Shown piece after piece: positions 1-64,000 of a DNA stretch of 64,000 bases. The DNA is taken from contig CP014609.1 of NCBI GenBank assembly GCA_001586195.1, positions 1,834,001 through 1,898,000 of the forward strand, read 5' to 3'. Position 1 is the first letter of the stretch. Each line of letters begins with the position of its first letter. The notes under the pieces were generated by a model. That model did not search any database. It had not been told where the DNA came from and was given only the letters and a program-made list of their open reading frames with translations. The translations under genes were made by a program, and so were the position numbers. The stretch is from Solibacillus silvestris (GTDB taxonomy: Bacteria > Bacillota > Bacilli > Bacillales_A > Planococcaceae).

Positions 1-654
1 GTACCTAAAGATAAGGATGAACCTTTAAAATTCAAGCAATTTATACGTAATACGAAAGAAGTTTTCAAGGATGAAGGAAGATGGTTGTATACGGTATTCC
101 TTAATGGAGTCCTTGTTATGCTTATATTATTCAGTATGTTATTTTTCTTATCAGAAAACCTGGAAAAAGTTCATGATATTAAAGGGATTAAGAAAGGTTT
201 TGTACTAGCTATCCCACTTTTACTGCTTTGCATTTCCTCCTATATTTCCGGTCGGAAAATTAAAGGAGATTTATCAAGAATAAAGAAAATTATAGTGGTC
301 TCCTTGATTGCAATGTCTATCAGCATTGTCTTTGTTGGATACACAAGCAAAAAACTAATCCTCCTGTTGATTGTAACAAGTATCGTGGGAATAGCTATTG
401 GCGCATTATTGCCTGCTCTAGACACCATTATTACAGATAATATAAGAAAAGAATTACGCGGTACTGTTTCTTCATTTTATAGCTCTGCCAGATTTATCGG
501 TGTTGCAGCAGGTCCGCCTATTATGTCACTCGTCATGAAAAACTATCTCAATATTAGCTATATCACTGCAGGAATATTAGGATTAATTCTTTTATTGTTT
601 GTCTTCAAGTTCATTAAAGTTGATGAAATCGGAAAATCAAAAGAACCAGCATAA
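1..654 (+). CDS. MFS transporter, C-terminal part (5' end outside window)
   Basis: The reading frame is open from base 1 to the TAA at 652-654, so this is the last ~217 residues of a longer protein. After a charged central loop it has about six hydrophobic segments, matching the C-terminal half of a 12-TM major facilitator. The stretch GALLPALDTIITDNI followed by RGTVSSFYSSARFIGVA is typical of drug/siderophore exporters of the YmfD type; the substrate cannot be told from this fragment. A hairpin terminator follows directly. Family is confident, subfamily is a guess. Confidence 0.85.
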   Translation, partial: VPKDKDEPLKFKQFIRNTKEVFKDEGRWLYTVFLNGVLVMLILFSMLFFLSENLEKVHDIKGIKKGFVLAIPLLLLCISSYISGRKIKGDLSRIKKIIVVSLIAMSISIVFVGYTSKKLILLLIVTSIVGIAIGALLPALDTIITDNIRKELRGTVSSFYSSARFIGVAAGPPIMSLVMKNYLNISYITAGILGLILLLFVFKFIKVDEIGKSKEPA

Positions 655-660
655 AAATAT

Positions 661-697
661 GGACCTAACAGCAACAGCTGCATAGGTCCTTTTTTAT
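661..697 (+). terminator. Rho-independent terminator of the MFS gene
   Basis: GGACCTA and TAGGTCC arms are separated by a 15-nt loop and followed by a run of six T. It lies 6 bases after the MFS stop. Confidence 0.85.
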
Positions 698-706
698 GGG
701 ATATTT

Positions 707-970
707 TCATGCGGATTTTAAACTAAACAGAATTAGGGAAATCCCACAGAAAAGACAAATTATACGTGTGAGAGAAATTTTTTCTGCAAGTCCAAGCAAT
801 GCTAGTGCTGTTGTCACAATTAAGACGACCGGACCGACTAGGGCAAGTAGCGTATTAATATAAAAAGCTTTTTCTAAATCATTGAATTTAAACATTAATG
901 CAGCAGCCGTTAACTCTATACTTCCGGACATAATTCTTAAAGCAATGATAATTATGAGTGCTTTATCCAT
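707..970 (-). CDS. yqhV: YqhV-family (DUF2619) small membrane protein
   Basis: An 87-residue protein starting MDKALIIII with three hydrophobic segments and the family-like pattern RIMSGSIE, LMFKFNDLEKA, ALVGPVVLI. B. subtilis YqhV (beside the spoIIIA operon) has the same size and layout; its function is unknown. The frame can extend to a TTG at 1015, but the ATG at 970 has AAGGA upstream (with a long spacer) and gives the usual family length. The neighbours are unrelated transporters, so the spoIIIA context is absent here. Confidence 0.7.
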   Translation of the reverse strand: MDKALIIIIALRIMSGSIELTAAALMFKFNDLEKAFYINTLLALVGPVVLIVTTALALLGLAEKISLTRIICLFCGISLILFSLKSA

Positions 971-1200
971 AAATGTAAACACATCCTTGCTAGTATTGTT
1001 ACCTAACATATGCAACTAATCCTAGAAATATATTTATACAGACACTTTTCCCAATTCTATAATATCTAAGATAATGGTGGATCTATAAAACCCAAGTATA
1101 GGCTAATTTTTAAACTATTTTGAAAATATAATTAAATTCAATTTACATAATATCTATTTCTATTTAAAATTAAAATATAGTAAATGAAGGCGGTGTTTAG

Positions 1201-2451
1201 TTGAAAAAAATACACTATAGCTGGATTATTCTCGCTATATCTTTTTGCTCCATAATTGCCGCCGGAATAGCGATGGCATCATCCGGAGTTTTCTTAACTC
1301 CATTTGAACAAGAGTTTGGCTGGAATCGTCAGGTGATTTCCCTAGCCTTTGGAATCAGTTTGTTTTTCTACGGATTTGCGGGTCCGTTCATGGCTGCATT
1401 ACTCCAGAAATTCGGACTAAAGAAAATGATGCTTGCTTCTATGGGGACATTACTGATTGGCCTTCTTTTAATTTTCCTCATGAATCAATCATGGCAATTG
1501 ATCGTTATTTGGGGCGTTATTATCGGACTTGGTTCCAGTCTGTTTTTAACCGTTTTAAGTCCATATGTAGCGAATCATTGGTTTAAAGAAAAAAGAGGAC
1601 TTGCGACAGGGATTTTAACCGCGAGTACTGCAATGGGTCAGTTAATACTGCTCCCTGTCTTAGCCACAATTATTGAAAATTACTCGTGGCGTTGGGCAAT
1701 TGGTTTAATTATAACGATTAGCGTAGTAATGTTTTTCATCAACTTCTTATTCATGAGAAACACACCTAAAGAAATCGGTATCCTTCCATATGGACAGACA
1801 GAGGATATAGAGGTCGTGCACGATCAATCAAAAGGCAATCCAATTGTAATCGCATTTAAAGGGTTAGCTGATGCTATACGTGCTAAAGAATTTTGGTTAT
1901 TGGCAGGGAGTTTCTTTTTCTGCGGCTTTTCAACAAACGGGCTCGTTGGGACACATTTTATTTCCTATTGCATTAGTTTCGGAATCCCTATCGTGACTGC
2001 GGCTACCTTGCTCTCTTTTATGGGTGTTTTTAATATGGTAGGAACGACACTTTCCGGTTGGCTATCCGATCGTATTGATAATCGCTGGCTTCTGTTTTGG
2101 TATTATCTATTTAGAGGCGCTTCACTTGTGTTGTTGCCTTTTGCGTTAATGGAGGGCAATCTGACTTGGATTCTTGTTTTTTCTGTGTTTTACGGGTTGG
2201 ATTGGGTGGCAACGGTACCGCCGACCATCAATCTTTCAAGACAAATTTTTGGAGTACATAAAAGCGCAATTATTTACGGATGGATTTTTGCTTCCCACCA
2301 AGTAGGTGCTGCAACTGCTGCCTATGGTGGAGGTATGCTCTATTCCTATTTTAATACATATACTTGGGCGTTTTTTATGGCCGGCGTTTGCTGCGTAATG
2401 GCAAGTTTATTTGTAATTCTAATAAAGAAACAGCCTCGTTCGGTCAACTAA
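1201..2451 (+). CDS. MFS transporter (OFA/MCT-like)
   Basis: A 416-residue, 12-TM major facilitator. The start is TTG with AGGCGGTG 6 bases upstream; no ATG fits better. The N-terminal half has SSGVFLTPFEQEFGWNR, then the cytoplasmic loop GLATGILTASTAMGQ; the second half has the MFS signature GWLSDRIDNR near residue 288. This arrangement is common in the oxalate/formate and monocarboxylate groups, so an organic anion substrate is plausible but not shown. Single-gene unit with its own terminator. Confidence 0.85.
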   Translation: MKKIHYSWIILAISFCSIIAAGIAMASSGVFLTPFEQEFGWNRQVISLAFGISLFFYGFAGPFMAALLQKFGLKKMMLASMGTLLIGLLLIFLMNQSWQLIVIWGVIIGLGSSLFLTVLSPYVANHWFKEKRGLATGILTASTAMGQLILLPVLATIIENYSWRWAIGLIITISVVMFFINFLFMRNTPKEIGILPYGQTEDIEVVHDQSKGNPIVIAFKGLADAIRAKEFWLLAGSFFFCGFSTNGLVGTHFISYCISFGIPIVTAATLLSFMGVFNMVGTTLSGWLSDRIDNRWLLFWYYLFRGASLVLLPFALMEGNLTWILVFSVFYGLDWVATVPPTINLSRQIFGVHKSAIIYGWIFASHQVGAATAAYGGGMLYSYFNTYTWAFFMAGVCCVMASLFVILIKKQPRSVN

Positions 2452-2456
2452 AATAT

Positions 2457-2489
2457 AGTGCTTTGATTTAAATTCAAAGCACTTTTTTT
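2457..2489 (+). terminator. Terminator of the MFS gene
   Basis: Arms GTGCTTTGA and TTCAAAGCAC are followed by a run of seven T, 7 bases after the stop codon. Confidence 0.85.
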
Positions 2490-2493
2490 ATGC

Positions 2494-2533
2494 AAAAAAA
2501 GACTAAAATTCACGTAAGGAATGAATTTTAGCC
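2494..2533 (-). terminator. Terminator of the copper-amine-oxidase-N-like gene
   Basis: On the minus strand, CTAAAATTCA and TGAATTTTAG arms precede a T-run (A-run at 2494-2500 on the plus strand), just after the stop of the gene at 2541. Confidence 0.8.
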
Positions 2534-2540
2534 CGAAAAA

Positions 2541-3443
2541 TTATTTAATGTGGTTCAGCAACTCTTTCACAAAATCATATTCTACATATGTTTTGTTCTT
2601 TTCCAATAATGCTGGTGCAACGTCAAAATGTTTTAATGCACGATTATGGCCATATTTTGTCTCTCCACGTGTAATTGTGTAAGACAATGCACCTTTTGAG
2701 ATGATTGCGCCATTTCCTGTTGAAGCAACTTTGAAGTCAAGCTCTTCTGCAACCATTCGTAACGGCACCATGATTTTGCCATCGACTTCTTTATAGTCTT
2801 CACCTATTATCGCCTGTATTTCAGGTGCGATTTCAGGGTTTACTACTTCTTCTTCAAGTTTAGGGAACACAACAATTTTTTCAGGTGCTGTCTGTGCTGG
2901 AATACTCCTTGTTGTAGGACCGTAAAATACAATCGCGTTGTAGTTTTGCAATTCCTTCGCAGGCACTTTTTCGCCTTTAGTGTTGATAATGACTGATTCC
3001 TCATTTAAATTCAGCTTTAATTGTCCGTCGTCACTTAAGAAGTTTTCATCAAATTGCGCTACCTTAACTGAGTTGGCTGTATCGTCTTTTTCAACAATTA
3101 CGACTGGTGGTGCATATTGCGGCGGATAAATTAAGATCATCGGCTGATCTGCATAAATGGATAATGAAATCGTATCACCAATTTTCAGTTTAACTTCATT
3201 GCCATGTTCATCAAAAACAAGTGTTTTGTCATCTACATAGAAGTTGAACACATTGTCATCTTGACCAACCGTAAATAATTGGGCATTTTCCCGCTGCTCG
3301 ACTGCTGTAATGTTCCCTCTGTGCTGGATAAATGTACCTGCTTTTTCCACTTGCTCAGTCCCTTCTGTTGTTGGCTGCTCAGCATAAGCAGATACGGTTC
3401 CGAGTAAGAGTACAGATAATGCTAATGGTGCAATTTTTTTCAT
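2541..3443 (-). CDS. Secreted protein with copper amine oxidase N-terminal-like domain
   Basis: A 300-residue exported protein. I use the internal ATG at 3443 because AAAGGATGG lies just upstream and the protein then begins with a clean signal peptide (MKKIAPLALSVLLLGTVSAYA, cut near AEQ). The middle is beta-rich with acidic patches. The C-terminal ~85 residues (EVDGKIMVPLRMVAEELDF to YVEYDFVKELL) match the Cu_amine_oxidN1 domain, a surface module of unknown binding role in Bacillales; no oxidase domain is present. It lies 68 bp downstream of the amidase on the same strand. Confidence 0.8.
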   Translation of the reverse strand: MKKIAPLALSVLLLGTVSAYAEQPTTEGTEQVEKAGTFIQHRGNITAVEQRENAQLFTVGQDDNVFNFYVDDKTLVFDEHGNEVKLKIGDTISLSIYADQPMILIYPPQYAPPVVIVEKDDTANSVKVAQFDENFLSDDGQLKLNLNEESVIINTKGEKVPAKELQNYNAIVFYGPTTRSIPAQTAPEKIVVFPKLEEEVVNPEIAPEIQAIIGEDYKEVDGKIMVPLRMVAEELDFKVASTGNGAIISKGALSYTITRGETKYGHNRALKHFDVAPALLEKNKTYVEYDFVKELLNHIK

Positions 3444-3511
3444 ATCATTCCATCCTTTCGGTGATTTCACTACATTAGTCGATTTAAAGGAAAAAAGGTT
3501 ACACGTTCTAG

Positions 3512-4309
3512 TTATTTTTTTTGATATAGCAATGCTGTAAGTGCGATATAATCATATAACGTTAATGTACCACGATTGAATTTTTCCAACCACAATGGCT
3601 GAAATGCCCCTAATCGAATGCCTTGTTTAAGTTCCTCACGTACTGCTTCTTTATCATTAAAAATTTCTTCCACTTTTTGCTGTAACGCCCTGCTTGTGAT
3701 TGATTGAGCATCCATTCGTGTTATTGGATTTGTTTGTGCTACCAGTGTTGAAGGTTTTGTTGTCATTTGAAGTGAAGTTTTCAGGAAATAGCTTCTTAAC
3801 GTCTCGGCTATTCCTTCAATTATTTGGTCTTTATTTGATCGGTATAACTTTGCATCCTGCTCGGAATTGACAAAGCATATTTCTATGATAATGGCCTTTT
3901 TCGTTGTGCCATTTAAAAATGCCAAATTTGTACGGTGTTTGGCACCTCGATTTTTAAACATCCCCGCTTTCGCAATTTCGGAGCTCATCTTTTCCGCAAA
4001 CGGAGAAATTGTTGGATTCACATAAAGCACTTCTGTCCCAATTCCTTCTTTCTGTTTACTTCGTGCGGAATTAAAGTGAATGCTGACATCGAGTTCGCGT
4101 ACTGTTGCGTTATGCCGCTTAACTAAATACGCTAAGTTTTGTTTCTGGCTTTTAGATTGTTTATCGATAATTGTAGTGACCTTAATCCCTTTTTGCTGCA
4201 ATTTATTCCCGAGCTCCTGCACAACCAGAACAGTCTCCACCCCTTCATCCATGTAACCAGAGGCACCTGTCCCCTTTCCATAATGGCCAGCACTAATAGT
4301 TAGCATCAT
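3512..4309 (-). CDS. N-acetylmuramoyl-L-alanine amidase (Amidase_3)
   Basis: A 265-residue zinc amidase that cuts the MurNAc-L-Ala bond in peptidoglycan. The metal and catalytic residues are visible: His9 (SAGHYGKG), Glu22 (MDEGVE), His78 (SIHFNS) and Glu143 (IIEICFVN). There is no signal peptide, as in phage endolysins and some sporulation amidases. The C-terminal ~80 residues are helical and charged and may bind the wall or a partner. RBS GGAGATG lies before the start. It may be a domesticated phage lysin or a mother-cell lysis enzyme. Confidence 0.88.
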   Translation of the reverse strand: MMLTISAGHYGKGTGASGYMDEGVETVLVVQELGNKLQQKGIKVTTIIDKQSKSQKQNLAYLVKRHNATVRELDVSIHFNSARSKQKEGIGTEVLYVNPTISPFAEKMSSEIAKAGMFKNRGAKHRTNLAFLNGTTKKAIIIEICFVNSEQDAKLYRSNKDQIIEGIAETLRSYFLKTSLQMTTKPSTLVAQTNPITRMDAQSITSRALQQKVEEIFNDKEAVREELKQGIRLGAFQPLWLEKFNRGTLTLYDYIALTALLYQKK

Positions 4310-4493
4310 AATTCATCTCCTTTTCAATCTATATGTCTAATAGCGGAATGAAAAAGGGACATTTCGATTTTTATTATATTAATATAAAAACCTCACTTTA
4401 CATGTTGCAATAGATCGCAGAAAAAACGGTATAGCATTTTGAATACTGATTCGTTACAATGGAGTAATTATATATAATGTGTGAGGGTTAGGC

Positions 4494-5447
4494 ATGAAAA
4501 ACAAACGAATGATTGGATTTTTATTAGTTGTGAGTGGCAGTTTTTTTTGGGGAATCGGCGGAACATTGGCACAACAACTGTTTTCTCTTGGCATTGAAGT
4601 AAGCTGGCTTGTATCAACCCGCCTTATCATTGCTGGGATTCTTCTTTTAATTGCCCAGGCAATATTTAAAGATCAGGGGCAAATTTTCAAGATTTGGCGA
4701 GAAAGACGGGATGCATTCCGCCTACTCGTTTTTGCAATTGTAGGAATGCTGGGAGTTCAGTACACATATATGGCCTCGATTAAAGAAGGCAATGCGGCGG
4801 TAGCAACATTATTGCAATATTTGGCACCGGTTATGATTATTATTTGGGTAACAGTGCGTGGTCTATCCAAATTCACGAAAAAAGATGCAGTAACGATTGT
4901 GCTAGCTCTTAGCGGAAGCTTCTTTTTATTAACAAACGGTTCACTTTCCGCGTTTGCCGTGCCACTTCCTGCGATTCTTTGGGGGTTATTGTCCGGTGTG
5001 ACCCTTGCGTTTTATACCCTTTATGTCATTCCACTTTTAAAACGATTCGACTCACTTGTCGTTGTCGGCTGGGCGATGCTGCTTGCCGGATTGACAATGA
5101 GTTTTGTGCAGCCTCCATGGGATGTGGATGTATCGGTTTTGACTGGCGCAACATTAGTTTATTTAGTAATTGTGATTATTTTTGGCACGATGCTCGCTTT
5201 CTGGTTTTACATTGAAAGCCTTCAAACTCTCACTGCTAAGGAAACGAGCCTTCTTGGCAATATTGAACCGCTAACTGCTGTTTTGGCAACCGTGTTATGG
5301 CTGAAGGAACCGTTCGGTGGATTTCAATGGCTCGGAACTTCGTTGATTTTGGTGATGATGATCTATATAGCATTGAAGGCGGATCGGCAGAAGGTTGAGG
5401 ATCTGGATAAAGTTGAGGATGCGATAGTAGAAGACAATTTACGTTAG
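4494..5447 (+). CDS. EamA/DMT-family transporter
   Basis: A 317-residue drug/metabolite transporter with ten hydrophobic segments in two EamA repeats (about 8-145 and 155-293). The first starts GGTLAQQLFSLGIEVSW; the second ends with ETSLLGNIEPLTAVLATVLWL, the usual EamA ending of TM9. RBS GAGGG lies 7 bases before ATG. The charged tail (DRQKVEDLDKVEDAIVED) is cytoplasmic. The substrate is probably an amino acid or related metabolite, but this is inferred from the family only. Confidence 0.88.
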   Translation: MKNKRMIGFLLVVSGSFFWGIGGTLAQQLFSLGIEVSWLVSTRLIIAGILLLIAQAIFKDQGQIFKIWRERRDAFRLLVFAIVGMLGVQYTYMASIKEGNAAVATLLQYLAPVMIIIWVTVRGLSKFTKKDAVTIVLALSGSFFLLTNGSLSAFAVPLPAILWGLLSGVTLAFYTLYVIPLLKRFDSLVVVGWAMLLAGLTMSFVQPPWDVDVSVLTGATLVYLVIVIIFGTMLAFWFYIESLQTLTAKETSLLGNIEPLTAVLATVLWLKEPFGGFQWLGTSLILVMMIYIALKADRQKVEDLDKVEDAIVEDNLR

Positions 5448-5453
5448 ATAATG

Positions 5454-5488
5454 AAAGTGCTTGCATTGAGTGTGCGGGCGCTTTTTTA
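5454..5488 (+). terminator. Terminator of the EamA gene
   Basis: AGTGCTTGCA pairs with TGCGGGCGCT (including G-U pairs) and is followed by TTTTTT. Confidence 0.75.
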
Positions 5489-5557
5489 TTTGTGAGGCTT
5501 CATCGGAATTGCGAAATCTTCCGCAAAATTCGGAAGCGGGTTTTAGATGTTATCGTG

Positions 5558-5985
5558 GTAATATTAGAACAATTCATAGGAATGTTAGAAAACCCGGGTG
5601 TGTGATAAGACATGGTGTAATTTCCGGGAAATATTAGAGATTGGTTGATGACGTTTTGATTTTATTAGAACAATTACAGCGGATATTAGAAAATTTGAAC
5701 GGGTTATTAGAACGATTCGACTGGATATTAGAAAACTTACATTCGGAGTACGATTTCCGGTGAATTTTCTGGCAAAATTGAGGACAAGTCGATGTTGTTT
5801 TGAAGTTTATTAGAACAATCAGTTGGTATATTGGAACTTTTGAAAGTGATATTAGAAAATCTACGGAGGATATTTGAACAGTGGAATGATTTATTAGAAC
5901 ATTGATCGATTATATTAGAAGCTCAGCAATATATTAGAACTTTTTACGATTTATTAGAAGATCAGAGCTAGATATTAGAAAACCA
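5558..5985. repeat. 21-bp periodic TATTAGAA repeat array
   Basis: No intact gene lies here. The hexamer TTAGAA (or one-base variants) starts at 5564, 5585, 5634, 5665, 5686, 5707, 5728, 5810, 5831, 5852, 5873, 5894, 5915, 5934, 5954 and 5975, with an exact 21-bp step in two runs. The plus-strand frame in phase reads heptads such as ILENLNGLLERFDW, a leucine/glutamate coiled-coil pattern, broken by TGA/TAG every 14-40 codons. The second run has the same ATTTCCGG-containing leader as the first, so a ~130-bp unit has also been duplicated. Decayed coding repeat or non-coding satellite; I cannot decide. Confidence 0.75.
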
Positions 5986-6009
5986 TCGCCTAAACATTCG
6001 TACCTCATA

Positions 6010-6042
6010 ATAAAAACCAACTAGCATCTGCTAGTTGGTTTC
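6010..6042 (-). terminator. Terminator of the serine hydrolase gene
   Basis: ACCAACTAGCA and TGCTAGTTGGT form a perfect stem and are followed on the minus strand by TTTTTA. Confidence 0.85.
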
Positions 6043-6046
6043 CCCT

Positions 6047-7066
6047 CTAAAGCTTCTCAAGTTCCTTGAATACATCAAAAGCGCCTTCACTCTTATTTGA
6101 ACAAACAACACTCGTCACACCACTTTCCGGATAAAATGCTGAGTGGAAGCTCACGCCCGGGTCATAGCCCATCACATGGTATTTTGATATAATATCATCC
6201 CGCTTATCAATCCACACCCCGTAGCCGTAAAATCGGTCATAGTCGTCATCTGTATGAATATATGGCGTTAATAATTGCTGTGTCATCTCTGGATTTAAAA
6301 GCTCAAACTTCATCAATGCTTGCCAAAAATGATGCATATCGTCCACTGTGACAAATGCTCCGCCGTCTGCACCGCCTTTTACGGGAACAGAGTAAATATT
6401 TGATTTCCAAGAACCGTCTTCCTCATCAATATAGCCGAGTGCTGTATTTGAAGGTAGGGCATCCAGTTCAAAGTAGCCTGACTGCTCCATACCTGCACGC
6501 TTGAATACGTGTTCCGTCACATACTCATCAAAGCCCTTGCCGCTCACCTGTTCGACGATAAGACCGAGCAGTATATAGCCCGCATTATTATAATGAAAGC
6601 GTTCACCTACTGCCAACTTCATCGGTTCATGCTGGAACAACGGCAAAAAATTATGGCCGTATCGCATTAGATACATCGGCTGATTCACCCATAAATCCGC
6701 AAAGTCCTTCATTACTTCTTCGTCAAAATAATCCGGTATCCCCGCAGTATGTGTTAACAGATGGTGGATAGTGATTCCCTCGTCGAAATGGGGAAACGGC
6801 ATGTCCAAAACATCGGATAACTTCGATTCAAATGTAACTTGGTCCTTCTCTACAAGCTGACATATCGCTACTGCTGTAAAGATTTTGCACCCGGAAGCGA
6901 TACCGAATCGCGTTTGCTCATTATTCAAAGTATGATGTGTACGATTCGAAAAACCGTTACTGTAATGCTGTAGTAATTCATTATTTCGTTTTACTAAAAC
7001 ATTACCTGAAAAGTCAATCTCTTTCATAATTGCAGTTACTTTTTCATTTATTAAATGCATTTTCAT
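6047..7066 (-). CDS. Beta-lactamase-family serine hydrolase
   Basis: A 339-residue penicillin-binding-protein/class C beta-lactamase fold. It has the SxxK box S58-G-C-K61 in FGIASGCKIFT, the second motif Y159-N-N161 in FHYNNAGYILLG, and a conserved LLTHTAGIPDYF loop. No signal peptide is present, so it is probably cytoplasmic and an esterase or peptide hydrolase instead of a resistance enzyme. RBS AAAGGGGATC lies 3-4 bases before ATG. Monocistronic with its own terminator. Confidence 0.87.
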   Translation of the reverse strand: MKMHLINEKVTAIMKEIDFSGNVLVKRNNELLQHYSNGFSNRTHHTLNNEQTRFGIASGCKIFTAVAICQLVEKDQVTFESKLSDVLDMPFPHFDEGITIHHLLTHTAGIPDYFDEEVMKDFADLWVNQPMYLMRYGHNFLPLFQHEPMKLAVGERFHYNNAGYILLGLIVEQVSGKGFDEYVTEHVFKRAGMEQSGYFELDALPSNTALGYIDEEDGSWKSNIYSVPVKGGADGGAFVTVDDMHHFWQALMKFELLNPEMTQQLLTPYIHTDDDYDRFYGYGVWIDKRDDIISKYHVMGYDPGVSFHSAFYPESGVTSVVCSNKSEGAFDVFKELEKL

Positions 7067-7338
7067 CTTGATCCCCTTTAATTTTGAGTGATTATAGATA
7101 AAAACTGGGTAACTAATTTATTCCGAATGAGATTTTCGGAATAACAAAACTTGGCAATTCAATTTTAACATACCCCAAAGTTTTATAAGCAAAAAAAGGA
7201 CTGCCTTTAACAATTAATTGCTGCAGGCCTGTCTCTCATATTGAATGACGTCTTATCCCGAATGTTTCCATCTCCATAATTATAGCCCGATAAGTATTTG
7301 CATTTTAAAATTTTTCACCTGACATAGAGGCTGTTTTC

Positions 7339-7959
7339 TTATTTTTTCAAAAATTCTTTAAGAATCGACGCTAACTTTTCTGGGGCTTCTGTATTTATTT
7401 CGTGGCCAACTCCTTCAATCTCCTGAAAATACCCATTTGGTATAAGTTTGGCTACCTGCTTCGCTGCCCTTTTATTCGCTATATCCTTTTTTCCACATAT
7501 AACCAGAGTATTGCACTCGATCCCTTTTAGGGCTTTACTAAAATTTAATTCCATCATTGTATTTGTTAATTGAATGAAATCATTCTTGCTGGATCCAAGT
7601 TTCTGAAAAGGAGTTTCTGGCATAAACCGAAAAATAATATTTTGCATTTTCAATAGTGATTTTGGCATTTTGTATTGTGGTGCTATTAATACTAGAGATT
7701 GAAATTTTTTAGGATGGTCAATTGCATAATTTAATGACAGAATTGCACCCAGTGAAAGTCCGATCAGTATGACTGGCTCGGAAAATTGCTCTATGTAATC
7801 AGAGAAAGCATCATAAAGATTACTGTAAGTCTTCTTTTCTTCATTCAGAAGCTGAAATACATCCGGATGCGAAAACTGTTCTTTATCTCCCAGGAAAGAA
7901 ATCGTTTTCTCCCAGCTTGAAGAACTTTGCCCTAAACCCTGCACAAAAATGTATCTCAT
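7339..7959 (-). CDS. Alpha/beta hydrolase
   Basis: A 206-residue single-domain hydrolase. Visible catalytic triad: nucleophile Ser69 in GLSLG, Asp159 in VICGKKDIANKR and His186 in EGVGHEINTEAPEKL. The oxyanion loop QGLGQSSSSW is near the N-terminus. The lid is a short insertion (residues 95-140). RBS AGGGGGATC lies 6 bases before ATG. Substrate unknown; esterase or thioesterase is likely. Confidence 0.85.
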   Translation of the reverse strand: MRYIFVQGLGQSSSSWEKTISFLGDKEQFSHPDVFQLLNEEKKTYSNLYDAFSDYIEQFSEPVILIGLSLGAILSLNYAIDHPKKFQSLVLIAPQYKMPKSLLKMQNIIFRFMPETPFQKLGSSKNDFIQLTNTMMELNFSKALKGIECNTLVICGKKDIANKRAAKQVAKLIPNGYFQEIEGVGHEINTEAPEKLASILKEFLKK

Positions 7960-8000
7960 TAAGCGATCCCCCTATTATTTATTATTTGCTTTTTTCATGT

Positions 8001-8035
8001 TAAAAAACGCATTTCCATAACTCAGGAGATGCGTC
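8001..8035 (-). terminator. Terminator of the AraC-type gene
   Basis: ACGCATCTCC and GGAAATGCGT arms (one mismatch) are followed by TTTTTT on the minus strand. Confidence 0.8.
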
Positions 8036-8046
8036 ATTGATTTGTA

Positions 8047-8925
8047 TTACTCACTAAAATCCAAATTACTTGGATGTTCAGGCAAATGTTCGATATCAAG
8101 CATATTCGTTGTCGGTACTTTTTTCGTTACTTCCTCAAAACGGAAGCCATCCGCCCAAACCTTCCCTTGCCCAATAAGCAAAACACCAAAGTAAATGGAA
8201 GAACTATCTTCAGGAACATCTAATACGATTGAATAGTGGTTCCAATCTGACGTTCCCTGTATTGACCGGTTGTCCATATTATCAAATTGAATCGTATCTC
8301 CCATGCCATTATCAATCCGGAGCCAAGCCCCACATTTAAATACATTCTCTGTTTTTAGGAAACATGAAAGCTTTATTCGTTTTCCCTTATAGTCATGTGC
8401 TTGGAAACCTTGCATCATTGTAGCGAAGTGCTGCGCATTAACTTCACCCTTTGAATAGAGCATTCCGGATTTTGTACCTGTATGAAAAACATTTGAATCT
8501 ACCGTCACTTCATATAATTCAGGGTTAGATCCACTTAAACTCCATCCTTTAATCTCTTGACTTTCATTCATTTCTTTTTCCTCCTCCATCATTCTTACAG
8601 CTTGCATAAGCTTCCGATATTTTCCGGGTGGCAAGGAGTAAATTTCTTTAAATGCTCTAGTAAATGCTTCCTGCGATTGAAAATGAAATAAGAAGGCAAT
8701 CGTTAATAATGATTCATTTGACTGCAAAAGAAGTATTGCAGCGGTAGCTAAACGCCGCTCACGGATATATTCACCGATTGACTTCCCTGTCTCCTGCTTA
8801 AAAATACGCAACAAATGGTATTTTGAGTATCCAATAACTGACGGGAAACTATCCAACTGAATTTCTTCAGTTAAATTACTTTCAATAAATGCAATAACTC
8901 TTTGGGTTACTTCACTGTAATACAT
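8047..8925 (-). CDS. AraC-family transcriptional regulator
   Basis: A 292-residue regulator. An N-terminal double helix-turn-helix (about residues 1-105) carries GYSKYHLLRIFKQETGKSI and AFLFHFQSQEAFTRAFKEIY plus PGKYRK, the classic AraC signature; the C-terminal half is a beta-rich sensor. I choose ATG 8925 because GAGGTGAG lies 5 bases upstream; the longer frame to 8997 has no RBS. It is transcribed divergently from the glyoxalase-like gene at 9106, with 180 bp between, so control of that gene is a natural guess. Confidence 0.87.
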   Translation of the reverse strand: MYYSEVTQRVIAFIESNLTEEIQLDSFPSVIGYSKYHLLRIFKQETGKSIGEYIRERRLATAAILLLQSNESLLTIAFLFHFQSQEAFTRAFKEIYSLPPGKYRKLMQAVRMMEEEKEMNESQEIKGWSLSGSNPELYEVTVDSNVFHTGTKSGMLYSKGEVNAQHFATMMQGFQAHDYKGKRIKLSCFLKTENVFKCGAWLRIDNGMGDTIQFDNMDNRSIQGTSDWNHYSIVLDVPEDSSSIYFGVLLIGQGKVWADGFRFEEVTKKVPTTNMLDIEHLPEHPSNLDFSE

Positions 8926-9105
8926 CTTGCTCACCTCAAAATTATCATAACGAATGAAGAGAAATTTTATTTGATAATTCTTGCTAAAGTTCATCATCCA
9001 TATATTAACATAAAAATCAGCGGAAAATTCAGTCTATTTAACGATTCGTATATGACGAAAACATGATAATTTAAAGTTATCACAGATTGAGAGAAGGAAA
9101 ATGTT

Positions 9106-9789
9106 ATGAATATTAAACATGTTACGATGTATGCGTCTAACTTCGATGCAACAAAACAATTTTATTTAAATAAGTTCCAATTCCCTCTAATATCAGAAGA
9201 CTCGGACCGCTTTACAATGAATGTTGGAAAAACAACGGTCACTTTCATTGAGGCTTCCTTGAACGAAAAACCATTTTATCATTTTGCTTTCGATATCCCG
9301 TCAAATCAATTTGAAGAAGCGAAAATATGGGCAAAAGAAAAAGTAACATTATCAAAAAATCAAGGTGATGATGAAGTTTACTTTGAAGGAATTGATGCGA
9401 AGTCCATCTATTTTGAAGATCCGGCCGGTAATATTGTCGAATTTATTTGTCGCCTTTCAGATGCAAAACAAAGTACAGCACCGTTTTCGGCTTCATCCCT
9501 CCAAAAGATGTCGGAGATGAGTATTGTTGTAAAGGATAAGTTAAAATCCGTCTCGGCGTTACATGCAGTTTCTATTTTTGAACGTGATCATAAAGAAGTT
9601 GCGGCTGAAGGTTTAACATTTATGGGGGCACGCAAAGATGCGTCCTATCTTTTATTCGTAAATGAGGGCCGCACATGGTTCTTTTCAAATAAGAATGCTG
9701 AAGTTTTCCCAATGGAGGTATTATTATCGGATGGAGTATTGGTTAAAATTGATGAAAATCTGGAATTGGTGAGTTCGAATCGTGGATGA
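9106..9789 (+). CDS. VOC-family (glyoxalase/dioxygenase-like) protein
   Basis: A 227-residue protein whose first ~125 residues are one vicinal-oxygen-chelate domain: HVTMYASNFDATKQFYLNKF, then YFEDPAGNIVEFICR with the usual metal-ligand Glu. The second half is a degenerate, beta-rich copy without clear metal ligands. RBS GAGAAGG lies 8 bases before ATG. Possible thiol or metal-dependent detoxification, or binding of a small molecule. Divergent from the AraC regulator. Confidence 0.8.
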   Translation: MNIKHVTMYASNFDATKQFYLNKFQFPLISEDSDRFTMNVGKTTVTFIEASLNEKPFYHFAFDIPSNQFEEAKIWAKEKVTLSKNQGDDEVYFEGIDAKSIYFEDPAGNIVEFICRLSDAKQSTAPFSASSLQKMSEMSIVVKDKLKSVSALHAVSIFERDHKEVAAEGLTFMGARKDASYLLFVNEGRTWFFSNKNAEVFPMEVLLSDGVLVKIDENLELVSSNRG

Positions 9790-9805
9790 ATTGCTTGAAA
9801 TCTTT

Positions 9806-9842
9806 TTAAGGAAACGAGCTTGGTTCTACAAGCTCGTTTGGG
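9806..9842. terminator. Hairpin between convergent genes
   Basis: AAACGAGCTTG and CAAGCTCGTTT form a near-perfect stem between the VOC gene and the HIT gene. T-runs are weak on both sides, so termination efficiency is uncertain. Confidence 0.5.
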
Positions 9843-9876
9843 TAATCAGAACAACATAAAGCACTAGCATAATTAC

Positions 9877-10287
9877 TTATTTAATATCTGTTTCCCTTTT
9901 ATTCGCCTCACTTTTAAACATATACCTTATACCTTTACCTGCAAGCGGTTCATCTGCATACCTTGGTAATACATGAAGATGAGAATGAAATATATGCTGG
10001 CCCCCAATTTCTCCACAATTCCATCCGAGATTATATCCTTGAGGTTGATACATTTCATCCAAGTAGTTTTTTACATCTTGAAGAAGTGCATAGGTTGCAT
10101 TCCATTCTTCTACTGTTAAGTCAAATGGAGTTGCTCTATGTACTATTGGTATAATGACGCCAGAACCTTCAAGACGAATTCCTTTCTGTTGTGCCTGTTC
10201 CAACTGCAGAAACATACAGTATTCATTTCTTAAAATAAGTTTTTGAGTTGGTTCTAATTCTAGATTACAAAATATACAATCTTTCAT
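9877..10287 (-). CDS. HIT-family hydrolase
   Basis: A 136-residue histidine-triad protein. The nucleotide-binding triad is H101-S-H103-L-H105 in GGQHIFHSHLHVLPRY. CIFC near the N-terminus resembles half of the zinc site in HIT enzymes. These hydrolyse nucleotide phosphoramidates or dinucleoside polyphosphates in the cytoplasm. RBS AGGAAGAG lies before ATG. Monocistronic as far as can be seen. Confidence 0.88.
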   Translation of the reverse strand: MKDCIFCNLELEPTQKLILRNEYCMFLQLEQAQQKGIRLEGSGVIIPIVHRATPFDLTVEEWNATYALLQDVKNYLDEMYQPQGYNLGWNCGEIGGQHIFHSHLHVLPRYADEPLAGKGIRYMFKSEANKRETDIK

Positions 10288-10349
10288 TCAGATTCTCTTC
10301 CTGACAATAATTATTATTTTACGGTTTTCATTTAAATAAACAGTCGGCC

Positions 10350-10907
10350 TTAATTCTTTTCCTGTTCAATAAATAGTACATTGTTTTGTCTAGCTATTCG
10401 ATAGATTTCGCTTTTATCTTCCTGTAGGAAATGGTCGTTCAAAGGAATTCGAATAGAATTGCCGTCTTTTGATATAAAATTGTATTCTTCGTATTTACCC
10501 GTGTCGTCGACATAATATTCAAGCGCTACTTCCTTGATTTCAGTCCATTGAAACGATTTTCCATCAAACAAATTATGCGAAACTACTTTTTCTTTTCCTA
10601 TATATGTATAGCTTAAAACCGATAAATAAAAAACAAAGATCCCGCATGCAATAAAAACAATTAATAGGCTATATGTGAATTTGTTTTGTTTGATCAACGG
10701 GATAATGAATCCAATAAATAATAATAAACATGCAGCCACAACTAGGTTGAAATTTAAACCATTCGGAAAAAGTACGATTGCTGAAGAATCATACAAAAAT
10801 GTTTGGACATAGAAAACAGGAAAGATTAGCCTAACGAAAGGTAAACTGATAATTGTTAATCCAGCAAGTACTAATAAAAGTAGCCGCGGCGAGTAATTGG
10901 TCGTAAT
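10350..10907 (-). CDS. Membrane protein of unknown function, probable ATT start
   Basis: The frame has a TTG at 10796 (148 residues) with no ribosome site. In the same frame the protein continues upstream for 37 codons (NYSPRLLLLVLAGLTIISL, clearly another TM helix) to an ATT preceded by AGGGGGG at ideal spacing, and then a stop. There is no ATG, GTG or TTG in that extension. With it the protein has four hydrophobic segments followed by a soluble beta domain containing WTEIKEVALEYYVDD. Either ATT is the start codon, as in infC, or an ATG to ATT mutation has silenced the gene. Confidence 0.55.
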   Translation of the reverse strand: MTTNYSPRLLLLVLAGLTIISLPFVRLIFPVFYVQTFLYDSSAIVLFPNGLNFNLVVAACLLLFIGFIIPLIKQNKFTYSLLIVFIACGIFVFYLSVLSYTYIGKEKVVSHNLFDGKSFQWTEIKEVALEYYVDDTGKYEEYNFISKDGNSIRIPLNDHFLQEDKSEIYRIARQNNVLFIEQEKN

Positions 10908-11018
10908 TTTAATCCCCCCTAATAGTTAATGAAATATATTAGAAATTATAACAAGGAACCGTGCGCCTTCATTTAAATATGCCTAAAAGAATATTATCTT
11001 CAATATCCCTTATTTTAA

Positions 11019-11056
11019 TGAAAAAGGGCGTGATACTAAAATAGAATCACGCCCTT
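11019..11056 (-). terminator. Terminator-like hairpin
   Basis: AAGGGCGTGAT and ATCACGCCCTT arms are followed on the minus strand by TTTCATT. It would serve the small gene ending at 11218. The rest of the 300-bp gap (10908-11217) shows nothing else. Confidence 0.65.
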
Positions 11057-11217
11057 AATTTATCTGGCATTTTTTAGGGAATTAAAATAACTGTGTAAAC
11101 ACTTTTTGAATGCTGAATTGTAAAGTTCTTATAGGTTTAAAGGTAATTGCGTGTAATAGGTTAACTGTGATAGCTGTATGCTGCCAGTCATCTCGCCTTC
11201 CCCTGCATTTTGTACAA

Positions 11218-11427
11218 TTAAGTATTAAAACGATGTAAAAAGTAAGCTACTCCCACAAAAATGAGTAGCATCATCGTTACCTTAATTAATGACACCTGCT
11301 CTATTAGCGGCGTATGTGTTGAGCGGTCCCCTGAAAAGATGGACCACCAGCTCGGATCTGGATATTCATGTGATATCCCGATCCAAATCAAAAAAAATAA
11401 CATAACTATTAACCAATAAATTTTCAT
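11218..11427 (-). CDS. Small membrane protein, unknown
   Basis: 69 residues with two hydrophobic segments (MKIYWLIVMLFFLIWIGI and VTMMLLIFVGVAYFL) around a polar loop PDPSWWSIFSGDRSTHTP. The ATG at 11427 has AGGTGG 5 bases upstream, better than the GTG at 11436. I do not recognise the family. Confidence 0.6.
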   Translation of the reverse strand: MKIYWLIVMLFFLIWIGISHEYPDPSWWSIFSGDRSTHTPLIEQVSLIKVTMMLLIFVGVAYFLHRFNT

Positions 11428-11474
11428 TTCAACCACCTATATATCCTTCTATAAAAGAATTCTAAGTTTGCTTA

Positions 11475-11515
11475 AAATAAAAGCACATTCCTTGTTATAC
11501 GAATGCGCTTTTAGG
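11475..11515 (-). terminator. Terminator of the GntR/ABC operon
   Basis: AAAAGCGCATTC and GAATGTGCTTTT arms are followed by ATTTTA on the minus strand, downstream of the permease gene. Confidence 0.7.
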
Positions 11516-11693
11516 TGAAAAATGCTATATAAATAACAAATGCATTATTATTATGAGAATAATGTTCCAACTAAAATCACCTATTAAATCTTGTAGGCCG
11601 CCACCATGTTTACTTACATCCGGCTTTCTCTATAATTCCAGAGCGCTTATCGTAATTAAAGAATCGCGCATGTACATTGAGGAATATAACTGC

Positions 11694-12299
11694 TTAGAAC
11701 GCCTTTCGCTGGTAAATAACTGAAGTAATCATCCAAGAAGAAACATATAAAATCAAGATAATAATGATTGCTACGGTATATAAAGAATGCATGGATAAAC
11801 TGCCAATAATATCAGTTACTGCTGTTAAACGTTCAGCAACATTTAATACAATAGCCGGTCCAACACTCCCTAATAGAAGAAAACCAATAATTACTCCCGG
11901 AAAAATATAACCGGGCTTAAATATATAAAATAATGGAAAGGTAATTGAAGCAAATATTAAGAACAACCCACTGCCCATTAAAATATCCGCCATCGTAAAT
12001 GGTTTATTGAAGGCAAGAAATGCTATACTTGTCAATCCGATTGCTGAAATCATATAAACAATAGCGCCCAGATAACGTGATGCGATAATTTCCATACGTG
12101 TATACGGCAATGAATTTAATAGTATATTTGTCTCTACTTTTTCATCATAAACATAAGTATTAAAAGGAATAATAAGACTCGCAATTAGATAAGTCAAAAC
12201 TGGTTGTATGTCCATAATGATAAAGAAAAAGATTAAAGGAATAAAGGTAAATAGCTGCTTTTTCTGCAATATGACATCACGTCTGATTAAATTAAACAT
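11694..12299 (-). CDS. ABC-2 type transporter permease
   Basis: 201 residues with six hydrophobic helices and the N-terminal pattern MFNLIRRDVILQKKQLFTF found in small ABC-2 permeases of the YtrC/YhcI type; the loop DEKVETNILLNSLPYTRMEI is the usual coupling region. The start overlaps the stop of the ATPase gene, and AAAGGACG lies upstream. Third gene of a GntR-ATPase-permease operon. Such operons respond to cell-wall antibiotics in B. subtilis (ytrABCDEF); here only one permease is present. Confidence 0.85.
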   Translation of the reverse strand: MFNLIRRDVILQKKQLFTFIPLIFFFIIMDIQPVLTYLIASLIIPFNTYVYDEKVETNILLNSLPYTRMEIIASRYLGAIVYMISAIGLTSIAFLAFNKPFTMADILMGSGLFLIFASITFPLFYIFKPGYIFPGVIIGFLLLGSVGPAIVLNVAERLTAVTDIIGSLSMHSLYTVAIIIILILYVSSWMITSVIYQRKAF

Positions 12300-13158
12300 G
12301 GTGTACCCGTCCTTTCAAGTAATACATGATATCTTCCAGTGAGGCACGATCAATGACAACTGCATCTCCGAAAGTATTGTTTACTGCTTTAATATTATCT
12401 GTTAATGCTTCAAACCCTGTTGTAGCGCGGTGGACATGCACAAAGGCTTTTTCAGTATCTCTATCCAGCAGTTCCAATCTTCCTTTAACGAGCGCATAGT
12501 TTTCAGCTACTTCATGAATAGACTGATTAAAAATTAAATTACCACTCTGTATTAAAGCGATATAATCGGCGATTCGATCTAAATCAGTTGTAATGTGTGT
12601 AGAGAAGAAAATAGTGCGATTACCATCGATCATTAATTCTTGTAAGAGAACCATCAGTTCACGTCTGAAAATGGGATCTAGCCCCGCTGTTGGCTCATCC
12701 ATAATTATCAGCTCCGCATTATGAGAGAGTGCGATTGCTAATGATGCCTTCATTTGCATCCCTTTTGAGAAAGTTTTGATTGCTTTATTAAGCGGTAATT
12801 CAAATTGATCAATATATTGATTAAATACTGTATCATCCCAGTTTTTATATGCTGGTTTTACTATACGCTTAATATCTTTTAGATTCAGCCCTTCAAAAAA
12901 AACATTGCCATCATATACAAATCCAATTCGATCTTTGATCGCCTTCTCATGCGTCTTGTAGTCCAGTCCAAAAAGTTTAACTTCACCTGCATCCGGTTTT
13001 AATAGGTTCATCATCATTTTTATAGTAGTAGATTTCCCGGCTCCATTCGCACCAATAAACCCTGTAACAAATCCTTGCTTCACTTGTAAATCGATATTAT
13101 TAACGGAAAAGCCTTTAAATTTTTTCGAGACATTTACTAATTCAATTACATTCTCCAC
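12292..13158 (-). CDS. ABC transporter ATP-binding protein
   Basis: An ATPase of about 288 residues. Walker A GANGAGKST, signature FSKGMQMKASLAIAL, Walker B IIMDEPTAGLDP and the H-loop STHIT are present, and the ~70-residue C-terminal extension is typical of two-component drug exporters. I prefer the GTG at 13158, which has GAGGAG 8 bases upstream; the ATG at 13173 lacks a ribosome site. It sits between the GntR regulator and the permease with overlapping ends, so the three are one transcript. Confidence 0.88.
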   Translation of the reverse strand: MENVIELVNVSKKFKGFSVNNIDLQVKQGFVTGFIGANGAGKSTTIKMMMNLLKPDAGEVKLFGLDYKTHEKAIKDRIGFVYDGNVFFEGLNLKDIKRIVKPAYKNWDDTVFNQYIDQFELPLNKAIKTFSKGMQMKASLAIALSHNAELIIMDEPTAGLDPIFRRELMVLLQELMIDGNRTIFFSTHITTDLDRIADYIALIQSGNLIFNQSIHEVAENYALVKGRLELLDRDTEKAFVHVHRATTGFEALTDNIKAVNNTFGDAVVIDRASLEDIMYYLKGRVHHV

Positions 13159-13162
13159 TTTT

Positions 13163-13534
13163 TCACTCCTCATATAAAATTTTTAGTAATTGCTGTAGTT
13201 CATCAAGTGATAGCCCCATTTCTCTGCTATTCGTTATAACAGCACTCAGTTGCTCCTCAATGACCTTCAGCTTCTTCTCTCTCATGACCTCTATATTTTG
13301 CTCTGCGACAAAAGAGCCTTTTCCGACAATTGAATAAATAAAGCCTGCCTTCTCCAATTCCTCATATGCACGTTTTGTCGTAATAACACTAATTTGCAGA
13401 TCCTTTGCAAGACTACGCATGGAAGGTATTGCTGCCCCCTCCTTTAATTCACCTGATAAAATAAATGATTTCATCTGATTTGTAATTTGTTCATAGATTG
13501 GCTCCTTTGAACTATTGGAAATTATGATTTGCAT
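13163..13534 (-). CDS. GntR-family repressor, YtrA type
   Basis: 123 residues: a winged helix-turn-helix (EQITNQMKSFILSGELKEGAAIPSMRSLAKDL) followed by a short ~50-residue dimerisation tail, which is the size and form of the YtrA subfamily. GAAGAGG lies upstream of ATG. It heads the ABC operon and probably represses it; a TGTATATA/TATATACA inverted repeat lies 60 bases upstream. Confidence 0.88.
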   Translation of the reverse strand: MQIIISNSSKEPIYEQITNQMKSFILSGELKEGAAIPSMRSLAKDLQISVITTKRAYEELEKAGFIYSIVGKGSFVAEQNIEVMREKKLKVIEEQLSAVITNSREMGLSLDELQQLLKILYEE

Positions 13535-13593
13535 GCAAAAAACCTCTTCTTTATTTTATTGGAACAGACTTAAAAGAATAATATCCATTATAA

Positions 13594-13612
13594 TGTATAT
13601 ATACTATATACA
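13594..13612. promoter_or_regulatory. Candidate operator for the YtrA-type repressor
   Basis: An inverted repeat with arms TGTATATA and TATATACA and a 3-bp centre, directly upstream of a minus-strand TATAAT (13588-13593 region). Extra TGTATATA-like half sites follow at 13611-13622. Position and dyad fit autoregulation by the GntR protein. Confidence 0.55.
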
Positions 13613-13680
13613 CATTATATACACAATTACAAATTCTTACAACCACTTTTTTAAAAACGATAAATTTATTTTAAAAATGA

Positions 13681-13722
13681 AAAAAGCATGTTTTGAAAAA
13701 TGATGTTCAAAACATACTCTTT
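13681..13722 (-). terminator. Terminator of the kinase-fold gene
   Basis: ATGTTTTGAA and TTCAAAACAT arms are followed on the minus strand by GCTTTTTT. Confidence 0.75.
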
Positions 13723-13803
13723 AAAGATTTTATTTAAGATGCTTTTATTTCCCTTATACTGTAAACTCATCAACTAAAATTAAGTATTGTACATATGCCC
13801 TTT

Positions 13804-14412
13804 TCAATAATCTTTCCCACAAGAAACACAACGGTTATGCGTGTCAACTTCTCCATACATCCGAAGTTCCTTTTCAATATTACATACACGACATTTTTCA
13901 AAGCGGATTTGCGGGAGTTTACCGGCTTCAGCCAATATAACCCATTGTTCTTCATATAATTTTTTAGTCATACCATAGTCAATTAAAACAAGGTGCCCCT
14001 CTTCATCCAAACCGTAATTTCCACTATCCTTAAAATCAAAGCCATCCAATTCATGATCGATTACATGGAGTGCAGCTTTTAAATCTTCCGTTATTCTTGA
14101 ATCCGTCTCCAAATCAATATCGTATGAGCAGTGATTGTTTAAAGGAAGTTGCTCATAAAAAGGCTGAATGACATATTTATCATTCATAAAAAGAATGGCC
14201 GCGATATGCTTTTCTAACCCCTTCATTCCCAACGTTTGATACATTTCATATTCATTTTTACTTTGAGCATATCCAATAGGATGCAAAAAGGTTTTAATTA
14301 CAAGGTTTTCAAAGCGATAAACTTTTCTTGTTGAGCCGATTCCAATCATCTCAGCTTGTTTAAGGAAATCTTCTATGTGTTCTACTACTGTGGAAATATT
14401 CATTTTCTTCAT
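13804..14412 (-). CDS. Small kinase-fold protein with C-terminal zinc ribbon
   Basis: About 202 residues. The N-terminal part looks like a minimal protein-kinase fold: glycine loop IGIGSTRKVYRF, lysine in VIKTF, and a DFKDSGNYGL...LVLIDYGM stretch in place of the HxDxxxxN and DFG motifs. The last 45 residues hold CRVCNIEKEL and CVSCGKDY, a four-cysteine zinc ribbon. ATG 14412 or ATG 14403 are both possible; the latter is better placed behind GGGGATG. The target is unknown. The HRD-like motif is degenerate, so activity is uncertain. Confidence 0.65.
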   Translation of the reverse strand: MKKMNISTVVEHIEDFLKQAEMIGIGSTRKVYRFENLVIKTFLHPIGYAQSKNEYEMYQTLGMKGLEKHIAAILFMNDKYVIQPFYEQLPLNNHCSYDIDLETDSRITEDLKAALHVIDHELDGFDFKDSGNYGLDEEGHLVLIDYGMTKKLYEEQWVILAEAGKLPQIRFEKCRVCNIEKELRMYGEVDTHNRCVSCGKDY

Positions 14413-14468
14413 CCCCGAATCATCTATGTATTTATTTCTCGTGCAGCTGCTTCTAAAGGTTGGATCTA

Positions 14469-15008
14469 TTATCCTTCATACCAGCCTTCATCGAATTCGA
14501 GATTTAATGCTTTACCTAAACGAATCCCAAATTCAATAAATCCTCTCCCCCTTGCTGTAATAATATTTCCATCCTGTACTACGAGATCATCACAGTATTT
14601 TTCTTTATCAAAAACACATAATTTTTCGATAGCTTCCATTGGTAACCCAACAGTATATTTCTTTCCTGTCAGCAAACCTGCTTTTGCCAATAGATACGGT
14701 GAACTCGAAATACTTGCAACGATTGTCTCTTTCGTAACGGCTAGCTTTAAAAATTCAAATAATATTTCTTCATTAAGAAGCGTTTTAATATCCAAACACC
14801 CCGGCATCACGATACTATCAATTTCCTCAATGTTAATTTCCCTAATTGTTGTGTCAGCTACACACGTTAATCCAGACTCACCTCTTATGGAGTGATTATC
14901 CAACCCTACAGTAACCATGGTCTTGTTTCCTTGCATTAAAATAGACAACGCTATACTTAATTCATATTCACTGAATTGCGGATACAAAATTACTGCTGTT
15001 TTTTTCAC
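14469..15008 (-). CDS. DJ-1/PfpI-family protein lacking the usual cysteine
   Basis: 179 residues of the DJ-1/PfpI fold: VILYPQFSEYELS at the N-terminus, DSIVMPGC, and the elbow VASISSSPYLLAKAGLLTGKKYT. Family members have Cys at the elbow (ICxGP); here the aligned position is Ser101, so classical glutathione-independent glyoxalase/deglycase chemistry is doubtful. GTG start with AAGGAGG 8 bases upstream. The gene lies 56 bp upstream of the kinase-fold gene on the same strand. Confidence 0.8.
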   Translation of the reverse strand: MKKTAVILYPQFSEYELSIALSILMQGNKTMVTVGLDNHSIRGESGLTCVADTTIREINIEEIDSIVMPGCLDIKTLLNEEILFEFLKLAVTKETIVASISSSPYLLAKAGLLTGKKYTVGLPMEAIEKLCVFDKEKYCDDLVVQDGNIITARGRGFIEFGIRLGKALNLEFDEGWYEG

Positions 15009-15149
15009 AATCGCTGCCTCCTTATTTCCGACCCGTTTTTATAGAACCGCCCGTATTGTTTCGTTTGTTGTATGCTATTATTTCGGCATCACCACTTAAC
15101 ATATATAAACATTATTAATGAAATTATGGAAACTGAAATAGCTTAATAA

Positions 15150-15186
15150 AAAATAAGCGCTAATTCTTTAAAAAGAATAGCGCATG
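15150..15186 (-). terminator. Terminator of the NTF2-like gene
   Basis: GCGCTATTCTTT and AGAATTAGCGC arms precede TTATTTTTTAT on the minus strand. Confidence 0.8.
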
Positions 15187-15190
15187 AAAA

Positions 15191-15556
15191 CTATCCAGAA
15201 ATTTTTGTTCCCTGATGAAAATGCATCTTCCACTGTCCATCGACAAATTTCCAAATCGAACTCCGTAATGAATGCTGTTTGTTTACCTCATTATAAATCC
15301 GATACGTTGCTAGAACGATTTCTTCAGACAATAAATGTATTTCAAAGTCACTCATTGTCATTTGTACGATTCCAAGAGTCGCTTCGCTAATCTCCTCATC
15401 TTTGTACAATACTTTCCCTGAGCTTCCAAATTCAAAAAAATTGTCAGCAAGTAAGTTCGTTAACTCCTCTTTTGATGTCCGTATTTCAGGTACCAACAAT
15501 TTGTTTTCTAGTTGAAATAACTGTTTTTCCAATGCTGACTTTTTTTCCACTTTCAA
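15191..15556 (-). CDS. NTF2-like (DUF4440) protein
   Basis: 121 residues of the SnoaL/DUF4440 type: an N-terminal helix pair with LLADNFFEFGSSGKVLYKDE and the closing strand IWKFVDGQWKMHFHQGT, which is the family's hallmark ending. TTG start with AAAAGGTGAA directly upstream. It may bind or isomerise a small molecule; function unknown. It follows the acetyltransferase gene by 38 bp on the same strand, probably in one transcript. Confidence 0.8.
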   Translation of the reverse strand: MKVEKKSALEKQLFQLENKLLVPEIRTSKEELTNLLADNFFEFGSSGKVLYKDEEISEATLGIVQMTMSDFEIHLLSEEIVLATYRIYNEVNKQHSLRSSIWKFVDGQWKMHFHQGTKISG

Positions 15557-15594
15557 TTCACCTTTTCTGTACTTGGAAATGTAAATCGCTTATC

Positions 15595-16374
15595 TTAAAC
15601 AGGAATAGTAGGTGATTGGCAACCATATGAGTATGCAAGACAATTGAAACCAGCCTTCTCAAGAATAGGTTTACTCATTGGACTGGCATCAACTGTGAGG
15701 AAAGAGTACCCCTTCTCATAAGCTTTTTGTGCACGAACTGCCAATAGTTTTGAATAATAACCATTGCCTCGGAATCCTGGAAGCGTTGATCCACCCCATA
15801 AGCTGGCAAAGGATGAATTATTCTCTAAGTACATCCAAGCAGCACTTACAAGCTGGCCGTCGTCATAAACCCCATAAATATAGAGCGAGTCAGGATTATT
15901 TTGTTTGTCTCTCCAAAGTCTTTCTCCAAGCTCTGCATGAGAACCATTCCAGATAGCATCTTCTAGCGCAATAACATCATGGATGCCTTGTTCATCCGTT
16001 ATTTCCTTTACTACATGTAAATCGAAATTTGTAAGGAAAGGATGACTTCCCGATAATTTCATGACCATCAATGCTTCTGGATTATCGATCGTAAATCCTT
16101 CTTGTTTAAGTATTTCAGTCAAATTATCAGGTTTGTCATAGCTGTACACTTTCCATTCAAAACTCTGCTTAAGGTTACCGAAATAAGTTAACTCATTTCG
16201 AATCACTTCCCTAGCAGAACTTTCATTTACATTAGAACTTAAAATAAATCCGCTTTCGTTATATTTTGAAATATGACGAACAACATGGTCGGTTTCTTCT
16301 CTTCTAAAACCTGGTGTTACAGCTTCTTGGCGTAGTTCTTTATGAAAAAGTGCAATGCATTCGTTTTTATCCAT
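15595..16374 (-). CDS. GNAT-family N-acetyltransferase
   Basis: 259 residues with the GNAT core in the C-terminal half. The acetyl-CoA loop is FRGNGYYSKLLAVRAQ (motif A) and the closing strand is DASPMSKPILEKAGF (motif B). The N-terminal ~130 residues form a second, degenerate acetyltransferase-like domain. AAAGGAA lies 8 bases before ATG. Substrate unknown. Confidence 0.85.
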   Translation of the reverse strand: MDKNECIALFHKELRQEAVTPGFRREETDHVVRHISKYNESGFILSSNVNESSAREVIRNELTYFGNLKQSFEWKVYSYDKPDNLTEILKQEGFTIDNPEALMVMKLSGSHPFLTNFDLHVVKEITDEQGIHDVIALEDAIWNGSHAELGERLWRDKQNNPDSLYIYGVYDDGQLVSAAWMYLENNSSFASLWGGSTLPGFRGNGYYSKLLAVRAQKAYEKGYSFLTVDASPMSKPILEKAGFNCLAYSYGCQSPTIPV

Positions 16375-16463
16375 AGCCGAGTTCCTTTCAACACATCAAA
16401 GATTTTTATTGAAAAAAATTGAATAACTTATAAATATAGTAAACTAATTATACATGTTTTTGT

Positions 16464-17726
16464 TTAATCTTCCTCAATTTCTTCGGCAAATTTATTGATC
16501 CTTTCTAACATTGGCGGATGAGTATAGCGGAACCATTTGACAAGTGCTGGCGGGTTAACTTCACTAAGTCCGGCTTTCGTCAACTGTTGAAATGATGAGA
16601 CCGCTGCCTCAGGATTTTCTACAAGTTCAATTGCAAATTCATCAGCCCGGATTTCCTGATACCGTGAAATCGCATTGGATAATGGGCTTGAGAAGAAAAC
16701 GAGAAATGATGAAATCAATAAAAACAACGGCAAGGAGTTCATATTGCCCATATCTTTAATTTTCAAAACTGGTCCATAACGTCGTATCATCCAAGGCATA
16801 ATCTTTGCGATTAGCCATAGTCCAATAAGTGTCATAAATAAATAGACCGCGATGTTTATATAGATATCCTTCAGCAAGTAATGACCCATCTCGTGTGCCA
16901 TGATAAAGAGGATTTCATCATCCGTTAATCGGTTTAATGTCGTATCCCATAGCACTATCCGGGAATTTTCACCGATCCCTGTTACATAGGCATTTAAAGC
17001 ATTCGTTTTCTCCGACATATTCACTTCATACACATGTTCAGATGGAATATTCGCCTGCTCTGCAAGAGAAAGAATTTTCGTCTCTAACGCTTTATCTTTT
17101 AATGGTGAGAAATCATTGTAGATCGGGTCGATCACGACAGGCTGAATGAACATGAGGAAAATTGAAAACGGCACAGTTAAAGCCCATGCATAGAGCCACC
17201 ATTTTTTCGGGCTTTTTCTGATGAGCCAATAAAGCACCGCTACCATGATTACCGACATTCCTAACTCAAGCCAAAAATCAATTACATTTTCCCGCATCCA
17301 TGATGAAAAGATCTGCGTACTGATGCCATAGCTTTTGCTCAGCGTATAGCGGAAATAGTCCAGTGGGAATTGGATGATGAAAAGTAGCAAGGACAGGAAA
17401 AACAGATACATCGAAGTTCTGAAAAGAGACCATTTAAATTGTTCAGAACTCCAACTTTCGAACAAACGTGAAATACCCATAATCAAAATAAAGAAATAAA
17501 GAAGCCATTCCAACGGCGTTGAAATAAAGAACAGGAAATTCCTTACTTTTGATAACTCTTCACTTAATAACAACTCGTGCGTTGTAAGAAAAGTGCTTGG
17601 ATCTCCAGCCGTTCCTTGAAGAGCGGCTGGAATCCCACTATTTTGTCCATGGAAAAAATACAAATACATTGCGACAACATAAAGCCCAAATGCAAAAACA
17701 GCCAGTAAACCCCATTTTTTTGTCAT
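16464..17726 (-). CDS. M48-family membrane metalloprotease (Ste24/CAAX type)
   Basis: 420 residues with about seven TM helices. The zinc motif HEMGH is near residue 278 in IMAHEMGHYLLKD, and the third ligand is in IRADEFAIELV about 75 residues later. The segment EKTNALNAYVTGIGENSRIVLWDTTL is diagnostic of M48A. It acts in the membrane, cutting proteins or membrane-bound peptides; in Bacillales such proteins are linked to membrane quality control. AGAAGG lies just before ATG. Confidence 0.9.
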   Translation of the reverse strand: MTKKWGLLAVFAFGLYVVAMYLYFFHGQNSGIPAALQGTAGDPSTFLTTHELLLSEELSKVRNFLFFISTPLEWLLYFFILIMGISRLFESWSSEQFKWSLFRTSMYLFFLSLLLFIIQFPLDYFRYTLSKSYGISTQIFSSWMRENVIDFWLELGMSVIMVAVLYWLIRKSPKKWWLYAWALTVPFSIFLMFIQPVVIDPIYNDFSPLKDKALETKILSLAEQANIPSEHVYEVNMSEKTNALNAYVTGIGENSRIVLWDTTLNRLTDDEILFIMAHEMGHYLLKDIYINIAVYLFMTLIGLWLIAKIMPWMIRRYGPVLKIKDMGNMNSLPLFLLISSFLVFFSSPLSNAISRYQEIRADEFAIELVENPEAAVSSFQQLTKAGLSEVNPPALVKWFRYTHPPMLERINKFAEEIEED

Positions 17727-17887
17727 TCCTTCTACACCTCAATTCATTCGTTACCATATCCTATTATTGAAATGCGGAAATCATTTCTGCCAAGTTGGTC
17801 ATACTTCTTTTTTGACGGTTCTATATGTCTTGGAATCTTCATAAATTGGACTCAATCTTAAATTGAATTAACAAGGAGCGCTTAATC

Positions 17888-18109
17888 ATGTTGTTTGCTG
17901 TTCATTATTTGGAAAATAAAACACCTGTCCTAAGTCAGTGTCTAGAACGTATTCCTGAGGTAGATGAGGATATAAAAATTAAAGGTCGTAAAGGAAAAGT
18001 TTTAAATGTCGTTCAAATCGAAGAAAGTAAATATCATGTGCATGTCGTCTTAGAAAAAATAATTAAAAATCAAGCTGTATTGAAAGACGATAAAAAGAAA
18101 AGACGTTGA
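17888..18109 (+). CDS. Small conserved-looking protein, unknown
   Basis: 73 residues with a strong RBS (AAGGAGCG) 7 bases before ATG. The core (DIKIKGRKGKVLNVVQIEE then KYHVHVVLEKI) looks like a small beta-barrel of the SH3/KOW kind, and the tail DDKKKRR is basic, so nucleic-acid or ribosome contact is possible. I do not recognise the family. Confidence 0.65.
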   Translation: MLFAVHYLENKTPVLSQCLERIPEVDEDIKIKGRKGKVLNVVQIEESKYHVHVVLEKIIKNQAVLKDDKKKRR

Positions 18110-18236
18110 GTAACATGAGAAAACTAGGGTAACTATTCTAAATATAAAGTAAAAATATAACAGTTCCCTATATACCTCCCCCTCTGTAAATGCTATAATA
18201 ACAGTTAAGAACATGACTTTATCTGTTTCTTATCAC

Positions 18237-18309
18237 GGTCTTGTAGCTCAGTTGGGAGAGCACCACCTCGACAAGGTGGGGGTCGCAGGTTCGAGACCTG
18301 TCGAGACCA
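18237..18309 (+). tRNA. tRNA-Val (anticodon GAC)
   Basis: The cloverleaf folds fully: acceptor GGTCTTG/CGAGACC (one T-G pair), D stem GCTC/GAGC, anticodon stem CCACC/GGTGG, T arm GCAGG TTCGAGA CCTGT, discriminator A at 18309. The anticodon loop TCGACAA gives GAC for valine. The base at position 33 is C instead of the near-universal U. CCA is not encoded. Isolated tRNA with its own terminator. Confidence 0.9.
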
Positions 18310-18312
18310 TCA

Positions 18313-18353
18313 CGCTGAAATCCTTTATTAACAAGGGTTTTCAGCTTTTTTTA
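18313..18353 (+). terminator. Terminator of the tRNA gene
   Basis: GCTGAAATCCTT and AAGGGTTTTCAGC arms are followed by a run of seven T. Confidence 0.85.
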
Positions 18354-18755
18354 TGCCATAAATTACACCTAAAAATAAATCATTTTCGCTGTTGCGTGAC
18401 GAATGTGTGACGAATTTTTTTAAAACCATTCGTAATATGTGGTGGAAATAGCCTTTTTTAGTTCTTTGACAAATTATATATGGAAATCGTAACAAGTAGC
18501 AGGATAATTTACAAAACCACCCCTTTCATTTAAGTAAGATTATTTTTTTCAGATTGAAAAGGCCCTCTGGTTATACCTATTAAACTGCCGTTTATATAGA
18601 TGACAAATGCGAAGGGGCTATTTGTTACCTTTAAATGATATTTATATGATAGATGCTTTATTAAGGCTACTTGTTGAAAGTTATATAGAATTATTTACAG
18701 TTTATATTGTCCTTTAAAGACAGAAAGAAACATTAGAAAGCAATCAAGAGAAGAA
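18354..18755. other. Non-coding gap after the tRNA
   Basis: About 400 bp without a supported gene. Two close direct copies of GTGACGAAT at 18395-18413 are the only visible structure. The accessory content starts here, so an old integration boundary is possible, but no copy of the tRNA 3' end is repeated in the window. Confidence 0.4.
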
Positions 18756-19064
18756 ATGGCAAAAAAGATAGATGGTAATGTGGGAAGGAAAAATGATTTA
18801 GATTTGCTATATGCTAATTATTCCATATTAATTCATCATACAGATACATTAAATACTGATAATTATAATTTTCGAGAACTAGCACAATATGATGAGTCAA
18901 TTAATGTAAACCTTATTTTAATTTTACAAAACATTATAGAAATTTATATCGAAGAATTTGTTTTGAAAGTTCTTCAAAGTGACGAGTTAGAATTGGCTAT
19001 GAAATTAAATTTGAGTAGTAATCTAACTCCTCAAAGTTTGCTTAATGTAAAACCGCTGTTATAA
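18756..19064 (+). CDS. Hypothetical protein, possibly truncated
   Basis: 102 residues, helical and acidic: LLYANYSILIHHTDTLN and LILILQNIIEIYIEEFVLKVLQ. The RBS is weak (AGAGAAG) and the protein ends soon after a hydrophobic helix, so it may be a 5' fragment of a longer gene. I do not recognise it. Confidence 0.45.
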   Translation: MAKKIDGNVGRKNDLDLLYANYSILIHHTDTLNTDNYNFRELAQYDESINVNLILILQNIIEIYIEEFVLKVLQSDELELAMKLNLSSNLTPQSLLNVKPLL

Positions 19065-19149
19065 GATCGGCTGAATTTAAACATTCTTAATTAAGGAAAA
19101 TATGTAGCTTTGAAATGAAGTTGCGATGAAATAAAGTATTTAACGAAAA

Positions 19150-19185
19150 TAGCCCTCCACAGATGATTGTGGAAGGCTTTATTTA
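19150..19185. terminator. Hairpin between convergent genes
   Basis: AGCCCTCCACA and TGTGGAAGGCT arms form a bulged stem followed by TTATTTATG on the plus strand. It may end transcripts from the gene at 18756. Confidence 0.5.
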
Positions 19186-19200
19186 TGACTATACCTGCTG

Positions 19201-19485
19201 CTATTTCCAATGATGTTTTTCACTCTCCAGTATTTCTATTGCCTTTTTTTCAACCGCTAAAAGTGTTGCTTCTTTCGTCGGGTAATTAATGCACATGCCT
19301 GATGTTTATTTTCCATCTGCCCTTACAATTACATAATCTGCTCTGTACATTACCTTGGAAATATCTTCTCCTACAATACCTAAGTCGATTCTAACGTTTG
19401 CTCCATGCATGTAAATATTCATTTCATACACTTCTACTCGATACTCTATTATAAGATTTAAGAAAGAATTTGCTAAAGCGTACAC
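19201..19485 (-). pseudogene. Small phage-type protein interrupted by a stop codon
   Basis: A GTG at 19485, with GAGGGTGAGG upstream, opens a frame reading VYALANSFLNLIIEYR, then ANVRIDLGIVGEDISKV, RADYVIVRADGK. A TAA at 19306-19308 stops it, but the same frame goes on with TSGMCINYPTKEATLLAVE and ends KHHWK at 19201. The continuity across the stop points to one gene of ~94 codons with a nonsense mutation. It resembles small prophage-encoded proteins; function unknown. Confidence 0.55.
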
Positions 19486-19591
19486 ATCCTCACCCTCTTA
19501 TTACCAATCAATTTACAATAAGAAAGGGATAAAAGGAAGGGAATGTCCGAAACTTTCTTTTTCAGGATGTTTTAGCAAAATTCGACAAGGA

Positions 19592-19963
19592 TTATTTTCT
19601 ATCTGCTTGAGTGAGGTATTTCATCCCTAATACACGTTTCATCTCTTCACTCACCCAGTTCCTCAGGGCAATATTACTGTAACTTCTCGTTTCGTCGTAT
19701 CCCCTAAACAATATAAAATAATAAGTCATCATTTCATCAGATTTCTGTTTATCAATTTTACACCCCTTCTTATATAAAAAGTCCCTTAACTTTTTAAATT
19801 CCTGAAAGGTCTCATTAATTTTGGATTCATACCATGCCTCAAATACGTCTTTCATTTTTAATTTAGATAGGTGATCTCTGTCGCGTTCGAGTGTTTTTAA
19901 AAACATTTCCAGCACAATATACCGGTGAATATCATCGCTAAGCTCCATAAATTCTTTATGCAT
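19592..19963 (-). CDS. Hypothetical protein (phage-type operon)
   Basis: 123 residues, all-helical and charged (EMFLKTLERDRDHLSKLKMKDVF; EMMTYYFILFRGYDETRSY). It overlaps the upstream small gene by 8 bp, so the two are co-translated. GAGTGGG lies before ATG. I do not recognise the family; its size and setting suggest a prophage-derived accessory gene. Confidence 0.55.
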   Translation of the reverse strand: MHKEFMELSDDIHRYIVLEMFLKTLERDRDHLSKLKMKDVFEAWYESKINETFQEFKKLRDFLYKKGCKIDKQKSDEMMTYYFILFRGYDETRSYSNIALRNWVSEEMKRVLGMKYLTQADRK

Positions 19964-20180
19964 TCAGCCCACTCGCTTTACTGATTACTGGATATACCGC
20001 TAGAATATTATCTATTTTAAATGTTCTTTTAGCATGTCGAGTAAAACAGTAAGCTTGCGCTGTATCGCCAGCAATTTTAATTAATTTTATACGTCGTTTA
20101 GTGAATGAATTGTCTTTTGCTATGTACATAATATCTATGATTTGGTTGTGCTGCATGGCTTTTTTAAGTTGGTCTTTCAT
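19956..20180 (-). CDS. Small WYL-like protein
   Basis: 74 residues. The pattern IIDIMYIAKDNSFTKRRIKL and AYCFTRHAKRTFKIDNILAV is like a stand-alone WYL-type ligand/nucleic-acid-binding beta domain seen in small phage-associated proteins. ATG 20180 is preferred: GAGGTG lies 6 bases upstream. First gene of a two-gene operon with the helical protein. Confidence 0.55.
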   Translation of the reverse strand: MKDQLKKAMQHNQIIDIMYIAKDNSFTKRRIKLIKIAGDTAQAYCFTRHAKRTFKIDNILAVYPVISKASGLNA

Positions 20181-20289
20181 TGCAAACACCTCGTTCCTTT
20201 TGTATAATTTATTATAGAACGTATGTTCCTATTTCTCAATCGGAAATTTTAACCAATAAGTTAATTTTCTCGTTGCAAAAACCTATCAC

Positions 20290-20447
20290 CAATAATAAAT
20301 ACTATTATGGAATCTAGCTCATACCATTCGTCTGAGTTTCCGTTGTCCCTTGCTGCCAGAATATTTTTCGCAATATCGTTTAATGATGGGCTGTTAATAT
20401 CCAATTTACGTGCTCACATGTCCTCCACAACCTTGTCGAAGGCTTCA
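20290..20447 (-). pseudogene. Decayed fragment of a phage-type gene
   Basis: A minus-strand frame reads NEAFDKVVEDM, a TGA, then RKLDINSPSLNDIAKNILAARD and DEWYELDSI. Sequence quality is protein-like on both sides of the stop. No start is available. The rest of the 20190-20716 gap holds only A+T-rich DNA. Confidence 0.35.
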
Positions 20448-20669
20448 TTTTATAATTATTCAAACCGAATATTAGAGAAGAATTATACTTAAAGACCCTC
20501 CTTTTAAACGTACTCCAAATTTCCCATTTATTTTACTGAAATAATTTCAGTTTTTCTTATAACGTATGCGTTTAATAGACCCAAATACAGAGGGTACCGA
20601 ATAACCATACTTTTTTCCTCTTTTTTAACAAAAGCAACAAATAATAGAATTAATATGATAAGGTGTGTT

Positions 20670-20698
20670 TTCCATAATTTATTTGGAAGATATATAAT
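20670..20698 (+). promoter_or_regulatory. Candidate promoter of the toxin-immunity pair
   Basis: A perfect TATAAT at 20693-20698 lies 17 bp after TTCCAT, a weak -35. It is 19 bases before the toxin ATG. Confidence 0.4.
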
Positions 20699-20716
20699 AT
20701 TAAGGGAAGTGTTAAC

Positions 20717-21262
20717 ATGAAAAAATTACTATCAATCACTTTAGCTATGTTTTTATTTATATCCTATGGTGGTGTAGGAAATGCTGCTGAAATTTTTCAA
20801 GACAATGGAGATACTAGTGATTATACTAATAATTCAAATGAGGAATATATCCTTGATGAAGATAATTTATATACTGACGAGTTAGTAATCCAGCCTTATG
20901 TTTTGCCGGCTATACTTGCTCCAGCTGCATCTATCCTTGTTAGTTATATTGCAAAACATGGACTAAAAAAAGCTGTCGGAAATTGGTCAAAATCTATAGT
21001 TTCATCAATGATTCGTTCTATACCTGCTGTAACTAAAGCTGCTGCAAAGGATTTAGGTTATACTGAAGTAAGAGGTCAATTTTCTCATGGGGCCAAAATA
21101 TTTGAAGCGGGCAAAAAAGCTAAAGGACCCAAATACATTTCTGTGGATAAAGACGGTCATAATGGAGGGACTTGGAAAGGTGCTTCTACAATTAAAGATT
21201 TAGGTAATAAGAAAACGAGATCAGGTACTTATGATGAAGAATTAAATAGAATAGGTGATTAA
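20717..21262 (+). CDS. Secreted toxin with Ntox21-like C-terminal domain
   Basis: 181 residues. Residues 1-24 are a signal peptide (MKKLLSITLAMFLFISYGG...NAAE). Residues 25-60 are acidic. Residues ~60-85 contain a hydrophobic segment (YVLPAILAPAASILVSYIA). The last ~75 residues carry KDLGYTEVRGQFSHG, KYISVDKDGHNGG, WKGASTIKDLG and end with RSGTYDEELNRIGD. That ending is characteristic of polymorphic-toxin (CdiA/MafB-type) nuclease domains. RBS AAGGGAAG lies upstream. The immunity gene follows after 1 base. Unusually short: no filament, LXG or WXG domain is present. The family name rests on motif memory and needs a profile search. Confidence 0.7.
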   Translation: MKKLLSITLAMFLFISYGGVGNAAEIFQDNGDTSDYTNNSNEEYILDEDNLYTDELVIQPYVLPAILAPAASILVSYIAKHGLKKAVGNWSKSIVSSMIRSIPAVTKAAAKDLGYTEVRGQFSHGAKIFEAGKKAKGPKYISVDKDGHNGGTWKGASTIKDLGNKKTRSGTYDEELNRIGD

Positions 21263-21263
21263 A

Positions 21264-21779
21264 ATGGTTAAATTAGATCGGTTTAATATTGATTTTGATT
21301 GTAATAAAAGTACTCCTTTTTTTCAATCAGAGCCAAATTATCGAATTCGTTTTGATATCGATAAACTAGAGAACACTACATTACAAGGTCTTCTCAATAT
21401 GATATACGATCAAAACGAAGAAATCGAAATGATATTTATATCCGAATATATAATAAATGGAAAAAGAATATCCTCTAAATCAAATATAAATAAAATTATT
21501 ACAATCAAAAATTGGAGAGAAATACCTGTTTTTGATGAAGAAACAAATGAAGGTGTAGTATACGCAAATATTAAACGTTTAAAACAATCCGACGTTTTCA
21601 ACTATTGTATCGCTGTTAAAAGAGGGTTTAGAGAAATATATCTTTCATTTTTTTCTGACACATATATGGTATATGTTAGTAGTGATGTTATTGATATTAT
21701 TTCAAATGATGAAAGTAAAGTAAATATATTAAAAGAAAGTTATAATGAATTATATGATAAGCACTATGAAACTAATTAG
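21264..21779 (+). CDS. Probable immunity protein for the upstream toxin
   Basis: 171 residues, cytoplasmic (no signal peptide), acidic and beta-rich (NIDFDCNKSTPFFQSEPN; IEMIFISEYIINGKRI; FSDTYMVYVSSDVIDII). ATG 21264 follows the toxin stop by 1 base and uses AGGTGAT inside the toxin's last codons as RBS, so translation is coupled. I do not recognise the fold; the role is inferred from position directly after a secreted toxin. Confidence 0.6.
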   Translation: MVKLDRFNIDFDCNKSTPFFQSEPNYRIRFDIDKLENTTLQGLLNMIYDQNEEIEMIFISEYIINGKRISSKSNINKIITIKNWREIPVFDEETNEGVVYANIKRLKQSDVFNYCIAVKRGFREIYLSFFSDTYMVYVSSDVIDIISNDESKVNILKESYNELYDKHYETN

Positions 21780-21837
21780 AGTAATAATAAGTAATAATCT
21801 TTATAACGAACCTAATTATTAAGGATTTCTTAATTTT

Positions 21838-21871
21838 ATGCACTTCCATTAAAAAGGAAGTGCTTTTTTAA
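21838..21871 (+). terminator. Terminator of the toxin-immunity operon
   Basis: GCACTTCC and GGAAGTGC arms with an 8-nt loop are followed by TTTTTTAA. Confidence 0.85.
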
Positions 21872-21963
21872 TTTTTAAGCGCAATTTTGATTCTTATTGA
21901 TAAACCAATTATTTATTCGTCGTTATTAAACTACATATTAGAGATAAATACTCAATTCCAAAA

Positions 21964-22008
21964 TAAAGCCCGCAACCACTGCATTTTTACAGTACGGCGG
22001 GCTTTAAT
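21964..22008 (-). terminator. Terminator of the phage tail remnant
   Basis: AAAGCCCGC and GCGGGCTTT arms; on the minus strand the stem is followed by ATTTTGG. It lies just after the small gene ending at 22010. Confidence 0.65.
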
Positions 22009-22009
22009 A

Positions 22010-22162
22010 TTAAAATGTACGATTTATTACTGCAGCTTGATAACTAAGCAGCTGTATATCGTTATATTGATTAATTTTAGCGTCTGTATGCGCAGGTGGT
22101 AATTCTTCTGCTTCGAAAATCCAATATGCTGTTTTATTTACAATTTGAATATATTTCTTCAT
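22010..22162 (-). CDS. Small phage tail-module protein
   Basis: 50 residues (MKKYIQIVNKTAYWIFEAEE to LLSYQAAVINRTF) with GGAGCGC upstream of ATG. The C-terminal half is closely repeated in the pseudogene at 36515-36700 (IEQYSDAQLLSYQAAIINRSF), so two related prophage tail modules have left traces in this window. It lies directly downstream of the glycine-rich tail protein gene on the same strand. Confidence 0.6.
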   Translation of the reverse strand: MKKYIQIVNKTAYWIFEAEELPPAHTDAKINQYNDIQLLSYQAAVINRTF

Positions 22163-22175
22163 CTTCAGCGCTCCT

Positions 22176-22934
22176 TTAATATTCAATAATTACGATACCG
22201 TGTCCCCCTGTATCAGCTGCGTAATTAAGACTGGCTCCACTTCCAGCTCCTGGACCTACCACAGTTGCTGATGCAGAAGATTTACCAACTCCACCATTAC
22301 CAAATCCTCCAGCACCTCCGCCTAAATTTTTGCTATTTACGTATTGAGTTTGACCATAATTTCCGTATGGAGTTCGATACCTATCGAAATCAGTCACGTA
22401 ATTAACATTTATGGGAGGGGTTGCAGCTCCAGGTGTTACCAAACGGTGTGTTTGGGGAGGAATGCTCACAGTAGTAGCAGGACCACCTAAACATGTGATA
22501 CCAAAAGCTGAGCTAGAACCACCAGCTGGACCTTGTTCTAAATTTGTACCAACAGGCAACCTTCCATCCGCCCCTTTACCTACCACTATAGAGTAGTTAG
22601 TTCCAGGTGTAACTTTAACAGGTTTATAATGGACGTATGCTCCCCCATTACCTCCTCGAATTTCACTTGTATACGTATATTGGTCAGTTACTGATTGACC
22701 CGCGCCTCCAGCACCAAACATTATTAGATAAACAACAGAAACACCTTCTGGACATTTCCATGTGTAAGTACCTGGATTATCAAAAATAACAATATTTCTT
22801 TTTAAATCACCATTTTGTATTTTTTGCAATACTGTATCCGTAGTTGTTTTGTTACTATCCACTACCGTTTTAATTGAATCAACAACCGTTTTTATAAGAG
22901 CTTGTATTTCAAAGCTCGGCAACTTATATGGCAT
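22176..22934 (-). CDS. Glycine-rich phage tail/receptor-binding-like protein
   Basis: 252 residues. A short helical lead with a repeated IKTVVDS motif (residues 14-27) is followed by a beta domain starting NIVIFDNPGTYTWKCPEGVS. A glycine-rich region (GAGGAG, GGNGGAYVHYKPVKVTPG, GGGAGGFGNGGVGKSS) ends with GGHGIVIIEY. This is the form of glycine-rich domains at phage tail-fibre tips. RBS GGAGGTGATC is strong. It lies in a three- to four-gene block of tail genes with no head or replication genes nearby, so it is a prophage remnant. Confidence 0.75.
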   Translation of the reverse strand: MPYKLPSFEIQALIKTVVDSIKTVVDSNKTTTDTVLQKIQNGDLKRNIVIFDNPGTYTWKCPEGVSVVYLIMFGAGGAGQSVTDQYTYTSEIRGGNGGAYVHYKPVKVTPGTNYSIVVGKGADGRLPVGTNLEQGPAGGSSSAFGITCLGGPATTVSIPPQTHRLVTPGAATPPINVNYVTDFDRYRTPYGNYGQTQYVNSKNLGGGAGGFGNGGVGKSSASATVVGPGAGSGASLNYAADTGGHGIVIIEY

Positions 22935-22941
22935 TATTCGA

Positions 22942-23226
22942 TCACCTCCACATAATCCATAGTAGGCAATTTGAATTTTTATCCCAACCTAGAATTACTT
23001 GATAAGTTTTATTTCCGTCAATGAATTGATTATGTTTCGCCATTTCGTCTAAATGTTGAGTAAGTTGTTGCTGAATGGTTGTCAAATCTATACCACCAAG
23101 TGCATCAGATAAGGACTTTAATAACCTATCAATTTCATCCCAGTTCGGATTAATCGCGGTAATATCTGGAGGACTATCCGCTAAATCTATTTTGTGAAAA
23201 TTATAATTTGCTGTTTTCTTTGCCAT
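22942..23226 (-). CDS. Phage tail-fibre-type protein, short
   Basis: 94 residues. The opening ANYNFHKIDLADSPPDITAINPNWDEID is the common start of Bacillus/Listeria phage tail proteins. A helix follows, then NKTYQVILGWDKNSNCL. RBS GGAAGGTGATT is strong. The usual long fibre domain is missing, so the gene is either a chaperone-size relative or truncated. Confidence 0.7.
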   Translation of the reverse strand: MAKKTANYNFHKIDLADSPPDITAINPNWDEIDRLLKSLSDALGGIDLTTIQQQLTQHLDEMAKHNQFIDGNKTYQVILGWDKNSNCLLWIMWR

Positions 23227-23240
23227 TTTTAATCACCTTC

Positions 23241-23564
23241 CTAATCAGTAACATCTACTGTAATGATGTAACTCTGTCCAACATTTACTGGATTTGGAGC
23301 AATTGTAATTCCTGCAACAACTGGGGCGATTGTATCAAGGATAATAGTTCGTGTAACCGTGCTTGATTTACCAGCTTTGTCAGTAGCAGTAACAACAATT
23401 GTATTGGAGCCTTCCACTAGAGTAATGGTTTTAGTAAAGCTGCCATTAGCCTCTACAGTAGCCGCCTGTGCTGAACCGCTATTTAGTTTAACCGTAACTG
23501 TTACTGGACTACTTGTAGCGTCATTTGTAGATCCACTTACAACTAAATTCGCAACGTAAGCCAA
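23241..23564 (-). pseudogene. Bacterial Ig-like domain fragment (phage tail)
   Basis: 107 codons from a TTG without ribosome site. Contents are one Ig-like domain (VTVKLNSGSAQAATVEANGSFTKTI to TATDKAGKSSTVTRTI) and the start of a second (APVVAGITIAPNPVNVG) ending abruptly at VDVTD. The 5' part is missing: a stop lies three codons upstream. It looks like the tail of a longer surface or phage tail protein. Confidence 0.55.
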
Positions 23565-23752
23565 ATAACATCAAAAAACAATCTACTTAATGTCGTAATC
23601 CCCCTTCCAGCACACCCTGACTAGTCAGTTTGCTTTTGAAATTATTCCATTTGATTTTGTTATAATAATATCTCCGTAATGTTGATTATCTTCTACCTTT
23701 TATATTATTGATTTTCCATATATTCATCTTTAAGAGAGATACAAGTTCGTTC

Positions 23753-24520
23753 CTAATCCATAACAAGACCACCATCAACGACTAAATTTTGCCCAGTGAT
23801 GGCACGTCCCCAAGGAGATGCAAAGAATAAAGCCACGTCCGCTAATTCTTTCGGTGTTGTCACACTTTGTAAAGGTGTTGTGGCTTCAATCATTTGAAAT
23901 ACTTCTGGCGTCGTAACCTTACTCGCATCAGTTTGTTTTAAAAGTCCACCAGACATCATATTGACTGTAATACCATACTCACCTAACTCTTTGGCCATGT
24001 TACGTGTAAATCCGAGCAATGCTGCTTTGGCTGTTGTATATTCATGATAAGCTACTACCGGATGCTGAAATAAGTTTGTCCCTATATTGATAATACGACC
24101 AAATTCTAGTTCTTTCATATCCTGAATGCATGCTTGAATACTGTTTAAAGCACCCTTAATCGTTCCTTCAAATTGCTTATTGTAATCGGTCCATTGAAGC
24201 TCAAACACATTTTTTTGTGTGAGTGGATTAAATTCGAAATCAATCAACGCATTATTGACAATGGTTGTAATCGGCGTACGAAAATATTGCTTTGCCTTTT
24301 CGACCATTTGCTGCACTTCTTTTTGATTGCGTATATCTGCTTTTAAAGCGATAACCTGAGGACCCAAACATTTTGCTAAATGTTGCGCTTTTTCCTCACT
24401 CTTATAATAATTCAGTACGACATTAGCCCCCTCCTTAACAAATGCTTTAACGAGTTCTTTTCCAACGCCTCTACTTGCGCCTGTAACTAAAACGGTTTGT
24501 TCATGTAATTTCATCATCAT
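23753..24520 (-). CDS. SDR-family oxidoreductase under TPP-riboswitch control
   Basis: 255 residues, classical short-chain dehydrogenase: NAD(P) loop TGASRGVG (13-20), Y161-T-T-A-K165 catalytic pair, and GGLLK/GQNLVVDGG at the C-terminus. The active-site Ser is replaced by Thr148 (NIGTNLF), as in some SDRs. ATG 24520 overlaps the stop of a 36-codon upstream frame (ATGA). The leader holds two TPP riboswitches, so expression should fall when thiamine pyrophosphate is abundant. Annotated relatives are usually called 3-oxoacyl-ACP reductase; a thiamine link is inferred only from the leader. Confidence 0.88.
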   Translation of the reverse strand: MMMKLHEQTVLVTGASRGVGKELVKAFVKEGANVVLNYYKSEEKAQHLAKCLGPQVIALKADIRNQKEVQQMVEKAKQYFRTPITTIVNNALIDFEFNPLTQKNVFELQWTDYNKQFEGTIKGALNSIQACIQDMKELEFGRIINIGTNLFQHPVVAYHEYTTAKAALLGFTRNMAKELGEYGITVNMMSGGLLKQTDASKVTTPEVFQMIEATTPLQSVTTPKELADVALFFASPWGRAITGQNLVVDGGLVMD

Positions 24521-24627
24521 TTCCCCTTACATAATTTTTGTATAGTTTTTTGATTTCCGGACTTTCGTAAATGACGGAAAGAAAGCAAAGCCATCTCCCC
24601 CTTTTCGAAACTTTCACAAAACTCCAT
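24517..24627 (-). CDS. 36-residue leader ORF, possible remnant of an ABC ATPase gene
   Basis: A frame starting MEFCESFEKGEMALL with a very strong ribosome site (GAGGAGGAAAACGT) and ending ATGA in overlap with the SDR start. Residues ALLSFRHLRKSGNQ resemble the N-terminus of transporter ATPases (LSFRHLRKSFGNQ type). It may be what remains of a thiamine-precursor transporter gene whose riboswitch and RBS are still used, or a translated spacer. The homology is only suggestive. Confidence 0.4.
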   Translation of the reverse strand: MEFCESFEKGEMALLSFRHLRKSGNQKTIQKLCKGK

Positions 24628-24656
24628 ACGTTTTCCTCCTCATTAGATTACGTAAG

Positions 24657-24690
24657 TGCAAAAAAACGTCTCTATTAATATAGAGACGCC
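24657..24690 (-). terminator. Intrinsic terminator of the proximal TPP riboswitch
   Basis: CGTCTCTAT and ATAGAGACG arms followed by a run of seven T on the minus strand, 30 bases after the aptamer. This is the expression platform. Confidence 0.85.
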
Positions 24691-24717
24691 AAAAAAGTGT
24701 ATACTACACCTATAATT

Positions 24718-24794
24718 GCTCCCTACGTCAGTGTTAACTGTCAGGTTCTAAGGGTCAGGTTTTAACCTTCTCAACACGAATGTGTCCCCCTGCA
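24718..24794 (-). promoter_or_regulatory. TPP riboswitch, proximal copy
   Basis: On the minus strand: GCAGGGGGA, then TTGAGAAGG (pyrimidine-sensor CUGAGA box with one change), ACCTGACCC, TTAGAACCTGAC, and finally ACGTAGGGAGC. These are the conserved blocks of the THI-box aptamer in order. The P3 arm between is short. A terminator follows. It is the second of two tandem aptamers ahead of the SDR gene. Confidence 0.92.
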
Positions 24795-24814
24795 ATTAAA
24801 GTATTTGCATAAGA

Positions 24815-24845
24815 AAAGCTCCACGTAAATTACGCGGAGCCATAG
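24815..24845 (-). terminator. Intrinsic terminator of the distal TPP riboswitch
   Basis: GCTCCGCGTAA and TTACGTGGAGC arms (one G-U type change) followed by TTTTC on the minus strand, 29 bases after the distal aptamer. Confidence 0.8.
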
Positions 24846-24873
24846 TAAGTACAGAAAAACTAATATGTACTTT

Positions 24874-24949
24874 GCTCCCTACGTCCGTATTAACGGTCAG
24901 GTTCTAAGGGTCAGGTTTTACCTTCTCAACACAATTGTGTCCCCCTGCA
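24874..24949 (-). promoter_or_regulatory. TPP riboswitch, distal copy
   Basis: Same block order as the proximal copy (GCAGGGGGA, TTGAGAAGG, ACCTGACCC, TTAGAACCTGACC, ACGTAGGGAGC), with a different P3 stem sequence. The two aptamers share about 85% of positions by eye and each has its own terminator, so they form a tandem gate. Confidence 0.92.
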
Positions 24950-25213
24950 AATGAATTTAATTAGCTTGATTCTATCAAAATGCGCTGTTTTAAACAAGTA
25001 CATTTTAAACTTAAATACTATATCACTACAAGCAGTCTACAATTATACCAATCAATCGTTTGTAACCTTTCATAAAAGAGAGAGTCATCACAAGAAATGC
25101 AGCCTGATTAGCTAAAAGGTTTGCTTAGGGATTGGTGAAAAGCAAGTGGCCTTACTGAAGAAAAGTGTCCGATAACGGAAAATACTTTATGATTAAGATA
25201 CTTTTAAAAACCT

Positions 25214-25375
25214 TTACAATCTTATAGAACTAGCGAGCTGCATCACTAATCGTGCAGGAAGTGCAGACTTTGCCATTTGATTGATATCTCCCACAAAAAA
25301 CAAATCCGGTGTAGGATAATAAAACGTAAATGACGCCGTTGAGTCTAAATGACCCATTAATTCAACTTTTCCCAT
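25214..25375 (-). pseudogene. C-terminal fragment of a beta-lactamase-family hydrolase
   Basis: A 53-residue frame (MGKVELMGHLDSTASFTFYY, PDLFFVGDINQ, LPARLVMQLA) matches the end of serine hydrolases, where HxGxTG forms the third active-site box; here it reads GHLDSTASF. The rest of the gene is absent, so it is debris. The 24950-25213 stretch shows nothing else. Confidence 0.55.
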
Positions 25376-25384
25376 AAATAGGGT

Positions 25385-25736
25385 CACAAGACCACATCGA
25401 CAGGGCTAATTTTATGAAAGCACATAAGGTTGGTGCAGAATACATTTTGAGAAGGGCTGAAGCAGTAAAATAGGAAAACCAAGTTTACTCTTTTCAGTCA
25501 AAGAAAAAGGGTCTTCCATCCATAAAAAAAGAAACGAATAAACAGCCATAACAAGTAGTAGTAGGTTCACCAGATGTACTTCAAGCAGAAATCCACCGTC
25601 TACGGAAAAATATAAGGAGTATTACAACACGAAACGTTTAAAGGCAAAATTAAAAATGAGTCCGGTGGAATACCGGACTCATTTTACTCAAGCTGCCTAA
25701 TGAAATAACCGTGTCTAACTTTAAGGGGTCACTACA
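25385..25736 (+). mobile_element. IS3-family (IS150-type) remnant
   Basis: Decayed orfA pieces (MKAHKVGAEYILRRAEAV; SPDVLQAEIHRLRKN) are fused by deletion to the last 27 codons of orfB (EYYNTKRLKAKLKMSPVEYR, then THFTQAA and stop). The right end GTGTCTAAC...GGGGTCACTAC at 25711-25735 is the same inverted repeat as in the complete IS at 53848-55298. Non-functional. Confidence 0.75.
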
Positions 25737-25803
25737 GGTAGTTATCTAGATATTTTGTGGCTACGCCTTTAAGAAATAAGGGTTGAGCTTCTTTGAGACA
25801 TAC

Positions 25804-28800
25804 TTAATTATTATTGATCAAATAACGTAACATAACTGTGTTTTCTTCAATTTTATAAGAAAGCCCAAGCCAATAAAGACCTTTTTTTTCATTTGTTAGA
25901 TCAATCATAAACGTTTCTGGATTTTCATCCAATGCATTTACATTTAACTCTTTTGCTTCATTGTTGATTGTGTGGCTATATCCGATTGCATTCGGTTTCA
26001 CTTTTTTACCGTCTAACCCGATGACTATATTGTCTAAATTAACCACTGGACCTTTAATTTCGCCCATTTCAACAAATTGTGTACCAGCAAGCAACGACGT
26101 TAACTTACTTAATTCTTTTAATGGAGAGAAATCCGTTATCTCATTCCAAGGTATAGATAGCGTCTCTAAATTTTTAGCATATTCCAAACCTTCTAAAGAA
26201 CGTACGCCTTGTGATTCACTTGTTAAGCTTGTCAGTTTATACATTTCACTTAGTGTGATATCTCCTTGTAAGCCTAATGTACTTTTAATGGCATTGCTTA
26301 AATTGGAATCTTTAATTGTAATTACTTGGTTTAAATCCATTTCCTCAAGATTTACTTTTGCATTTTCTAAGGCTGTAACTGCTTCATCTACTTCTGTTTG
26401 TGTCGCCATCTCATTTGCTAATACTTCTCTAGCTTTTGCTATGGCAGTTTGTAGAGCTTGCACACTAGCCTTCGAATATTTTTCTTTATTGATTGCTTCT
26501 GCAACTTCCAATCCAGCTTCTAGATCCCCTGTATATACTGTATCCGCATTTGCAAAATGGAATTTAGCATCTCCCCATGTTGCATGGTCAGACCCATTTC
26601 CGTTCCCGCCGTCTGCTACGACTAATCTCAATTCCTTTGCTCCAGCAAGGTTCACTTCAATGAATTGTTGAGGTACTTTAGATGTCATTAATCCGCTGTC
26701 GAACTGCTTTACATCATCTACATATACTTGAAATACTACAGAGCCTACAGTATTATACATTTGGCGATCAACACCAACAAAAGAAGTAAAGTAAGCAACA
26801 TCTTTATCTGTTAATTCATATACGATTGTTGAATTAGAATGTGCGCCAATCCCTTTTTCATAAACTACTCCGCCTCCATCCTCAGTCGTTAATCTTAAGC
26901 TATTACCACTCGTTGCTTTATCTTTTATTGGAGCTGCATAGCTGTTCTGTGTGGACGTCCAATCAAAATCTGAAAGGTAGCTATAGTCTTCCATATTTAC
27001 TACTGTAATTGTTCTTGATTCTGTTACTGTATTTCCTTCGCTATCTGTTACTGAATAGAAAAGTTTATACTTACCCGCTTTATTAAAGTTAACTTTTTCC
27101 ACGCCTGACACTACTACTTGCGAAGTCAAATCGCCATCTTCTGCATCCATCGCTGAAAATTGCCCTTTAATATCAATAGGCTGTCCTAGCTTAGTTGCTT
27201 CAGATGTTACCTTAAGTACTGGCGCACTAGAGTTTTTTGTCAACTTAGCATCTGCCCACACTGTATGGTCAGCTGTATTTCCATTAATTCCGGCATCTGT
27301 TGTAATTAATTTCACTTCTTTTACACCAGTAACAGGTACTTTTACAAACTCACTGCTTGTGTTCGATCCGAATACATCACTTGCAAAGTAATTTTCGCCA
27401 TCTACCCATACTTCGAACTTTGCAGATGATCCTTGTCCTTTCATCGCCTTGTCGATGCCAATATAACTTTCAAAGAAATCAAAGCCTTTGCCCTCAATGT
27501 TATATACAATTTCGGACTTAGCATGCGCGCCAATTCCTTTCACGTAAGTTGTTTCAAGTCCTTGACGAATAAGCCCAATTGTTCCACCAGATGGCGATTT
27601 ATCGATCTGATATCCGCCCCACGCGATATTGGCTGCTACAGGAGTTAAATCCGATACATATTCAAAATCACTGACTACAGTCACTTGCGTCGACTTCGTC
27701 TCTGTAACGCCATTATTTTTCACTGAATAAACAAGCTCATAGTTCCCTTTTTTTGTTACATCTACATTGGAGTTAACCGTAACTTCCTCTGTAAGATCAT
27801 TTCCTTGATAGTCAACAGCTTTTACAAAATCGATTGGATTAAATTGTTGGTTTAATTTAAGTGTCAGCTGGTCTTCAATGGAAATAGTAGGTTTAAATGC
27901 CTTCACTTCAACAGGTTTTAAGCTATTTAGTTGTTTATCATAGGCGATAACTTCATAGGAATAGTTTTCATTTGCATCGACGTTTTTATCGATAAATGTT
28001 GAAGTAGAAGTAAACCCTATTAACGTACCATTGCGAATAATTTCATATCCAAGTAAATGTTCCTTATTTGCTGAATCTATCGAAAGTGCTAATGTATTTG
28101 TCTGATTAGCTTCGTTACGTTTAATACTTATATCGACTGAAGCATCTGTAGTAAAGCCATTTCCTTGATAGCCGACTATACTATTATTTAAATACCAGAT
28201 TTTTTTAGGGGCAGAATATTGGCTTACTGCTTTTTTTGTTTCTTCAGTTACCGTAAACCCATGTCTAGCAAAATAACTAGATAAATCTTGATTTAATACT
28301 TCTGAAGAAAATTGAATTAAGTATTGTTGCTTAGAAAGATCACCATTCGGGAGTGACACAGATCGATCACGATAATATTTATTTAATTCTGACCAATAGC
28401 CAGGGTGAGCTAATTCAAGCTGCCAAAACGCACCTAATCTTTCTTGAAGCGATAAAGCACTCATTACCGATTGGTTTTCAGCTATTAAATAACTATACAT
28501 TTTCTCAAATGGAATTCGGTTGTCGATGGAATTATAATCGACAGACATGGCCATCGAAACCATATTATTTGTTACTTCGCCATATTCCCTTACACCTACA
28601 GCCATGCGATGACCTATTTCGTGTGTTAGTCCCCAGCCAGGATAAGTTTTTCTAAAGTCACTGAACATTAATGGAACCGTTCCTCGTTGTATACCTGTAT
28701 GGTTTCCTGCAGCATACATGGCTCCATATGGCTGCATCAATCGTATATTTTCTCTAATATATTTCGGATCATGCACTTCACTACTTACGTCCAAACCAGA

Positions 28801-30903
28801 GAAGTCAAATAACTTCTTAATCCAGACATCATAACCATTTACTGTAGCCATTGGATCAAGATTTTCCGTAATATATTGGTTATATGCTTGAGAAGCTGTG
28901 CCTGTAAAGATTATACGATCACTTACAATTTCTACTACATCAATTAACTTACGCTCATTTACATTTGGATGTGCTGCTTTATCCGCATTTAAACGATTGT
29001 TATAGTCGGTTAAAAATGCTTTAAATTCTTCTATATTCGTATCCTTTGTGAAAATAGGAAACCTTTCTCCCCCTTCAAAACGAATGATAGGTGCTTTCGT
29101 TTGTTCCTTTGGTGTATAAGGATTGACGATATAGATTGGTCCACCTTGTGTAACATTTCCTGTGTAGATCGTTGGAACAGTAAATTCATTTTTACCCGGC
29201 TTTAAATTGACCGTTCTGTCCCATGCATTCCAGCTACCTTCTTGTTGTGTGAAGACAAGTTGTGGTAATGGCCCACTCGCATCTGCATCTACATATACCG
29301 TTATCTTTTCTCCAGCTCTAGCCGCAATGCCCGTTGGTTGATTATTCGTTCCATATGTCATTTTTAATTTCTGCTGACCATGGCTGACCATATTCCCGTG
29401 CTGTTCGGCTTTAATTATTCTTCCTGCTGTCACTAACTCGCCTTTTACAATCTTTTTAGCTAGCTCAAGGCTCTCTTTGTATGTTTCATATAAAGGATGC
29501 GACTTTGCTGCTTCTTCAAGTTCATTGATTTGATTTAATGTGCTGTATTCATCCGCAACTGCACTCATCGTAGCGTCTTTAAATAAACTGTTTATTTTAT
29601 TTTGGACTACATCCTCTTTATAAAAAGCTAATTCAGCTAATGTTGCCCAATTTTGATTTGATTTTTTAAATTTGAACTTCATCCGTTTAAATGTAGTTGG
29701 TTCAAATTTAGCCTCTATTAATCCATCTATCATGTTGTGCTGACCCGTTGATAAAAGTTGATATGTATCCCCTTGAGAGGTTTGAGAAGCATATATTTCA
29801 AATTCTTCAGCGAATCCTTTACGATCAGATGGTCTTGCTCCATACACAAGACGTTCTAACATAACTGCCTCTTTGAACGTTACTTCTACTTCATTCGAGA
29901 AAGTCGATGTATTCGCTTTATTCGTTTCCCAATATGTATTTAACTTGCCGTCCACAGCATTCTCAATTGCAGCACTGCCATAGTGACCTGCATTGTTTGT
30001 AATGCTTTGGATATTCGAATAGTCCATTCTGTAAAGCGCTGAGTACTTAGCATTCTCATAATGACTGAACGACTTCGTAACCGCTTTCGTAGCTTCTATT
30101 TGCTGTGTATTTAATAGGATTTTCGCATTTTGTATATCTTCTTTATATTGTTCATATAAAGGATGCGATTTGAGTGCGTTTTCGAAATTGTTTAGTTTTT
30201 CTACCGTATTGTAATTTGCTGACACTTCAATTTTACTACTATCCGTAAATAACGAGGCCATTTGATCCCCTAGCACATCTTTTTTATAAAAGCTAAACTC
30301 TGCTGCACTTGCCCAGTTTTGATTTGCTTTGTTAAACACAAATTTAAGGCGCTTAAACTGTGTAGGGTTAAATTTTATTTCAATGACGTCCCCTACTGAA
30401 CTTTTATATTCTCCATCTGCAATAAATGTGAATTTATCTCCCTCTTCAGTAGTAGAGCCGTAGATTTCAAACTCCTGGGCAAAGCCTTTTCCACCTGGCC
30501 GTGCTGCGTATACAATACGATTTAATTCTGTTAAGTCCTTTAAAGTAAACACTACCTCATTCGTAAACGTCTCACTATTCGGTTTTCCTGTTTCCCAATG
30601 GGTTGTTAAAATCTCGTCAATTGCATATGAAAGATTAGAATTCGAGTACTTTCCACCATTATTTTCTATTGTTTTAATGTTGATGTTATCCATTTTAAAA
30701 ACTTCATTATAGTCATTCAATAGTTCTTTCCCTTGCAAACTAAATTTACTAACTACCGCATTATATGAGATGTCTACGTCACCCTCCATTGCGGTTTTTA
30801 AGTCTTTTTGATCTGGTAATTCTTCGGCTAATACATTAAACGGAACACTTGCTATGTTAATCGCCATAGCTGCTGCAGTTGCAATTGACAATACTTTTTT
30901 CAT
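25804..30903 (-). CDS. Giant secreted M60-type metalloprotease (mucinase-like)
   Basis: 1699 residues with signal peptide (MKKVLSIATAAAMAINIASV...VLAEE). In order: two F5/8-type C (discoidin) modules (about 55-205 and 285-425, both with HWETGKPNSETFTNEV- or YWETNKANTSTFSNEV-like strands) each followed by a helical spacer; a Peptidase_M60 core with HEIGH near residue 760 (GWGLTHEIGHR) and a Glu ~10 residues on; a fibronectin-III-like region; Ig-like DUF5011 domains; two NPCBM-type sugar-binding modules (KGIGAHAKSEIVY, KGIGAHSNSTIVY); a FIVAR-like helical repeat; a short leucine-rich region. M60 enzymes cut O-glycosylated mucins. No LPXTG is seen. RBS ACAGGAGGT is strong. Confidence 0.88.
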   Translation of the reverse strand: MKKVLSIATAAAMAINIASVPFNVLAEELPDQKDLKTAMEGDVDISYNAVVSKFSLQGKELLNDYNEVFKMDNINIKTIENNGGKYSNSNLSYAIDEILTTHWETGKPNSETFTNEVVFTLKDLTELNRIVYAARPGGKGFAQEFEIYGSTTEEGDKFTFIADGEYKSSVGDVIEIKFNPTQFKRLKFVFNKANQNWASAAEFSFYKKDVLGDQMASLFTDSSKIEVSANYNTVEKLNNFENALKSHPLYEQYKEDIQNAKILLNTQQIEATKAVTKSFSHYENAKYSALYRMDYSNIQSITNNAGHYGSAAIENAVDGKLNTYWETNKANTSTFSNEVEVTFKEAVMLERLVYGARPSDRKGFAEEFEIYASQTSQGDTYQLLSTGQHNMIDGLIEAKFEPTTFKRMKFKFKKSNQNWATLAELAFYKEDVVQNKINSLFKDATMSAVADEYSTLNQINELEEAAKSHPLYETYKESLELAKKIVKGELVTAGRIIKAEQHGNMVSHGQQKLKMTYGTNNQPTGIAARAGEKITVYVDADASGPLPQLVFTQQEGSWNAWDRTVNLKPGKNEFTVPTIYTGNVTQGGPIYIVNPYTPKEQTKAPIIRFEGGERFPIFTKDTNIEEFKAFLTDYNNRLNADKAAHPNVNERKLIDVVEIVSDRIIFTGTASQAYNQYITENLDPMATVNGYDVWIKKLFDFSGLDVSSEVHDPKYIRENIRLMQPYGAMYAAGNHTGIQRGTVPLMFSDFRKTYPGWGLTHEIGHRMAVGVREYGEVTNNMVSMAMSVDYNSIDNRIPFEKMYSYLIAENQSVMSALSLQERLGAFWQLELAHPGYWSELNKYYRDRSVSLPNGDLSKQQYLIQFSSEVLNQDLSSYFARHGFTVTEETKKAVSQYSAPKKIWYLNNSIVGYQGNGFTTDASVDISIKRNEANQTNTLALSIDSANKEHLLGYEIIRNGTLIGFTSTSTFIDKNVDANENYSYEVIAYDKQLNSLKPVEVKAFKPTISIEDQLTLKLNQQFNPIDFVKAVDYQGNDLTEEVTVNSNVDVTKKGNYELVYSVKNNGVTETKSTQVTVVSDFEYVSDLTPVAANIAWGGYQIDKSPSGGTIGLIRQGLETTYVKGIGAHAKSEIVYNIEGKGFDFFESYIGIDKAMKGQGSSAKFEVWVDGENYFASDVFGSNTSSEFVKVPVTGVKEVKLITTDAGINGNTADHTVWADAKLTKNSSAPVLKVTSEATKLGQPIDIKGQFSAMDAEDGDLTSQVVVSGVEKVNFNKAGKYKLFYSVTDSEGNTVTESRTITVVNMEDYSYLSDFDWTSTQNSYAAPIKDKATSGNSLRLTTEDGGGVVYEKGIGAHSNSTIVYELTDKDVAYFTSFVGVDRQMYNTVGSVVFQVYVDDVKQFDSGLMTSKVPQQFIEVNLAGAKELRLVVADGGNGNGSDHATWGDAKFHFANADTVYTGDLEAGLEVAEAINKEKYSKASVQALQTAIAKAREVLANEMATQTEVDEAVTALENAKVNLEEMDLNQVITIKDSNLSNAIKSTLGLQGDITLSEMYKLTSLTSESQGVRSLEGLEYAKNLETLSIPWNEITDFSPLKELSKLTSLLAGTQFVEMGEIKGPVVNLDNIVIGLDGKKVKPNAIGYSHTINNEAKELNVNALDENPETFMIDLTNEKKGLYWLGLSYKIEENTVMLRYLINNN

Positions 30904-31221
30904 ATTATTACCTCCTGTTGTATAAAAATAAATATTTAAAAATTCCAGAATCGGAAGTTTTATTCATATGCATTTCATTTCAAAAATAAGAACTATATTC
31001 CCTTATAATCAAAAAAATACAAATAGTTAAGTTCTTCAAAATAATAATATATTTAGAAAAATATTAAAATCAAGATATATTTTGTTGAAAAATCTATTAT
31101 TTGGTACAAAAGGATAATAAGTAACATATAAAAAATCTAAAACAATGACTTTTAGCACTCAAAAAATTCATACTGAAATAGCTGAATTTATCCCCCATCT
31201 AAACCCTCTCCCATTAAATTA

Positions 31222-31292
31222 TTCTTCAATAATATTGCCCTTTAATGAAAACTAGCGTTGATTCTTATTTCAGAATCGCGCACGATTTGAGG
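31222..31292 (+). repeat. Double-hairpin repeat, degenerate copy
   Basis: Leftmost copy of the family. TTCAATAATATTGCCC, then an inner hairpin around GATTCTTATTTCAGAATCGCGC, then the decayed right arm CGATTTGA. Together with the next copy it fills much of the 690-bp gap between the M60 gene and the orotidylate decarboxylase gene; nothing else is seen there. Confidence 0.6.
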
Positions 31293-31334
31293 TACAACAA
31301 CATTATTTAATGATTGAAAAAATTTACGGTTGTT

Positions 31335-31403
31335 GTTCACAAACTGCCCCTATAACGGATAAAGACCCTTTCCTTATTTAAGGAAAGCGCCAGTTTGTTG
31401 AAG
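31335..31403 (+). repeat. Double-hairpin repeat
   Basis: Left arm TTCACAAACTGCCCC, TATAACGG, inner hairpin CCTTTCCTTATTTAAGGAAAG, right arm CGCCAGTTTGTTGAA. Both arms differ from the common form at matching positions (AAACTG with CAGTTT), so pairing is kept. Confidence 0.8.
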
Positions 31404-31590
31404 ATCGTTTTTAAGTTAATCCCCTGTATTGAAGTATAGGGATTTGTTTGATTTATACGATACCATTGGCTTTTAATATAACATTTCGTATATATATCTT
31501 TATTGGAATATCAAAATATCTAAAAATACAGAAATCTCATTTGTTTTTAATGTATATTAGAATAGTAAAACTTTGGAATGAGGTGTTGTT

Positions 31591-32538
31591 GTGAATAGTG
31601 TTAATTATGCTGATAGAATATGTATAGAAATAAAAAAGAAGCGATCACACGCTGTTATCGGTTTGGATCCAATTATCGAACGTATTCCTACATTTATTTT
31701 GAAAGATGCGGAACAAAATTTCGGGAAATGTGATGCAGGTGCAGCAGCGGCATTTATTGCCTTTAATCAATTAATTATTGATGCTGTTGAATCTTATGTT
31801 GCAATCGTTAAGCCACAACTTGCTTATTATGAAGTTTACGGAGCTGCAGGAATAGATGCATATTGGAAAACTGTTGAATATGCACAGAAAAAAGGTTTAC
31901 TAGTAATTGCTGATGCAAAACGAGGCGATATTGATTCTACAGCAAGTGCATACGCCCGTTCATTTTTCGGAGATACCTTTAATGAATGGCAAACGCATAA
32001 AAAGGTAGATTCACTAACGATAAATCCTTATTTAGGCTCAGATAGTTTAGAGCCATTTGTTGAGCAAGCTATTTCAAAACAAACGGGTTTATTTATCTTA
32101 GTAAAGACAAGTAATCCATCATCTGGCGATTTACAAGACGTAGTCACAAACACAGGTACAATAGCTGAACAGGTCGCACAACTTGTACATAACTATGCTT
32201 TACGTGATATCGGAAAAAGTGGTTATTCTTCAATAGGAGCTGTTGTAGGCGCAACGTATCCTGAAGAACAACAAGTATTTAGAGAAGCTATGCCTTACTC
32301 ATTATTTTTAGTCCCAGGTTATGGTACACAGGGTGCTAAAGGAAAAGATATTACAAATGCCTTTAATGAGGATGGTTTCGGCGCATTAATTAGTGCCTCA
32401 AGGAGTATCATTTTTGCATATGAAAAAGATAAATCAGAAACCTTCGAACAAGTCCAATTGTCAATAATAAATGCTGTCAATATGATGAATGCTGATATTA
32501 ATACAGCGCTTAAAGATGTAGGTAAACTAAACTGGTAA
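31591..32538 (+). CDS. pyrF: Orotidine 5'-phosphate decarboxylase, type 2
   Basis: 315 residues. The catalytic D-K-D set is in IADAKRGDIDST (Asp108, Lys110, Asp113); the phosphate end shows GAVVGATYPEEQ and VPGYGTQGA. Length and KPQLAYYEVYGAAG belong to the type 2 family, larger than the type 1 PyrF of Bacillus pyr operons. GTG start with AATGAGGTG upstream. It makes UMP from OMP in the cytoplasm. It stands alone, without other pyr genes, and lies at the edge of the repeat array, so it may be an acquired or second copy. Confidence 0.9.
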   Translation: MNSVNYADRICIEIKKKRSHAVIGLDPIIERIPTFILKDAEQNFGKCDAGAAAAFIAFNQLIIDAVESYVAIVKPQLAYYEVYGAAGIDAYWKTVEYAQKKGLLVIADAKRGDIDSTASAYARSFFGDTFNEWQTHKKVDSLTINPYLGSDSLEPFVEQAISKQTGLFILVKTSNPSSGDLQDVVTNTGTIAEQVAQLVHNYALRDIGKSGYSSIGAVVGATYPEEQQVFREAMPYSLFLVPGYGTQGAKGKDITNAFNEDGFGALISASRSIIFAYEKDKSETFEQVQLSIINAVNMMNADINTALKDVGKLNW

Positions 32539-32556
32539 CTACATTTTTAATAATTT

Positions 32557-32592
32557 TAAAGATCCCAAACTTTTATCGTTTGGGATTTTTCA
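32557..32592 (+). terminator. Terminator of pyrF
   Basis: GATCCCAAAC and GTTTGGGATT arms followed by TTTT. Confidence 0.85.
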
Positions 32593-32599
32593 TAAAATG

Positions 32600-33370
32600 T
32601 TATTCAATAATCTGGCCCGGTCGTAATATGAGGTTAGCCAGATTATTCTGGTCGACCTTTTTCTTTTAGGTCTTATTATAACGGTAGTCGGGGTAGCAAT
32701 CTGGCCCGTGGGACTTCATCCCTTCCGCAAAACTGTTCACCCCCTATTAGATAGTTTATTAGAATTTCTAAGGGATATAGAGAAATTGGCTGACGGAAAG
32801 CAACCTGCGGTTATTTTAGAGTCTACAGGTCAATATCATATGCCTATCATTCAATTTTTGGAAGAGCAACAATACGTCTATATTATTGTAAATCCTCTTA
32901 TCTCTCATCGTGCTAGAAGTACAAATTTACGCAAGGTAAAGACCGATGCCATTGATGCCTATCATCTATGTGAACTGTATTACAAAGAAGAATTAGAGCC
33001 ATATAAAAAAAGATGCTACAACTCTTAAATCTTCGTAATATCACAAGACAACAAGAAACGGTATCAAGCACGGCTGCACAAACAAAGTTACAGCTACAAT
33101 CCATCTTAGATCAAGTATTTCCTGAATATAGAGGTGAGTAGCAATAATTGCTTGTGCTAATAAGCTTTTACATTGAATTTATGCCCTACTAAAAAGGAAA
33201 GAGGACTTCCAAAATGCGGTTTAAAACTATATCTAAGTACATTAAACAAAACCCTCCATTTTTAATGGGAAGGCTTATTTGGTATACCCTTTTTTAGTAT
33301 ATCATGCAGGTTTTAATATTTTTATTGAAAAATCTTGACAACACAACTATTAGCTGGTGTTGTGGAATAA
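32600..33370 (+). mobile_element. IS110-family remnant inside a repeat copy
   Basis: The left boundary is half a repeat (TATTCAATAATCTGGCCC, 32600-32618) and the right boundary is the other repeat end (GTTGTGGAATAA, to 33370). Between them lie the IS110 left end, a transposase fragment at 32708-33028 (VILESTGQYHMPIIQFLE, VKTDAIDAYHLCELYYKEE), a frameshift, and a deletion near 33138 that joins codons ~165 and ~380 of the intact relative at 51640. The right end TTTAGTATATCATG...CTATTAGCTGGT matches that of the intact copy. Inactive. Confidence 0.8.
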
Positions 33371-33387
33371 GAATCAGCTTTTTGGGA

Positions 33388-34110
33388 TTAGCGAATTATA
33401 TACTCATAGTTTTCTCCATTGGCTGTGATTATTGCTTTTAATGGTTTACCATCTTTCTCCACACTAGTTGGAACTGAAGTTAAAAAATGAACCACTCGGG
33501 TCTGCGACGGTTCAATAATTGAATTGTTTGAAATACTGAATTTATTTTCTTGAACATCTTCATAACTTTTTCTTTCAAAACTTGTAAATGAATTTAATTC
33601 CTCTCTTTCATCACAGATGATTTTAATATCCATAAAATCATCTGATTCAGATAATTCAGTAGATGAAAGGTTTCGTACAGTTACTAAAATATCTAAATAT
33701 ATTTCGTCCTTATTCCCATTGTTCAAATAATTAGAAGTGGGTCCGGAATTAGTTGGATAAATGTTCTTCCCGAAATTATTACTTTGGATCGTAAATTCAA
33801 TATAATCTTGTACTATTATTTTCTCCATTATCTTTACTTCTGTTGGAACAACTACATCATTACTATAGAACATGTTATGTGCCGCTTGTCTTAAAGTATC
33901 TAATGACTGTGTAGCAAGAAATATCATGACGATTATTGTTAATATGGCAGTGAGAATAGGGGCATACCAAGAACGAGTATTTTTGTAATCACGATTATGA
34001 ACTATAACGGTTTTCTGCAATATTTTATTACGTAATTGACTTTTGGATTTTTCTGTTATTTTTAATTCTTGTTTCAAATCATGAAATTGTTCATCTAAAA
34101 AGGGTGTCAT
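33388..34110 (-). CDS. Membrane-anchored anti-sigma-like protein
   Basis: 240 residues with one TM helix (YAPILTAILTIIVMIFLAT, about 50-68). The N-terminal ~48 residues are cytoplasmic and helical, as expected for a sigma-binding part; the remaining ~170 residues are an external beta domain (DEIYLDILVTVRNLSSTEL; TRVVHFLTSVPTSVEKDG), like the DUF4179/DUF5643 group. It overlaps the sigma gene by 20 bp, so the two are translated together. The likely role is to hold its sigma factor until an envelope signal comes. Confidence 0.75.
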   Translation of the reverse strand: MTPFLDEQFHDLKQELKITEKSKSQLRNKILQKTVIVHNRDYKNTRSWYAPILTAILTIIVMIFLATQSLDTLRQAAHNMFYSNDVVVPTEVKIMEKIIVQDYIEFTIQSNNFGKNIYPTNSGPTSNYLNNGNKDEIYLDILVTVRNLSSTELSESDDFMDIKIICDEREELNSFTSFERKSYEDVQENKFSISNNSIIEPSQTRVVHFLTSVPTSVEKDGKPLKAIITANGENYEYIIR

Positions 34111-34621
34111 AAGTAAGCCCTCCTTTCAATAACTCCTTTTTAAGTTGTGCTAAAGCTCTTTTTAAAGTCATTTTCACTTTACTTTCAGACCAGTTTAGAA
34201 CCATCGATGCTTCTTCCGTAGAGAATTCTTTTATCTTTCTCAAAATTATCACGTGTCTGTAAGTAGGTTTTAATTGTTGAATAGTTCTATACAATTGTTC
34301 GGTCTGATCATTCATGACTACGATTTGTTCAGGTATTGGATGGTAGTCTTTTTCTGTGGATGTGATATCTAAATAATGTTGTAACGGATGTTTTTTTCGG
34401 AAATAGTCATTTACAACATTAAAAGCAATTGAAAATAACCATGTTTTCACCGTCGATTTATGTTCAAATTCATGTTGCTTTTTATACGCTTTAATAAAAG
34501 TTTCCTGCGTTAAATCTTCTGCATGTTGATAGTCTTTTACTATTAAAAGTATGTAAGTTAAGATGGGGTCGCCATATTCCTCAAACCATTTAGTTAATTC
34601 TTCTTGATTCAAAATGTTCAC
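34091..34621 (-). CDS. ECF sigma factor
   Basis: 176 residues. Region 2 (YILLIVKDYQHAEDLTQETF, then KAYKKQHEF) and region 4 (LKPTYRHVIILRKIKEFS, then WSESKVKMTLKRAL) are both complete. RBS AAGAGGTG precedes a TTG start. It forms an operon with the overlapping anti-sigma gene. A TGAC-N17-CGTC element upstream suggests autoregulation. Confidence 0.88.
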   Translation of the reverse strand: MNILNQEELTKWFEEYGDPILTYILLIVKDYQHAEDLTQETFIKAYKKQHEFEHKSTVKTWLFSIAFNVVNDYFRKKHPLQHYLDITSTEKDYHPIPEQIVVMNDQTEQLYRTIQQLKPTYRHVIILRKIKEFSTEEASMVLNWSESKVKMTLKRALAQLKKELLKGGLTYDTLFR

Positions 34622-34638
34622 CTCTTTCTATAAACTTA

Positions 34639-34663
34639 GACGTAAAATAAAATCAAAGCGTCA
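34639..34663 (-). promoter_or_regulatory. Candidate ECF-type autoregulatory promoter
   Basis: On the minus strand TGAC (34663-34660), a 17-bp spacer with a T-rich patch, then CGTC (34642-34639), 18 bases before the sigma start. Spacing and elements resemble promoters read by Bacillus ECF sigma factors such as SigY. Confidence 0.5.
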
Positions 34664-34771
34664 CGTTTTTTATTATGTTTATTTTACCTAGCCGATGGTA
34701 TGTTAATAAAGCTATGAGTATAAGTAATGCAACTATAAAATATAATGGAATTTTTAGTCGTAAGAGCCTTG

Positions 34772-34800
34772 CTCAACAATATGGCCCGATTGTTGAATAA
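34772..34800 (+). repeat. Short-form repeat (outer palindrome only)
   Basis: CTCAACAATATGGCCC runs straight into CGATTGTTGAATAA; the inner hairpin present in long copies is absent. Otherwise the 34664-34972 gap holds nothing I can name. Confidence 0.75.
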
Positions 34801-34972
34801 GTTAAATTATAATCTAATTAAAAAGCCCCCTACCACTGGGTTTATTCAGAAGTAACGGGCACTGATATTATAATGTGTGATAGCGATTTCTGCTTAATAG
34901 CTAATATGCCGAGCATTGCTGTTAATTTTCAACTTTTGAATCCAAGTATATTAATAATTAAATTAAATTGAA

Positions 34973-35917
34973 TTATTCAAAAATTGTATAATTATTCTTT
35001 CCAGCTTCTTTTGCGCGATATAAAGCGTTATCTGCATTTTTAATGAGCGTTTTTAAATCTGTATCACTATCAGCAGGATAAGTTGAAATTCCAATGCTTG
35101 TGGAAAGTTGGTATTTAGTGTTGCGTCCACGAAAATAAGATAAAATATTTTCCGCTAGCTTACTAATTTCAGCTTTGGAATATTTAGCAGAAAAATGTAT
35201 AAGAAATTCGTCTCCCCCTAATCTAACAGCATAGGAATCATTCTGTGTCTTTACAAATTCTTGAAGGATTAAAGCGACTTCCTTTAATACTCCATCTCCG
35301 ACATCATGACCATATATATCATTTATCTTTTTAAATCCATCCAAATCAAAAAGGAATATTATTCCACCGTTTTTATAATCATCTTCAAATTTTTTTGAAA
35401 GATATCGCCTATTATATAGGTTAGTTAACGGGTCTTTAAATGCTAAATGCTCCAAATTCAAATAATACGAGAACATTCTTGCTATTTTTTGAAGCAACAC
35501 TATACTCTTCTTATCAAAAATACTTTCTTGATGATGCGCCACACAAAGCGTACCAAACCTCTCCCCATCCAGAAGAGAGATAGGCAAACCTAAATATGAC
35601 CTAATGTTAACATCCTCTAGTAAGTTCTTTAAATCACTTGGACAAGTGCCTTCTCGGATATCTTCATAGATTAATGGTTTTTTCTTTTCAAAATCTATTC
35701 GATTACAAACCGTTTCATCAATGTTTATAACCATTCCTTCAGTCAAAAGAATGCTCGTATCATCTGTTGAAAGCTTTAAAATTATTTGTTCTTTATTACT
35801 GAAAGAGGTTAAATAAATCAATTTGTCAGGCAAGATTTCTGATGCTAAATCAAGTACATCATTTGAAAGTTCATCAAAATCACTATACATTTCCAACTCT
35901 TTTAATGTTATTACCAT
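34973..35917 (-). CDS. GAF-GGDEF diguanylate cyclase
   Basis: 314 residues. Residues ~10-150 form a GAF sensor (IYEDIREGTCPSDLKNLL; RSYLGLPISLLDGERFGTL). Residues ~160-314 are a GGDEF domain with DPLTNLYNRRYL, FDLDGFKKINDIYGHDVGD and the intact active site RLGGDEF (234-238). An inhibitory RxxD motif is not seen. It should make cyclic di-GMP. ATG 35917 is chosen since GAGGTGC lies 5 bases upstream. No membrane segment, so it senses a cytoplasmic signal. Confidence 0.92.
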   Translation of the reverse strand: MVITLKELEMYSDFDELSNDVLDLASEILPDKLIYLTSFSNKEQIILKLSTDDTSILLTEGMVINIDETVCNRIDFEKKKPLIYEDIREGTCPSDLKNLLEDVNIRSYLGLPISLLDGERFGTLCVAHHQESIFDKKSIVLLQKIARMFSYYLNLEHLAFKDPLTNLYNRRYLSKKFEDDYKNGGIIFLFDLDGFKKINDIYGHDVGDGVLKEVALILQEFVKTQNDSYAVRLGGDEFLIHFSAKYSKAEISKLAENILSYFRGRNTKYQLSTSIGISTYPADSDTDLKTLIKNADNALYRAKEAGKNNYTIFE

Positions 35918-36263
35918 AAAGCACCTCAATTATTATATAAATTTTTCATTGTATAATATTAAGTAATTTTTATTCCTTAAAATATTAAATGCTTGAACCT
36001 AATTATACTTATTCCTTTTTGTATTTAACCCATAATTCAATATAACATACTCTCTCATTTCAAGTAGTTAAACTAATATTCTCAAAACAAAAATTCCCAA
36101 ATCCCTTTATTTTCTAATTATTCAGATGAATTACACTTATAACAGATACCTTAAATTTCTTATTAAACCATGATTCGACATATAATTAATTTCAAATATT
36201 CTAGGATTGAAAAGTCGTTGTTTTCTATAAGACATAGGGAAATAATAGGGAAAAGGTTTATGT
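35918..36263. other. A+T-rich non-coding gap
   Basis: About 350 bp between the cyclase and the Spo0E-like gene. I see no gene, repeat copy or terminator here. Confidence 0.4.
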
Positions 36264-36428
36264 ATGAGATTTTTAAAAATAGAAATTATATTAAAGCTAA
36301 AAATTGAAACGAAAAGAAAACATTTGTATAAAAAAGCAATCGATTTAGGGCTTACACATCCCGAAGTAATAAATTGCAGTCAAGAATTAGATGAATTACT
36401 TAATAAGTATTCTAATTTGGCCAAATAA
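36264..36428 (+). CDS. Spo0E-family aspartyl-phosphate phosphatase
   Basis: 54 residues: a helix (KLKIETKRKHLYKKAIDLGL), a turn (THPEVINC) and the signature SQELDELLNKY. This is the Spo0E fold and motif, which removes phosphate from Spo0A and so delays sporulation. AAAGG lies 8 bases before the ATG. It shows that the host or donor is a spore former. It lies alone between the cyclase gene and phage debris. Confidence 0.85.
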   Translation: MRFLKIEIILKLKIETKRKHLYKKAIDLGLTHPEVINCSQELDELLNKYSNLAK

Positions 36429-36472
36429 TTTGGTTATACATATGGTATTACTTAATTTAGATATAAGGCCAA

Positions 36473-36511
36473 TAAAAAAGAATAGCCCATCCACATTCAA
36501 TGGGCTATTAA
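36473..36511 (-). terminator. Terminator downstream of the phage remnant
   Basis: AATAGCCCAT and ATGGGCTATT arms followed on the minus strand by CTTTTTTATT. Confidence 0.75.
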
Positions 36512-36514
36512 TTA

Positions 36515-36832
36515 TTAGAAGGAACGATTAATTATTGCAGCTTGATAGCTAAGTAATTGAGCATCGCTGTATTGTTCGATTTTGGAATCCGGGATAGACG
36601 GCTCAATGATGGATACTTCTTCTCCGTTTACCTGGTAAGTCTATGTACGCGCTTTTTTTAATAGCGTTCGAATCTCCATTCGTCCTGTTTCGTTTAGCAT
36701 GATTTCGTCACTCTCCTTTTTTATAACTGGTGTCGGTGAAGGGCCTGCCGGTTTTGTTGTAATGCCATAATAGCTGTTAATCCCCTGTAAAGTTAATTGT
36801 GCTTGCTTATCGATAGGCAAATATATCCCTCT
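36515..36832 (-). pseudogene. Phage tail-module remnant with a stop codon
   Basis: A minus-strand frame reads PIDKQAQLTLQGINSYYGIT, TKPAGPSPTPVIKKESDEI, MLNETGRMEIRTLLKKART. Then comes a TAG (about 36641) and TYQVNGEEVSIIEP, DSKIEQYSDAQLLSYQAA, IINRSF. A strong RBS (GGAGAGTGACG) stands before the internal ATG at 36700. The last 25 residues are closely similar to the phage gene at 22010-22162. Decayed tail-operon pieces. Confidence 0.6.
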
Positions 36833-37109
36833 ATTTCTCTCTTTGTCTGTGCATCCTCACCCTGTCCAGTTCCGAATGTACCATTAATGATCTCGGATAA
36901 GAAAAAGTATAGGGTACCGTTATATTCAATTTTTGCTATACACTCATTGACCATTACTTCTACTCCCAATTCCTCAAATGCTTCTTTTTTGCTGCTTCTT
37001 CTGGCGTTTCTCCTTTTTCTATTCCACCACCAGGAAAAACATAATAAATAATGCCATCTCTAATTCTACCTTATCATTTTAGTATTACTACCGAACCTCT
37101 ATTTCGCAT
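36793..37109 (-). pseudogene. Nudix hydrolase pseudogene
   Basis: Starting MRNRGSVVILK, the frame is lost, resumes as IRDGIIYYVFPGGGIEKGET, PEEAAKK, is lost again by one base in an A-run, and resumes as EAFEELGVEV and KIEYNGTLYFFLSEIINGTF. Joined, GGGIEKGETPEEA...EAFEELG is a Nudix box (with the usual Arg replaced by Lys). Two frameshifts make it non-functional. Confidence 0.7.
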
Positions 37110-37140
37110 TAATCGTAACCTCTCCGTGATTCACATTTTA

Positions 37141-37170
37141 TTAAAGTATTACGCCAGTCTGTTGAAGATC
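37141..37170 (+). repeat. Partial repeat copy (right arm)
   Basis: CGCCAGTCTGTTGAAGATC, the right end of the double-hairpin repeat; the left arm is missing. Confidence 0.5.
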
Positions 37171-37178
37171 TTTATTAG

Positions 37179-37616
37179 TTAAATATTAGTTAAACTTTTG
37201 CTAAAACCCGTACTTTTTTCTAAGTATCCTAAACTTTTATAAAATTTATGTGCAGCGATTCGCTCTTCTCTATTCCCGCTGTTTAAAATGATTGCTATAC
37301 AATCGTTCTTTTTTGCCCAATCTTCAACTGCTAACATAAGATTTTGCCCAATATTTTTTCTACGATAATCGTCGTGAACTACTAGTGCTAAAAGTCTTAC
37401 ATATGGCTCATCAAATTCGTATGCGGTTTGCTTACACATTCCTACAAAACCAACTAATTCTCCGTTTACTTCTGCAACAAATGTTTCGTAATTTGGTATA
37501 TTTAAAATTTTATTAAATCTCTCTTGAATTTTTTGATTTGAAGAAGGATAACCTAGCTGTTTCATTAACAGATCCATATTATTAATATCTTTTAGGGTCA
37601 TTGAACGAATATACAT
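37179..37616 (-). CDS. GNAT-family N-acetyltransferase
   Basis: 145 residues, single GNAT domain: ALVVHDDYRRKNIGQNLMLA is the acetyl-CoA loop and HKFYKSLGYLEKSTGF the closing motif. AAGGTGG lies 7 bases before ATG. Substrate unknown. It is one unit of the repeat array. Confidence 0.87.
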   Translation of the reverse strand: MYIRSMTLKDINNMDLLMKQLGYPSSNQKIQERFNKILNIPNYETFVAEVNGELVGFVGMCKQTAYEFDEPYVRLLALVVHDDYRRKNIGQNLMLAVEDWAKKNDCIAIILNSGNREERIAAHKFYKSLGYLEKSTGFSKSLTNI

Positions 37617-37865
37617 AGTATTTCCACCTTATCTCTTTATTGATTTTAATAAAATAATTATATATTACCAAATTTTATCATTTGTAACCTTCTTTAAAGT
37701 TTGTTATTGAAATATTTAGGAACGTTTAAAAAATGCTGGTTTAAATTGTATGTAGGATATTCTTCGATGAGGTGAAAGGACCTTCCCTATTTAATATAAA
37801 TTTTAATAAAAAGGGAGTTTTTAATTGTTACAGTATTTTAAAAATAAAATTAAGAATGGTACATT

Positions 37866-38381
37866 TTAATTGAAGTATTTCTTAATACATTTTGCATTAT
37901 TTATAACTTTTATCTTATCTTTATGTATGCCATACTTATTGAAAAAATTGATTTTACCAACTTCTTCAAAATAACGATTCCATTTAAACATTTTTAAAAA
38001 AATAGCTAATGTTGGTATGTAATTTGCTTTCTCTATTCGTAGTTTTTGTTTAAGAAACCTTTTTATAATTCGGTAAGTTCTGATTGAATATTTTGTATCT
38101 AAAAAGAGAATCACATCTGCACTATGAAAACAATCGCTTACCCAATCTTCATTGTGTATGCCTTCAATTATCCAACTGTCTGATTGTAATATACTGTTTA
38201 GATACTCTTCCCTTTCTTGTTCAGTTCTCCTAATATCTCCGGACTCAAGCCTTAGCCAAACAACATTGTCTAATTCGTAATACGGTATATCTATCCATGA
38301 AGATATTTCTTTTGCTAAAGTTGTTTTACCACTTCCAACTGATCCAATAATATGAATTCTCTTGTAAATTGTCTTTTTCAA
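37866..38381 (-). CDS. P-loop NTPase, adenylate-kinase-like (FlaR/topology-modulation type)
   Basis: 171 residues. Walker A is GSVGSGKT (13-20). YYELDNVVWLRLESGDIRRT and SWIIEGIHNEDWV are typical of the small kinase-like family often annotated as DNA topology modulation protein FlaR. TTG start behind GGAGGTGG. It probably phosphorylates a nucleotide or small molecule; substrate unknown. Confidence 0.82.
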   Translation of the reverse strand: MKKTIYKRIHIIGSVGSGKTTLAKEISSWIDIPYYELDNVVWLRLESGDIRRTEQEREEYLNSILQSDSWIIEGIHNEDWVSDCFHSADVILFLDTKYSIRTYRIIKRFLKQKLRIEKANYIPTLAIFLKMFKWNRYFEEVGKINFFNKYGIHKDKIKVINNAKCIKKYFN

Positions 38382-38603
38382 AATACACCACCTCCATAAG
38401 ATATGTTTATATAGACATTTCGCTTATAGAGTTGAATTTACCTCTTACGATTTGAAATAGGAACGCTACTCCACCTTCCCAATTATAGGTTAACAACAAA
38501 TTTTTGTTGCTCCTCAAACTAAGCGGTTAATGAAAACAAGCACTTATTTTTGTTACAGAAGGTACATTTAACCATTAAATTTTATATGCGCCATTTCCAT
38601 TCA

Positions 38604-39266
38604 TCATAACCAGAGTGTTTCATCCATTCTCTGAATCTTTGAGTGGGAAATTAAATATACTTTGCCAAAAATGTCGATTTTGTTTCCCTTCGTACGTATA
38701 GCGCAATCTTTGTTCGACGCATAAATATTTATTCCTTCCGATAAAATAGAAAATTCATTTTGAACAAGCGCTATGTTATTTTCAAGATCAAAGTGAGATA
38801 GAATGGAAAAATCGTCAAGGCCAATTCCATCATAAACATAATTCTCCTCAACTTTATATCCAAATTTTTGGGAACATAACCATTTAGCAGACATGTTGAT
38901 GGCACCAGCGCTTGCCCCCATGACAACAGCGCTGCTTTTTTTAATCGAATCTGTTAATTCATATTCCATCAAAAACCCGTTTTGCTTTATAGTATCCCCG
39001 CCCAACAAGAAAATAACTGAAGCATTTTGAATTATCTTTTGGGCATCTTCCTTCTGTACGTGAAAATTAATTAAATGATAGTCATCAAAAATAATGCCAG
39101 CCTGATCAAGCCACGAGCGTTCAGTCGCACCAATCTCTTTATAAATAGATGGATTCGAGCTAATCATTGCAAGTGATTTTCTATCAGTAATATCCTCCTG
39201 TAATACCCTGCCCAGATGCTCTGGGAAAAAATTGTTAAACCACCCTAAATAATAGTGAGTTTTCAT
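38604..39266 (-). CDS. Peptidase E-like (S51) class I glutamine-amidotransferase fold protein
   Basis: 220 residues. The nucleophile elbow is MGASAGAINMSAKW with Ser119; FLLGGDTIKQNGFL precedes it, as in dipeptidase E, which cleaves Asp-X dipeptides. The longer frame to 39326 lacks a ribosome site; ATG 39266 has GGAGGT 5 bases upstream. Cytoplasmic. Confidence 0.82.
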   Translation of the reverse strand: MKTHYYLGWFNNFFPEHLGRVLQEDITDRKSLAMISSNPSIYKEIGATERSWLDQAGIIFDDYHLINFHVQKEDAQKIIQNASVIFLLGGDTIKQNGFLMEYELTDSIKKSSAVVMGASAGAINMSAKWLCSQKFGYKVEENYVYDGIGLDDFSILSHFDLENNIALVQNEFSILSEGINIYASNKDCAIRTKGNKIDIFGKVYLISHSKIQRMDETLWL

Positions 39267-39353
39267 AAGTACCTCCGTAGCCAAGTATAATAAACATTCA
39301 CCCCTCACTTTAACATAAATATCCAATTTTTTTATTGTATTTTATTCAATTAA

Positions 39354-39411
39354 ATTACCCAAAAAGAGCCTTTCCTTTATTCAAGGAAAGCGACCGATTA
39401 TTAAATATCGA
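39354..39411 (+). repeat. Partial repeat copy
   Basis: Inner hairpin CTTTCCTTTATTCAAGGAAAG and right arm CGACCGATTATTAAATATCG are recognisable; the left arm is lost. Confidence 0.55.
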
Positions 39412-39467
39412 AATATAGTATTGTTGCAAATAATTCCCGAGTAATTTTTACTTTAATGAAATAATTC

Positions 39468-39881
39468 TTATTGTGATATATGTTTGTACTCTAATATTTC
39501 AAGTTTAAACTCATGATTACATATTTGCTTATTTATTTTCTCACTATCACAGGACGGGGATATTCTTACCTTAACCAAATTTTCTTTAACATTCCCGGTA
39601 GGTTTTTTTGAAGGAATATCAATTCTTACAGTAACATCATAGGAATGATTCTCATTGTAAGTAATCCCAACAATCCTTTTCCAATGCCAAATAAGGTGAT
39701 TATCTCCTCCATGCTCTATGATCACTCTTTTATCGATGATTGGGAAGATAATATCCGAAACAATGTCCTCTGTTGTGACATACATCTCTTCCATTTCTGA
39801 ATTAGCTTCAGGTTTTGTATTTTGCGCAAGAATAAGACCAATAAAGACAAATCCTATTAGGATCAAGTAATGCTTAACCAT
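39468..39881 (-). CDS. DUF3888-type exported protein
   Basis: 137 residues with a signal peptide or anchor (YLILIGFVFIGLILAQ). The domain EDIVSDIIFPIIDKRVIIEHGG, then WHWKRIVGITYNENHSYDVTV, is the DUF3888 pattern of Bacillales. Function unknown. AGGTG lies before ATG. One unit of the array. Confidence 0.75.
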   Translation of the reverse strand: MVKHYLILIGFVFIGLILAQNTKPEANSEMEEMYVTTEDIVSDIIFPIIDKRVIIEHGGDNHLIWHWKRIVGITYNENHSYDVTVRIDIPSKKPTGNVKENLVKVRISPSCDSEKINKQICNHEFKLEILEYKHISQ

Positions 39882-39950
39882 TAAGATACACCTCAGAATT
39901 CTGTTTGTTTCTTATTCTTTGCATGTTTTTATTATTTATTTAAATAATTA

Positions 39951-40003
39951 CCCTTAAATAAAAATAGTGTTCCTTATTTAAGAAACATGCCTTCGATATA
40001 TTA
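39951..40003 (+). repeat. Very degenerate repeat copy
   Basis: GTTCCTTATTTAAGAAAC with a trailing CCTTCGATATATT keeps the inner hairpin and the position expected for the repeat; arms are barely recognisable. Confidence 0.3.
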
Positions 40004-40060
40004 CATATGATTATCTTTAATAGCATACGTTGTACTAGAGATTTTAGTGGAGGAATTTTA

Positions 40061-40339
40061 ATGAAAAATAAAAATAAAAGTCAAGATAATCAAAACCAAT
40101 TATCAATTCAGGCTGCCGAGCTAGCAATCGTTGGTGCAGCCATAACTACTTTAGGAGATACTATTGCAACTATGGCAGCAGTACTTGCATTAGAAGCAGA
40201 AAGACAAGAACAAAACAATCAAAATGATACAAGTAAGAACGGTAATCAAGATATGCAGAAACAGCTTGATTATTTAACCAGCGAAATAGAAAAACTTAAA
40301 AAGCAAGTAAATGGTTCGAACTCCCGAAGGCTGAAGTAA
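40061..40339 (+). CDS. Small alanine-rich helical protein (partner of the DUF6944-like gene)
   Basis: 92 residues. A hydrophobic helix ELAIVGAAITTLGDTIATMA is followed by an acidic, glutamine-rich coil and a coiled-coil tail DMQKQLDYLTSEIEKLKKQV. ATG 40061 has GTGGAGG 8 bases upstream. It shares its plan (central G-A-x-x-T-x-G-D helix, then MQKQxDxL coil) with the protein at 41419, and both flank the repetitive protein on the other strand. Role unknown; a structural, membrane-associated assembly is possible. Confidence 0.65.
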   Translation: MKNKNKSQDNQNQLSIQAAELAIVGAAITTLGDTIATMAAVLALEAERQEQNNQNDTSKNGNQDMQKQLDYLTSEIEKLKKQVNGSNSRRLK

Positions 40340-40376
40340 GCCATATTAATTGGATAATGTTATATAAACATTCATC

Positions 40377-41033
40377 TTATTCGGTAGCCAATGCTGTAAT
40401 AACAGCTCCCACCACTTGTATCCAAGCACCGACTGCATTCATTACTTCTCCTTCTTTTGTATCAGTATCCGCAAAAACCTCTATCACAGTCCCAATTAAT
40501 TGAATGATATTACCGGTATTAGATATTGTTTCTAAAAGAGTTAATTTTCCTTCAGTATTAATGACGATTCCTAACCCTACTACTTGAAGAAGGCTACCCT
40601 GCTTTTCTAAAAGTTGACCTGATTGCTCATTTTTAGACAGTATTCCTACTACAGTAGCTAAATTGCCTATAGCTTGAAGTTGATCGCCAACTTTATTTAA
40701 TAAGGCGTCCTCGGTCTCTGATACGACCGCACTTCCTCCAGCTTCTAAAATATTCCCAATTAAATTAAAATCGGTTAGTGTTTGTTGAGTAAAAATATTT
40801 GAGGGTGTACTCGCAATTGCAGATAGTAATGATCCAATTGCTACAATCCAATTTCCTGCAATGGCAGTAATATTTGAGTTATTTTTACCAATTTGATTTG
40901 AGTTACTCTGTTTATTACGTTTATCAGGATAAATCATGTTATTCCATTTATTTAAAGAGTTATTTCGTTTTCCCGAAATATTACGGTGATTTGATTTATA
41001 AGAGTTCATCATTTCTCTCCACCTACTATTCAT
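40377..41033 (-). CDS. DUF6944-like repetitive protein
   Basis: 218 residues. After a basic, asparagine-rich head (MNSYKSNHRNISGKRNNSLN) come about five imperfect repeats of ~35 residues with the core G(N/A)xIxxxGxxxxAI: AGNWIVAIGSLLSAIAST, GDQLQAIGNLATVVGI, KQGSLLQVVGLGIVI, GNIIQLIGTVIEVFAD, GAWIQVVGAVITALAT. It looks like a stack of amphipathic or membrane-lying hairpins. The family name is from memory. Between two small helical relatives, facing the left one. Confidence 0.65.
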   Translation of the reverse strand: MNSRWREMMNSYKSNHRNISGKRNNSLNKWNNMIYPDKRNKQSNSNQIGKNNSNITAIAGNWIVAIGSLLSAIASTPSNIFTQQTLTDFNLIGNILEAGGSAVVSETEDALLNKVGDQLQAIGNLATVVGILSKNEQSGQLLEKQGSLLQVVGLGIVINTEGKLTLLETISNTGNIIQLIGTVIEVFADTDTKEGEVMNAVGAWIQVVGAVITALATE

Positions 41034-41418
41034 TAGATAGGCACATCGCTAAATAGCTCGTGATGAGGTCCTTTATTATTTTGATAGGGTATACATTCCT
41101 ATTCACTTTAAATACATACTCCAATATATGAATTTTTTAATGGGTTAGATGGACCTTTATAATGATATTTGTATTTCTTAAAGCGATTAGGGCTGCAAAA
41201 ATTCGTCCTGTAAAGAATAGGGTAGGACCATAGGCTGTTCAGAAAATCCTTTATAAATCAAATATGGAGAGTTACATTCTATTCATAAAATTTGTAAACA
41301 GATTGTACCTTTGAAGTGGAGATATACTTAATTTTCACAACTCCACAGTTTATTATCCAATTTAACTTTAATGACATATTATGCAAAAGAGCAATTCTGT
41401 TTTATGTAAAAGGAGGAG
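41034..41418. other. Non-coding gap with probable promoters
   Basis: About 385 bp between divergent genes (41033 minus, 41419 plus). No gene, repeat copy or terminator is recognised. Confidence 0.35.
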
Positions 41419-41787
41419 ATGACTATGAGGATAAACAATTTCGACCAATCCTCTGATTCCACAGAAATATACGCTACTAAATTAGCTAATATTGGGGCAT
41501 CATTTGCAACATTTGGTCATGATTTACAAGCAACCGCTGTAGGATTAACTTTAGAGATATTAAACAAATCAAAAAAAACAGATTCTATAGAATCTGAAAA
41601 TATGCAGAAGCAGATTGATTTTTTAGACGATCTTATTAATAAAATTACACTATTTAGTGAAGATGTAATTAAAACCGTTGAACCTCTCTTAATTGAGGAA
41701 TTCCAAGACGAAGCTTTGAAGGGAATTGTTAAAGATCATCTGAAAAGAAATTTAAATCACCTTAAAAATGAGATAAATAGATCATAA
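41419..41787 (+). CDS. Small helical protein, relative of the gene at 40061
   Basis: 122 residues: LANIGASFATFGHDLQATAV is the counterpart of the hydrophobic helix in the 92-residue protein; then ENMQKQIDFLDDLINKITLF and a C-terminal helix pair. RBS AAAGGAGGAG is strong. It probably arose by duplication with the 40061 gene and works with the repetitive protein; function unknown. Confidence 0.65.
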   Translation: MTMRINNFDQSSDSTEIYATKLANIGASFATFGHDLQATAVGLTLEILNKSKKTDSIESENMQKQIDFLDDLINKITLFSEDVIKTVEPLLIEEFQDEALKGIVKDHLKRNLNHLKNEINRS

Positions 41788-41846
41788 TTTAATTTATTTA
41801 GGTTTCTTATTCTTCCCCAAACTGACTATATCTAGCTTCCTTTGAC

Positions 41847-41871
41847 TTATTCCATAATCTGGCCCGATTTA
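41847..41871 (+). repeat. Partial repeat copy (left arm)
   Basis: TTATTCCATAATCTGGCCCGATTT, ending where a short-form copy would turn into its right arm. Confidence 0.55.
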
Positions 41872-41989
41872 AGGATAAAAGAATAACGCAATAAAAAAGA
41901 AGACCGTTGCCTCAACAATGGTCTTTTATATGTCATGTAAGGATGACGGTCTATACCTTGCAAAACGAGGATATTACTTCTTAAGAATG

Positions 41990-42067
41990 TTGTTCAACAA
42001 TATGGTCCTTAGCTGAAGAAGGCACAATTCCTATTCAAGAATTATGCCCTTTAATGGAAGTTGAAGG
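41990..42067 (+). repeat. Double-hairpin repeat, diverged
   Basis: TTCAACAATATGG left arm, inner hairpin AATTCCTATTCAAGAATT, and a weak right end near GGAAGTTGAAG. The remaining 41788-42347 gap shows nothing else. Confidence 0.5.
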
Positions 42068-42347
42068 GACTAAATACCATTTAATATTATTGTCAATAAA
42101 CCTCTTCATTGTATCTGTACATGAACTCTAAGTTTCCAGGTTACTAATTTTGCCGAAAAGTGATGCTACAGAGACCCCTTATCATGCTTGATTGACTAAT
42201 AGATCCCAATACTATTTTCACTTTTAAAATTCAGATAGTTAGATAAAAACACATCTATTGTAACTTTTAATAATTATTCAGAATTGTTAGACTATTATCA
42301 ACTACCATGAATACACTTAAAACTTAATTCTTTCAGGAGGGATACAA

Positions 42348-43310
42348 ATGGAGAAAAAGTTACACTTATTACCATATCAAGTGGATGAAGTGGTCGAAAT
42401 GGTCGAAGTGGTGCCAAAAGGTATTGAACTTATTGCAGCACCAGAAATTTGGGAGAATTCTAAAGGGAAGGGAATCACTGTTGCGATATTGGACACAGGC
42501 TGCGACGTCACCCACCCTGATTTGAGTGAGCGTATTATCGGCGGACGGAATTTCACTCGTGATGATGATGGACAACCTGATGTATACATCGATTATAATG
42601 GCCATGGAACCCATGTGGCTGGCACAATTGCTGCAATTCATAACGGCACGGGAGTAGTTGGTGTTGCACCTGAAGCAAGTTTATTGATTTTAAAAGTGCT
42701 TGATAAAAGTGGATCAGGGCAATACGACTGGATCATAAATGGTATTAACTATGCAGTTGAACAAAAGGTGGATATCATCTCCATGAGCCTCGGAGGTTCT
42801 GTCGATGTACCTGAGTTACACCAGGCTATTCAAAATGCAATCACTAATCAAATTCTAGTAGTTTGTGCCGCTGGTAATGAGGGAGATGGACAGAGTTCTT
42901 CAAATGAATTTGCCTTTCCCGCCTGCTACAATGAAGTCATCAGCGTCGGATCCATTAACCTGCAACGCAGTTCTTCTGAATTTTCAAATTCGAATAATGA
43001 AGTCGACTTAGTAGCCCCTGGTGAAGGAATCCTTTCAACCTATTTAAACGGAACTTATGCAAAACTAAGCGGAACTTCGATGGCAACACCGCATGTATCC
43101 GGTGCACTTGCACTCATAAAAGTGAATGCCAACAGAAACTTTGAACGAAATCTGACAGAGACTGAGCTGTATGCACAATTAATAAAGAGAACCATTCCTT
43201 TAGGAAACTCGCCAAAACTCGAAGGCAACGGATTGCTGTACTTAACAACAGAGAAATACTTATCGGAGGTGTTCAACCAAGAATTATCTGCAAAGGCGTT
43301 GAAAATATAA
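42348..43310 (+). CDS. Intracellular subtilisin-family protease (ISP type)
   Basis: 320 residues. Catalytic triad Asp49 (AILDTGCD), His86 (NGHGTHVAG) and Ser244 (SGTSMATPHVSG), with oxyanion Asn177 (AAGNEGD). There is no signal peptide; instead the short N-terminal propeptide carries LLPY, the counterpart of the LIPY motif that blocks ISP proteases until it is removed. So this is a cytoplasmic protease held inactive until triggered. RBS AGGAGGG precedes ATG. Its stop overlaps the start of the nuclease gene by one base. Confidence 0.9.
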   Translation: MEKKLHLLPYQVDEVVEMVEVVPKGIELIAAPEIWENSKGKGITVAILDTGCDVTHPDLSERIIGGRNFTRDDDGQPDVYIDYNGHGTHVAGTIAAIHNGTGVVGVAPEASLLILKVLDKSGSGQYDWIINGINYAVEQKVDIISMSLGGSVDVPELHQAIQNAITNQILVVCAAGNEGDGQSSSNEFAFPACYNEVISVGSINLQRSSSEFSNSNNEVDLVAPGEGILSTYLNGTYAKLSGTSMATPHVSGALALIKVNANRNFERNLTETELYAQLIKRTIPLGNSPKLEGNGLLYLTTEKYLSEVFNQELSAKALKI

Positions 43311-44116
43311 TGGAAAAACTAAATTTGCTATACTGTGAATGGGAAACGGCCAAGTCAGACTTTTTAATAAGGAAAATCGACCCTTATTATGACGAAAAGA
43401 AAGATGAGGAAGTCAGAAATCAATACTATCAGAGCATTTCATTCACAGACGCCAATCTTTTAGATAGCCTTCACACACTGCTTGAAAAAACACATATAAA
43501 TCGGTTAAACTACAGCCCACACCGTTATGTGTACCCTTGGGTTGATTTGCAGGAAAACGGTTTATTAAAAAGCCTTTATTCTGGAAATAGGATGGATCCA
43601 CTTTCTGTCATACAGGAGGACATTCGGCTCCATGAAATGCAGGCAAAAGGGTTAATCAGTAACTTTTCGGATAATCTATTTAACTGTGAACATGTAGTGC
43701 CTCAATCATGGTTCGATAAAAAAGAACCGATGAGAGGAGACTTGCATCATCTATTCGCCTGCGAACCCACCTGCAATAGCTGTCGTAGCAACTACCCCTA
43801 CTATGATTTCTACAATTATAACCCTGAAGGATTAATTTTAGGAATCAAAGATGGCTGCGGCAAAACTGAAGAAAGTAAATTCGAACCCGAATACGGCAAA
43901 GGAATCGTTGCTAGAGCAACACTTTATTTCCTAATTCGCTATCCGAACACCATAAAAAAAGAACTAGCGAATGTCTCTTTATTGTTAAAATGGCATCACT
44001 CTTTTCCAGTATCCATCTATGAAAAGCATCGCAACCAAGCTATCCAAGAACTTCAAGGCAATCGGAACCCATTTATTGATTTTCCAGAGATTGCAGAAAG
44101 TATCGTAACAAATTAA
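43310..44116 (+). CDS. Endonuclease I-family (EndA/NucM-like) nuclease
   Basis: 268 residues. The beta-beta-metal nuclease core is NCEHVVPQSWF (Glu127, His128), MRGDLHHLFACEPTCNSCRS (His146, His147, cysteines 151, 155, 158) and NYPYYDF. Family members are normally exported, but this one has no signal peptide. TAATG overlap with the protease gene means coupled translation. A non-specific nuclease inside the cytoplasm would harm the cell unless held in check, so joint action with the upstream protease (activation, or host-cell killing/lysis) is a reasonable inference. Confidence 0.85.
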   Translation: MEKLNLLYCEWETAKSDFLIRKIDPYYDEKKDEEVRNQYYQSISFTDANLLDSLHTLLEKTHINRLNYSPHRYVYPWVDLQENGLLKSLYSGNRMDPLSVIQEDIRLHEMQAKGLISNFSDNLFNCEHVVPQSWFDKKEPMRGDLHHLFACEPTCNSCRSNYPYYDFYNYNPEGLILGIKDGCGKTEESKFEPEYGKGIVARATLYFLIRYPNTIKKELANVSLLLKWHHSFPVSIYEKHRNQAIQELQGNRNPFIDFPEIAESIVTN

Positions 44117-44119
44117 AAA

Positions 44120-44168
44120 ACACTAATTTCCTTAAAAAAGCACAAGAGAATTAGTGTTCGCTTTTTAT
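44120..44168 (+). terminator. Terminator of the protease-nuclease operon
   Basis: AACACTAATT and AATTAGTGTT arms separated by a ~20-nt loop, then CGCTTTTTAT. Confidence 0.7.
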
Positions 44169-44292
44169 ATTAAATGAAAATAATGGTATAATTACTATAT
44201 GTAGTAGGTCTAGGTATTAAAGGTGATTGGTCATCATTTATTCCAAAACTTCGTTTCAAACGAAGGTAAAGAAGATTATCCCATTACCGTTT

Positions 44293-44460
44293 ATGAGTCT
44301 AAACACTCATGTTAATTTCGCTACACTTATTGTAACGATTCTTGCATTGTCATTTACTTTTCCAAAGAAAGTAAACACCCTCTCTACCTTACACCAGGGT
44401 GATTTACTAGTCCTGTCAATTGCCTTATTTGCTACCGACTGTTTAGTGTTCCAGCACTAA
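44293..44460 (+). CDS. Putative holin-like type I toxin
   Basis: From ATG 44293 the peptide reads MSLNTHVNFATLIVTILALS, FTFPKK and continues to CLVFQH. The NFATLIVTIL helix followed by KK is the form of the short holin-like toxins (TxpA/BsrG/Fst type) of Firmicutes. The downstream DNA (ACCCTCTCTACCTTACACC, then AGGGTGATTTACTAG) could encode the tail of a convergent antisense RNA. There is no clear ribosome site and no stop straight after the KK, so it may be decayed. Confidence 0.35.
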   Translation: MSLNTHVNFATLIVTILALSFTFPKKVNTLSTLHQGDLLVLSIALFATDCLVFQH

Positions 44461-44625
44461 GCAGCTTTTTTATTTTACGATTATTATGACTTAAGTATGA
44501 AGCAATTCTCCTTACTTTCCACTAATTAGATACACCTGCTTAACTAAATCTAAATTAGTTTATTAGATGTAATCATCTACATCCAAAGAACAAGATTTAT
44601 ATATGTTCGGAAATTATTTGCGAAT

Positions 44626-44709
44626 GGTGTTTGTACTTGCTGGACTTGTTCTTTAATTTATATAAAAACTTGTATAGCAAATCTCTTATCGTTATTTATC
44701 AGTATCTTC
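44626..44709 (+). repeat. Long intergenic repeat, copy A
   Basis: GGTGTTTGTACTTGCTGG, then CTTGTTCTTTAATTTAT and AAAAACTTGTATAGCAA. It is shared with 51288-51371 (most positions) and 46035-46125 (weaker), each time directly upstream of a double-hairpin repeat. Confidence 0.7.
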
Positions 44710-44711
44710 TC

Positions 44712-44778
44712 TTATTCAACAATATGGCCATATAATAAAAAGCACCTATCTTATTAGGAAAGCACCCGATTGTTGAAG
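44712..44778 (+). repeat. Double-hairpin repeat
   Basis: TTATTCAACAATATGGCC, inner hairpin CCTATCTTATTAGG, right arm CACCCGATTGTTGAAG. Arms CAAC and GTTG match. Confidence 0.85.
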
Positions 44779-44861
44779 CCCTAGCTGCTCATTGGCTATT
44801 TGTTTTTGTTTTAAGCCCTCTGTAAGTAAATTATCTACCTTTAATCCCAGAATGGTTAGCT

Positions 44862-45401
44862 TTATAATCCGAGTCTGGCACCTACTTCTGCATACTCTAT
44901 ATCTTTTCTTTCTGCATTCCAATTATCCCCTGTTTGTCCGTCCCATATCGCTCCTGTTTCAACGAAACCGACAGACGCAAACAACTTCCGAGCGACTTCG
45001 TTTACCATCCAATATGATGTAGCAACTGCATCGGCTTTTCCTTGTGGAAACGACTTTATGTAATCAATAACTTTTATCATTGCTTGTTTGCCAAAACCTT
45101 TGCCTTGATACTTTTTATCAATCATAAAGCGATTAAGTCCATAAGTAGATTTATCTCCATATTTTTCACATAAAAATGCACTTTCCGCCAGTTCGAAAAA
45201 TCCAATATCGACATATCCTATGACTTCATCATTGTTGCATATAGCGAAAATCAAAGGAGGTTTTTCGTCGTTGAGTATCTTTACATAGGCTTTAGCCAAA
45301 CAATATATACTGGAATCGACATTTCCTTTCTGCTCGTCTGTTATGCTTAGCTTCAACACTGCCTCAAAATTATCGTGGGTAATTTTTCTTAATTCAATCA
45401 T
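44862..45401 (-). CDS. GNAT-family N-acetyltransferase
   Basis: 179 residues with a full GNAT domain: FMIDKKYQGKGFGKQAMIKV is the acetyl-CoA loop and ATSYWMVNEVARKLFASVGF the C-terminal part; the ending VGFVETGAIWDGQ is common in diamine/spermidine acetyltransferase-like members. AGGGAAG lies 5 bases before ATG. Unit of the repeat array. Confidence 0.87.
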   Translation of the reverse strand: MIELRKITHDNFEAVLKLSITDEQKGNVDSSIYCLAKAYVKILNDEKPPLIFAICNNDEVIGYVDIGFFELAESAFLCEKYGDKSTYGLNRFMIDKKYQGKGFGKQAMIKVIDYIKSFPQGKADAVATSYWMVNEVARKLFASVGFVETGAIWDGQTGDNWNAERKDIEYAEVGARLGL

Positions 45402-45531
45402 TTTTCTTCCCTACTTCCGAAAATATAAATTCGCTGCATCTGTTGCACTAACATGCCCCGTTAGTTTAAGTACATTGCTTCACAAACTTAATTAAACTTT
45501 AACATAAATAACCAAATGTTTCTTATTGAGA

Positions 45532-45588
45532 GTTATTTCACAATATGGCCCTTTAATTGAATAAAGCACTTTTTCTTATAAAGGTTAT
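45532..45588 (+). repeat. Double-hairpin repeat, right end missing
   Basis: TTATTTCACAATATGGCCC, TTTAATTGAATAAAGCAC, inner hairpin start; then sequence diverges. Confidence 0.6.
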
Positions 45589-45824
45589 ATCTCGAGTTTG
45601 TTTATGAATTTTTTTGCAAAGAAAAAAACTACCATAGTGAGTATGAAAGGAATAACTAACTGAGATACCCAATAATTATCTATAAATCTAAGTGCAAATT
45701 GAGTTAAATCAAATACTAATGCAATGCCAGCAACGATTAGCATTATCCAAAACACATTTATGTTCTTACTTATTATAGCTAAAATAATCCCGATTACTGT
45801 AATACCTACGCTAAATGGTATCAA
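45585..45824 (-). CDS. Small membrane protein, unknown
   Basis: 79 residues with three hydrophobic stretches (GITVIGIILAIISKNI; FWIMLIVAGIALVFDL; LVIPFILTMVVFFFA). TTG start behind GAGGAG at good distance. Family not recognised. Sole gene between two repeat copies. Confidence 0.55.
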   Translation of the reverse strand: MIPFSVGITVIGIILAIISKNINVFWIMLIVAGIALVFDLTQFALRFIDNYWVSQLVIPFILTMVVFFFAKKFINKLEI

Positions 45825-46034
45825 AAGTATCTCCTCATTTCTTAAGTTTACATATTTATATAATGAGAAGTATTATAACAGACAACTATTATTACAAACT
45901 ATAATTTATTCATAACAATTTAAAAGTTTGGAGTCAAAAGAAAATTTGGTAAACGTTGTTGTAGCAGCGTTTACCGATTTTTTATTGAACATTGTTTATA
46001 CTAGATTTTATGCAAGTCAATGAAACGTACTAAA

Positions 46035-46125
46035 GCAGCTTTTATACTTTCTGGGCATGATCTTTAATTTGCATAAAACTTGTATAGCCATTCTATTACC
46101 GGTATAAATCTGCATCTTCTCTAAA
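46035..46125 (+). repeat. Long intergenic repeat, copy B (diverged)
   Basis: TTTTATACTTTCTGGGCAT, then GATCTTTAATTTGCAT and AAAACTTGTATAGCCA, aligned with copies A and C. It lies directly upstream of a double-hairpin repeat. Confidence 0.6.
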
Positions 46126-46144
46126 ACTCCCCCAAGAAAAAATG

Positions 46145-46234
46145 TTACTCAACAATATGGCCCTATAACGGAAAAACGCGATCTTCTTATTGAAGAAGGT
46201 GCTGCACCCCAAAAGCGCCCGATTGTGGAATAAA
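46145..46234 (+). repeat. Double-hairpin repeat with an internal insert
   Basis: ACTCAACAATATGGCCC, TATAACGGAAAAACGCG, inner hairpin ATCTTCTTATTGAAGA, then an extra GTGCTGCACCCCAAA, then AGCGCCCGATTGTGGAAT. The insert shares CTGCACCCCAAA with the left tip of the IS3 element at 53848. Confidence 0.8.
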
Positions 46235-46250
46235 AGTAGTCTTAAATAAT

Positions 46251-46565
46251 TTAATCTTTTTGATTTTCTATATGCTCAATTTGTTCTAAAACCCAGGATT
46301 TATCTCCTTCTTTTGTATAAAAAGAAAAATACTCTTTATCTTCCTCAATTAAGTTCCATACCATTTTTTCTTGAACTACAATCTTAAATGCTTCTTCTTT
46401 AGTTTGATTATTCGGGTCGTATGCTTTAACCCAATACTCTTTATAGTCACTTGAACACCCCTTTTCAATAACAATCAACATCGAAGTAGTTGATATGAAA
46501 GGTCCTCCACAAGATGCGAGAACTAATAAAACGACTGTAATCATTAAAATTGAAGCTTTTTTCAT
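46251..46565 (-). CDS. Lipoprotein, unknown
   Basis: 104 residues: signal MKKASILMITVVLLVLASC with lipobox LASC, then an external domain (YKEYWVKAYDPNNQTKEEAF; SFYTKEGDKSWVLEQIEHI). GGGGGAG precedes ATG. Not recognised beyond lipoprotein. Single gene between two repeat copies. Confidence 0.7.
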   Translation of the reverse strand: MKKASILMITVVLLVLASCGGPFISTTSMLIVIEKGCSSDYKEYWVKAYDPNNQTKEEAFKIVVQEKMVWNLIEEDKEYFSFYTKEGDKSWVLEQIEHIENQKD

Positions 46566-46673
46566 TGTACTCCCCCAATATTTAAATTTCTCAACTTAAT
46601 TCCAATATCTCTACCCGTCAATTTAAGAATACTTTTAACAATATCTTCTAAATTGTAATCTAGATAACTATGT

Positions 46674-46756
46674 TGGTTTAATTATATGTCCCTTTAAAGG
46701 AAAAGGCGAAAAAGGACCCTCTCCTTATTCAAGGAAAGCGCCAGATTGTGGAATAT
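46674..46756 (+). repeat. Double-hairpin repeat, diverged left arm
   Basis: GGTTTAATTATATGTCCC, TTTAAAGGAAAAGGCG, inner hairpin CCTCTCCTTATTCAAGGAAAG, right arm CGCCAGATTGTGGAATATC. Confidence 0.75.
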
Positions 46757-46839
46757 CTTTTTTTCGAATTTTGTATTCTCATAAAACATTCACAAAGCGT
46801 GTTTTGGATTTTCTCCTTTTCCGGAAGGACATATCAATC

Positions 46840-47604
46840 TCAAAAATTCAGTATTCTTAGGTTTTCTATCAGTAACGGGGTTAATACTTTACCCTTAGAA
46901 TTAAGTAACACGCGTGTTTCTATAGTCTCGCTAATATAAAAATGTATTGATTGATCATTTTTAAGTGGAATATTAAGTTGATTGGTATTTTCTTTAATGC
47001 AGTAGAACACATTTTTTAACCATTCGAAGTCTCGACTTGTAAACGGGCCGAAAAATTGGACTGATTTTATTCCATCTATACCATTAGCTTTACTATTTGG
47101 TACCATTCGCTTACGCATTTTCTCTTCAATTTGTGGAGTATCGACTTGCTGAAAACCTAATTGAAATGGTACTTCATCAAAATACGGGAGATATGCATTT
47201 TGCCACTTAGCAGAAAAATTAATTAGTTTAAAGAAAAAAGGAAAACTTATTCTTTCAGGATTTGATATGCCAAAACTTTTCAATAACTCAGTAGTTTTTT
47301 CAATATTATTTGTTTTTAGAAATAGTCCAATGACACCTCTGTGACCAGAATTATACTTATCAACCCAGTCTTTGATCCAGCCACCGCCATCTTTCGATTT
47401 AATATAGATAAACTCGAAATATTCATCTCCTATCCATAAATTAGAGGTTTTGAATCCTTTATTTCCTTTACCTTTTGAGGGTATATAAGGTAATCCTAAC
47501 CGATTAACTTCCTCAATAAATTGAATATTTTTTTGATATTTCTCATCGACATTTACCACAATATGGTCGATAGAAAATGGGTTTAGTTTAGAAACCTGTT
47601 CCAT
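46840..47604 (-). CDS. VOC/glyoxalase-like protein under PadR control
   Basis: 254 residues of the Glyoxalase_3-type: PFSIDHIVVNVDEKYQKNI starts the first beta-alpha-beta-beta-beta unit, LWIGDEYFEFIYIKSKDGGG ends it, and a second unit follows around LGFQQVDTPQIE. Metal ligands are not obvious, so it may be binding or sequestering. RBS AAGGAGGAAC is strong. It follows the padR gene by 54 bp; an operator-like dyad sits directly before its RBS. Confidence 0.75.
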   Translation of the reverse strand: MEQVSKLNPFSIDHIVVNVDEKYQKNIQFIEEVNRLGLPYIPSKGKGNKGFKTSNLWIGDEYFEFIYIKSKDGGGWIKDWVDKYNSGHRGVIGLFLKTNNIEKTTELLKSFGISNPERISFPFFFKLINFSAKWQNAYLPYFDEVPFQLGFQQVDTPQIEEKMRKRMVPNSKANGIDGIKSVQFFGPFTSRDFEWLKNVFYCIKENTNQLNIPLKNDQSIHFYISETIETRVLLNSKGKVLTPLLIENLRILNF

Positions 47605-47618
47605 ATAGTTCCTCCTTA

Positions 47619-47638
47619 TATAGTCAACATTGAATATA
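47619..47638. promoter_or_regulatory. PadR-type operator (second copy)
   Basis: TATAGTCAAC ATTGAATATA, two mismatches from the perfect dyad at 48216-48235. It lies between padR and the VOC gene, just upstream of the VOC ribosome site. Confidence 0.65.
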
Positions 47639-47658
47639 TTGTTAAAAATAAAACCGAT

Positions 47659-48207
47659 TTAATCGGAGTTATTTTCTTTTTTTATTACACCAATAACACT
47701 TTCAATCAACTGACTCTGCAATTCAATTGTTTTTATCATGTGATTGATTACAATTGAGGATAGTTCAGATAACTCGCCGTTAGTCGCAATTTCTTTCTGT
47801 TTCTTTCCAGCAATAATTTCTTTTTTTTCTTTGTTTAAAGCGCTGATATTGTTCTCAAGTATAGAAATCGCAGACTGATGATCTAATTGATACGCAAAAC
47901 CAATCCCTGAATATAAATCACCATTATAAAGAACGGGTGAGGATAGGGCATCTTTTATAAGTGATTGTTGATAATCTTTACCCTTTTGGGTAATTTTGAA
48001 TTCAGAACGTTGCCGATTGCCTGTCATTTCAATGCTTGAAATGATGATATATCCTTCATTTTCCAATTTCTTGATTGCATTATAAATCGAACCAGGTAAT
48101 ACACCACTCCACCGTTTGGCATCAGTATTTTCAAGTATTTGTTTCATCTCATAACCTGACATGGGGCGTCGATTTAACAGCTCTAGCACCAATAACTTAA
48201 TCATTTT
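47659..48207 (-). CDS. PadR-family transcriptional regulator
   Basis: 182 residues from ATG 48207 (TAGGAGCG 6 bases upstream; the longer frame would run through the operator). Winged helix: LLVLELLNRRPMSGYEMKQI and SGVLPGSIYNAIKKLENEGY, followed by a helical dimer arm (ENNISALNKEKKEIIAGKKQ). It probably represses itself and the following VOC gene, both having the same dyad upstream. Confidence 0.88.
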   Translation of the reverse strand, partial: KMIKLLVLELLNRRPMSGYEMKQILENTDAKRWSGVLPGSIYNAIKKLENEGYIIISSIEMTGNRQRSEFKITQKGKDYQQSLIKDALSSPVLYNGDLYSGIGFAYQLDHQSAISILENNISALNKEKKEIIAGKKQKEIATNGELSELSSIVINHMIKTIELQSQLIESVIGVIKKENNSD

Positions 48208-48215
48208 ATCGCTCC

Positions 48216-48235
48216 TATATTCAACGTTGAATATA
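48216..48235. promoter_or_regulatory. PadR-type operator (perfect dyad)
   Basis: TATATTCAAC GTTGAATATA, a perfect 20-bp palindrome 9 bases upstream of the padR start. Confidence 0.75.
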
Positions 48236-48429
48236 TTATCATATAAAATTACTGAAAATGTCAACACTCCCAATTCTTTTACATTCCGAAAGAACCATTA
48301 TAAGAATCATTCTTATTTATTCATTAGTAAATCAGTGCTGCTTTATTGCATATTTAGTAGTTCAAAAAATGTTGGACTGTTTCAAACTTCTGTTAATATT
48401 CACACAAATAATCCGTTTAAATAAAATTG

Positions 48430-48461
48430 TTATTCCACAATATGGCCCGATTGTAGAATAA
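48430..48461 (+). repeat. Short-form repeat (outer palindrome only)
   Basis: TTATTCCACAATATGGCCC directly followed by GATTGTAGAATAAC. No inner hairpin. Confidence 0.75.
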
Positions 48462-48611
48462 CATCTAAAGACGATTCTTCACTAACTGACCCGTTAGTTA
48501 AATAAACTCAACGACCATCTAGCTTTATGGAATAAAATGTAATAAAATGAATGCACTAATGATATGACCAATTTAGATACTGAGGACGATAACATAAGAA
48601 GAGGTGGTAAA

Positions 48612-49037
48612 TTGTTTAAGATTTTAATAGGAGTAACTTCTCTAATATTTATAATTATTGGCATGTTACACGTTTTTTGGGCATTTGGTGGAGTTTAGGG
48701 AGTAAAAGCGGTTCTTCCGACTAAAGATGACAGTAAATTGCCAGTTTTACAACCAAGAATGTTAGGTACACTTTTTATCGGTTTATTTTGCTTTTTTGCA
48801 TCTGTTCTACTATTAGTTCAAATAGATTTGTTTACAGTCACCCAACCCTCCCCCCTTTCAAAGTGGCTTTGTATAACTGGAGGAATTGTTTTCTTATTAC
48901 GTGCTATTGGTAAAGGAAAATATGTAGGTTTTTTTAAGAAAATAAAACATACTAGATTCGCAAAACAAGATACCGCCTTCTATTCACCTCTTTGTGTATG
49001 GATTAGTCTTATTTTTTTGCTAGCATCATTTATATAA
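48612..49037 (+). pseudogene. DUF3995-type membrane protein, broken by one TAG
   Basis: From TTG 48612 (GAGGTGG upstream) the frame reads FKILIGVTSLIFIIIGMLHV, FWAFGGV, TAG, then GVKAVLPTKDDSKLPVLQPR, four-helix membrane protein to LLASFI. Relatives have GGxWGxxxVLP here, so TGG to TAG (Trp) is the likely mutation. Everything else is intact. Single gene between two repeats. Confidence 0.75.
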
Positions 49038-49158
49038 ATTTGAATAAAGGACAATTAACAACAAAGAATTTCGCTCACGAGTTGAAACGTTACGATATAG
49101 CGTTGCTTTTGATATATTAGCTTCCGGATGCGGCATTTCAATTTGCCCATAGAAAGTA

Positions 49159-49232
49159 TTGTTCATTTATATGGCCCTATAACAGAAAAACGCGATTTTC
49201 TTATTGAAGAAACGCGCCCGATTGTTGAATGA
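49159..49232 (+). repeat. Double-hairpin repeat
   Basis: TTCATTTATATGGCCC (left arm mutated), TATAACAGAAAAACGCG, inner hairpin TTTTCTTATTGAAGAAA, right arm CGCGCCCGATTGTTGAAT. Confidence 0.8.
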
Positions 49233-49300
49233 ATAACTACAGAAAAGTTTACGAATATATCGAACAATTATGGTAATATGAAATTGTAGGGGGCATTTTA

Positions 49301-49651
49301 ATGATCTATTTAACTATTATATATATGTTTATGTTAGCGGTAATCATTAGTGCTATTGGTGGCTTTATTTTTTATAAGTTAATTTATAAGAAGTTCTCAA
49401 GAACGCTAAGTTATGTATTAGGTGGTTTTTTATCTTTACTTCTAAGCATTCCATTGACAAAATTACTACTGTTTGGTGGTATTTGGTTTTATCATTTGCC
49501 TATCGCATTGCTGGCGATAGTGGTATATATCGCATTCATTATGTATTCCAATAATAATATTAAATTGATAAAGTGGATAGGAATAATTACTTTAATTTTG
49601 TTAATTGTTGCACATGTATATCTAATAATAATGACTATCTACTTCAATTAA
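49301..49651 (+). CDS. Small membrane protein, unknown
   Basis: 116 residues with four hydrophobic segments and little else (LTIIYMFMLAVIISAIGG; YVLGGFLSLLLSIPLTKLL; ALLAIVVYIAFIMY). RBS AGGGGGC lies 6 bases before ATG, and a good terminator follows. Not recognised. Confidence 0.6.
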   Translation: MIYLTIIYMFMLAVIISAIGGFIFYKLIYKKFSRTLSYVLGGFLSLLLSIPLTKLLLFGGIWFYHLPIALLAIVVYIAFIMYSNNNIKLIKWIGIITLILLIVAHVYLIIMTIYFN

Positions 49652-49687
49652 AAAGCACCTAAACAATGTTTAGGGCTTTTTTTTCGT
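49652..49687 (+). terminator. Terminator
   Basis: AGCACCTAAAC and GTTTAGGGCT arms, loop AAT, then eight T. Confidence 0.85.
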
Positions 49688-49716
49688 AAAGTTTGTGTCC
49701 CCCAAGTAAGATTTTT

Positions 49717-49842
49717 TTAGTGTGTATTAACTAGACCTGCCATTAATTCTACAATATTTTTTAAATATGAAGATATAAAGAAACTATTTATAGCTAAAAT
49801 GACCAATGCGATTGCAATAATGTATTTTGTTAGTTTGTTCAA
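49717..49842 (-). CDS. Small membrane peptide, unknown
   Basis: 41 residues from TTG 49842: MNKLTKYIIAIALVILAINS, FFISSYLKNIVELMAGL. GAGAGG lies 10 bases upstream. One TM helix. It follows the gene at 49877 by 34 bp on the same strand. Confidence 0.45.
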   Translation of the reverse strand: MNKLTKYIIAIALVILAINSFFISSYLKNIVELMAGLVNTH

Positions 49843-49876
49843 TTTTATATTCAACCTCTCGTACTTTTTATATGTA

Positions 49877-50158
49877 TTAAAAATTAATTAAGAGACCTGA
49901 AATCCAGGCTAGTGCACCAATACTTAAGCAAAGTACAAAAATAATAAATTCATAGGACCATGAGTTATCCTTTTCATAATTCCTTTGCCATTGTATTAAA
50001 AGTGCCATGTTCACTATTAGTAAGGCTTCACTTATAAATATTATTGGCAGCAACCAGTCAGTTTGATTTTTTTCGCTAGAATCAATATTCCAATATAAAA
50101 CAACTTGTAAAACACTAATAATATATGTTATTCTTTTTGCCCATTTTGATAATTTCAT
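49877..50158 (-). CDS. Small membrane protein, unknown
   Basis: 93 residues with three hydrophobic segments (RITYIISVLQVVLYW; LLPIIFISEALLIVNMALL; FIIFVLCLSIGALAWISG). ATG 50158 is preferred over GTG 50167 since GGAG lies 8 bases upstream. Not recognised. Confidence 0.55.
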   Translation of the reverse strand: MKLSKWAKRITYIISVLQVVLYWNIDSSEKNQTDWLLPIIFISEALLIVNMALLIQWQRNYEKDNSWSYEFIIFVLCLSIGALAWISGLLINF

Positions 50159-50228
50159 TATTCTCACTCCAGAGGAAATTTTAGTATTTCGCTACTTCTA
50201 ATTATTTTAACATAATCATCCATTTACA

Positions 50229-50405
50229 TTGAGTTCAGAATATGAAGTAAAAGGTATCAAAGGACCAATACATTTCCAATCAATTTATATTAGAATTTGG
50301 ATAAAGAAAAACGTTTTAATAGTTGACTTAAAAGAAGGTATAAAATTGAAAAAGAAAGATCGTAATGAATTTAAATTTATTTTTGGGATAATTAGTAGTA
50401 CATAA
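50229..50405 (+). pseudogene. DUF3977-like fragment, 5' end missing
   Basis: A 58-codon frame without ribosome site: EYEVKGIKGPIHFQSIYIRI, WIKKNVLIVDLKEG, KFIFGIIS. This looks like the C-terminal two thirds of the small Bacillus DUF3977 family (strand pattern IRIWI...VLIVDxKEG). The family name is from memory. The stretch 50406-50661 holds only a small GTCGC/GCGAC hairpin. Confidence 0.45.
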
Positions 50406-50661
50406 TTCTATTCAGATACAATTAATGATACCGAACGAAGCTTTAGGAATATTTATTTAACTAATGTCTTAGAATAGTGAAAGAAAAATCAATTGTTTTT
50501 TGAAATCTATATGTTGAGCTTATGAAACTAACATTTCATTAGAATGAAAACTGACTAAGAATACGTCGCCATCCACGGCAGCGACGCACTCGATTGAGGA
50601 AGATCTTTTAGAACGGAAAACTTTATAACATTCTTTCACTACTGAACAGGAGGATCGAATA

Positions 50662-51120
50662 TTGCAAAAGAAAATAAAAATAATTGAAGACAGCAAATCA
50701 TTTATTTTAGCTATTGCTTTATCAATATTTATTTGGATCTTTTTCAGTAATTACTGGCATTATCCATCTCCACCATTCGAGTCACTCACTTCAAAAGAGG
50801 TTATTCGTATTTTGGAGGAAGAAAGCTCTGAGAGCGGATTTTTGAAAATTGCTACTGAAAATAATTTTGATTGGTATACATGTAAGCATAATAATTGTTT
50901 AGAGGAGAATGTACTTTTCCCACTTTCTGATAGAGGTTGGCATAAACAAGATATAACTCCATATTATAAACCGAACGGAAAACTTATACGTATTGAGTAT
51001 ATTTACACTAAGAATCAAGTTGATGGTAACCTAGGCACTACTCTAAAAATAGAAGTATACCATTGGGTGGATAGTGAAGATATTAATTTTTTGAAAATAC
51101 CTCAAGATATAGATTTTTAA
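50662..51120 (+). CDS. Membrane-anchored hypothetical protein
   Basis: 152 residues: one N-terminal TM helix (FILAIALSIFIWIFFSNYW) and an external domain (LTSKEVIRILEEESSESGFL; WYTCKHNNCLEENVLFPLSD; YYKPNGKLIRIEYIYTK). TTG start behind AGGAGGATC. Two cysteines in CKHNNC may form a disulfide. Not recognised. Confidence 0.65.
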   Translation: MQKKIKIIEDSKSFILAIALSIFIWIFFSNYWHYPSPPFESLTSKEVIRILEEESSESGFLKIATENNFDWYTCKHNNCLEENVLFPLSDRGWHKQDITPYYKPNGKLIRIEYIYTKNQVDGNLGTTLKIEVYHWVDSEDINFLKIPQDIDF

Positions 51121-51189
51121 TATAGTAGGTTATTCATTTTGGTATACTTCATACAAAATAACGTTCCCAAATTAAAGTTTGGGGGCACA

Positions 51190-51237
51190 TAAAAAAGGCA
51201 CGAAACGTTGTTAAATCAACGTTTCGTGCCCTTTTGT
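51190..51237. terminator. Strong bidirectional terminator
   Basis: GGCACGAAACGTTG and CAACGTTTCGTGCC form a perfect 14-bp stem; CTTTTGT follows on the plus strand and CTTTTTTA on the minus strand... both sides can terminate. Confidence 0.85.
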
Positions 51238-51287
51238 CATTAGGTTGTGCAGCATTTTATACAGATGATGCAAACCCTAGATGGAAC

Positions 51288-51371
51288 GGTGTTTATACTT
51301 GCTGAGTTTGTTCTTAATTTGTATAAAAACTTGTATAGCAAGTTTCTTATTGTATTAATCAGCACCTTTTG
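51288..51371 (+). repeat. Long intergenic repeat, copy C
   Basis: GGTGTTTATACTTGCTGAG, then TTTGTTCTTAATTTGT and AAAAACTTGTATAGCAA; closely matches copy A at 44626 and again leads into a double-hairpin repeat (here split by IS110). Confidence 0.7.
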
Positions 51372-51390
51372 TTATTCAACAATATGGCCC
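51372..51390 (+). repeat. Left half of a repeat copy cut by IS110
   Basis: TTATTCAACAATATGGCCC ends exactly where the IS110 left end begins. The matching right part is decayed beyond 53005 (AATCTTCTTTTTTAAAGAAGG resembles the inner hairpin). Confidence 0.7.
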
Positions 51391-51639
51391 TATTCGTATT
51401 ATAAGGTCAGTCAGAGATATCTGATTGACTATTTTTTATTCTATTTATAGATTGATAGTAGCCGGGGCAGAACGTAATGGCCCTTGGGACTTGATCCCGT
51501 TCGTTAAACTGTTCGCCCTCTACTTGTTAACACATGATTAGGCTGGTTGGGACATGGAGATCCCGTATAACAAGCGAAGATATGAATAACAAGGTAGATA
51601 GAGGTTACCGGTCAATAATTCATTAGGAGGAGTTAATTC
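51391..51639 (+). ncRNA. IS110 left-end region, candidate bridge RNA
   Basis: Non-coding DNA between the IS boundary and the transposase start. It holds a hairpin GGTCAGTCAGAGATATCTGATTGACT (split: GTCAGTCAGA and TCTGATTGAC arms), a GGGACTTGATCCCGTTCG stretch, and a later GGGACATGGAGATCCC hairpin. IS110 elements encode a structured bridge RNA at this place. The same hairpins are partly kept in the remnant at 32619. Position is solid; the RNA is inferred. Confidence 0.5.
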
Positions 51640-52875
51640 ATGAATCCAGTTGTAGGTCTGGATGTGGCAAAAGGTGAAAGTCAGATTCAAATGTTTTTGG
51701 ATAAAAAAATACCTTATAAAAACAGTGTGAAAGTTGAACATACGGCGGAAGGATTAAAAGAGTTACACTCTTATTTACTAGATTTAGAGCGTCAAGCAGC
51801 GATGAAACCACCTATAGTTTTAGAAGCAACAGGTCACTATCATGCCCCAGTTGTACAGTTCTTAGAAGCAAGAGAGTACATTGTCATCATTGTAAACCCA
51901 CTCGTATCTTATCGAGCAAAAAGCTCTAATTTACGAAAAACAAAAACAGATGCCATTGATGCTTATCACTTAGGTGAGATGTATTACAAAGAGGATTTAG
52001 AGCCTCAGAAAAAGCGAGGTATTCAATTATTAAACCTTCGGCATCTAACAAGACAACATGAAAATATGACAGGAGTTATGGTTCAAACTAAGCTCCAATT
52101 CCAAGCCGTACTTGACCAAGTATTCCCTGAATACAAAGGGGTTTTTGGGAGTTTATATGCCGAGATTTCATTAAAAACATTACAAAGCTTCCCTACCTCC
52201 GAGTCTGTCTTAGAAGCAGGTAAGGAAGAAATTACTCAGTTTATTAACATGCATTGTAAAGCACGTTCATTAGAATGGGCGCATCAAAAAGCAGAGGAAT
52301 TGATCGCAGCTGCAAAACGTAACCCATTTCAATCAACACTTTATCATAGTCTTCTTGTCAGTCTGAATATGTATATAGATTTACTTCAAGCGTACCACTA
52401 CCAGCTTTCCACGTTGGAGCGTGAGATTGATGAGTTAGCGGTACAACTTGAAGAATATGAACTACTCCAAACAATTCCCGGTGTAGGTGAAATAATCGCT
52501 GCAACGATTATTTCTGAAGTCGGAGAGATTGATCGGTTTAGTCATCCTAAAAAGTTAGTTGCCTTTGCAGGACTTGATCCAAGTGTGTTTGAATCAGGAC
52601 GTTTTAAAGGTACAAAAAATCATATTACTAAACGTGGTTCAGCTAGGCTTCGCCGTATGCTTTTTACAGCCGTTCGCTGCTCTATTCGTGATAGCCGTAA
52701 AAAGAAAACAACTGATGAAACGATAGCCCGGAATAAGAGATTACGAGCCTTTTACGACTTAAAACGTGAAGAGGGCAAACCATACAGAGTAGCAATAATT
52801 GCTTGCGCTAATAAGCTTTTACACTGGATTTATGCGATGTTAAAAACCAAAACATCATTCCAAGAAACCATTTAG
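51640..52875 (+). CDS. IS110-family transposase (DEDD recombinase)
   Basis: 411 residues. The RuvC-like DEDD set is Asp8 (VVGLDVAKG), Glu62 (VLEATGHYH), Asp104 and Asp107 (TKTDAIDAYH). The C-terminal Transposase_20 domain has TIPGVGEIIAATIISEVGEI, FAGLDPS and the catalytic-serine region HITKRGSARLRR near residue 337. RBS TAGGAGGAG is strong. No stop or frameshift, so it may be active. Confidence 0.92.
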   Translation: MNPVVGLDVAKGESQIQMFLDKKIPYKNSVKVEHTAEGLKELHSYLLDLERQAAMKPPIVLEATGHYHAPVVQFLEAREYIVIIVNPLVSYRAKSSNLRKTKTDAIDAYHLGEMYYKEDLEPQKKRGIQLLNLRHLTRQHENMTGVMVQTKLQFQAVLDQVFPEYKGVFGSLYAEISLKTLQSFPTSESVLEAGKEEITQFINMHCKARSLEWAHQKAEELIAAAKRNPFQSTLYHSLLVSLNMYIDLLQAYHYQLSTLEREIDELAVQLEEYELLQTIPGVGEIIAATIISEVGEIDRFSHPKKLVAFAGLDPSVFESGRFKGTKNHITKRGSARLRRMLFTAVRCSIRDSRKKKTTDETIARNKRLRAFYDLKREEGKPYRVAIIACANKLLHWIYAMLKTKTSFQETI

Positions 52876-53093
52876 TATCATCATTTTCAAATTAAGTAAA
52901 AAACTTCCAATATTTATTTGGAGGGCTATTTGAGTTATGCATTTTTAGTATAGCATGAAGTGATTTTTTAATTAAAAGATTTTTATTGACAAACTATTAG
53001 CTGGTTTACTGAAAAAAATAATCTTCTTTTTTAAAGAAGGTACAACACCTTTTAATTGACGAACATTTAATTATAATTTGGAAACTAGCAGGA

Positions 53094-53603
53094 TTAACTT
53101 GTAAAAAATCTCCAAAAAAATAATTCTTCAGTTTCTTTATACATTTCGGCACCAGTTTTTTCTAATACTCTGTGTGATCCAATATTATCTTTTTCCGTAT
53201 CAGCAATAACATAAATAACATTTGCCTGTTTTAACAACCAATTTTTCAAATTAGTAACAGCTTCTGTCATAAAACCATTTCCTTGATGTTCAAAGTGTGT
53301 GTAATACCCAATCACTACTTCACCATTATCATTGGGAGTTCCTTTTATCATTATTCCTCCGACAATCTCGTTTATATCTTTTGAAACAATGATCCAATTG
53401 GTACACCAAAAATAATTTTTCTCATCAGTCAAAACCTTTGAAAGTCTAACTTCCATAGCTTGCTTAAGTTCTTGACTAAGAATACTACTCGATTCATGTA
53501 ATGATAAGTTTGATTCTAGTTGTTTTTGATCTTTAATTAATAATCCCAAGTTTTCTGCTTTTAGGGGAATCATCTTTAACCTATCTGTGGTTATGCCTAG
53601 CAT
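53094..53603 (-). CDS. GNAT-family N-acetyltransferase (RimJ/RimL-like)
   Basis: 169 residues: LGITTDRLKMIPLKAENLG opening, YYTHFEHQGNGFMTEAVTNL acetyl-CoA loop, DTEKDNIGSHRVLEKTGAEM closing helix; this is the ribosomal-protein acetyltransferase-like branch. ATG 53603 is chosen because AGGAG lies 8 bases upstream. It sits between IS110 and the IS3-split repeat. Confidence 0.85.
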   Translation of the reverse strand: MLGITTDRLKMIPLKAENLGLLIKDQKQLESNLSLHESSSILSQELKQAMEVRLSKVLTDEKNYFWCTNWIIVSKDINEIVGGIMIKGTPNDNGEVVIGYYTHFEHQGNGFMTEAVTNLKNWLLKQANVIYVIADTEKDNIGSHRVLEKTGAEMYKETEELFFWRFFTS

Positions 53604-53799
53604 AATTAACACTCCTATCATAATTTGAAAGCCAATTAATTGGCTAAAACAAAATAAAAATAGGATATCTTAATGGCAACTACCCCCATTTATATACTCC
53701 TCAAAAAAGAGACACCAACTTTGCACTCCTTTATCAAGGGCTAACTAAGTTTACCATTCCATTATTTTCCTGTAAATTCTTATAAAAAATAAATCATAC

Positions 53800-53847
53800 C
53801 TATTCAACAATCTGGCCCTATAATTGAATAAAGCACTTTTCTTATTC
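53800..53847 (+). repeat. Left half of a repeat copy split by IS3
   Basis: TATTCAACAATCTGGCCC, TATAATTGAATAAAGCAC, TTTTCTTATTC. The last four bases ATTC are duplicated after the IS. The other half is at 55299-55330. Confidence 0.85.
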
Positions 53848-53901
53848 TGAACTGCACCCCAAATGTTAGACACAAATCTATCATTTGGAGGTGCTTTTTA
53901 T

Positions 53902-54426
53902 ATGACAAGGATTACTTTTGAACAAAAATTGGATACGATTTTTCGTGTTGAAAAAGGTGATGAAGGCATTACTTCAATTGCTAGGTCACTCAATTTCACT
54001 AATACTGAATTGATACATTTCTGGATTGGCAAATATAATCTTCATTGACCAGAATCCTTGAAAAAGAGCTATACACGTTATTCTATTGAAGATAAACTAT
54101 ATATACTCAATTATATGAACGAGAATAGGTTGTCTGATATAGAGACTGCAGTACATTTTAATTTGCCTACTCCAGGTACAATAAGAAAATGGCGAATTAG
54201 TCTCAAAAATGTGAGTGTGGATACCCTATTTCTTAAGGAAAAGGGGCATAAACAGTTGAAAAAAGACAACTCAAAAAAAGGTAAAAATCAAAACTTTAAA
54301 GAGGGTTCATTAGAGGCATTACGAGCAGAGAATGAACAGCTACGTATGGAGAATGCATTTTTAAAAAAGTTGAATTCCTTAGTTCAAGAGAAGGAAAAAT
54401 TAAAACGAAAGACTTGGCACAAGTAG
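53902..54426 (+). pseudogene. IS3 orfA with an in-frame TGA
   Basis: The frame starts MTRITFEQKLDTIFRVEKGD, reads SLNFTNTELIHFWIGKYNLH, meets TGA at 54046-54048 and goes on in frame as PESLKKSYTRYSIEDKLYIL with the second helix-turn-helix and a leucine-zipper end (LRAENEQLRMENAFLKKL). GGA to TGA is a likely cause (HGPESL). The frameshift site to orfB is intact. Confidence 0.85.
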
Positions 54427-55265
54427 TATTTGAACTAAGGGATCAATTTAGTATAAAAGATTTAATAAAGTTAGCCGGCATTAAGCGTAGCACTTATTAT
54501 TATTGGACAAGTCGCTTTGACCAACCTGATAAATATGAAAATATGAAATCGGTGATTTCAACTATATATCACGACCACAAGGGACGGTATGGTTATCGTC
54601 GTATAACGTTAGAATTACGCAATCAAGGCTTCCTAATTAATCATAAAACTGTTCAAAGACTTATGAAGGAAATGGGTTTAAAATCGCTTGTACGTATTAA
54701 AAAATACCGTTCTTATAAAGGTAATGTAGGTAAAATTGCGCCAAACATTCTTAGTCGTAAATTCATTGCGACAAAACCAAATGAAAAGTGGGTAACGGAC
54801 ATAACTGAATTTCATTTATTTGGTGAAAAGTTATACCTCTCCCCAGTACTAGATTTATTTAATGGTGAAATCATTGCTTATAATATTCAAAGCTGACCTA
54901 CATATAAACTTGTATCGATAATGTTAGATAAAGCTTTATTTTGCTTATCCGAAGGAGATGCCCCTATCTTACACTCGGATCAAGGTTGGCATTATCAAAT
55001 GAAAGAATACTCTAATGCCTTAAAACAAAATGACATTACCCAAAGTATGTCTCGTAAGGGGAACTGTTTAGATAATGCAGTAATTGAAAACTTTTTTGGC
55101 CTATTAAAATCGGAACTCTTATATATGCAAGAATTTGAAAGTATGAATCACTTCAAGCTTGAACTTGAATTGTATATTGAATATTACAATCACAAACGTA
55201 TTAAAGGAAAATTAAAAGGATTGAGTCCGGTACAATACCGAATTCAATCCTTCCAAGCTGCTTAA
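54414..55265 (+). pseudogene. IS3 orfB (rve integrase) with an in-frame TGA
   Basis: The -1 frame after the slip site. HTH_21 (YHDHKGRYGYRRITLELR), then the DDE domain: Asp in KWVTDITEF, Asp in [11 protein letters not shown], Glu in [17 protein letters not shown] at 54894-54896 interrupts NIQS*PTYKLVS; CGA (Arg) to TGA is likely. The end [15 protein letters not shown] is typical of the group. Confidence 0.88.
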
Positions 55266-55298
55266 CTTAATAATGTCTAACTTTTTGGGGTCACTTCA

Positions 55299-55330
55299 AT
55301 TCAAGAAAAGCGCCCTTTAATTAAATTCCA
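55299..55330 (+). repeat. Right half of the repeat copy split by IS3
   Basis: ATTCAAGAAAAGCGCCC followed by TTTAATTAAATT; the inner hairpin closes with the half at 53847 (CTTTTCTTATTC joined to AAGAAAAG). Confidence 0.8.
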
Positions 55331-55400
55331 TTTATAAAGGTGAAAAAGAGTTATCAGTAATTGTAAGTGTATTGTTTCCAAATAAATCCTCTCGGAAAAG

Positions 55401-55781
55401 TTACTTATTCTTATAATTTATGGCCTCTTTAAATTCTTCGCTAGCTCTTATATTGTAAAACATATTTCTACTTTTTATGTTCGCTATTGTTCCTGTTTTT
55501 GTATGGTCTATCCACAAATAATATTCACCATCGCTTAGTTTGATTTTATATTGCGGAACTATTTGGTTATCTACTTCACCAAATTCTCTAGCCTTTTTAA
55601 ATGTTTTCTCTATAATTTTAATATCCTTCACATCAGATATTAATTGTAATGTATCTGGTTTTTCTTCTTCAAAATTAATTAATTCTTGAATTTCTATAGT
55701 GTTTATTGTTTCTCTAGTGCTGTCACAAGCTACTAACCACATAGTACAAATAATTACAAATAAAATTGTCTTTATTTTCAT
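55401..55781 (-). CDS. Lipoprotein, unknown
   Basis: 126 residues with signal MKIKTILFVIICTMWLVAC and lipobox LVAC. The external domain (PDTLQLISDVKDIKIIEKTF; VPQYKIKLSDGEYYLWIDHT) looks like the small PepSY-free lipoproteins of Bacillus, not further assignable. AGAGGTG precedes ATG. Single gene between repeat copies. Confidence 0.7.
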   Translation of the reverse strand: MKIKTILFVIICTMWLVACDSTRETINTIEIQELINFEEEKPDTLQLISDVKDIKIIEKTFKKAREFGEVDNQIVPQYKIKLSDGEYYLWIDHTKTGTIANIKSRNMFYNIRASEEFKEAINYKNK

Positions 55782-55953
55782 CTTATGTTCACCTCTTTTT
55801 GTTATTTTAATTTTACCTATATACTATTCGGATTTATTGTATAAGTTAAAAATTCTATATTCCCCATTAAGTCCTTCTTCAATAACTAGATGCTGTGTTA
55901 GTTGAACAAAAAAGCTAGCAAAGTATCGTTTAATAACTCCCCTTAACAGATTG

Positions 55954-55987
55954 CTATTCCACAATATGGCCCTTTTATTGAATAACA
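55954..55987 (+). repeat. Short-form repeat, diverged right arm
   Basis: CTATTCCACAATATGGCCC then TTTTATTGAATAAC. Confidence 0.65.
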
Positions 55988-56064
55988 TTAAGCTTTAAAT
56001 AATCATTCATTAGAATGATTTAACTACACAACAAATAAATTATAATACAGACGAGGTGATATAT

Positions 56065-56619
56065 ATGATAGATTTAAAAAACATAATGAAATCCGACATT
56101 AAATTTAAAAAGATTTGGGAAAGTTCTTGTAAAAATCATCGTGTTCTATATTTCCAAATTAATAAAGAAGATGAAGGAATTGATGCACATTTTCATCCTT
56201 TAGGTGAAGATCACGCTTTAATTTTAGAAGGAGAATTGACTTATGATATTTCATTTGAAGAGCAAATAGTAGCTAAGAAAAATAATCTTGTCTTTGGATG
56301 GACAAATTATGTGCATGGGTACCACAATTACAGTGAAAAACCCTTACATATTTTAGTTTTTGCAACCCCAGAAAATAATTTATCTGTATATAATCAACGA
56401 GAACTTCCTGTAAAAAACATTACTAATATCAGACTCATTGAAAAGTTGCCTACTAAAGAGGAAATCTCCTCCACTAGAGTAATGTTTTCTTCAACTCCAC
56501 CTAGTGATTTTTCTAATTGTCTGACGCTCGATTTAGAAAATCAAATTATAAATTTTAATCCATGTAAAGTAGAGAGTAGTAATGATAACGCATATATAAC
56601 ATTTAAATTACATAAATAA
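56065..56619 (+). CDS. Cupin-domain protein
   Basis: 184 residues. The first ~105 residues are a cupin barrel: motif 1 is DAHFHPLGEDHALILEGEL (two His and Glu as possible metal ligands) and motif 2 is GWTNYVHGYHNYSEKPLHIL. The rest is a short beta extension. ATG 56065 has GAGGTG 6 bases upstream. Function unknown; may bind a metal and a small ligand. Confidence 0.75.
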   Translation: MIDLKNIMKSDIKFKKIWESSCKNHRVLYFQINKEDEGIDAHFHPLGEDHALILEGELTYDISFEEQIVAKKNNLVFGWTNYVHGYHNYSEKPLHILVFATPENNLSVYNQRELPVKNITNIRLIEKLPTKEEISSTRVMFSSTPPSDFSNCLTLDLENQIINFNPCKVESSNDNAYITFKLHK

Positions 56620-56721
56620 AAACTTACTTCCTTAAACGCTTCCTTAATTCAATTGGTTACTTCTTAAAGGTAATCCAATTTTAGATAGTAAATATTCAAA
56701 GTGTTATTTTATAAAAGAATG

Positions 56722-56795
56722 TTAACCCACAATCTGGCCCTATAACGGAAAAACGCGATCTTCTTATTGAAGAATCGCGCCCGATTGTGGAATAT
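56722..56795 (+). repeat. Double-hairpin repeat
   Basis: AACCCACAATCTGGCCC, TATAACGGAAAAACGCG, inner hairpin ATCTTCTTATTGAAGAT-like, right arm CGCGCCCGATTGTGGAAT. Arms CCAC and GTGG match, in place of CAAC and GTTG. Confidence 0.88.
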
Positions 56796-56821
56796 CGTTT
56801 TTCAACAAAAGACTCCTTTAG

Positions 56822-57298
56822 TTAATAAGAATGAATAGAATTAAACCTTCTTCCAATAAAGTTAGCAGGTACGGGGTTGAGTTCTAATTCTCTTGACCAA
56901 ATAGAGAGTTGACCAATGTGGTGAATTTCATGGGCAATTATATGGTGTAATACTTCCTCAACGGTATATTTATTTTCATCCCAAGGTACATATACAACTT
57001 CATTTTTAAATTCATCTATATCTTTACTTAGAAATTCTGCTATTTCATTTCGCAATCTATCAGAAAGAGCTTTAACCTTTTCAGGCGTATCATAATCAGC
57101 AAATTCGACTACTATGTCTTCTTTGCCTTGAATACCACGAAGCCAACTGTATTCAACATCAATAATGTGAAAAAGAGTATATAATATACTCCCTACTCCA
57201 CCAGTTCTTTCCTTTTTCAATTCCTCAATCGATAGCTGGTAACACCAATCAAACCATTCGTCTCTTACCTGCCAGTTATATTCAAAAAAATTTAACAA
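56822..57298 (-). CDS. DinB-family protein
   Basis: 158 residues from TTG 57298 (GGAG 8 bases upstream): LNFFEYNWQVRDEWFDWCYQ, then LYTLFHIIDVEYSWLRGI and HHIIAHEIHHIGQLSIWSRE. The three His (about 45, 125, 129) are the metal ligands of the DinB/YfiT four-helix fold. These are thiol-transferase-like or stress proteins. YjoA-like. Confidence 0.85.
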   Translation of the reverse strand: MLNFFEYNWQVRDEWFDWCYQLSIEELKKERTGGVGSILYTLFHIIDVEYSWLRGIQGKEDIVVEFADYDTPEKVKALSDRLRNEIAEFLSKDIDEFKNEVVYVPWDENKYTVEEVLHHIIAHEIHHIGQLSIWSRELELNPVPANFIGRRFNSIHSY

Positions 57299-57451
57299 TG
57301 TGAACACTCCAATATAATTGTTTTAACTATAAGAGTTAGCTTCTTGTCACTAAAATCCCTCTATATTTTTTTAGTAATTTGCTAAACGTTTCTTATCAAA
57401 GAAACTAATTGATCACCGTTACAATGTGTAAATAAAGAAGACCATCTAATC

Positions 57452-57484
57452 ATTATTCAACTAAAGCGCCCGATTGTGGAATAT
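57452..57484 (+). repeat. Partial repeat copy
   Basis: ATTATTCAACTAAAGCGCCC then GATTGTGGAATATC; the left arm and middle are shortened. Confidence 0.65.
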
Positions 57485-57542
57485 CAATTGGTTTCTATTA
57501 GCAGCCTTAATTAAGCACTAATATCAATTTATTTCCATGACT

Positions 57543-58418
57543 TTAATTACATTGTCTATATTTTACAGGTGTAAGATGTTGCCACTCTTTATAGAGTTCC
57601 ACTTGCGAAAGTATTTTCCAAGGATTAAACATCGTTTGCCCATGTTTATTAAAATATAACCCATCCCCAATATAATAAGCAGCATGTTGAATGATTTCAT
57701 CTTTATCTTTCCAAACTACGATGTCCCCTAGGTATAGTACTTCACCTAGGAACTCCTTATAATGATACTGTTTTAACTTTTCTAGAAATGTTTTTTGATG
57801 TATCCACTCATAAATAAACCATTCTTGTTTCCCTTTTGAAATAGCAAATAAAACTGATGCTAAACAATTTGCACCTTGGTAATGACCAAAAGTATTGGCA
57901 AAAGGTTTTAGAAAATTGGGTAAGGACATAGGCGCTTCCTTACATTCTCCCTTATCCCACCATTCATAAACCATTGTTGTTAGTAACTGTTCTTTAGAAG
58001 ACTCATCAAGCTTTTCCCACATGGAACGCTGAATGACTACGTGACCATTCACTACATAATTTGAAGGGATTTTTTCTATATCTTGTATAAATGAGGCAGG
58101 TAATACTAGCCCTCTTTCACTTTGCACTTGTGAATTTAAAATAAATTGTTTGACCTCTTCAGATATGCTTTCAATCCATTCTTTTTCAGCAATGATTACG
58201 TATTGTGCATTTTTTATATTCCAGTATTCATAACTATTTACAAAATTTAATTGTCCATACGTACTGTGATTATAAAACTCGTCTATTGGCATTAATAATA
58301 CATCTTTAAAGTCAATTTCATTATTAAGATGTTCTTTAGATAGAAAAAACAAGTCTTTTTCTGGGACTTAAATATCAATCCATGACAATAAGACTTTTTT
58401 TGTTGGTTTTATTTTCAT
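57543..58418 (-). pseudogene. NlpC/P60-like protein with a premature stop at codon 17
   Basis: ATG 58418 (GGAGAATAG upstream) begins MKIKPTKKVLLSWIDI, then TAA (58368-58370), then the same frame continues PEKDLFFLSKEHLNNEIDF to the end at 57543. The long part holds a papain-like pattern: Cys163 (GANCLASVLFA), His223 (IIQHAAYYIGDGLYFNKHG), counted from the TTG at 58352. That TTG has no good ribosome site. CAA to TAA is the likely mutation; weak restart from TTG cannot be excluded. Confidence 0.65.
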
Positions 58419-58497
58419 TATCTATTCTCCAAGTTATATTTCACTGCAGTTTAATTACATAACGGATTTTACCATAAAATACCCTTTTAAAAAAATA

Positions 58498-58571
58498 TTA
58501 TTCCACAATCTGGCCCTATAACGGAAAAACGCGACCCTCTTATTAAAGAATCGCGCCCGTTTGTGGAATAA
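58498..58571 (+). repeat. Double-hairpin repeat
   Basis: TTATTCCACAATCTGGCCC, TATAACGGAAAAACGCG, ACCCTCTTATTAAAGAAT, CGCGCCCGTTTGTGGAATAA. Arms CCAC and GTGG match. Confidence 0.88.
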
Positions 58572-58726
58572 GTAAAAACCTGCATTCTCATATAGGTTTC
58601 TTATCAAAATTAAATATAATTTATCAATCTTTATTAAAAGACCACATATAATTGGATCGATAGAAAAAAGTAGTTAAAAATAAGGTAGAGGACTAGAGAA
58701 GACAGCAGCTTCCTGCATCCCAAACC

Positions 58727-58772
58727 GCTGCCTAAATGAAATATCCGTGTCTAACTTTTAGGGGTCACTTCA
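58727..58772 (+). mobile_element. IS3 right-end scar
   Basis: CTGCCTAAATGAAATATCC then GTGTCTAACTTTTAGGGG and TCACTTCA: the last codons of orfB and the inverted repeat of the same IS3 group as at 25711 and 55274. Nothing else of the element remains. The rest of the 58572-58888 gap shows no gene. Confidence 0.75.
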
Positions 58773-58888
58773 GTGAAGTTTAAGGACTTTATTTTTATAG
58801 TCTGAACTGTCCCTTCAATTGTTAAGTGTATTCACAATTGGCGTGCATTTTATGTTTTACGTTGTTTTTCACAAATAAGTGCTGTGCT

Positions 58889-59974
58889 CTATTTGAGAAT
58901 ATCTACAATAATGTCCTCAAGCTCTATTTTTTCCTTTATAGAATTGGTGTTATCTCTAAAAATTTTAACGCCATTTTCATCAATTTCGTCAGCCTCCATC
59001 AATTGGAAGAATGGAGTGATTATTAAAGTTTCAGCATCCGGATGCAGTTTTTCAAAGGTATAGACAAATTCCATATCTCCATGGTCGTGTCCTATACCAC
59101 CGGTTAACGTTGATGTATACGTATTACCTAGATTATCCTTTACTTTTAAACCGGAAGAAATCATGTCCCATTTATCTTTTAAGTTCTCATTTCTTATCAT
59201 TTCTTTGTAATTGACAATAAAGGAAATCGGTGTGTATATGATTTCATTTAATTTAATACCTAGATCAGCATTTTTTGATGCAGGTGCTTCCACGATTTGG
59301 ACTTTAGGCTCAGTCGCCTTAGCATTTATTTCAAAATCCCAACTCCCCTGGATCATTTCCTTTTTATCCTGACTGGAAATACTACTAATGTGAAACTCAA
59401 AATTCGCCTCCTGTAAATAATTAGATAAGTTCAAGATCGCTGTAGTTAAGCCGGCGTATTGATTTGGCCCGACTTTTTCAATCCTATGTTCCGTATTATA
59501 GAGGGCGTATTCGCGGCCATCTACCTTAAAAGTAGTCTCAATTTCCGGGGAATCACCTAAATCCCTGTCCGTTTCAATATAATAGCCAACTAAAAACTTT
59601 TTACTATCGAATAAGCTTTCATTTACCGTAATCGTTGTCCCATTGCTTTCTGCTACAAGATTTTGTTGATCGGCGAATTCCTCATAGCCTGATATTATTT
59701 TTTCTTGGGTCGAGAAAAGCTTGATAATACTGTTCAAAACTGGAATTTCCTGAGCGAATGTTGTGTAGGAAAGACCTATAACTGATGCAGCGCCGATACC
59801 CAACGACAAGCAGACAGCTGCAGCTCCCTTCATCCACTTTCTCGGTGTTGTTTTGGATGTCTGTATTCTCAGGTCCCTTTTAAACTGTGCTTTTTCAAGT
59901 TCTGTTACCTCTGCTTCTTCAAACTCAGTTAAATCGATTTCAATATCATTGAAGTGTTTAAACAGATTTTTCAA
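58889..59974 (-). CDS. DUF4179-type anti-sigma-like membrane protein
   Basis: 361 residues. A cytoplasmic head (FNDIEIDLTEFEEAEVTELE), one TM helix (AAAVCLSLGIGAASVIGLSY, about 50-70), then the external DUF4179 domain beginning IPVLNSIIKLF and a DUF5643-like domain (NEIIYTPISFIVNYKEMI). It overlaps the sigma gene by 17 bp, so it is most likely the membrane anti-sigma factor of that sigma. Confidence 0.82.
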   Translation of the reverse strand: MKNLFKHFNDIEIDLTEFEEAEVTELEKAQFKRDLRIQTSKTTPRKWMKGAAAVCLSLGIGAASVIGLSYTTFAQEIPVLNSIIKLFSTQEKIISGYEEFADQQNLVAESNGTTITVNESLFDSKKFLVGYYIETDRDLGDSPEIETTFKVDGREYALYNTEHRIEKVGPNQYAGLTTAILNLSNYLQEANFEFHISSISSQDKKEMIQGSWDFEINAKATEPKVQIVEAPASKNADLGIKLNEIIYTPISFIVNYKEMIRNENLKDKWDMISSGLKVKDNLGNTYTSTLTGGIGHDHGDMEFVYTFEKLHPDAETLIITPFFQLMEADEIDENGVKIFRDNTNSIKEKIELEDIIVDILK

Positions 59975-60521
59975 TGGGCATACCCCCTAAATCTTTTTTA
60001 AGTTTTTTCCTGCCATGGTAAAGCCGGTTATTAATAGCCGATTTTGTCATCTGCAATTGATGGGCAATTTCTTCTGTATCAAAATCTAGTAGGTACTTCA
60101 TTATAAAAATTTTCTGATCGACAGGCTTTAATGTCGAGATAATTGCCTGAATGTTCTCCTGTTCTTCTATATAGGTGCTTTCATATTTCATTAGGTCATT
60201 CTGCGTAAGCTCTATATCCAAAGAGGGGCTTTCTTTTTTCTTCATTTCCATGCGGTAATAATCGATTGCTTTATATTTTGCAATCACGCATACCCATTTT
60301 TGAAAGTCAGCTGCATCTCCTTTGAACTTTTTCGCGTTTTTCCAGATAGATAATAGAATATCGTTACAACACTCCTTTATGATGTCATTAATGTCAAGAG
60401 GACCTAAAATTTTCAATACAACACCTTTTATTAATGGAAGATAGTGATCGATTACGTAATCAAGAGCGTTTTCTTTGCCGCCTTGAAGGTATTTTATAAA
60501 ATTATGTTCATTAATCTTCAT
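59958..60521 (-). CDS. ECF-type sigma-70 family factor
   Basis: 187 residues. Region 2 (DINDIIKECCNDILLSIWKN, WVCVIAKYKAIDYYR) and region 4 (TLKPVDQKIFIMKYLLDFDT, HQLQMTKSAINNRLYHGRKK) are intact. ATG 60521 has AAAGGAG and AGAAGGA upstream and is preferred over the frame start at 60554. Operon with the DUF4179 gene; the second sigma/anti-sigma pair of the window. Confidence 0.88.
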   Translation of the reverse strand: MKINEHNFIKYLQGGKENALDYVIDHYLPLIKGVVLKILGPLDINDIIKECCNDILLSIWKNAKKFKGDAADFQKWVCVIAKYKAIDYYRMEMKKKESPSLDIELTQNDLMKYESTYIEEQENIQAIISTLKPVDQKIFIMKYLLDFDTEEIAHQLQMTKSAINNRLYHGRKKLKKDLGGMPIEKSV

Positions 60522-60721
60522 TTCCTTCTCCTTTATATAGTATTGATACTGCAAAAGCCTTTACATTATATATAACGTTAAATGGCACCTATTTTTCGCA
60601 AAAAAGCCCAAAAAAGTTGAAATATTGAAACACATATCGACTTTATTTCAAATTTCTTAACTTATATTTATAAGGGCGTCATTGCTATCAAAGTGTTGTT
60701 TAGTAAACTTCATAACAGATT

Positions 60722-60797
60722 GTTATTCAACAATATGGCCCTATAACGGAAAAACGCGATTTTCATATTGAAGAAACGCGCCCGATTGTTGAAAATC
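60722..60797 (+). repeat. Double-hairpin repeat
   Basis: TTATTCAACAATATGGCCC, TATAACGGAAAAACGCG, TTTTCATATTGAAGAAA, CGCGCCCGATTGTTGAAA. Arms CAAC and GTTG match. It accounts for the only structure seen in the 60522-60999 gap. Confidence 0.9.
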
Positions 60798-60999
60798 GTT
60801 AACTAATGCTTCTGTTAGTTGTAGTCGAGTTCGATTAAAGTATGTAGATTTCTAGCGTTATAATTTGTCTGAATACACTTTTTAAGATAGCACACCTATA
60901 AAGTTTTCTGCGAATATAGATTTGAATTAATCGTACCATTTGTAAAAAAAATACAAATTATTATCCACTTAGATTATAATTCTCTAGGGGGGTGCTTTT

Positions 61000-61866
61000 A
61001 TGTCTAAAAGTGTAAGAACTTCTGAGGGTACGAGAACCAAATTGATGTTAGATTTGCAAAGAATTGAGAAGGATAAGTATCAGTTACGCGAAGGTGAGCA
61101 ACATCAAGACTTCTTACCTTTGTTACTTCAATACATTGGTGATCCTGAGCCAGAATTGCGGGATAACCTGATTTATCCGATGTTTTATATGTGGATCAAA
61201 GAAGAGAAGAGGTTTAATGGTGAGGAGTTGCGTAGCCTCTTAACTGTTCTGACTGATGAAAATCATTTGTTCTATAATATTGGTAGCGTGGAGGACCAGT
61301 CAGTTTTTACAAGGTCGTTCTCTGCATTGCCTATCGCCTTGATTGTGCAACGACACAGACAGAAACAATTTTTAAAGCAATCGGAAATTGAACAATTAAT
61401 GCATGTAATGCTCCGTTATTATAAAGAGGAGAAGGATCTGCGAGGTTACATTACAATAGGAGGCTGGGCTCACAGCGCTTCTCACGGTGCGGATGTTTTT
61501 GTCGAGTTAGTGCAGTGTGAGGAGAGTAGCGTCCCAATGCTACGAGAGGTTCTTGTCGCTATTTCTGGCATGCTTCAAAATGGTAAACATATTTTTTGTG
61601 ATGAAGATGATGAGCGGTTGGTCAACATCGTGGATACGATGATTGACCAAGTTTTACTTCCACATCAATATTTGACTGATTGGGTTAACAGTTTAGCGCA
61701 ATGCTGCAATTTCCCTAGAAGTCGCAGTCAGGTGGTAGCTCGTGTAAACTCCAAAAATTTTTTACGCAGTCTTTATTTCAGAAGGAGACAAGAAAGCCGA
61801 GGGAATCAGCTTAACACTGTTATGCTTGATACTGAGGCACAATTAAACAGGTTTTCTATCAACTAA
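61000..61866 (+). CDS. DUF2785-family protein
   Basis: 288 residues, all helical. LLQYIGDPEPELRDNLIYPM, FTRSFSALPIALIVQRHRQK and YITIGGWAHSASHGADVFVE follow the DUF2785 pattern; the helical pairs suggest a HEAT-like solenoid. Cytoplasmic, function unknown. RBS GGGGGGTG precedes ATG. Confidence 0.82.
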   Translation: MSKSVRTSEGTRTKLMLDLQRIEKDKYQLREGEQHQDFLPLLLQYIGDPEPELRDNLIYPMFYMWIKEEKRFNGEELRSLLTVLTDENHLFYNIGSVEDQSVFTRSFSALPIALIVQRHRQKQFLKQSEIEQLMHVMLRYYKEEKDLRGYITIGGWAHSASHGADVFVELVQCEESSVPMLREVLVAISGMLQNGKHIFCDEDDERLVNIVDTMIDQVLLPHQYLTDWVNSLAQCCNFPRSRSQVVARVNSKNFLRSLYFRRRQESRGNQLNTVMLDTEAQLNRFSIN

Positions 61867-61873
61867 AGGAGAA

Positions 61874-61913
61874 AGGGACAACCCCAAAAGCTATGATTAA
61901 TTGAGGGGTTGTC
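61874..61913 (+). terminator. Hairpin after the DUF2785 gene
   Basis: GGACAACCCC and GGGGTTGTCT arms; no clean T-run follows, so efficiency is uncertain. Confidence 0.5.
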
Positions 61914-61964
61914 TGGCATGAATATCTACTTAAAGGCTCCAACTTAACAATACTAAATGCGTGC

Positions 61965-61992
61965 TTCATTAAAGCGCCCGATTGTTGAATAG
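61965..61992 (+). repeat. Partial repeat copy (right arm)
   Basis: TTCATTAAAGCGCCCGATTG then TTGAATAG; left part missing. Confidence 0.65.
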
Positions 61993-62026
61993 TATAAGAT
62001 ATATCTCTTTCGAATCTTAATATTTA

Positions 62027-62605
62027 TTAAAATGATCTTTCAAAACAAACACATTTGTGAACACGGTTATTACTTTTAAATTGGTCAATATCGTTCCCAA
62101 CGTAATGAGTGAAAGTGTTAACTAAATAGAGATTAGGTATGTTACTTTGAATTTTATGTTTCATTTCGCTTCCCTCAAAATAAACGTGGTAATAGGAATC
62201 AACCATTTTAAATTTCATTTTTTCATACCAGGTTTGAACCCAAAGATCATCTCTTGTCCACGCCTCAAAACGATTAATATTCATTTCTTTTGCTTTAGTT
62301 TCGGCAGCATAGAGTAGTTGTTGTCCTATTGCTCGTCGAGAAAAATCTGGATGAACAGCAATGTGCCAAATCATTCCACCTAATCCTTCTCCTCTGGAGC
62401 AAACTGTTCTTTCTTCTTTTTCAAACTCTACATCAATAAGCCCAACAATTTGACCATCTAATTCTGCGACTAGCTCAATTGCCGGATTTTGATAATGTTC
62501 TTTCTTATTTAGTACATTATCAAAATAAGCTGTCTGTAAAAATGCAAGTGTTCGGCATCTTACCCAACCAGTTTCATCAGTAACTCTATAGTTTCTAATA
62601 ATCAC
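62027..62605 (-). CDS. GNAT-family N-acetyltransferase
   Basis: 192 residues; GNAT core with IAVHPDFSRRAIGQQLLYAA (acetyl-CoA loop) and TWYEKMKFKMVDSYYHVYF. GTG start behind CGGAGG. The C-terminal ~40 residues extend past the domain. Fourth acetyltransferase of the array. Confidence 0.85.
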   Translation of the reverse strand: MIIRNYRVTDETGWVRCRTLAFLQTAYFDNVLNKKEHYQNPAIELVAELDGQIVGLIDVEFEKEERTVCSRGEGLGGMIWHIAVHPDFSRRAIGQQLLYAAETKAKEMNINRFEAWTRDDLWVQTWYEKMKFKMVDSYYHVYFEGSEMKHKIQSNIPNLYLVNTFTHYVGNDIDQFKSNNRVHKCVCFERSF

Positions 62606-62796
62606 TTATATACCTCCGGATTTTAGGAACCACGTAGTTTATAGGGGATTTATACGCTTATCCCTTAAAATTGATTCACCCCGTTTAATTTGTTCGTGAA
62701 TTTCATAATATATACCGCCTCCTTTACTAACAATTATTTAAATTCTACCATACATTCCCAATACATAGAGCGATAAATAGGTATTTCACTACCCAT

Positions 62797-62862
62797 AAAA
62801 GGGTCTTAAAAAAGGGGAAAGCCCAATTCTTATTACAGAATTGCGCCCGATTGTTGAAGATC
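62797..62862 (+). repeat. Double-hairpin repeat, left arm lost
   Basis: Inner hairpin CAATTCTTATTACAGAATTG and right arm CGCCCGATTGTTGAAGATC. Confidence 0.75.
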
Positions 62863-62878
62863 GTTTTTCTGAATAGGT

Positions 62879-63394
62879 TTATAACATTTTAACCTTTTCA
62901 AAAATCTCTTTATAAAGAACATCTAACTCTTTTTCATCATTTAAATAGAAATACCAAACATCTTCTCTATTGGCATCTTTATCGGATAAATAAATTGTCG
63001 AATGTGAACCGTTTTCTAGTGATTCCCATCTCGCTGTTTCGTATGTATATCCTACTTTTGTAAATGGAAGATTCCTTTTTTCGGAATCAAAAAAGATATA
63101 GGGGATTTTAGAGTTATTATAAACTTCAACAAATCGATCATTAGAAGCTTCTTCAAACATCAATGGTGTTATCATAACTGCATCAAAATTTGTTGAAATC
63201 TGTACTGTATCTTCGCTAAGTTCATCTAATGAAATTTTTTCAAAACTAATTTTTTTATTATTTAGATCAGGAATATCACCAATTACAGCGATTTTTAAAG
63301 GTTCTCCATCATATTTAACTTCTTCTTTTGAACATGCGTTTAGATTTAGTAAGAATAAAATAGATATAAGACCTAAAATCTTATTTAATTTCAT
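62879..63394 (-). CDS. Lipoprotein, unknown
   Basis: 171 residues: signal with lipobox LNAC (LISILFLLNLNACSKEE) and an external domain with a Rossmann-like beginning (LKIAVIGDIPDLNNKKISFE) and FDAVMITPLMFEEAS, reminding of periplasmic-binding or response-sensor folds. GGGGGC lies before ATG. Not assignable to a family by eye. Confidence 0.7.
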   Translation of the reverse strand: MKLNKILGLISILFLLNLNACSKEEVKYDGEPLKIAVIGDIPDLNNKKISFEKISLDELSEDTVQISTNFDAVMITPLMFEEASNDRFVEVYNNSKIPYIFFDSEKRNLPFTKVGYTYETARWESLENGSHSTIYLSDKDANREDVWYFYLNDEKELDVLYKEIFEKVKML

Positions 63395-63492
63395 TGTAAA
63401 GCCCCCTAAATAATGTATGTCATAATATTACCATTTAAGGGTTATTTTATATAGATGCTGTTGAATGAGTTATTTTGATAAACTTAAAATTG

Positions 63493-63566
63493 TGATTCAA
63501 TAATATGGCCCTATAACGGAAAAACGCGACCCTCTTATTAAAGAATCGCGCCCAGATTGTTGAATA
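63493..63566 (+). repeat. Double-hairpin repeat
   Basis: GATTCAATAATATGGCCC, TATAACGGAAAAACGCG, ACCCTCTTATTAAAGAAT, CGCGCCCAGATTGTTGAAT. Confidence 0.88.
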
Positions 63567-63572
63567 TATTAT

Positions 63573-63611
63573 TCAAAAAAAACCCAAGAAATTTCACACC
63601 ATTTCTTGGAC
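63573..63611 (-). terminator. Terminator of the APH-fold gene
   Basis: CCAAGAAAT and ATTTCTTGG arms followed by GTTTTTTTT on the minus strand. Confidence 0.85.
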
Positions 63612-63667
63612 ATTTGTAACTTCCTAAACTTCATTCTGGAACATTGAAAGTTCTTGTTGCTATGTTT

Positions 63668-64000
63668 TTAAAATTTATTTCTTAATTTATCTGCAACGCT
63701 AATCAACTTTCCCTTTAAATCATCAAACCAAGTTGGAGTGTCATTAATTTCTCCGTAATCCAAAGTTTCTAATAATCTGGCATACTTATATAAGTTTGCA
63801 TATCTTTGAAACTGCGGAAATTGAGCCTCCACATCATTATCTAAAATCATTTTGGTACGATACCCATTCAAAAATGAATGAGTCAATAATTTTGATTGAG
63901 GATCATCAGCGTCAATAAAATCATCAAGTGCTGTTACAATATCAAGTGCATACCAGTGATAAATCGCATCATCAAAGTCAATAACATTGAAATGTGGGTA
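63668..64000 (-). CDS. Aminoglycoside phosphotransferase-fold protein, C-terminal part
   Basis: The frame is open to the window edge, so the N-terminal part lies outside. The visible 110 residues start YPHFNVIDFDDAIYHWYALD, the Mg-binding IDFDD and following helix of APH/choline-kinase-like enzymes, then a helical C-terminal domain (FLNGYRTKMILDNDVEAQFP; QRYANLYKYARLLETLDYG). Antibiotic resistance cannot be inferred; many members phosphorylate metabolites. Confidence 0.8.
   Translation of the reverse strand, partial: YPHFNVIDFDDAIYHWYALDIVTALDDFIDADDPQSKLLTHSFLNGYRTKMILDNDVEAQFPQFQRYANLYKYARLLETLDYGEINDTPTWFDDLKGKLISVADKLRNKF

Follow-up and report, generated by a model that had tools for sequence, protein, structure and literature searches.

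Does a repeat that recurs between accessory genes, always pointing the same way, mark the borders of mobile gene cassettes? The question is raised by the second part of the window, the 64,000-nucleotide stretch of the Solibacillus silvestris chromosome analyzed here (contig CP014609.1, positions 1,834,001 to 1,898,000). The original prediction described one ∼70-bp repeat that recurs from 31.2 kb onward in a single polarity, is missing from the first 31 kb, and separates single genes or operons lying on either strand. This was read as unidirectional, site-specific addition of cargo rather than as a series of simple terminators.

Repeat copies in the window

With a model (R1) built from 24 copies and a cutoff of E ≤ 0.05, we found 17 copies between 31211 and 63575, all on the + strand; the sole − strand match (48422 to 48472) is the reverse reading of a palindromic short copy at 48419 to 48469. 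Pattern scans added six half copies, again all on the + strand. The half-site patterns gave 24 and 15 matches in the window, compared to 0.74 and 0.05 in shuffles, counts that take in reverse readings of near-palindromic copies. The first 31 kb contained no R1 match, and a lone right-half pattern match there (1929 to 1945, − strand, 2 mismatches) was left out of the counts. Recurrence, single polarity, and the start near 31 kb therefore hold as predicted, as does the presence of genes on both strands, since open reading frames (ORFs) run in both directions and site polarity is independent of gene strand. The array continues beyond the window to ∼1,935 kb of the chromosome, for a total of ∼70 kb.

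The repeat is real, but it is not the uniform element first described. The long form consists of two ∼30-bp core sites, a tandem pair of shared direction that flanks a short hairpin (TTATTCAACAAT-ATGGCCC-TATAACGGAA and TTATTGAAGAAT-CGCGCCC-GATTGTTGAATAA), whereas the short form has a single, palindromic core site (34772 and 48433). Each core site, here called type A, comprises an arm TTATTCAACAAT, an asymmetric spacer ending in GCCC, and an arm ATTGTTGAATAA. At its variable position, the right arm reads GTT in 63 of 96 sites and GTG in 28.

The array opens with a degenerate long form (31211 to 31302, 46.7 bits with R1) and a long form (31321 to 31413, 65.4 bits). From 31.4 to 44.7 kb, only five copies, whole or half, are recognizable: a left half (32603 to 32618, 2 mismatches), a short form with the core site CTCAACAATATGGCCCGATTGTTGAAT (34758 to 34808, 29.6 bits), a degenerate site (39331 to 39416, 35.4 bits), a second left half (41850 to 41865, 3 mismatches), and a degenerate long form (41979 to 42070, 34.4 bits). 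A long form with a variant center (44701 to 44788, 49.8 bits) is followed by a core site of another type, B (AACTAACCTGCMCCGTTAGTT, 45446 to 45466, + strand, 2 mismatches, 0 in 100 shuffles), a degenerate type A site (45522 to 45616, 35.3 bits), long forms with a short insertion (46134 to 46241, 65.9 bits) and with a variant center (46663 to 46764, 37.7 bits), the second short form (48419 to 48469, 38.7 bits), and a long form (49148 to 49240, 88.3 bits). An IS110 element is inserted after the GCCC of an exact left half (51375 to 51390), placing a 411-residue IS110-family transposase inside the site (51640 to 52875, + strand; DEDD_Tnp_IS110, 1.6e-29; Transposase_20, 1.9e-25). The DNA after the left half at 32603 resembles this 51.4- to 53.0-kb element and appears to be an IS110 remnant, with direct repeats D7, D11, and D12. 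The site at 53789 to 53881 (40.3 bits) precedes an IS3-like element (rve domains, 54921 to 55262). A left half (55957 to 55972, 1 mismatch) and a long form (56711 to 56803, 100.5 bits) lead to a right half (57466 to 57482, 1 mismatch), long forms at 58487 to 58579 (99.4 bits) and 60712 to 60804 (99.8 bits), an exact right half (61974 to 61990), a long form with a degenerate left half (62777 to 62869, 28.0 bits), and a last long form (63482 to 63575, 90.7 bits). Many intervals hold one gene or operon, as predicted, but some are interrupted by the IS110 and IS3 elements.

The hairpins fold with z-scores of −2.0 to −5.0. In the 24-copy alignment, 80.1% of the pairing cells pair compared to 77.7% in shuffles, a value reached by 0 of 500 shuffles, while the covariation score was reached by 28 of 500. 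As an indirect test of folded single-strand use, we compared the two arms within each of 96 sites, and their identity (7.99 of 12) was close to that of random pairs (7.83; 95% range, 7.42 to 8.26). The arms appear, then, to covary at most weakly. A cassette-circle signature, matching the right arm of one site with the left arm of the next, was not seen (7.77 compared to 7.83 at random), and the repeats had no Rfam match at gathering scores.

Orientation and exchange of units

The original prediction would have been undermined by copies in both orientations genome-wide, by copies spread evenly over core genes, or by intervals that never change between strains. A scan of the whole genome and of relatives found at least 59 copies in the window's genome. 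Taken to the letter, both orientations occur (31 copies on the − strand and 28 on the + strand among the 59 listed), but every cluster of these copies, linked by gaps of <40 kb, is one-way, and polarity thus belongs to the individual array. Going around the circular map, we counted four changes of orientation (−, 374 to 1526 kb; +, 1628 to 1935 kb; −, 2894 to 2899 kb; +, 2960 to 2968 kb). Of 108 neighboring pairs within 15 kb, drawn from the 150 best of 215 type A matches in Solibacillus and a single relative, 106 agree in polarity. The copies sit in these clusters and are not spread evenly over core genes, and interval contents are shared and shuffled between genomes.

In the comparison of intervals, breakpoints were also overrepresented at the sites. 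Among BLAST matches ≥300 bp long and ≥85% identical, evaluated against 500 rotations, 46 of 460 ends fall within 15 bp of a core (rotation mean, 5.0; maximum, 17), the other 414 lying farther from any recognized core. Both ends lie within 40 bp of cores in 12 of 230 matches (rotation mean, 0.2; maximum, 3); because every match enters the count twice, once per side, these 12 represent 8 distinct pairs (or their reverses) among the matches listed. In example boundaries, the DNA after GCCC is common and the DNA before it differs, or the reverse. Site-bounded units recur in other genomes at 94 to 99% identity with different flanks; ten matches of window DNA from 10.0 to 18.4 kb are only 68.6 to 88.0% identical. 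A DUF3995 gene unit (48422 to 49171) recurs at 95.7% (G012_C2:205247-206008), with sites at both ends in the window and at one end in the second genome. A DinB-family cassette (56773 to 57487) and a GNAT cassette (61974 to 62869) recur with other flanks at 98.6% (G006_C1:646845-647558) and 99.1% (G008_C13:1597333-1598229), respectively. A 171-residue ORF cassette (62839 to 63480) is found in G012 and at four places in the window's genome, three of them between sites (the window copy and two of the other three). No clean empty site was found in the stretch syntenic between the window's genome and G012, where an indel beside two sites falls at neither of them. Judged from these comparisons, the locus is a one-way array of exchangeable gene cassettes, and we regard cassette mobility as well supported.

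A recombinase carried between sites

A recombinase had been predicted next to an array end. In related genomes, we found the gene of a tyrosine recombinase of ∼285 residues, Int-A, between two type A sites and inside arrays; it lies, however, at no fixed array end, and the window's genome retains only a C-terminal fragment of Int-A and no intact copy. Type A halves are recognizable on both sides of int at four loci (L120, L124, L127, and L130), and pairwise comparison shows, in several cases, conservation of the int unit from GGGCGC onward and unrelated DNA ahead of it. The ends of the 43-bp insert in the long form resemble those of the int unit, from which the insert could thus have arisen by internal deletion. 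The catalytic set is R149-K173-H240-R243-H266-Y275; among 22 aligned proteins, L130 lacks the first catalytic R and L123 the second H. About six of the 13 clade A loci look intact, the rest being shortened, frameshifted, or without a catalytic residue.

Five of six Int proteins tested pass the NF040815 cutoff of 220 bits (L122, 227.7; L124, 221.4; L143, 224.3; L148, 222.8; L120, 224.6), with L132 below it at 208.7. By this score and the R-K-H-R-H-Y set, Int-A and its sister clade, Int-B, are classed as XerA-like tyrosine recombinases. The six proteins reach 89.1 to 104.4 bits with the IntI model TIGR02249, whose cutoff is 265. The catalytic K and H are 67 residues apart in L122, compared to about 72 in XerD and about 106 in IntI1, and the Int proteins are thus predicted to lack an IntI-type I2 insertion. 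The best matches by sequence and structure model are 4a8e, 1a0p, and 5hxy; the model has a mean pLDDT of 72.7 and a pTM of 0.48, and with best TM-scores of about 0.5 it lends weak support to a Xer fold. Int relatives of 56.6 to 65.2% identity occur in eight plasmid records, and a phage collection gave one distant match (37.7%).

Int-B accompanies type B sites (AACTAACCTGCCCCGTTAGTT), which number up to 204 per genome and agree in polarity in 91 of 91 neighboring pairs within 8 kb. The two types have similar, cross-matching right halves, and Int is therefore paired with a site type through the left halves. A type A left half (≤5 mismatches of 19) was found downstream of int at 8 of the 13 clade A loci and near none of the 13 from clade B. 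For the type B left half, loci with a match nearby number 8 of 13 in clade B and 1 of 13 in clade A, the latter at 5 mismatches. In an Int clade at the 77 to 80% level, site halves are recognizable near only 3 of 9 copies. The median number of type B sites is 53 in genomes with Int-B among the matches listed (21 genomes) and 1 in the others (59 genomes; Mann-Whitney p = 9e-10, the genomes not being independent). This link lies mostly between genera: in genus g5, genomes without Int-B among the matches listed have 29, 56, and 9 type B sites, and in genus g14 the counts do not clearly differ by listed Int-B. For Int-A, the number of type A sites shows no link with a long ORF (medians of 9.5 and 8.5 in the 12 genomes that have one and the 38 that do not, respectively). 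On a Sporosarcina plasmid, an Int-B gene and type B sites adjoin a mercury operon.

The window has no Phage_integrase match, no IntI above cutoff was found in its genome, and we noticed neither an attI-like platform nor an array promoter. Four tandem tyrosine recombinases at 355 to 360 kb were considered as a platform and rejected: no site was found in the stretch, and among the matches listed three of them show 36 to 39% identity to the Int-A fragment.

What may move the cassettes

One-way clusters, shuffled units, and a recombinase between sites support the predicted reading over simple terminators. We propose, with a probability of roughly 0.75, that the repeats are recombination sites of an integron-like cassette system of a non-IntI kind. 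With the sites of one array all pointing the same way, recombination by a tyrosine recombinase would take out or add the intervening DNA in circular form and would not invert it. Exchange would occur at or next to the GCCC spacer, where example boundaries lie, and a cassette would run from the right arm of one site to the left part of the next. We infer that the acting recombinase is Int-A, its own gene traveling as a cassette between two type A sites. Since the window's genome has only a fragment, its arrays are probably mobilized by an intermittently present Int. Int-B and type B sites would probably form a parallel system.

An unlikely alternative is that the arrays are real and host XerC/D or another tyrosine recombinase acts on them, Int being cargo or a parasite of the same sites. 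The missing correlation between type A counts and Int-A, the many arrays in genomes without Int-A among the matches listed, the weakness of the Int-B link within genera, and the presence of host Xer-like and further tyrosine recombinases all fit this explanation. It accounts less well for two Int clades adjoining different left-half sites and for type B sites being commoner where Int-B is listed; the type A arms also do not appear to resemble the dif sequence. It is improbable that the sites are attC sites moved by IntI through folded single-stranded DNA, as in an integron or CALIN. The anatomy does recall one: attC has an R''/L''/L'/R' layout with an invariant GTT in R', and the sites here show two halves (R''-spacer-L'' ... 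L'-spacer-R'), ends (ATTCAAC...GTTGAAT) that fit RYYYAAC/GTTRRRY boxes, one-way arrays with attC-like cargo, favorable hairpin z-scores, and a slight pairing excess in 24 copies. Against this stand the chance-level arm matching over 96 sites, GTG in place of GTT in 28 of them, ORFs in both directions, the absence of IntI above cutoff in the window's genome, and IntI scores of 89 to 104 against 265.

Single insertion of MITE-like or REP-like elements by a transposase would agree with multicopy, intergenic elements and with a 43-bp insert derivable from the int unit by internal deletion. We give it very little weight because independent insertion should produce both orientations, whereas 106 of 108 and 91 of 91 neighbors agree, and because genomes share whole gene units and not repeats alone. 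Terminators or regulatory RNA hairpins would account for intergenic inverted repeats with favorable folding energy and for the weak pairing signal, but their polarity would not be expected to ignore gene strand, nor units to be exchanged at the core; with chance-level arm matching and no Rfam match, this explanation is highly improbable. Least credible is strand-biased single-strand insertion of the IS200/IS605 type, which suits a hairpin-rich element in one-way clusters, but two replichores would allow two orientation switches where four are seen.

Comparison with known systems and significance

The cassette system proposed here shares with XerA/XerH single-recombinase systems the best sequence and model matches of Int and an NF040815 score above cutoff in five of six proteins. 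Those systems act at one dif site, whereas here many sites surround accessory genes. dif modules carry host XerC/XerD sites in alternating orientation, and the pdif modules of Acinetobacter plasmids resemble our arrays in having short Xer-type sites that bound exchangeable genes and are targeted by IS elements. They differ in that the sites here keep one direction per array without alternation, are near-palindromic and presumably unlike dif, have their own integrase clades, and are arrayed on chromosomes by the tens to hundreds. Targeting of pdif sites by IS elements has been described (PMC10132070).

Chromosomal integrons and CALINs offer further likenesses: small units strung in long one-way arrays, sites composed of two halves whose ends are conserved and whose center varies, many arrays that lack an integrase, and targeting of the sites by IS elements, as is known for integrons. 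In contrast, the integrase here is XerA-like, without the IntI insertion, and is itself a cassette rather than part of a fixed platform, with no attI or Pc seen; the arms match at most weakly, and ORFs run in both directions. The IntegronFinder 2.0 paper describes integrons as rare in Firmicutes, with a single complete one in the phylum (Limnochorda pilosa) and a few CALINs (PMC9024848). Whether integrons arose from a Xer-like double-strand recombinase is called an open question in another source (PMC7790495).

Among the best-ranked open-licence PMC papers, we found no published description of such a system in Bacillales. We lean slightly toward regarding it as a third, independent class of cassette system, in which the composite sites, tens to hundreds of them in Bacillales, act as double strands, point one way, and fall into two or more specificities, each served by its own traveling XerA-like integrase without a fixed platform. 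If so, it would resemble the state proposed for integrons before IntI gained the I2 helix for single-strand attC. A Firmicutes cassette system with a Xer-like integrase minus the IntI insertion would represent either an independent invention or a model of a pre-integron, and it could explain how small accessory genes are exchanged among soil Bacillales, including those of the Sporosarcina mercury-operon plasmid.

Type A sites and their polarity

The repeat described in the original prediction is real: within the window (C1:1834001-1898000), part of the 3.99-Mb single-contig chromosome of Solibacillus silvestris (genome G000), pattern matches lie far above the chance level set by shuffled sequences. 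A short copy of this type A site is a single palindromic core, and a long copy consists of two tandem core sites, TTATTCAACAAT-ATGGCCC-TATAACGGAAAA and TTATTGAAGAAT-CGCGCCC-GATTGTTGAATAA, with a hairpin in between. When the arms of 96 sites are compared, left and right match at 7.99 of 12 positions within a site versus 7.83 under random pairing (95% range, 7.42-8.26). An alignment of 24 copies gave a weak signal in favour of a hairpin, opposite to the arm comparison, with pairing in 80.1% of cells versus 77.7% in shuffles (0 of 500 reached it) and a covariation score of 0.100 versus 0.084 (28 of 500 reached it). No Rfam family matched at the repeats at gathering scores. The type A repeat is unlikely to function as a hairpin: constraint seems to fall mostly on each arm separately, as it would in a double-stranded recombinase site. 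The long form may be either an attC-like composite site or an integrase cassette with its gene deleted.

With a covariance model built from the 24 copies (E ≤ 0.01, best 150 of 3,298 first-look candidates scored), G000 was found to carry at least 59 type A copies, 31 on the minus strand (373-378, 1011-1012, 1412-1525, and 2894-2899 kb) and 28 on the plus strand (1628-1668, 1865-1935, and 2960-2968 kb). Copies in both orientations, which the original prediction had set against its own reading, are thus present as a genome-wide count but not within clusters, every one of which is one-way when copies less than 40 kb apart are taken as one cluster. The four orientation switches around the G000 circle would be hard to reconcile with a replication-strand effect. 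In the fetched stretches, polarity was compared among the best 150 of 215 matches: 106 of 108 pairs of neighbours lying up to 15 kb apart share the same polarity, and both exceptions fall in a single genome (G004).

In a survey of 61 genomes, with 70 candidates per genome scored under a strict filter, 15 of the 16 Solibacillus genomes carried type A copies, as did 8 of 21 elsewhere in the family; outside the family but within the class, 0 of 24 did. Across 84,980 species in one collection, the exact left-half pattern occurred in 58 stretches, whose record titles all point to genera placed in Bacillales.

Probable exchange of units between sites

Three units of the window recur in other Solibacillus genomes with different flanks: a GNAT unit (61974-62869, 99.1% identity), a DinB unit (56773-57487, 98.6%), and a DUF3995 unit (48422-49171, 95.7%). 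Because ten matches between these fetched relatives and window DNA at 10.0-18.4 kb reach only 68.6-88.0%, the three units look recently exchanged. The unit at 62839-63480 occupies four places in G000, three of them between sites, and at the joints examined the sequence is common after GCCC and different before it, or vice versa. We compared core positions with the ends of matches of ≥300 bp and ≥85% identity, each match counted from both sides, after masking two IS110 elements, an IS3-like one, and another insertion sequence. Forty-six of 460 ends fell within 15 bp of a core versus 5.0 expected (500 rotations, maximum 17), and both ends lay within 40 bp of a core in 12 of 230 matches versus 0.2 expected (maximum 3). 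The proposal that intervals are shared or shuffled between genomes with unit boundaries at the cores is supported by this excess and by the different flanks. The other 414 ends fall farther than 15 bp from any recognised core, some of them perhaps because the site there has decayed or is of another type, and one indel between G000 and G012 that adjoins two sites was not located at a site.

A segment of ∼250 bp immediately left of several sites (window 45923-46197 and 51157-51370) recurs at 70-95% in units of six other genomes. The ORF listing has nothing of 70 aa or longer in this segment, which may represent a cassette without an ORF or another conserved part. Two tandem TPP riboswitch aptamers (24703-24801 and 24859-24956) lie upstream of the ORF at 23753-24520, and this stretch (23721-25015, minus strand) is 92% identical to G008_C13:1609204-1610501, located inside an array, which additionally matches G000 1522154-1523492, between two sites; the riboswitch gene may therefore travel as a cassette. 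A 1,699-aa ORF (25804-30903, minus strand) directly precedes the first site of the array. IS110-family elements (411-aa transposase) are inserted directly after GCCC inside sites in several arrays (window 51375-53000 and 32603-33370; fetched stretch L010:6051-7286), so that type A repeats seem to be a target of this family, much as integron attC sites are targeted by IS1111-type elements.

Two integrase clades and two site types

The expected recombinase at an array was found in relatives, as a tyrosine recombinase between sites, but G000 has only a fragment near a site: a C-terminal piece at 1,494 kb (157 aa used) that ends within 80 bp of it. Longer relatives of this Int-A fragment occur in the family, among the matches listed. 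All 200 of 200 genomes matched the fragment, as XerC/D-like proteins match too. Among 299 genomes of the class, 15 have a match at E ≤ 1e-75, eight of them outside the family. Five of six Int proteins tested score above the NF040815 cut-off and the nearest solved structures are Xer types, by which the Int protein is XerA-like.

We examined 13 clade A loci, L126 being left out as identical to L125. The gene looks intact at about six, is shortened or broken at L121, L124, L131, and L139, has lost one catalytic residue each at L130 and L123, and is the G000 fragment at L119. A left-half site lies downstream of int at 8 of the 13, and site halves flank int on both sides at L120, L124, L127, and L130. 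In G218, an intact Int-A gene sits among four type A sites, all on the plus strand. When int loci were compared two by two, several pairs had a conserved int unit that begins at GGGCGC and is preceded by unrelated sequence, which indicates that int itself behaves as a cassette. The number of type A sites is unrelated to Int-A, so either arrays often persist without an integrase, as integron-type CALINs do, or another recombinase would act.

G000 also carries a tandem run of four tyrosine recombinase genes (298, 277, 616, and 281 aa) at 355129-359685 (L009:5129-9685) and another such gene, close to one for an SLH-domain protein, at 383.2 kb; the matches listed suggest clusters like the four-gene one in G108, G145, G168, and G180. 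An Int clade of 77-80% identity in one genus (g3; L134-L138 and L141) mostly lacks recognisable sites nearby, and may use another site type or be domesticated.

A further clade, Int-B, is 64-72% identical to Int-A and adjoins a second site, type B (AACTAACCTGCMCCGTTAGTT). Of the 13 clade B loci, 8 have the type B left half nearby and 0 the type A left half; of the 13 clade A loci, 1 has the type B left half nearby. The right halves of the two types are alike and cross-match. Type B neighbours no more than 8 kb apart point the same way in 91 of 91 pairs (in stretches fetched from G026, G015, G218, G189, and G079), and the number of type B sites per genome reaches 204 (G156). The median number is 53 with a listed Int-B (n = 21 genomes) versus 1 without (n = 59; P = 9e-10, not tree-aware), a contrast mostly between genera. 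The two Solibacillus genomes with Int-B have 120 and 80 type B sites, and the other 14 have 1-5 except for 44 in G002; genus g5 genomes without a listed Int-B still have 29, 56, and 9, and genus g14 gave no clear difference. On the Sporosarcina psychrophila plasmid pSP10-266k, type B halves flank Int-B, two type B sites bound a GNAT gene, and mercury genes adjoin the array. A plasmid stretch of this species (L178; NZ_CP146247.1, 3570-34406) carries Int-B and five one-direction type B sites at ≤2 mismatches, a sixth at 4 mismatches, GNAT and IS110 genes between sites, and merA/merR beside them.

Relation to known systems and proposed mechanism

The arrays would work like those of integrons but differ in integrase type, the Int score falling far below the cut-off of the IntI model; dif modules would also work alike, but site orientation and the site itself differ here. 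Among the best-ranked open-licence papers, we found no description of a Bacillales cassette system of this kind. The IntegronFinder 2.0 paper gives one complete integron and a few CALINs in Firmicutes (PMC9024848). Some of these CALINs may belong to the type A/B system.

The site anatomy, the polarity, the over-representation of unit boundaries at cores, the int genes bounded by sites, and the two integrase clades adjoining two left-half types are seen in the sequence itself. We propose that Int would cut two direct sites in or beside the GCCC spacer and would thereby excise or insert circles. An integrase cassette would arrive, move cassettes, and then be lost.
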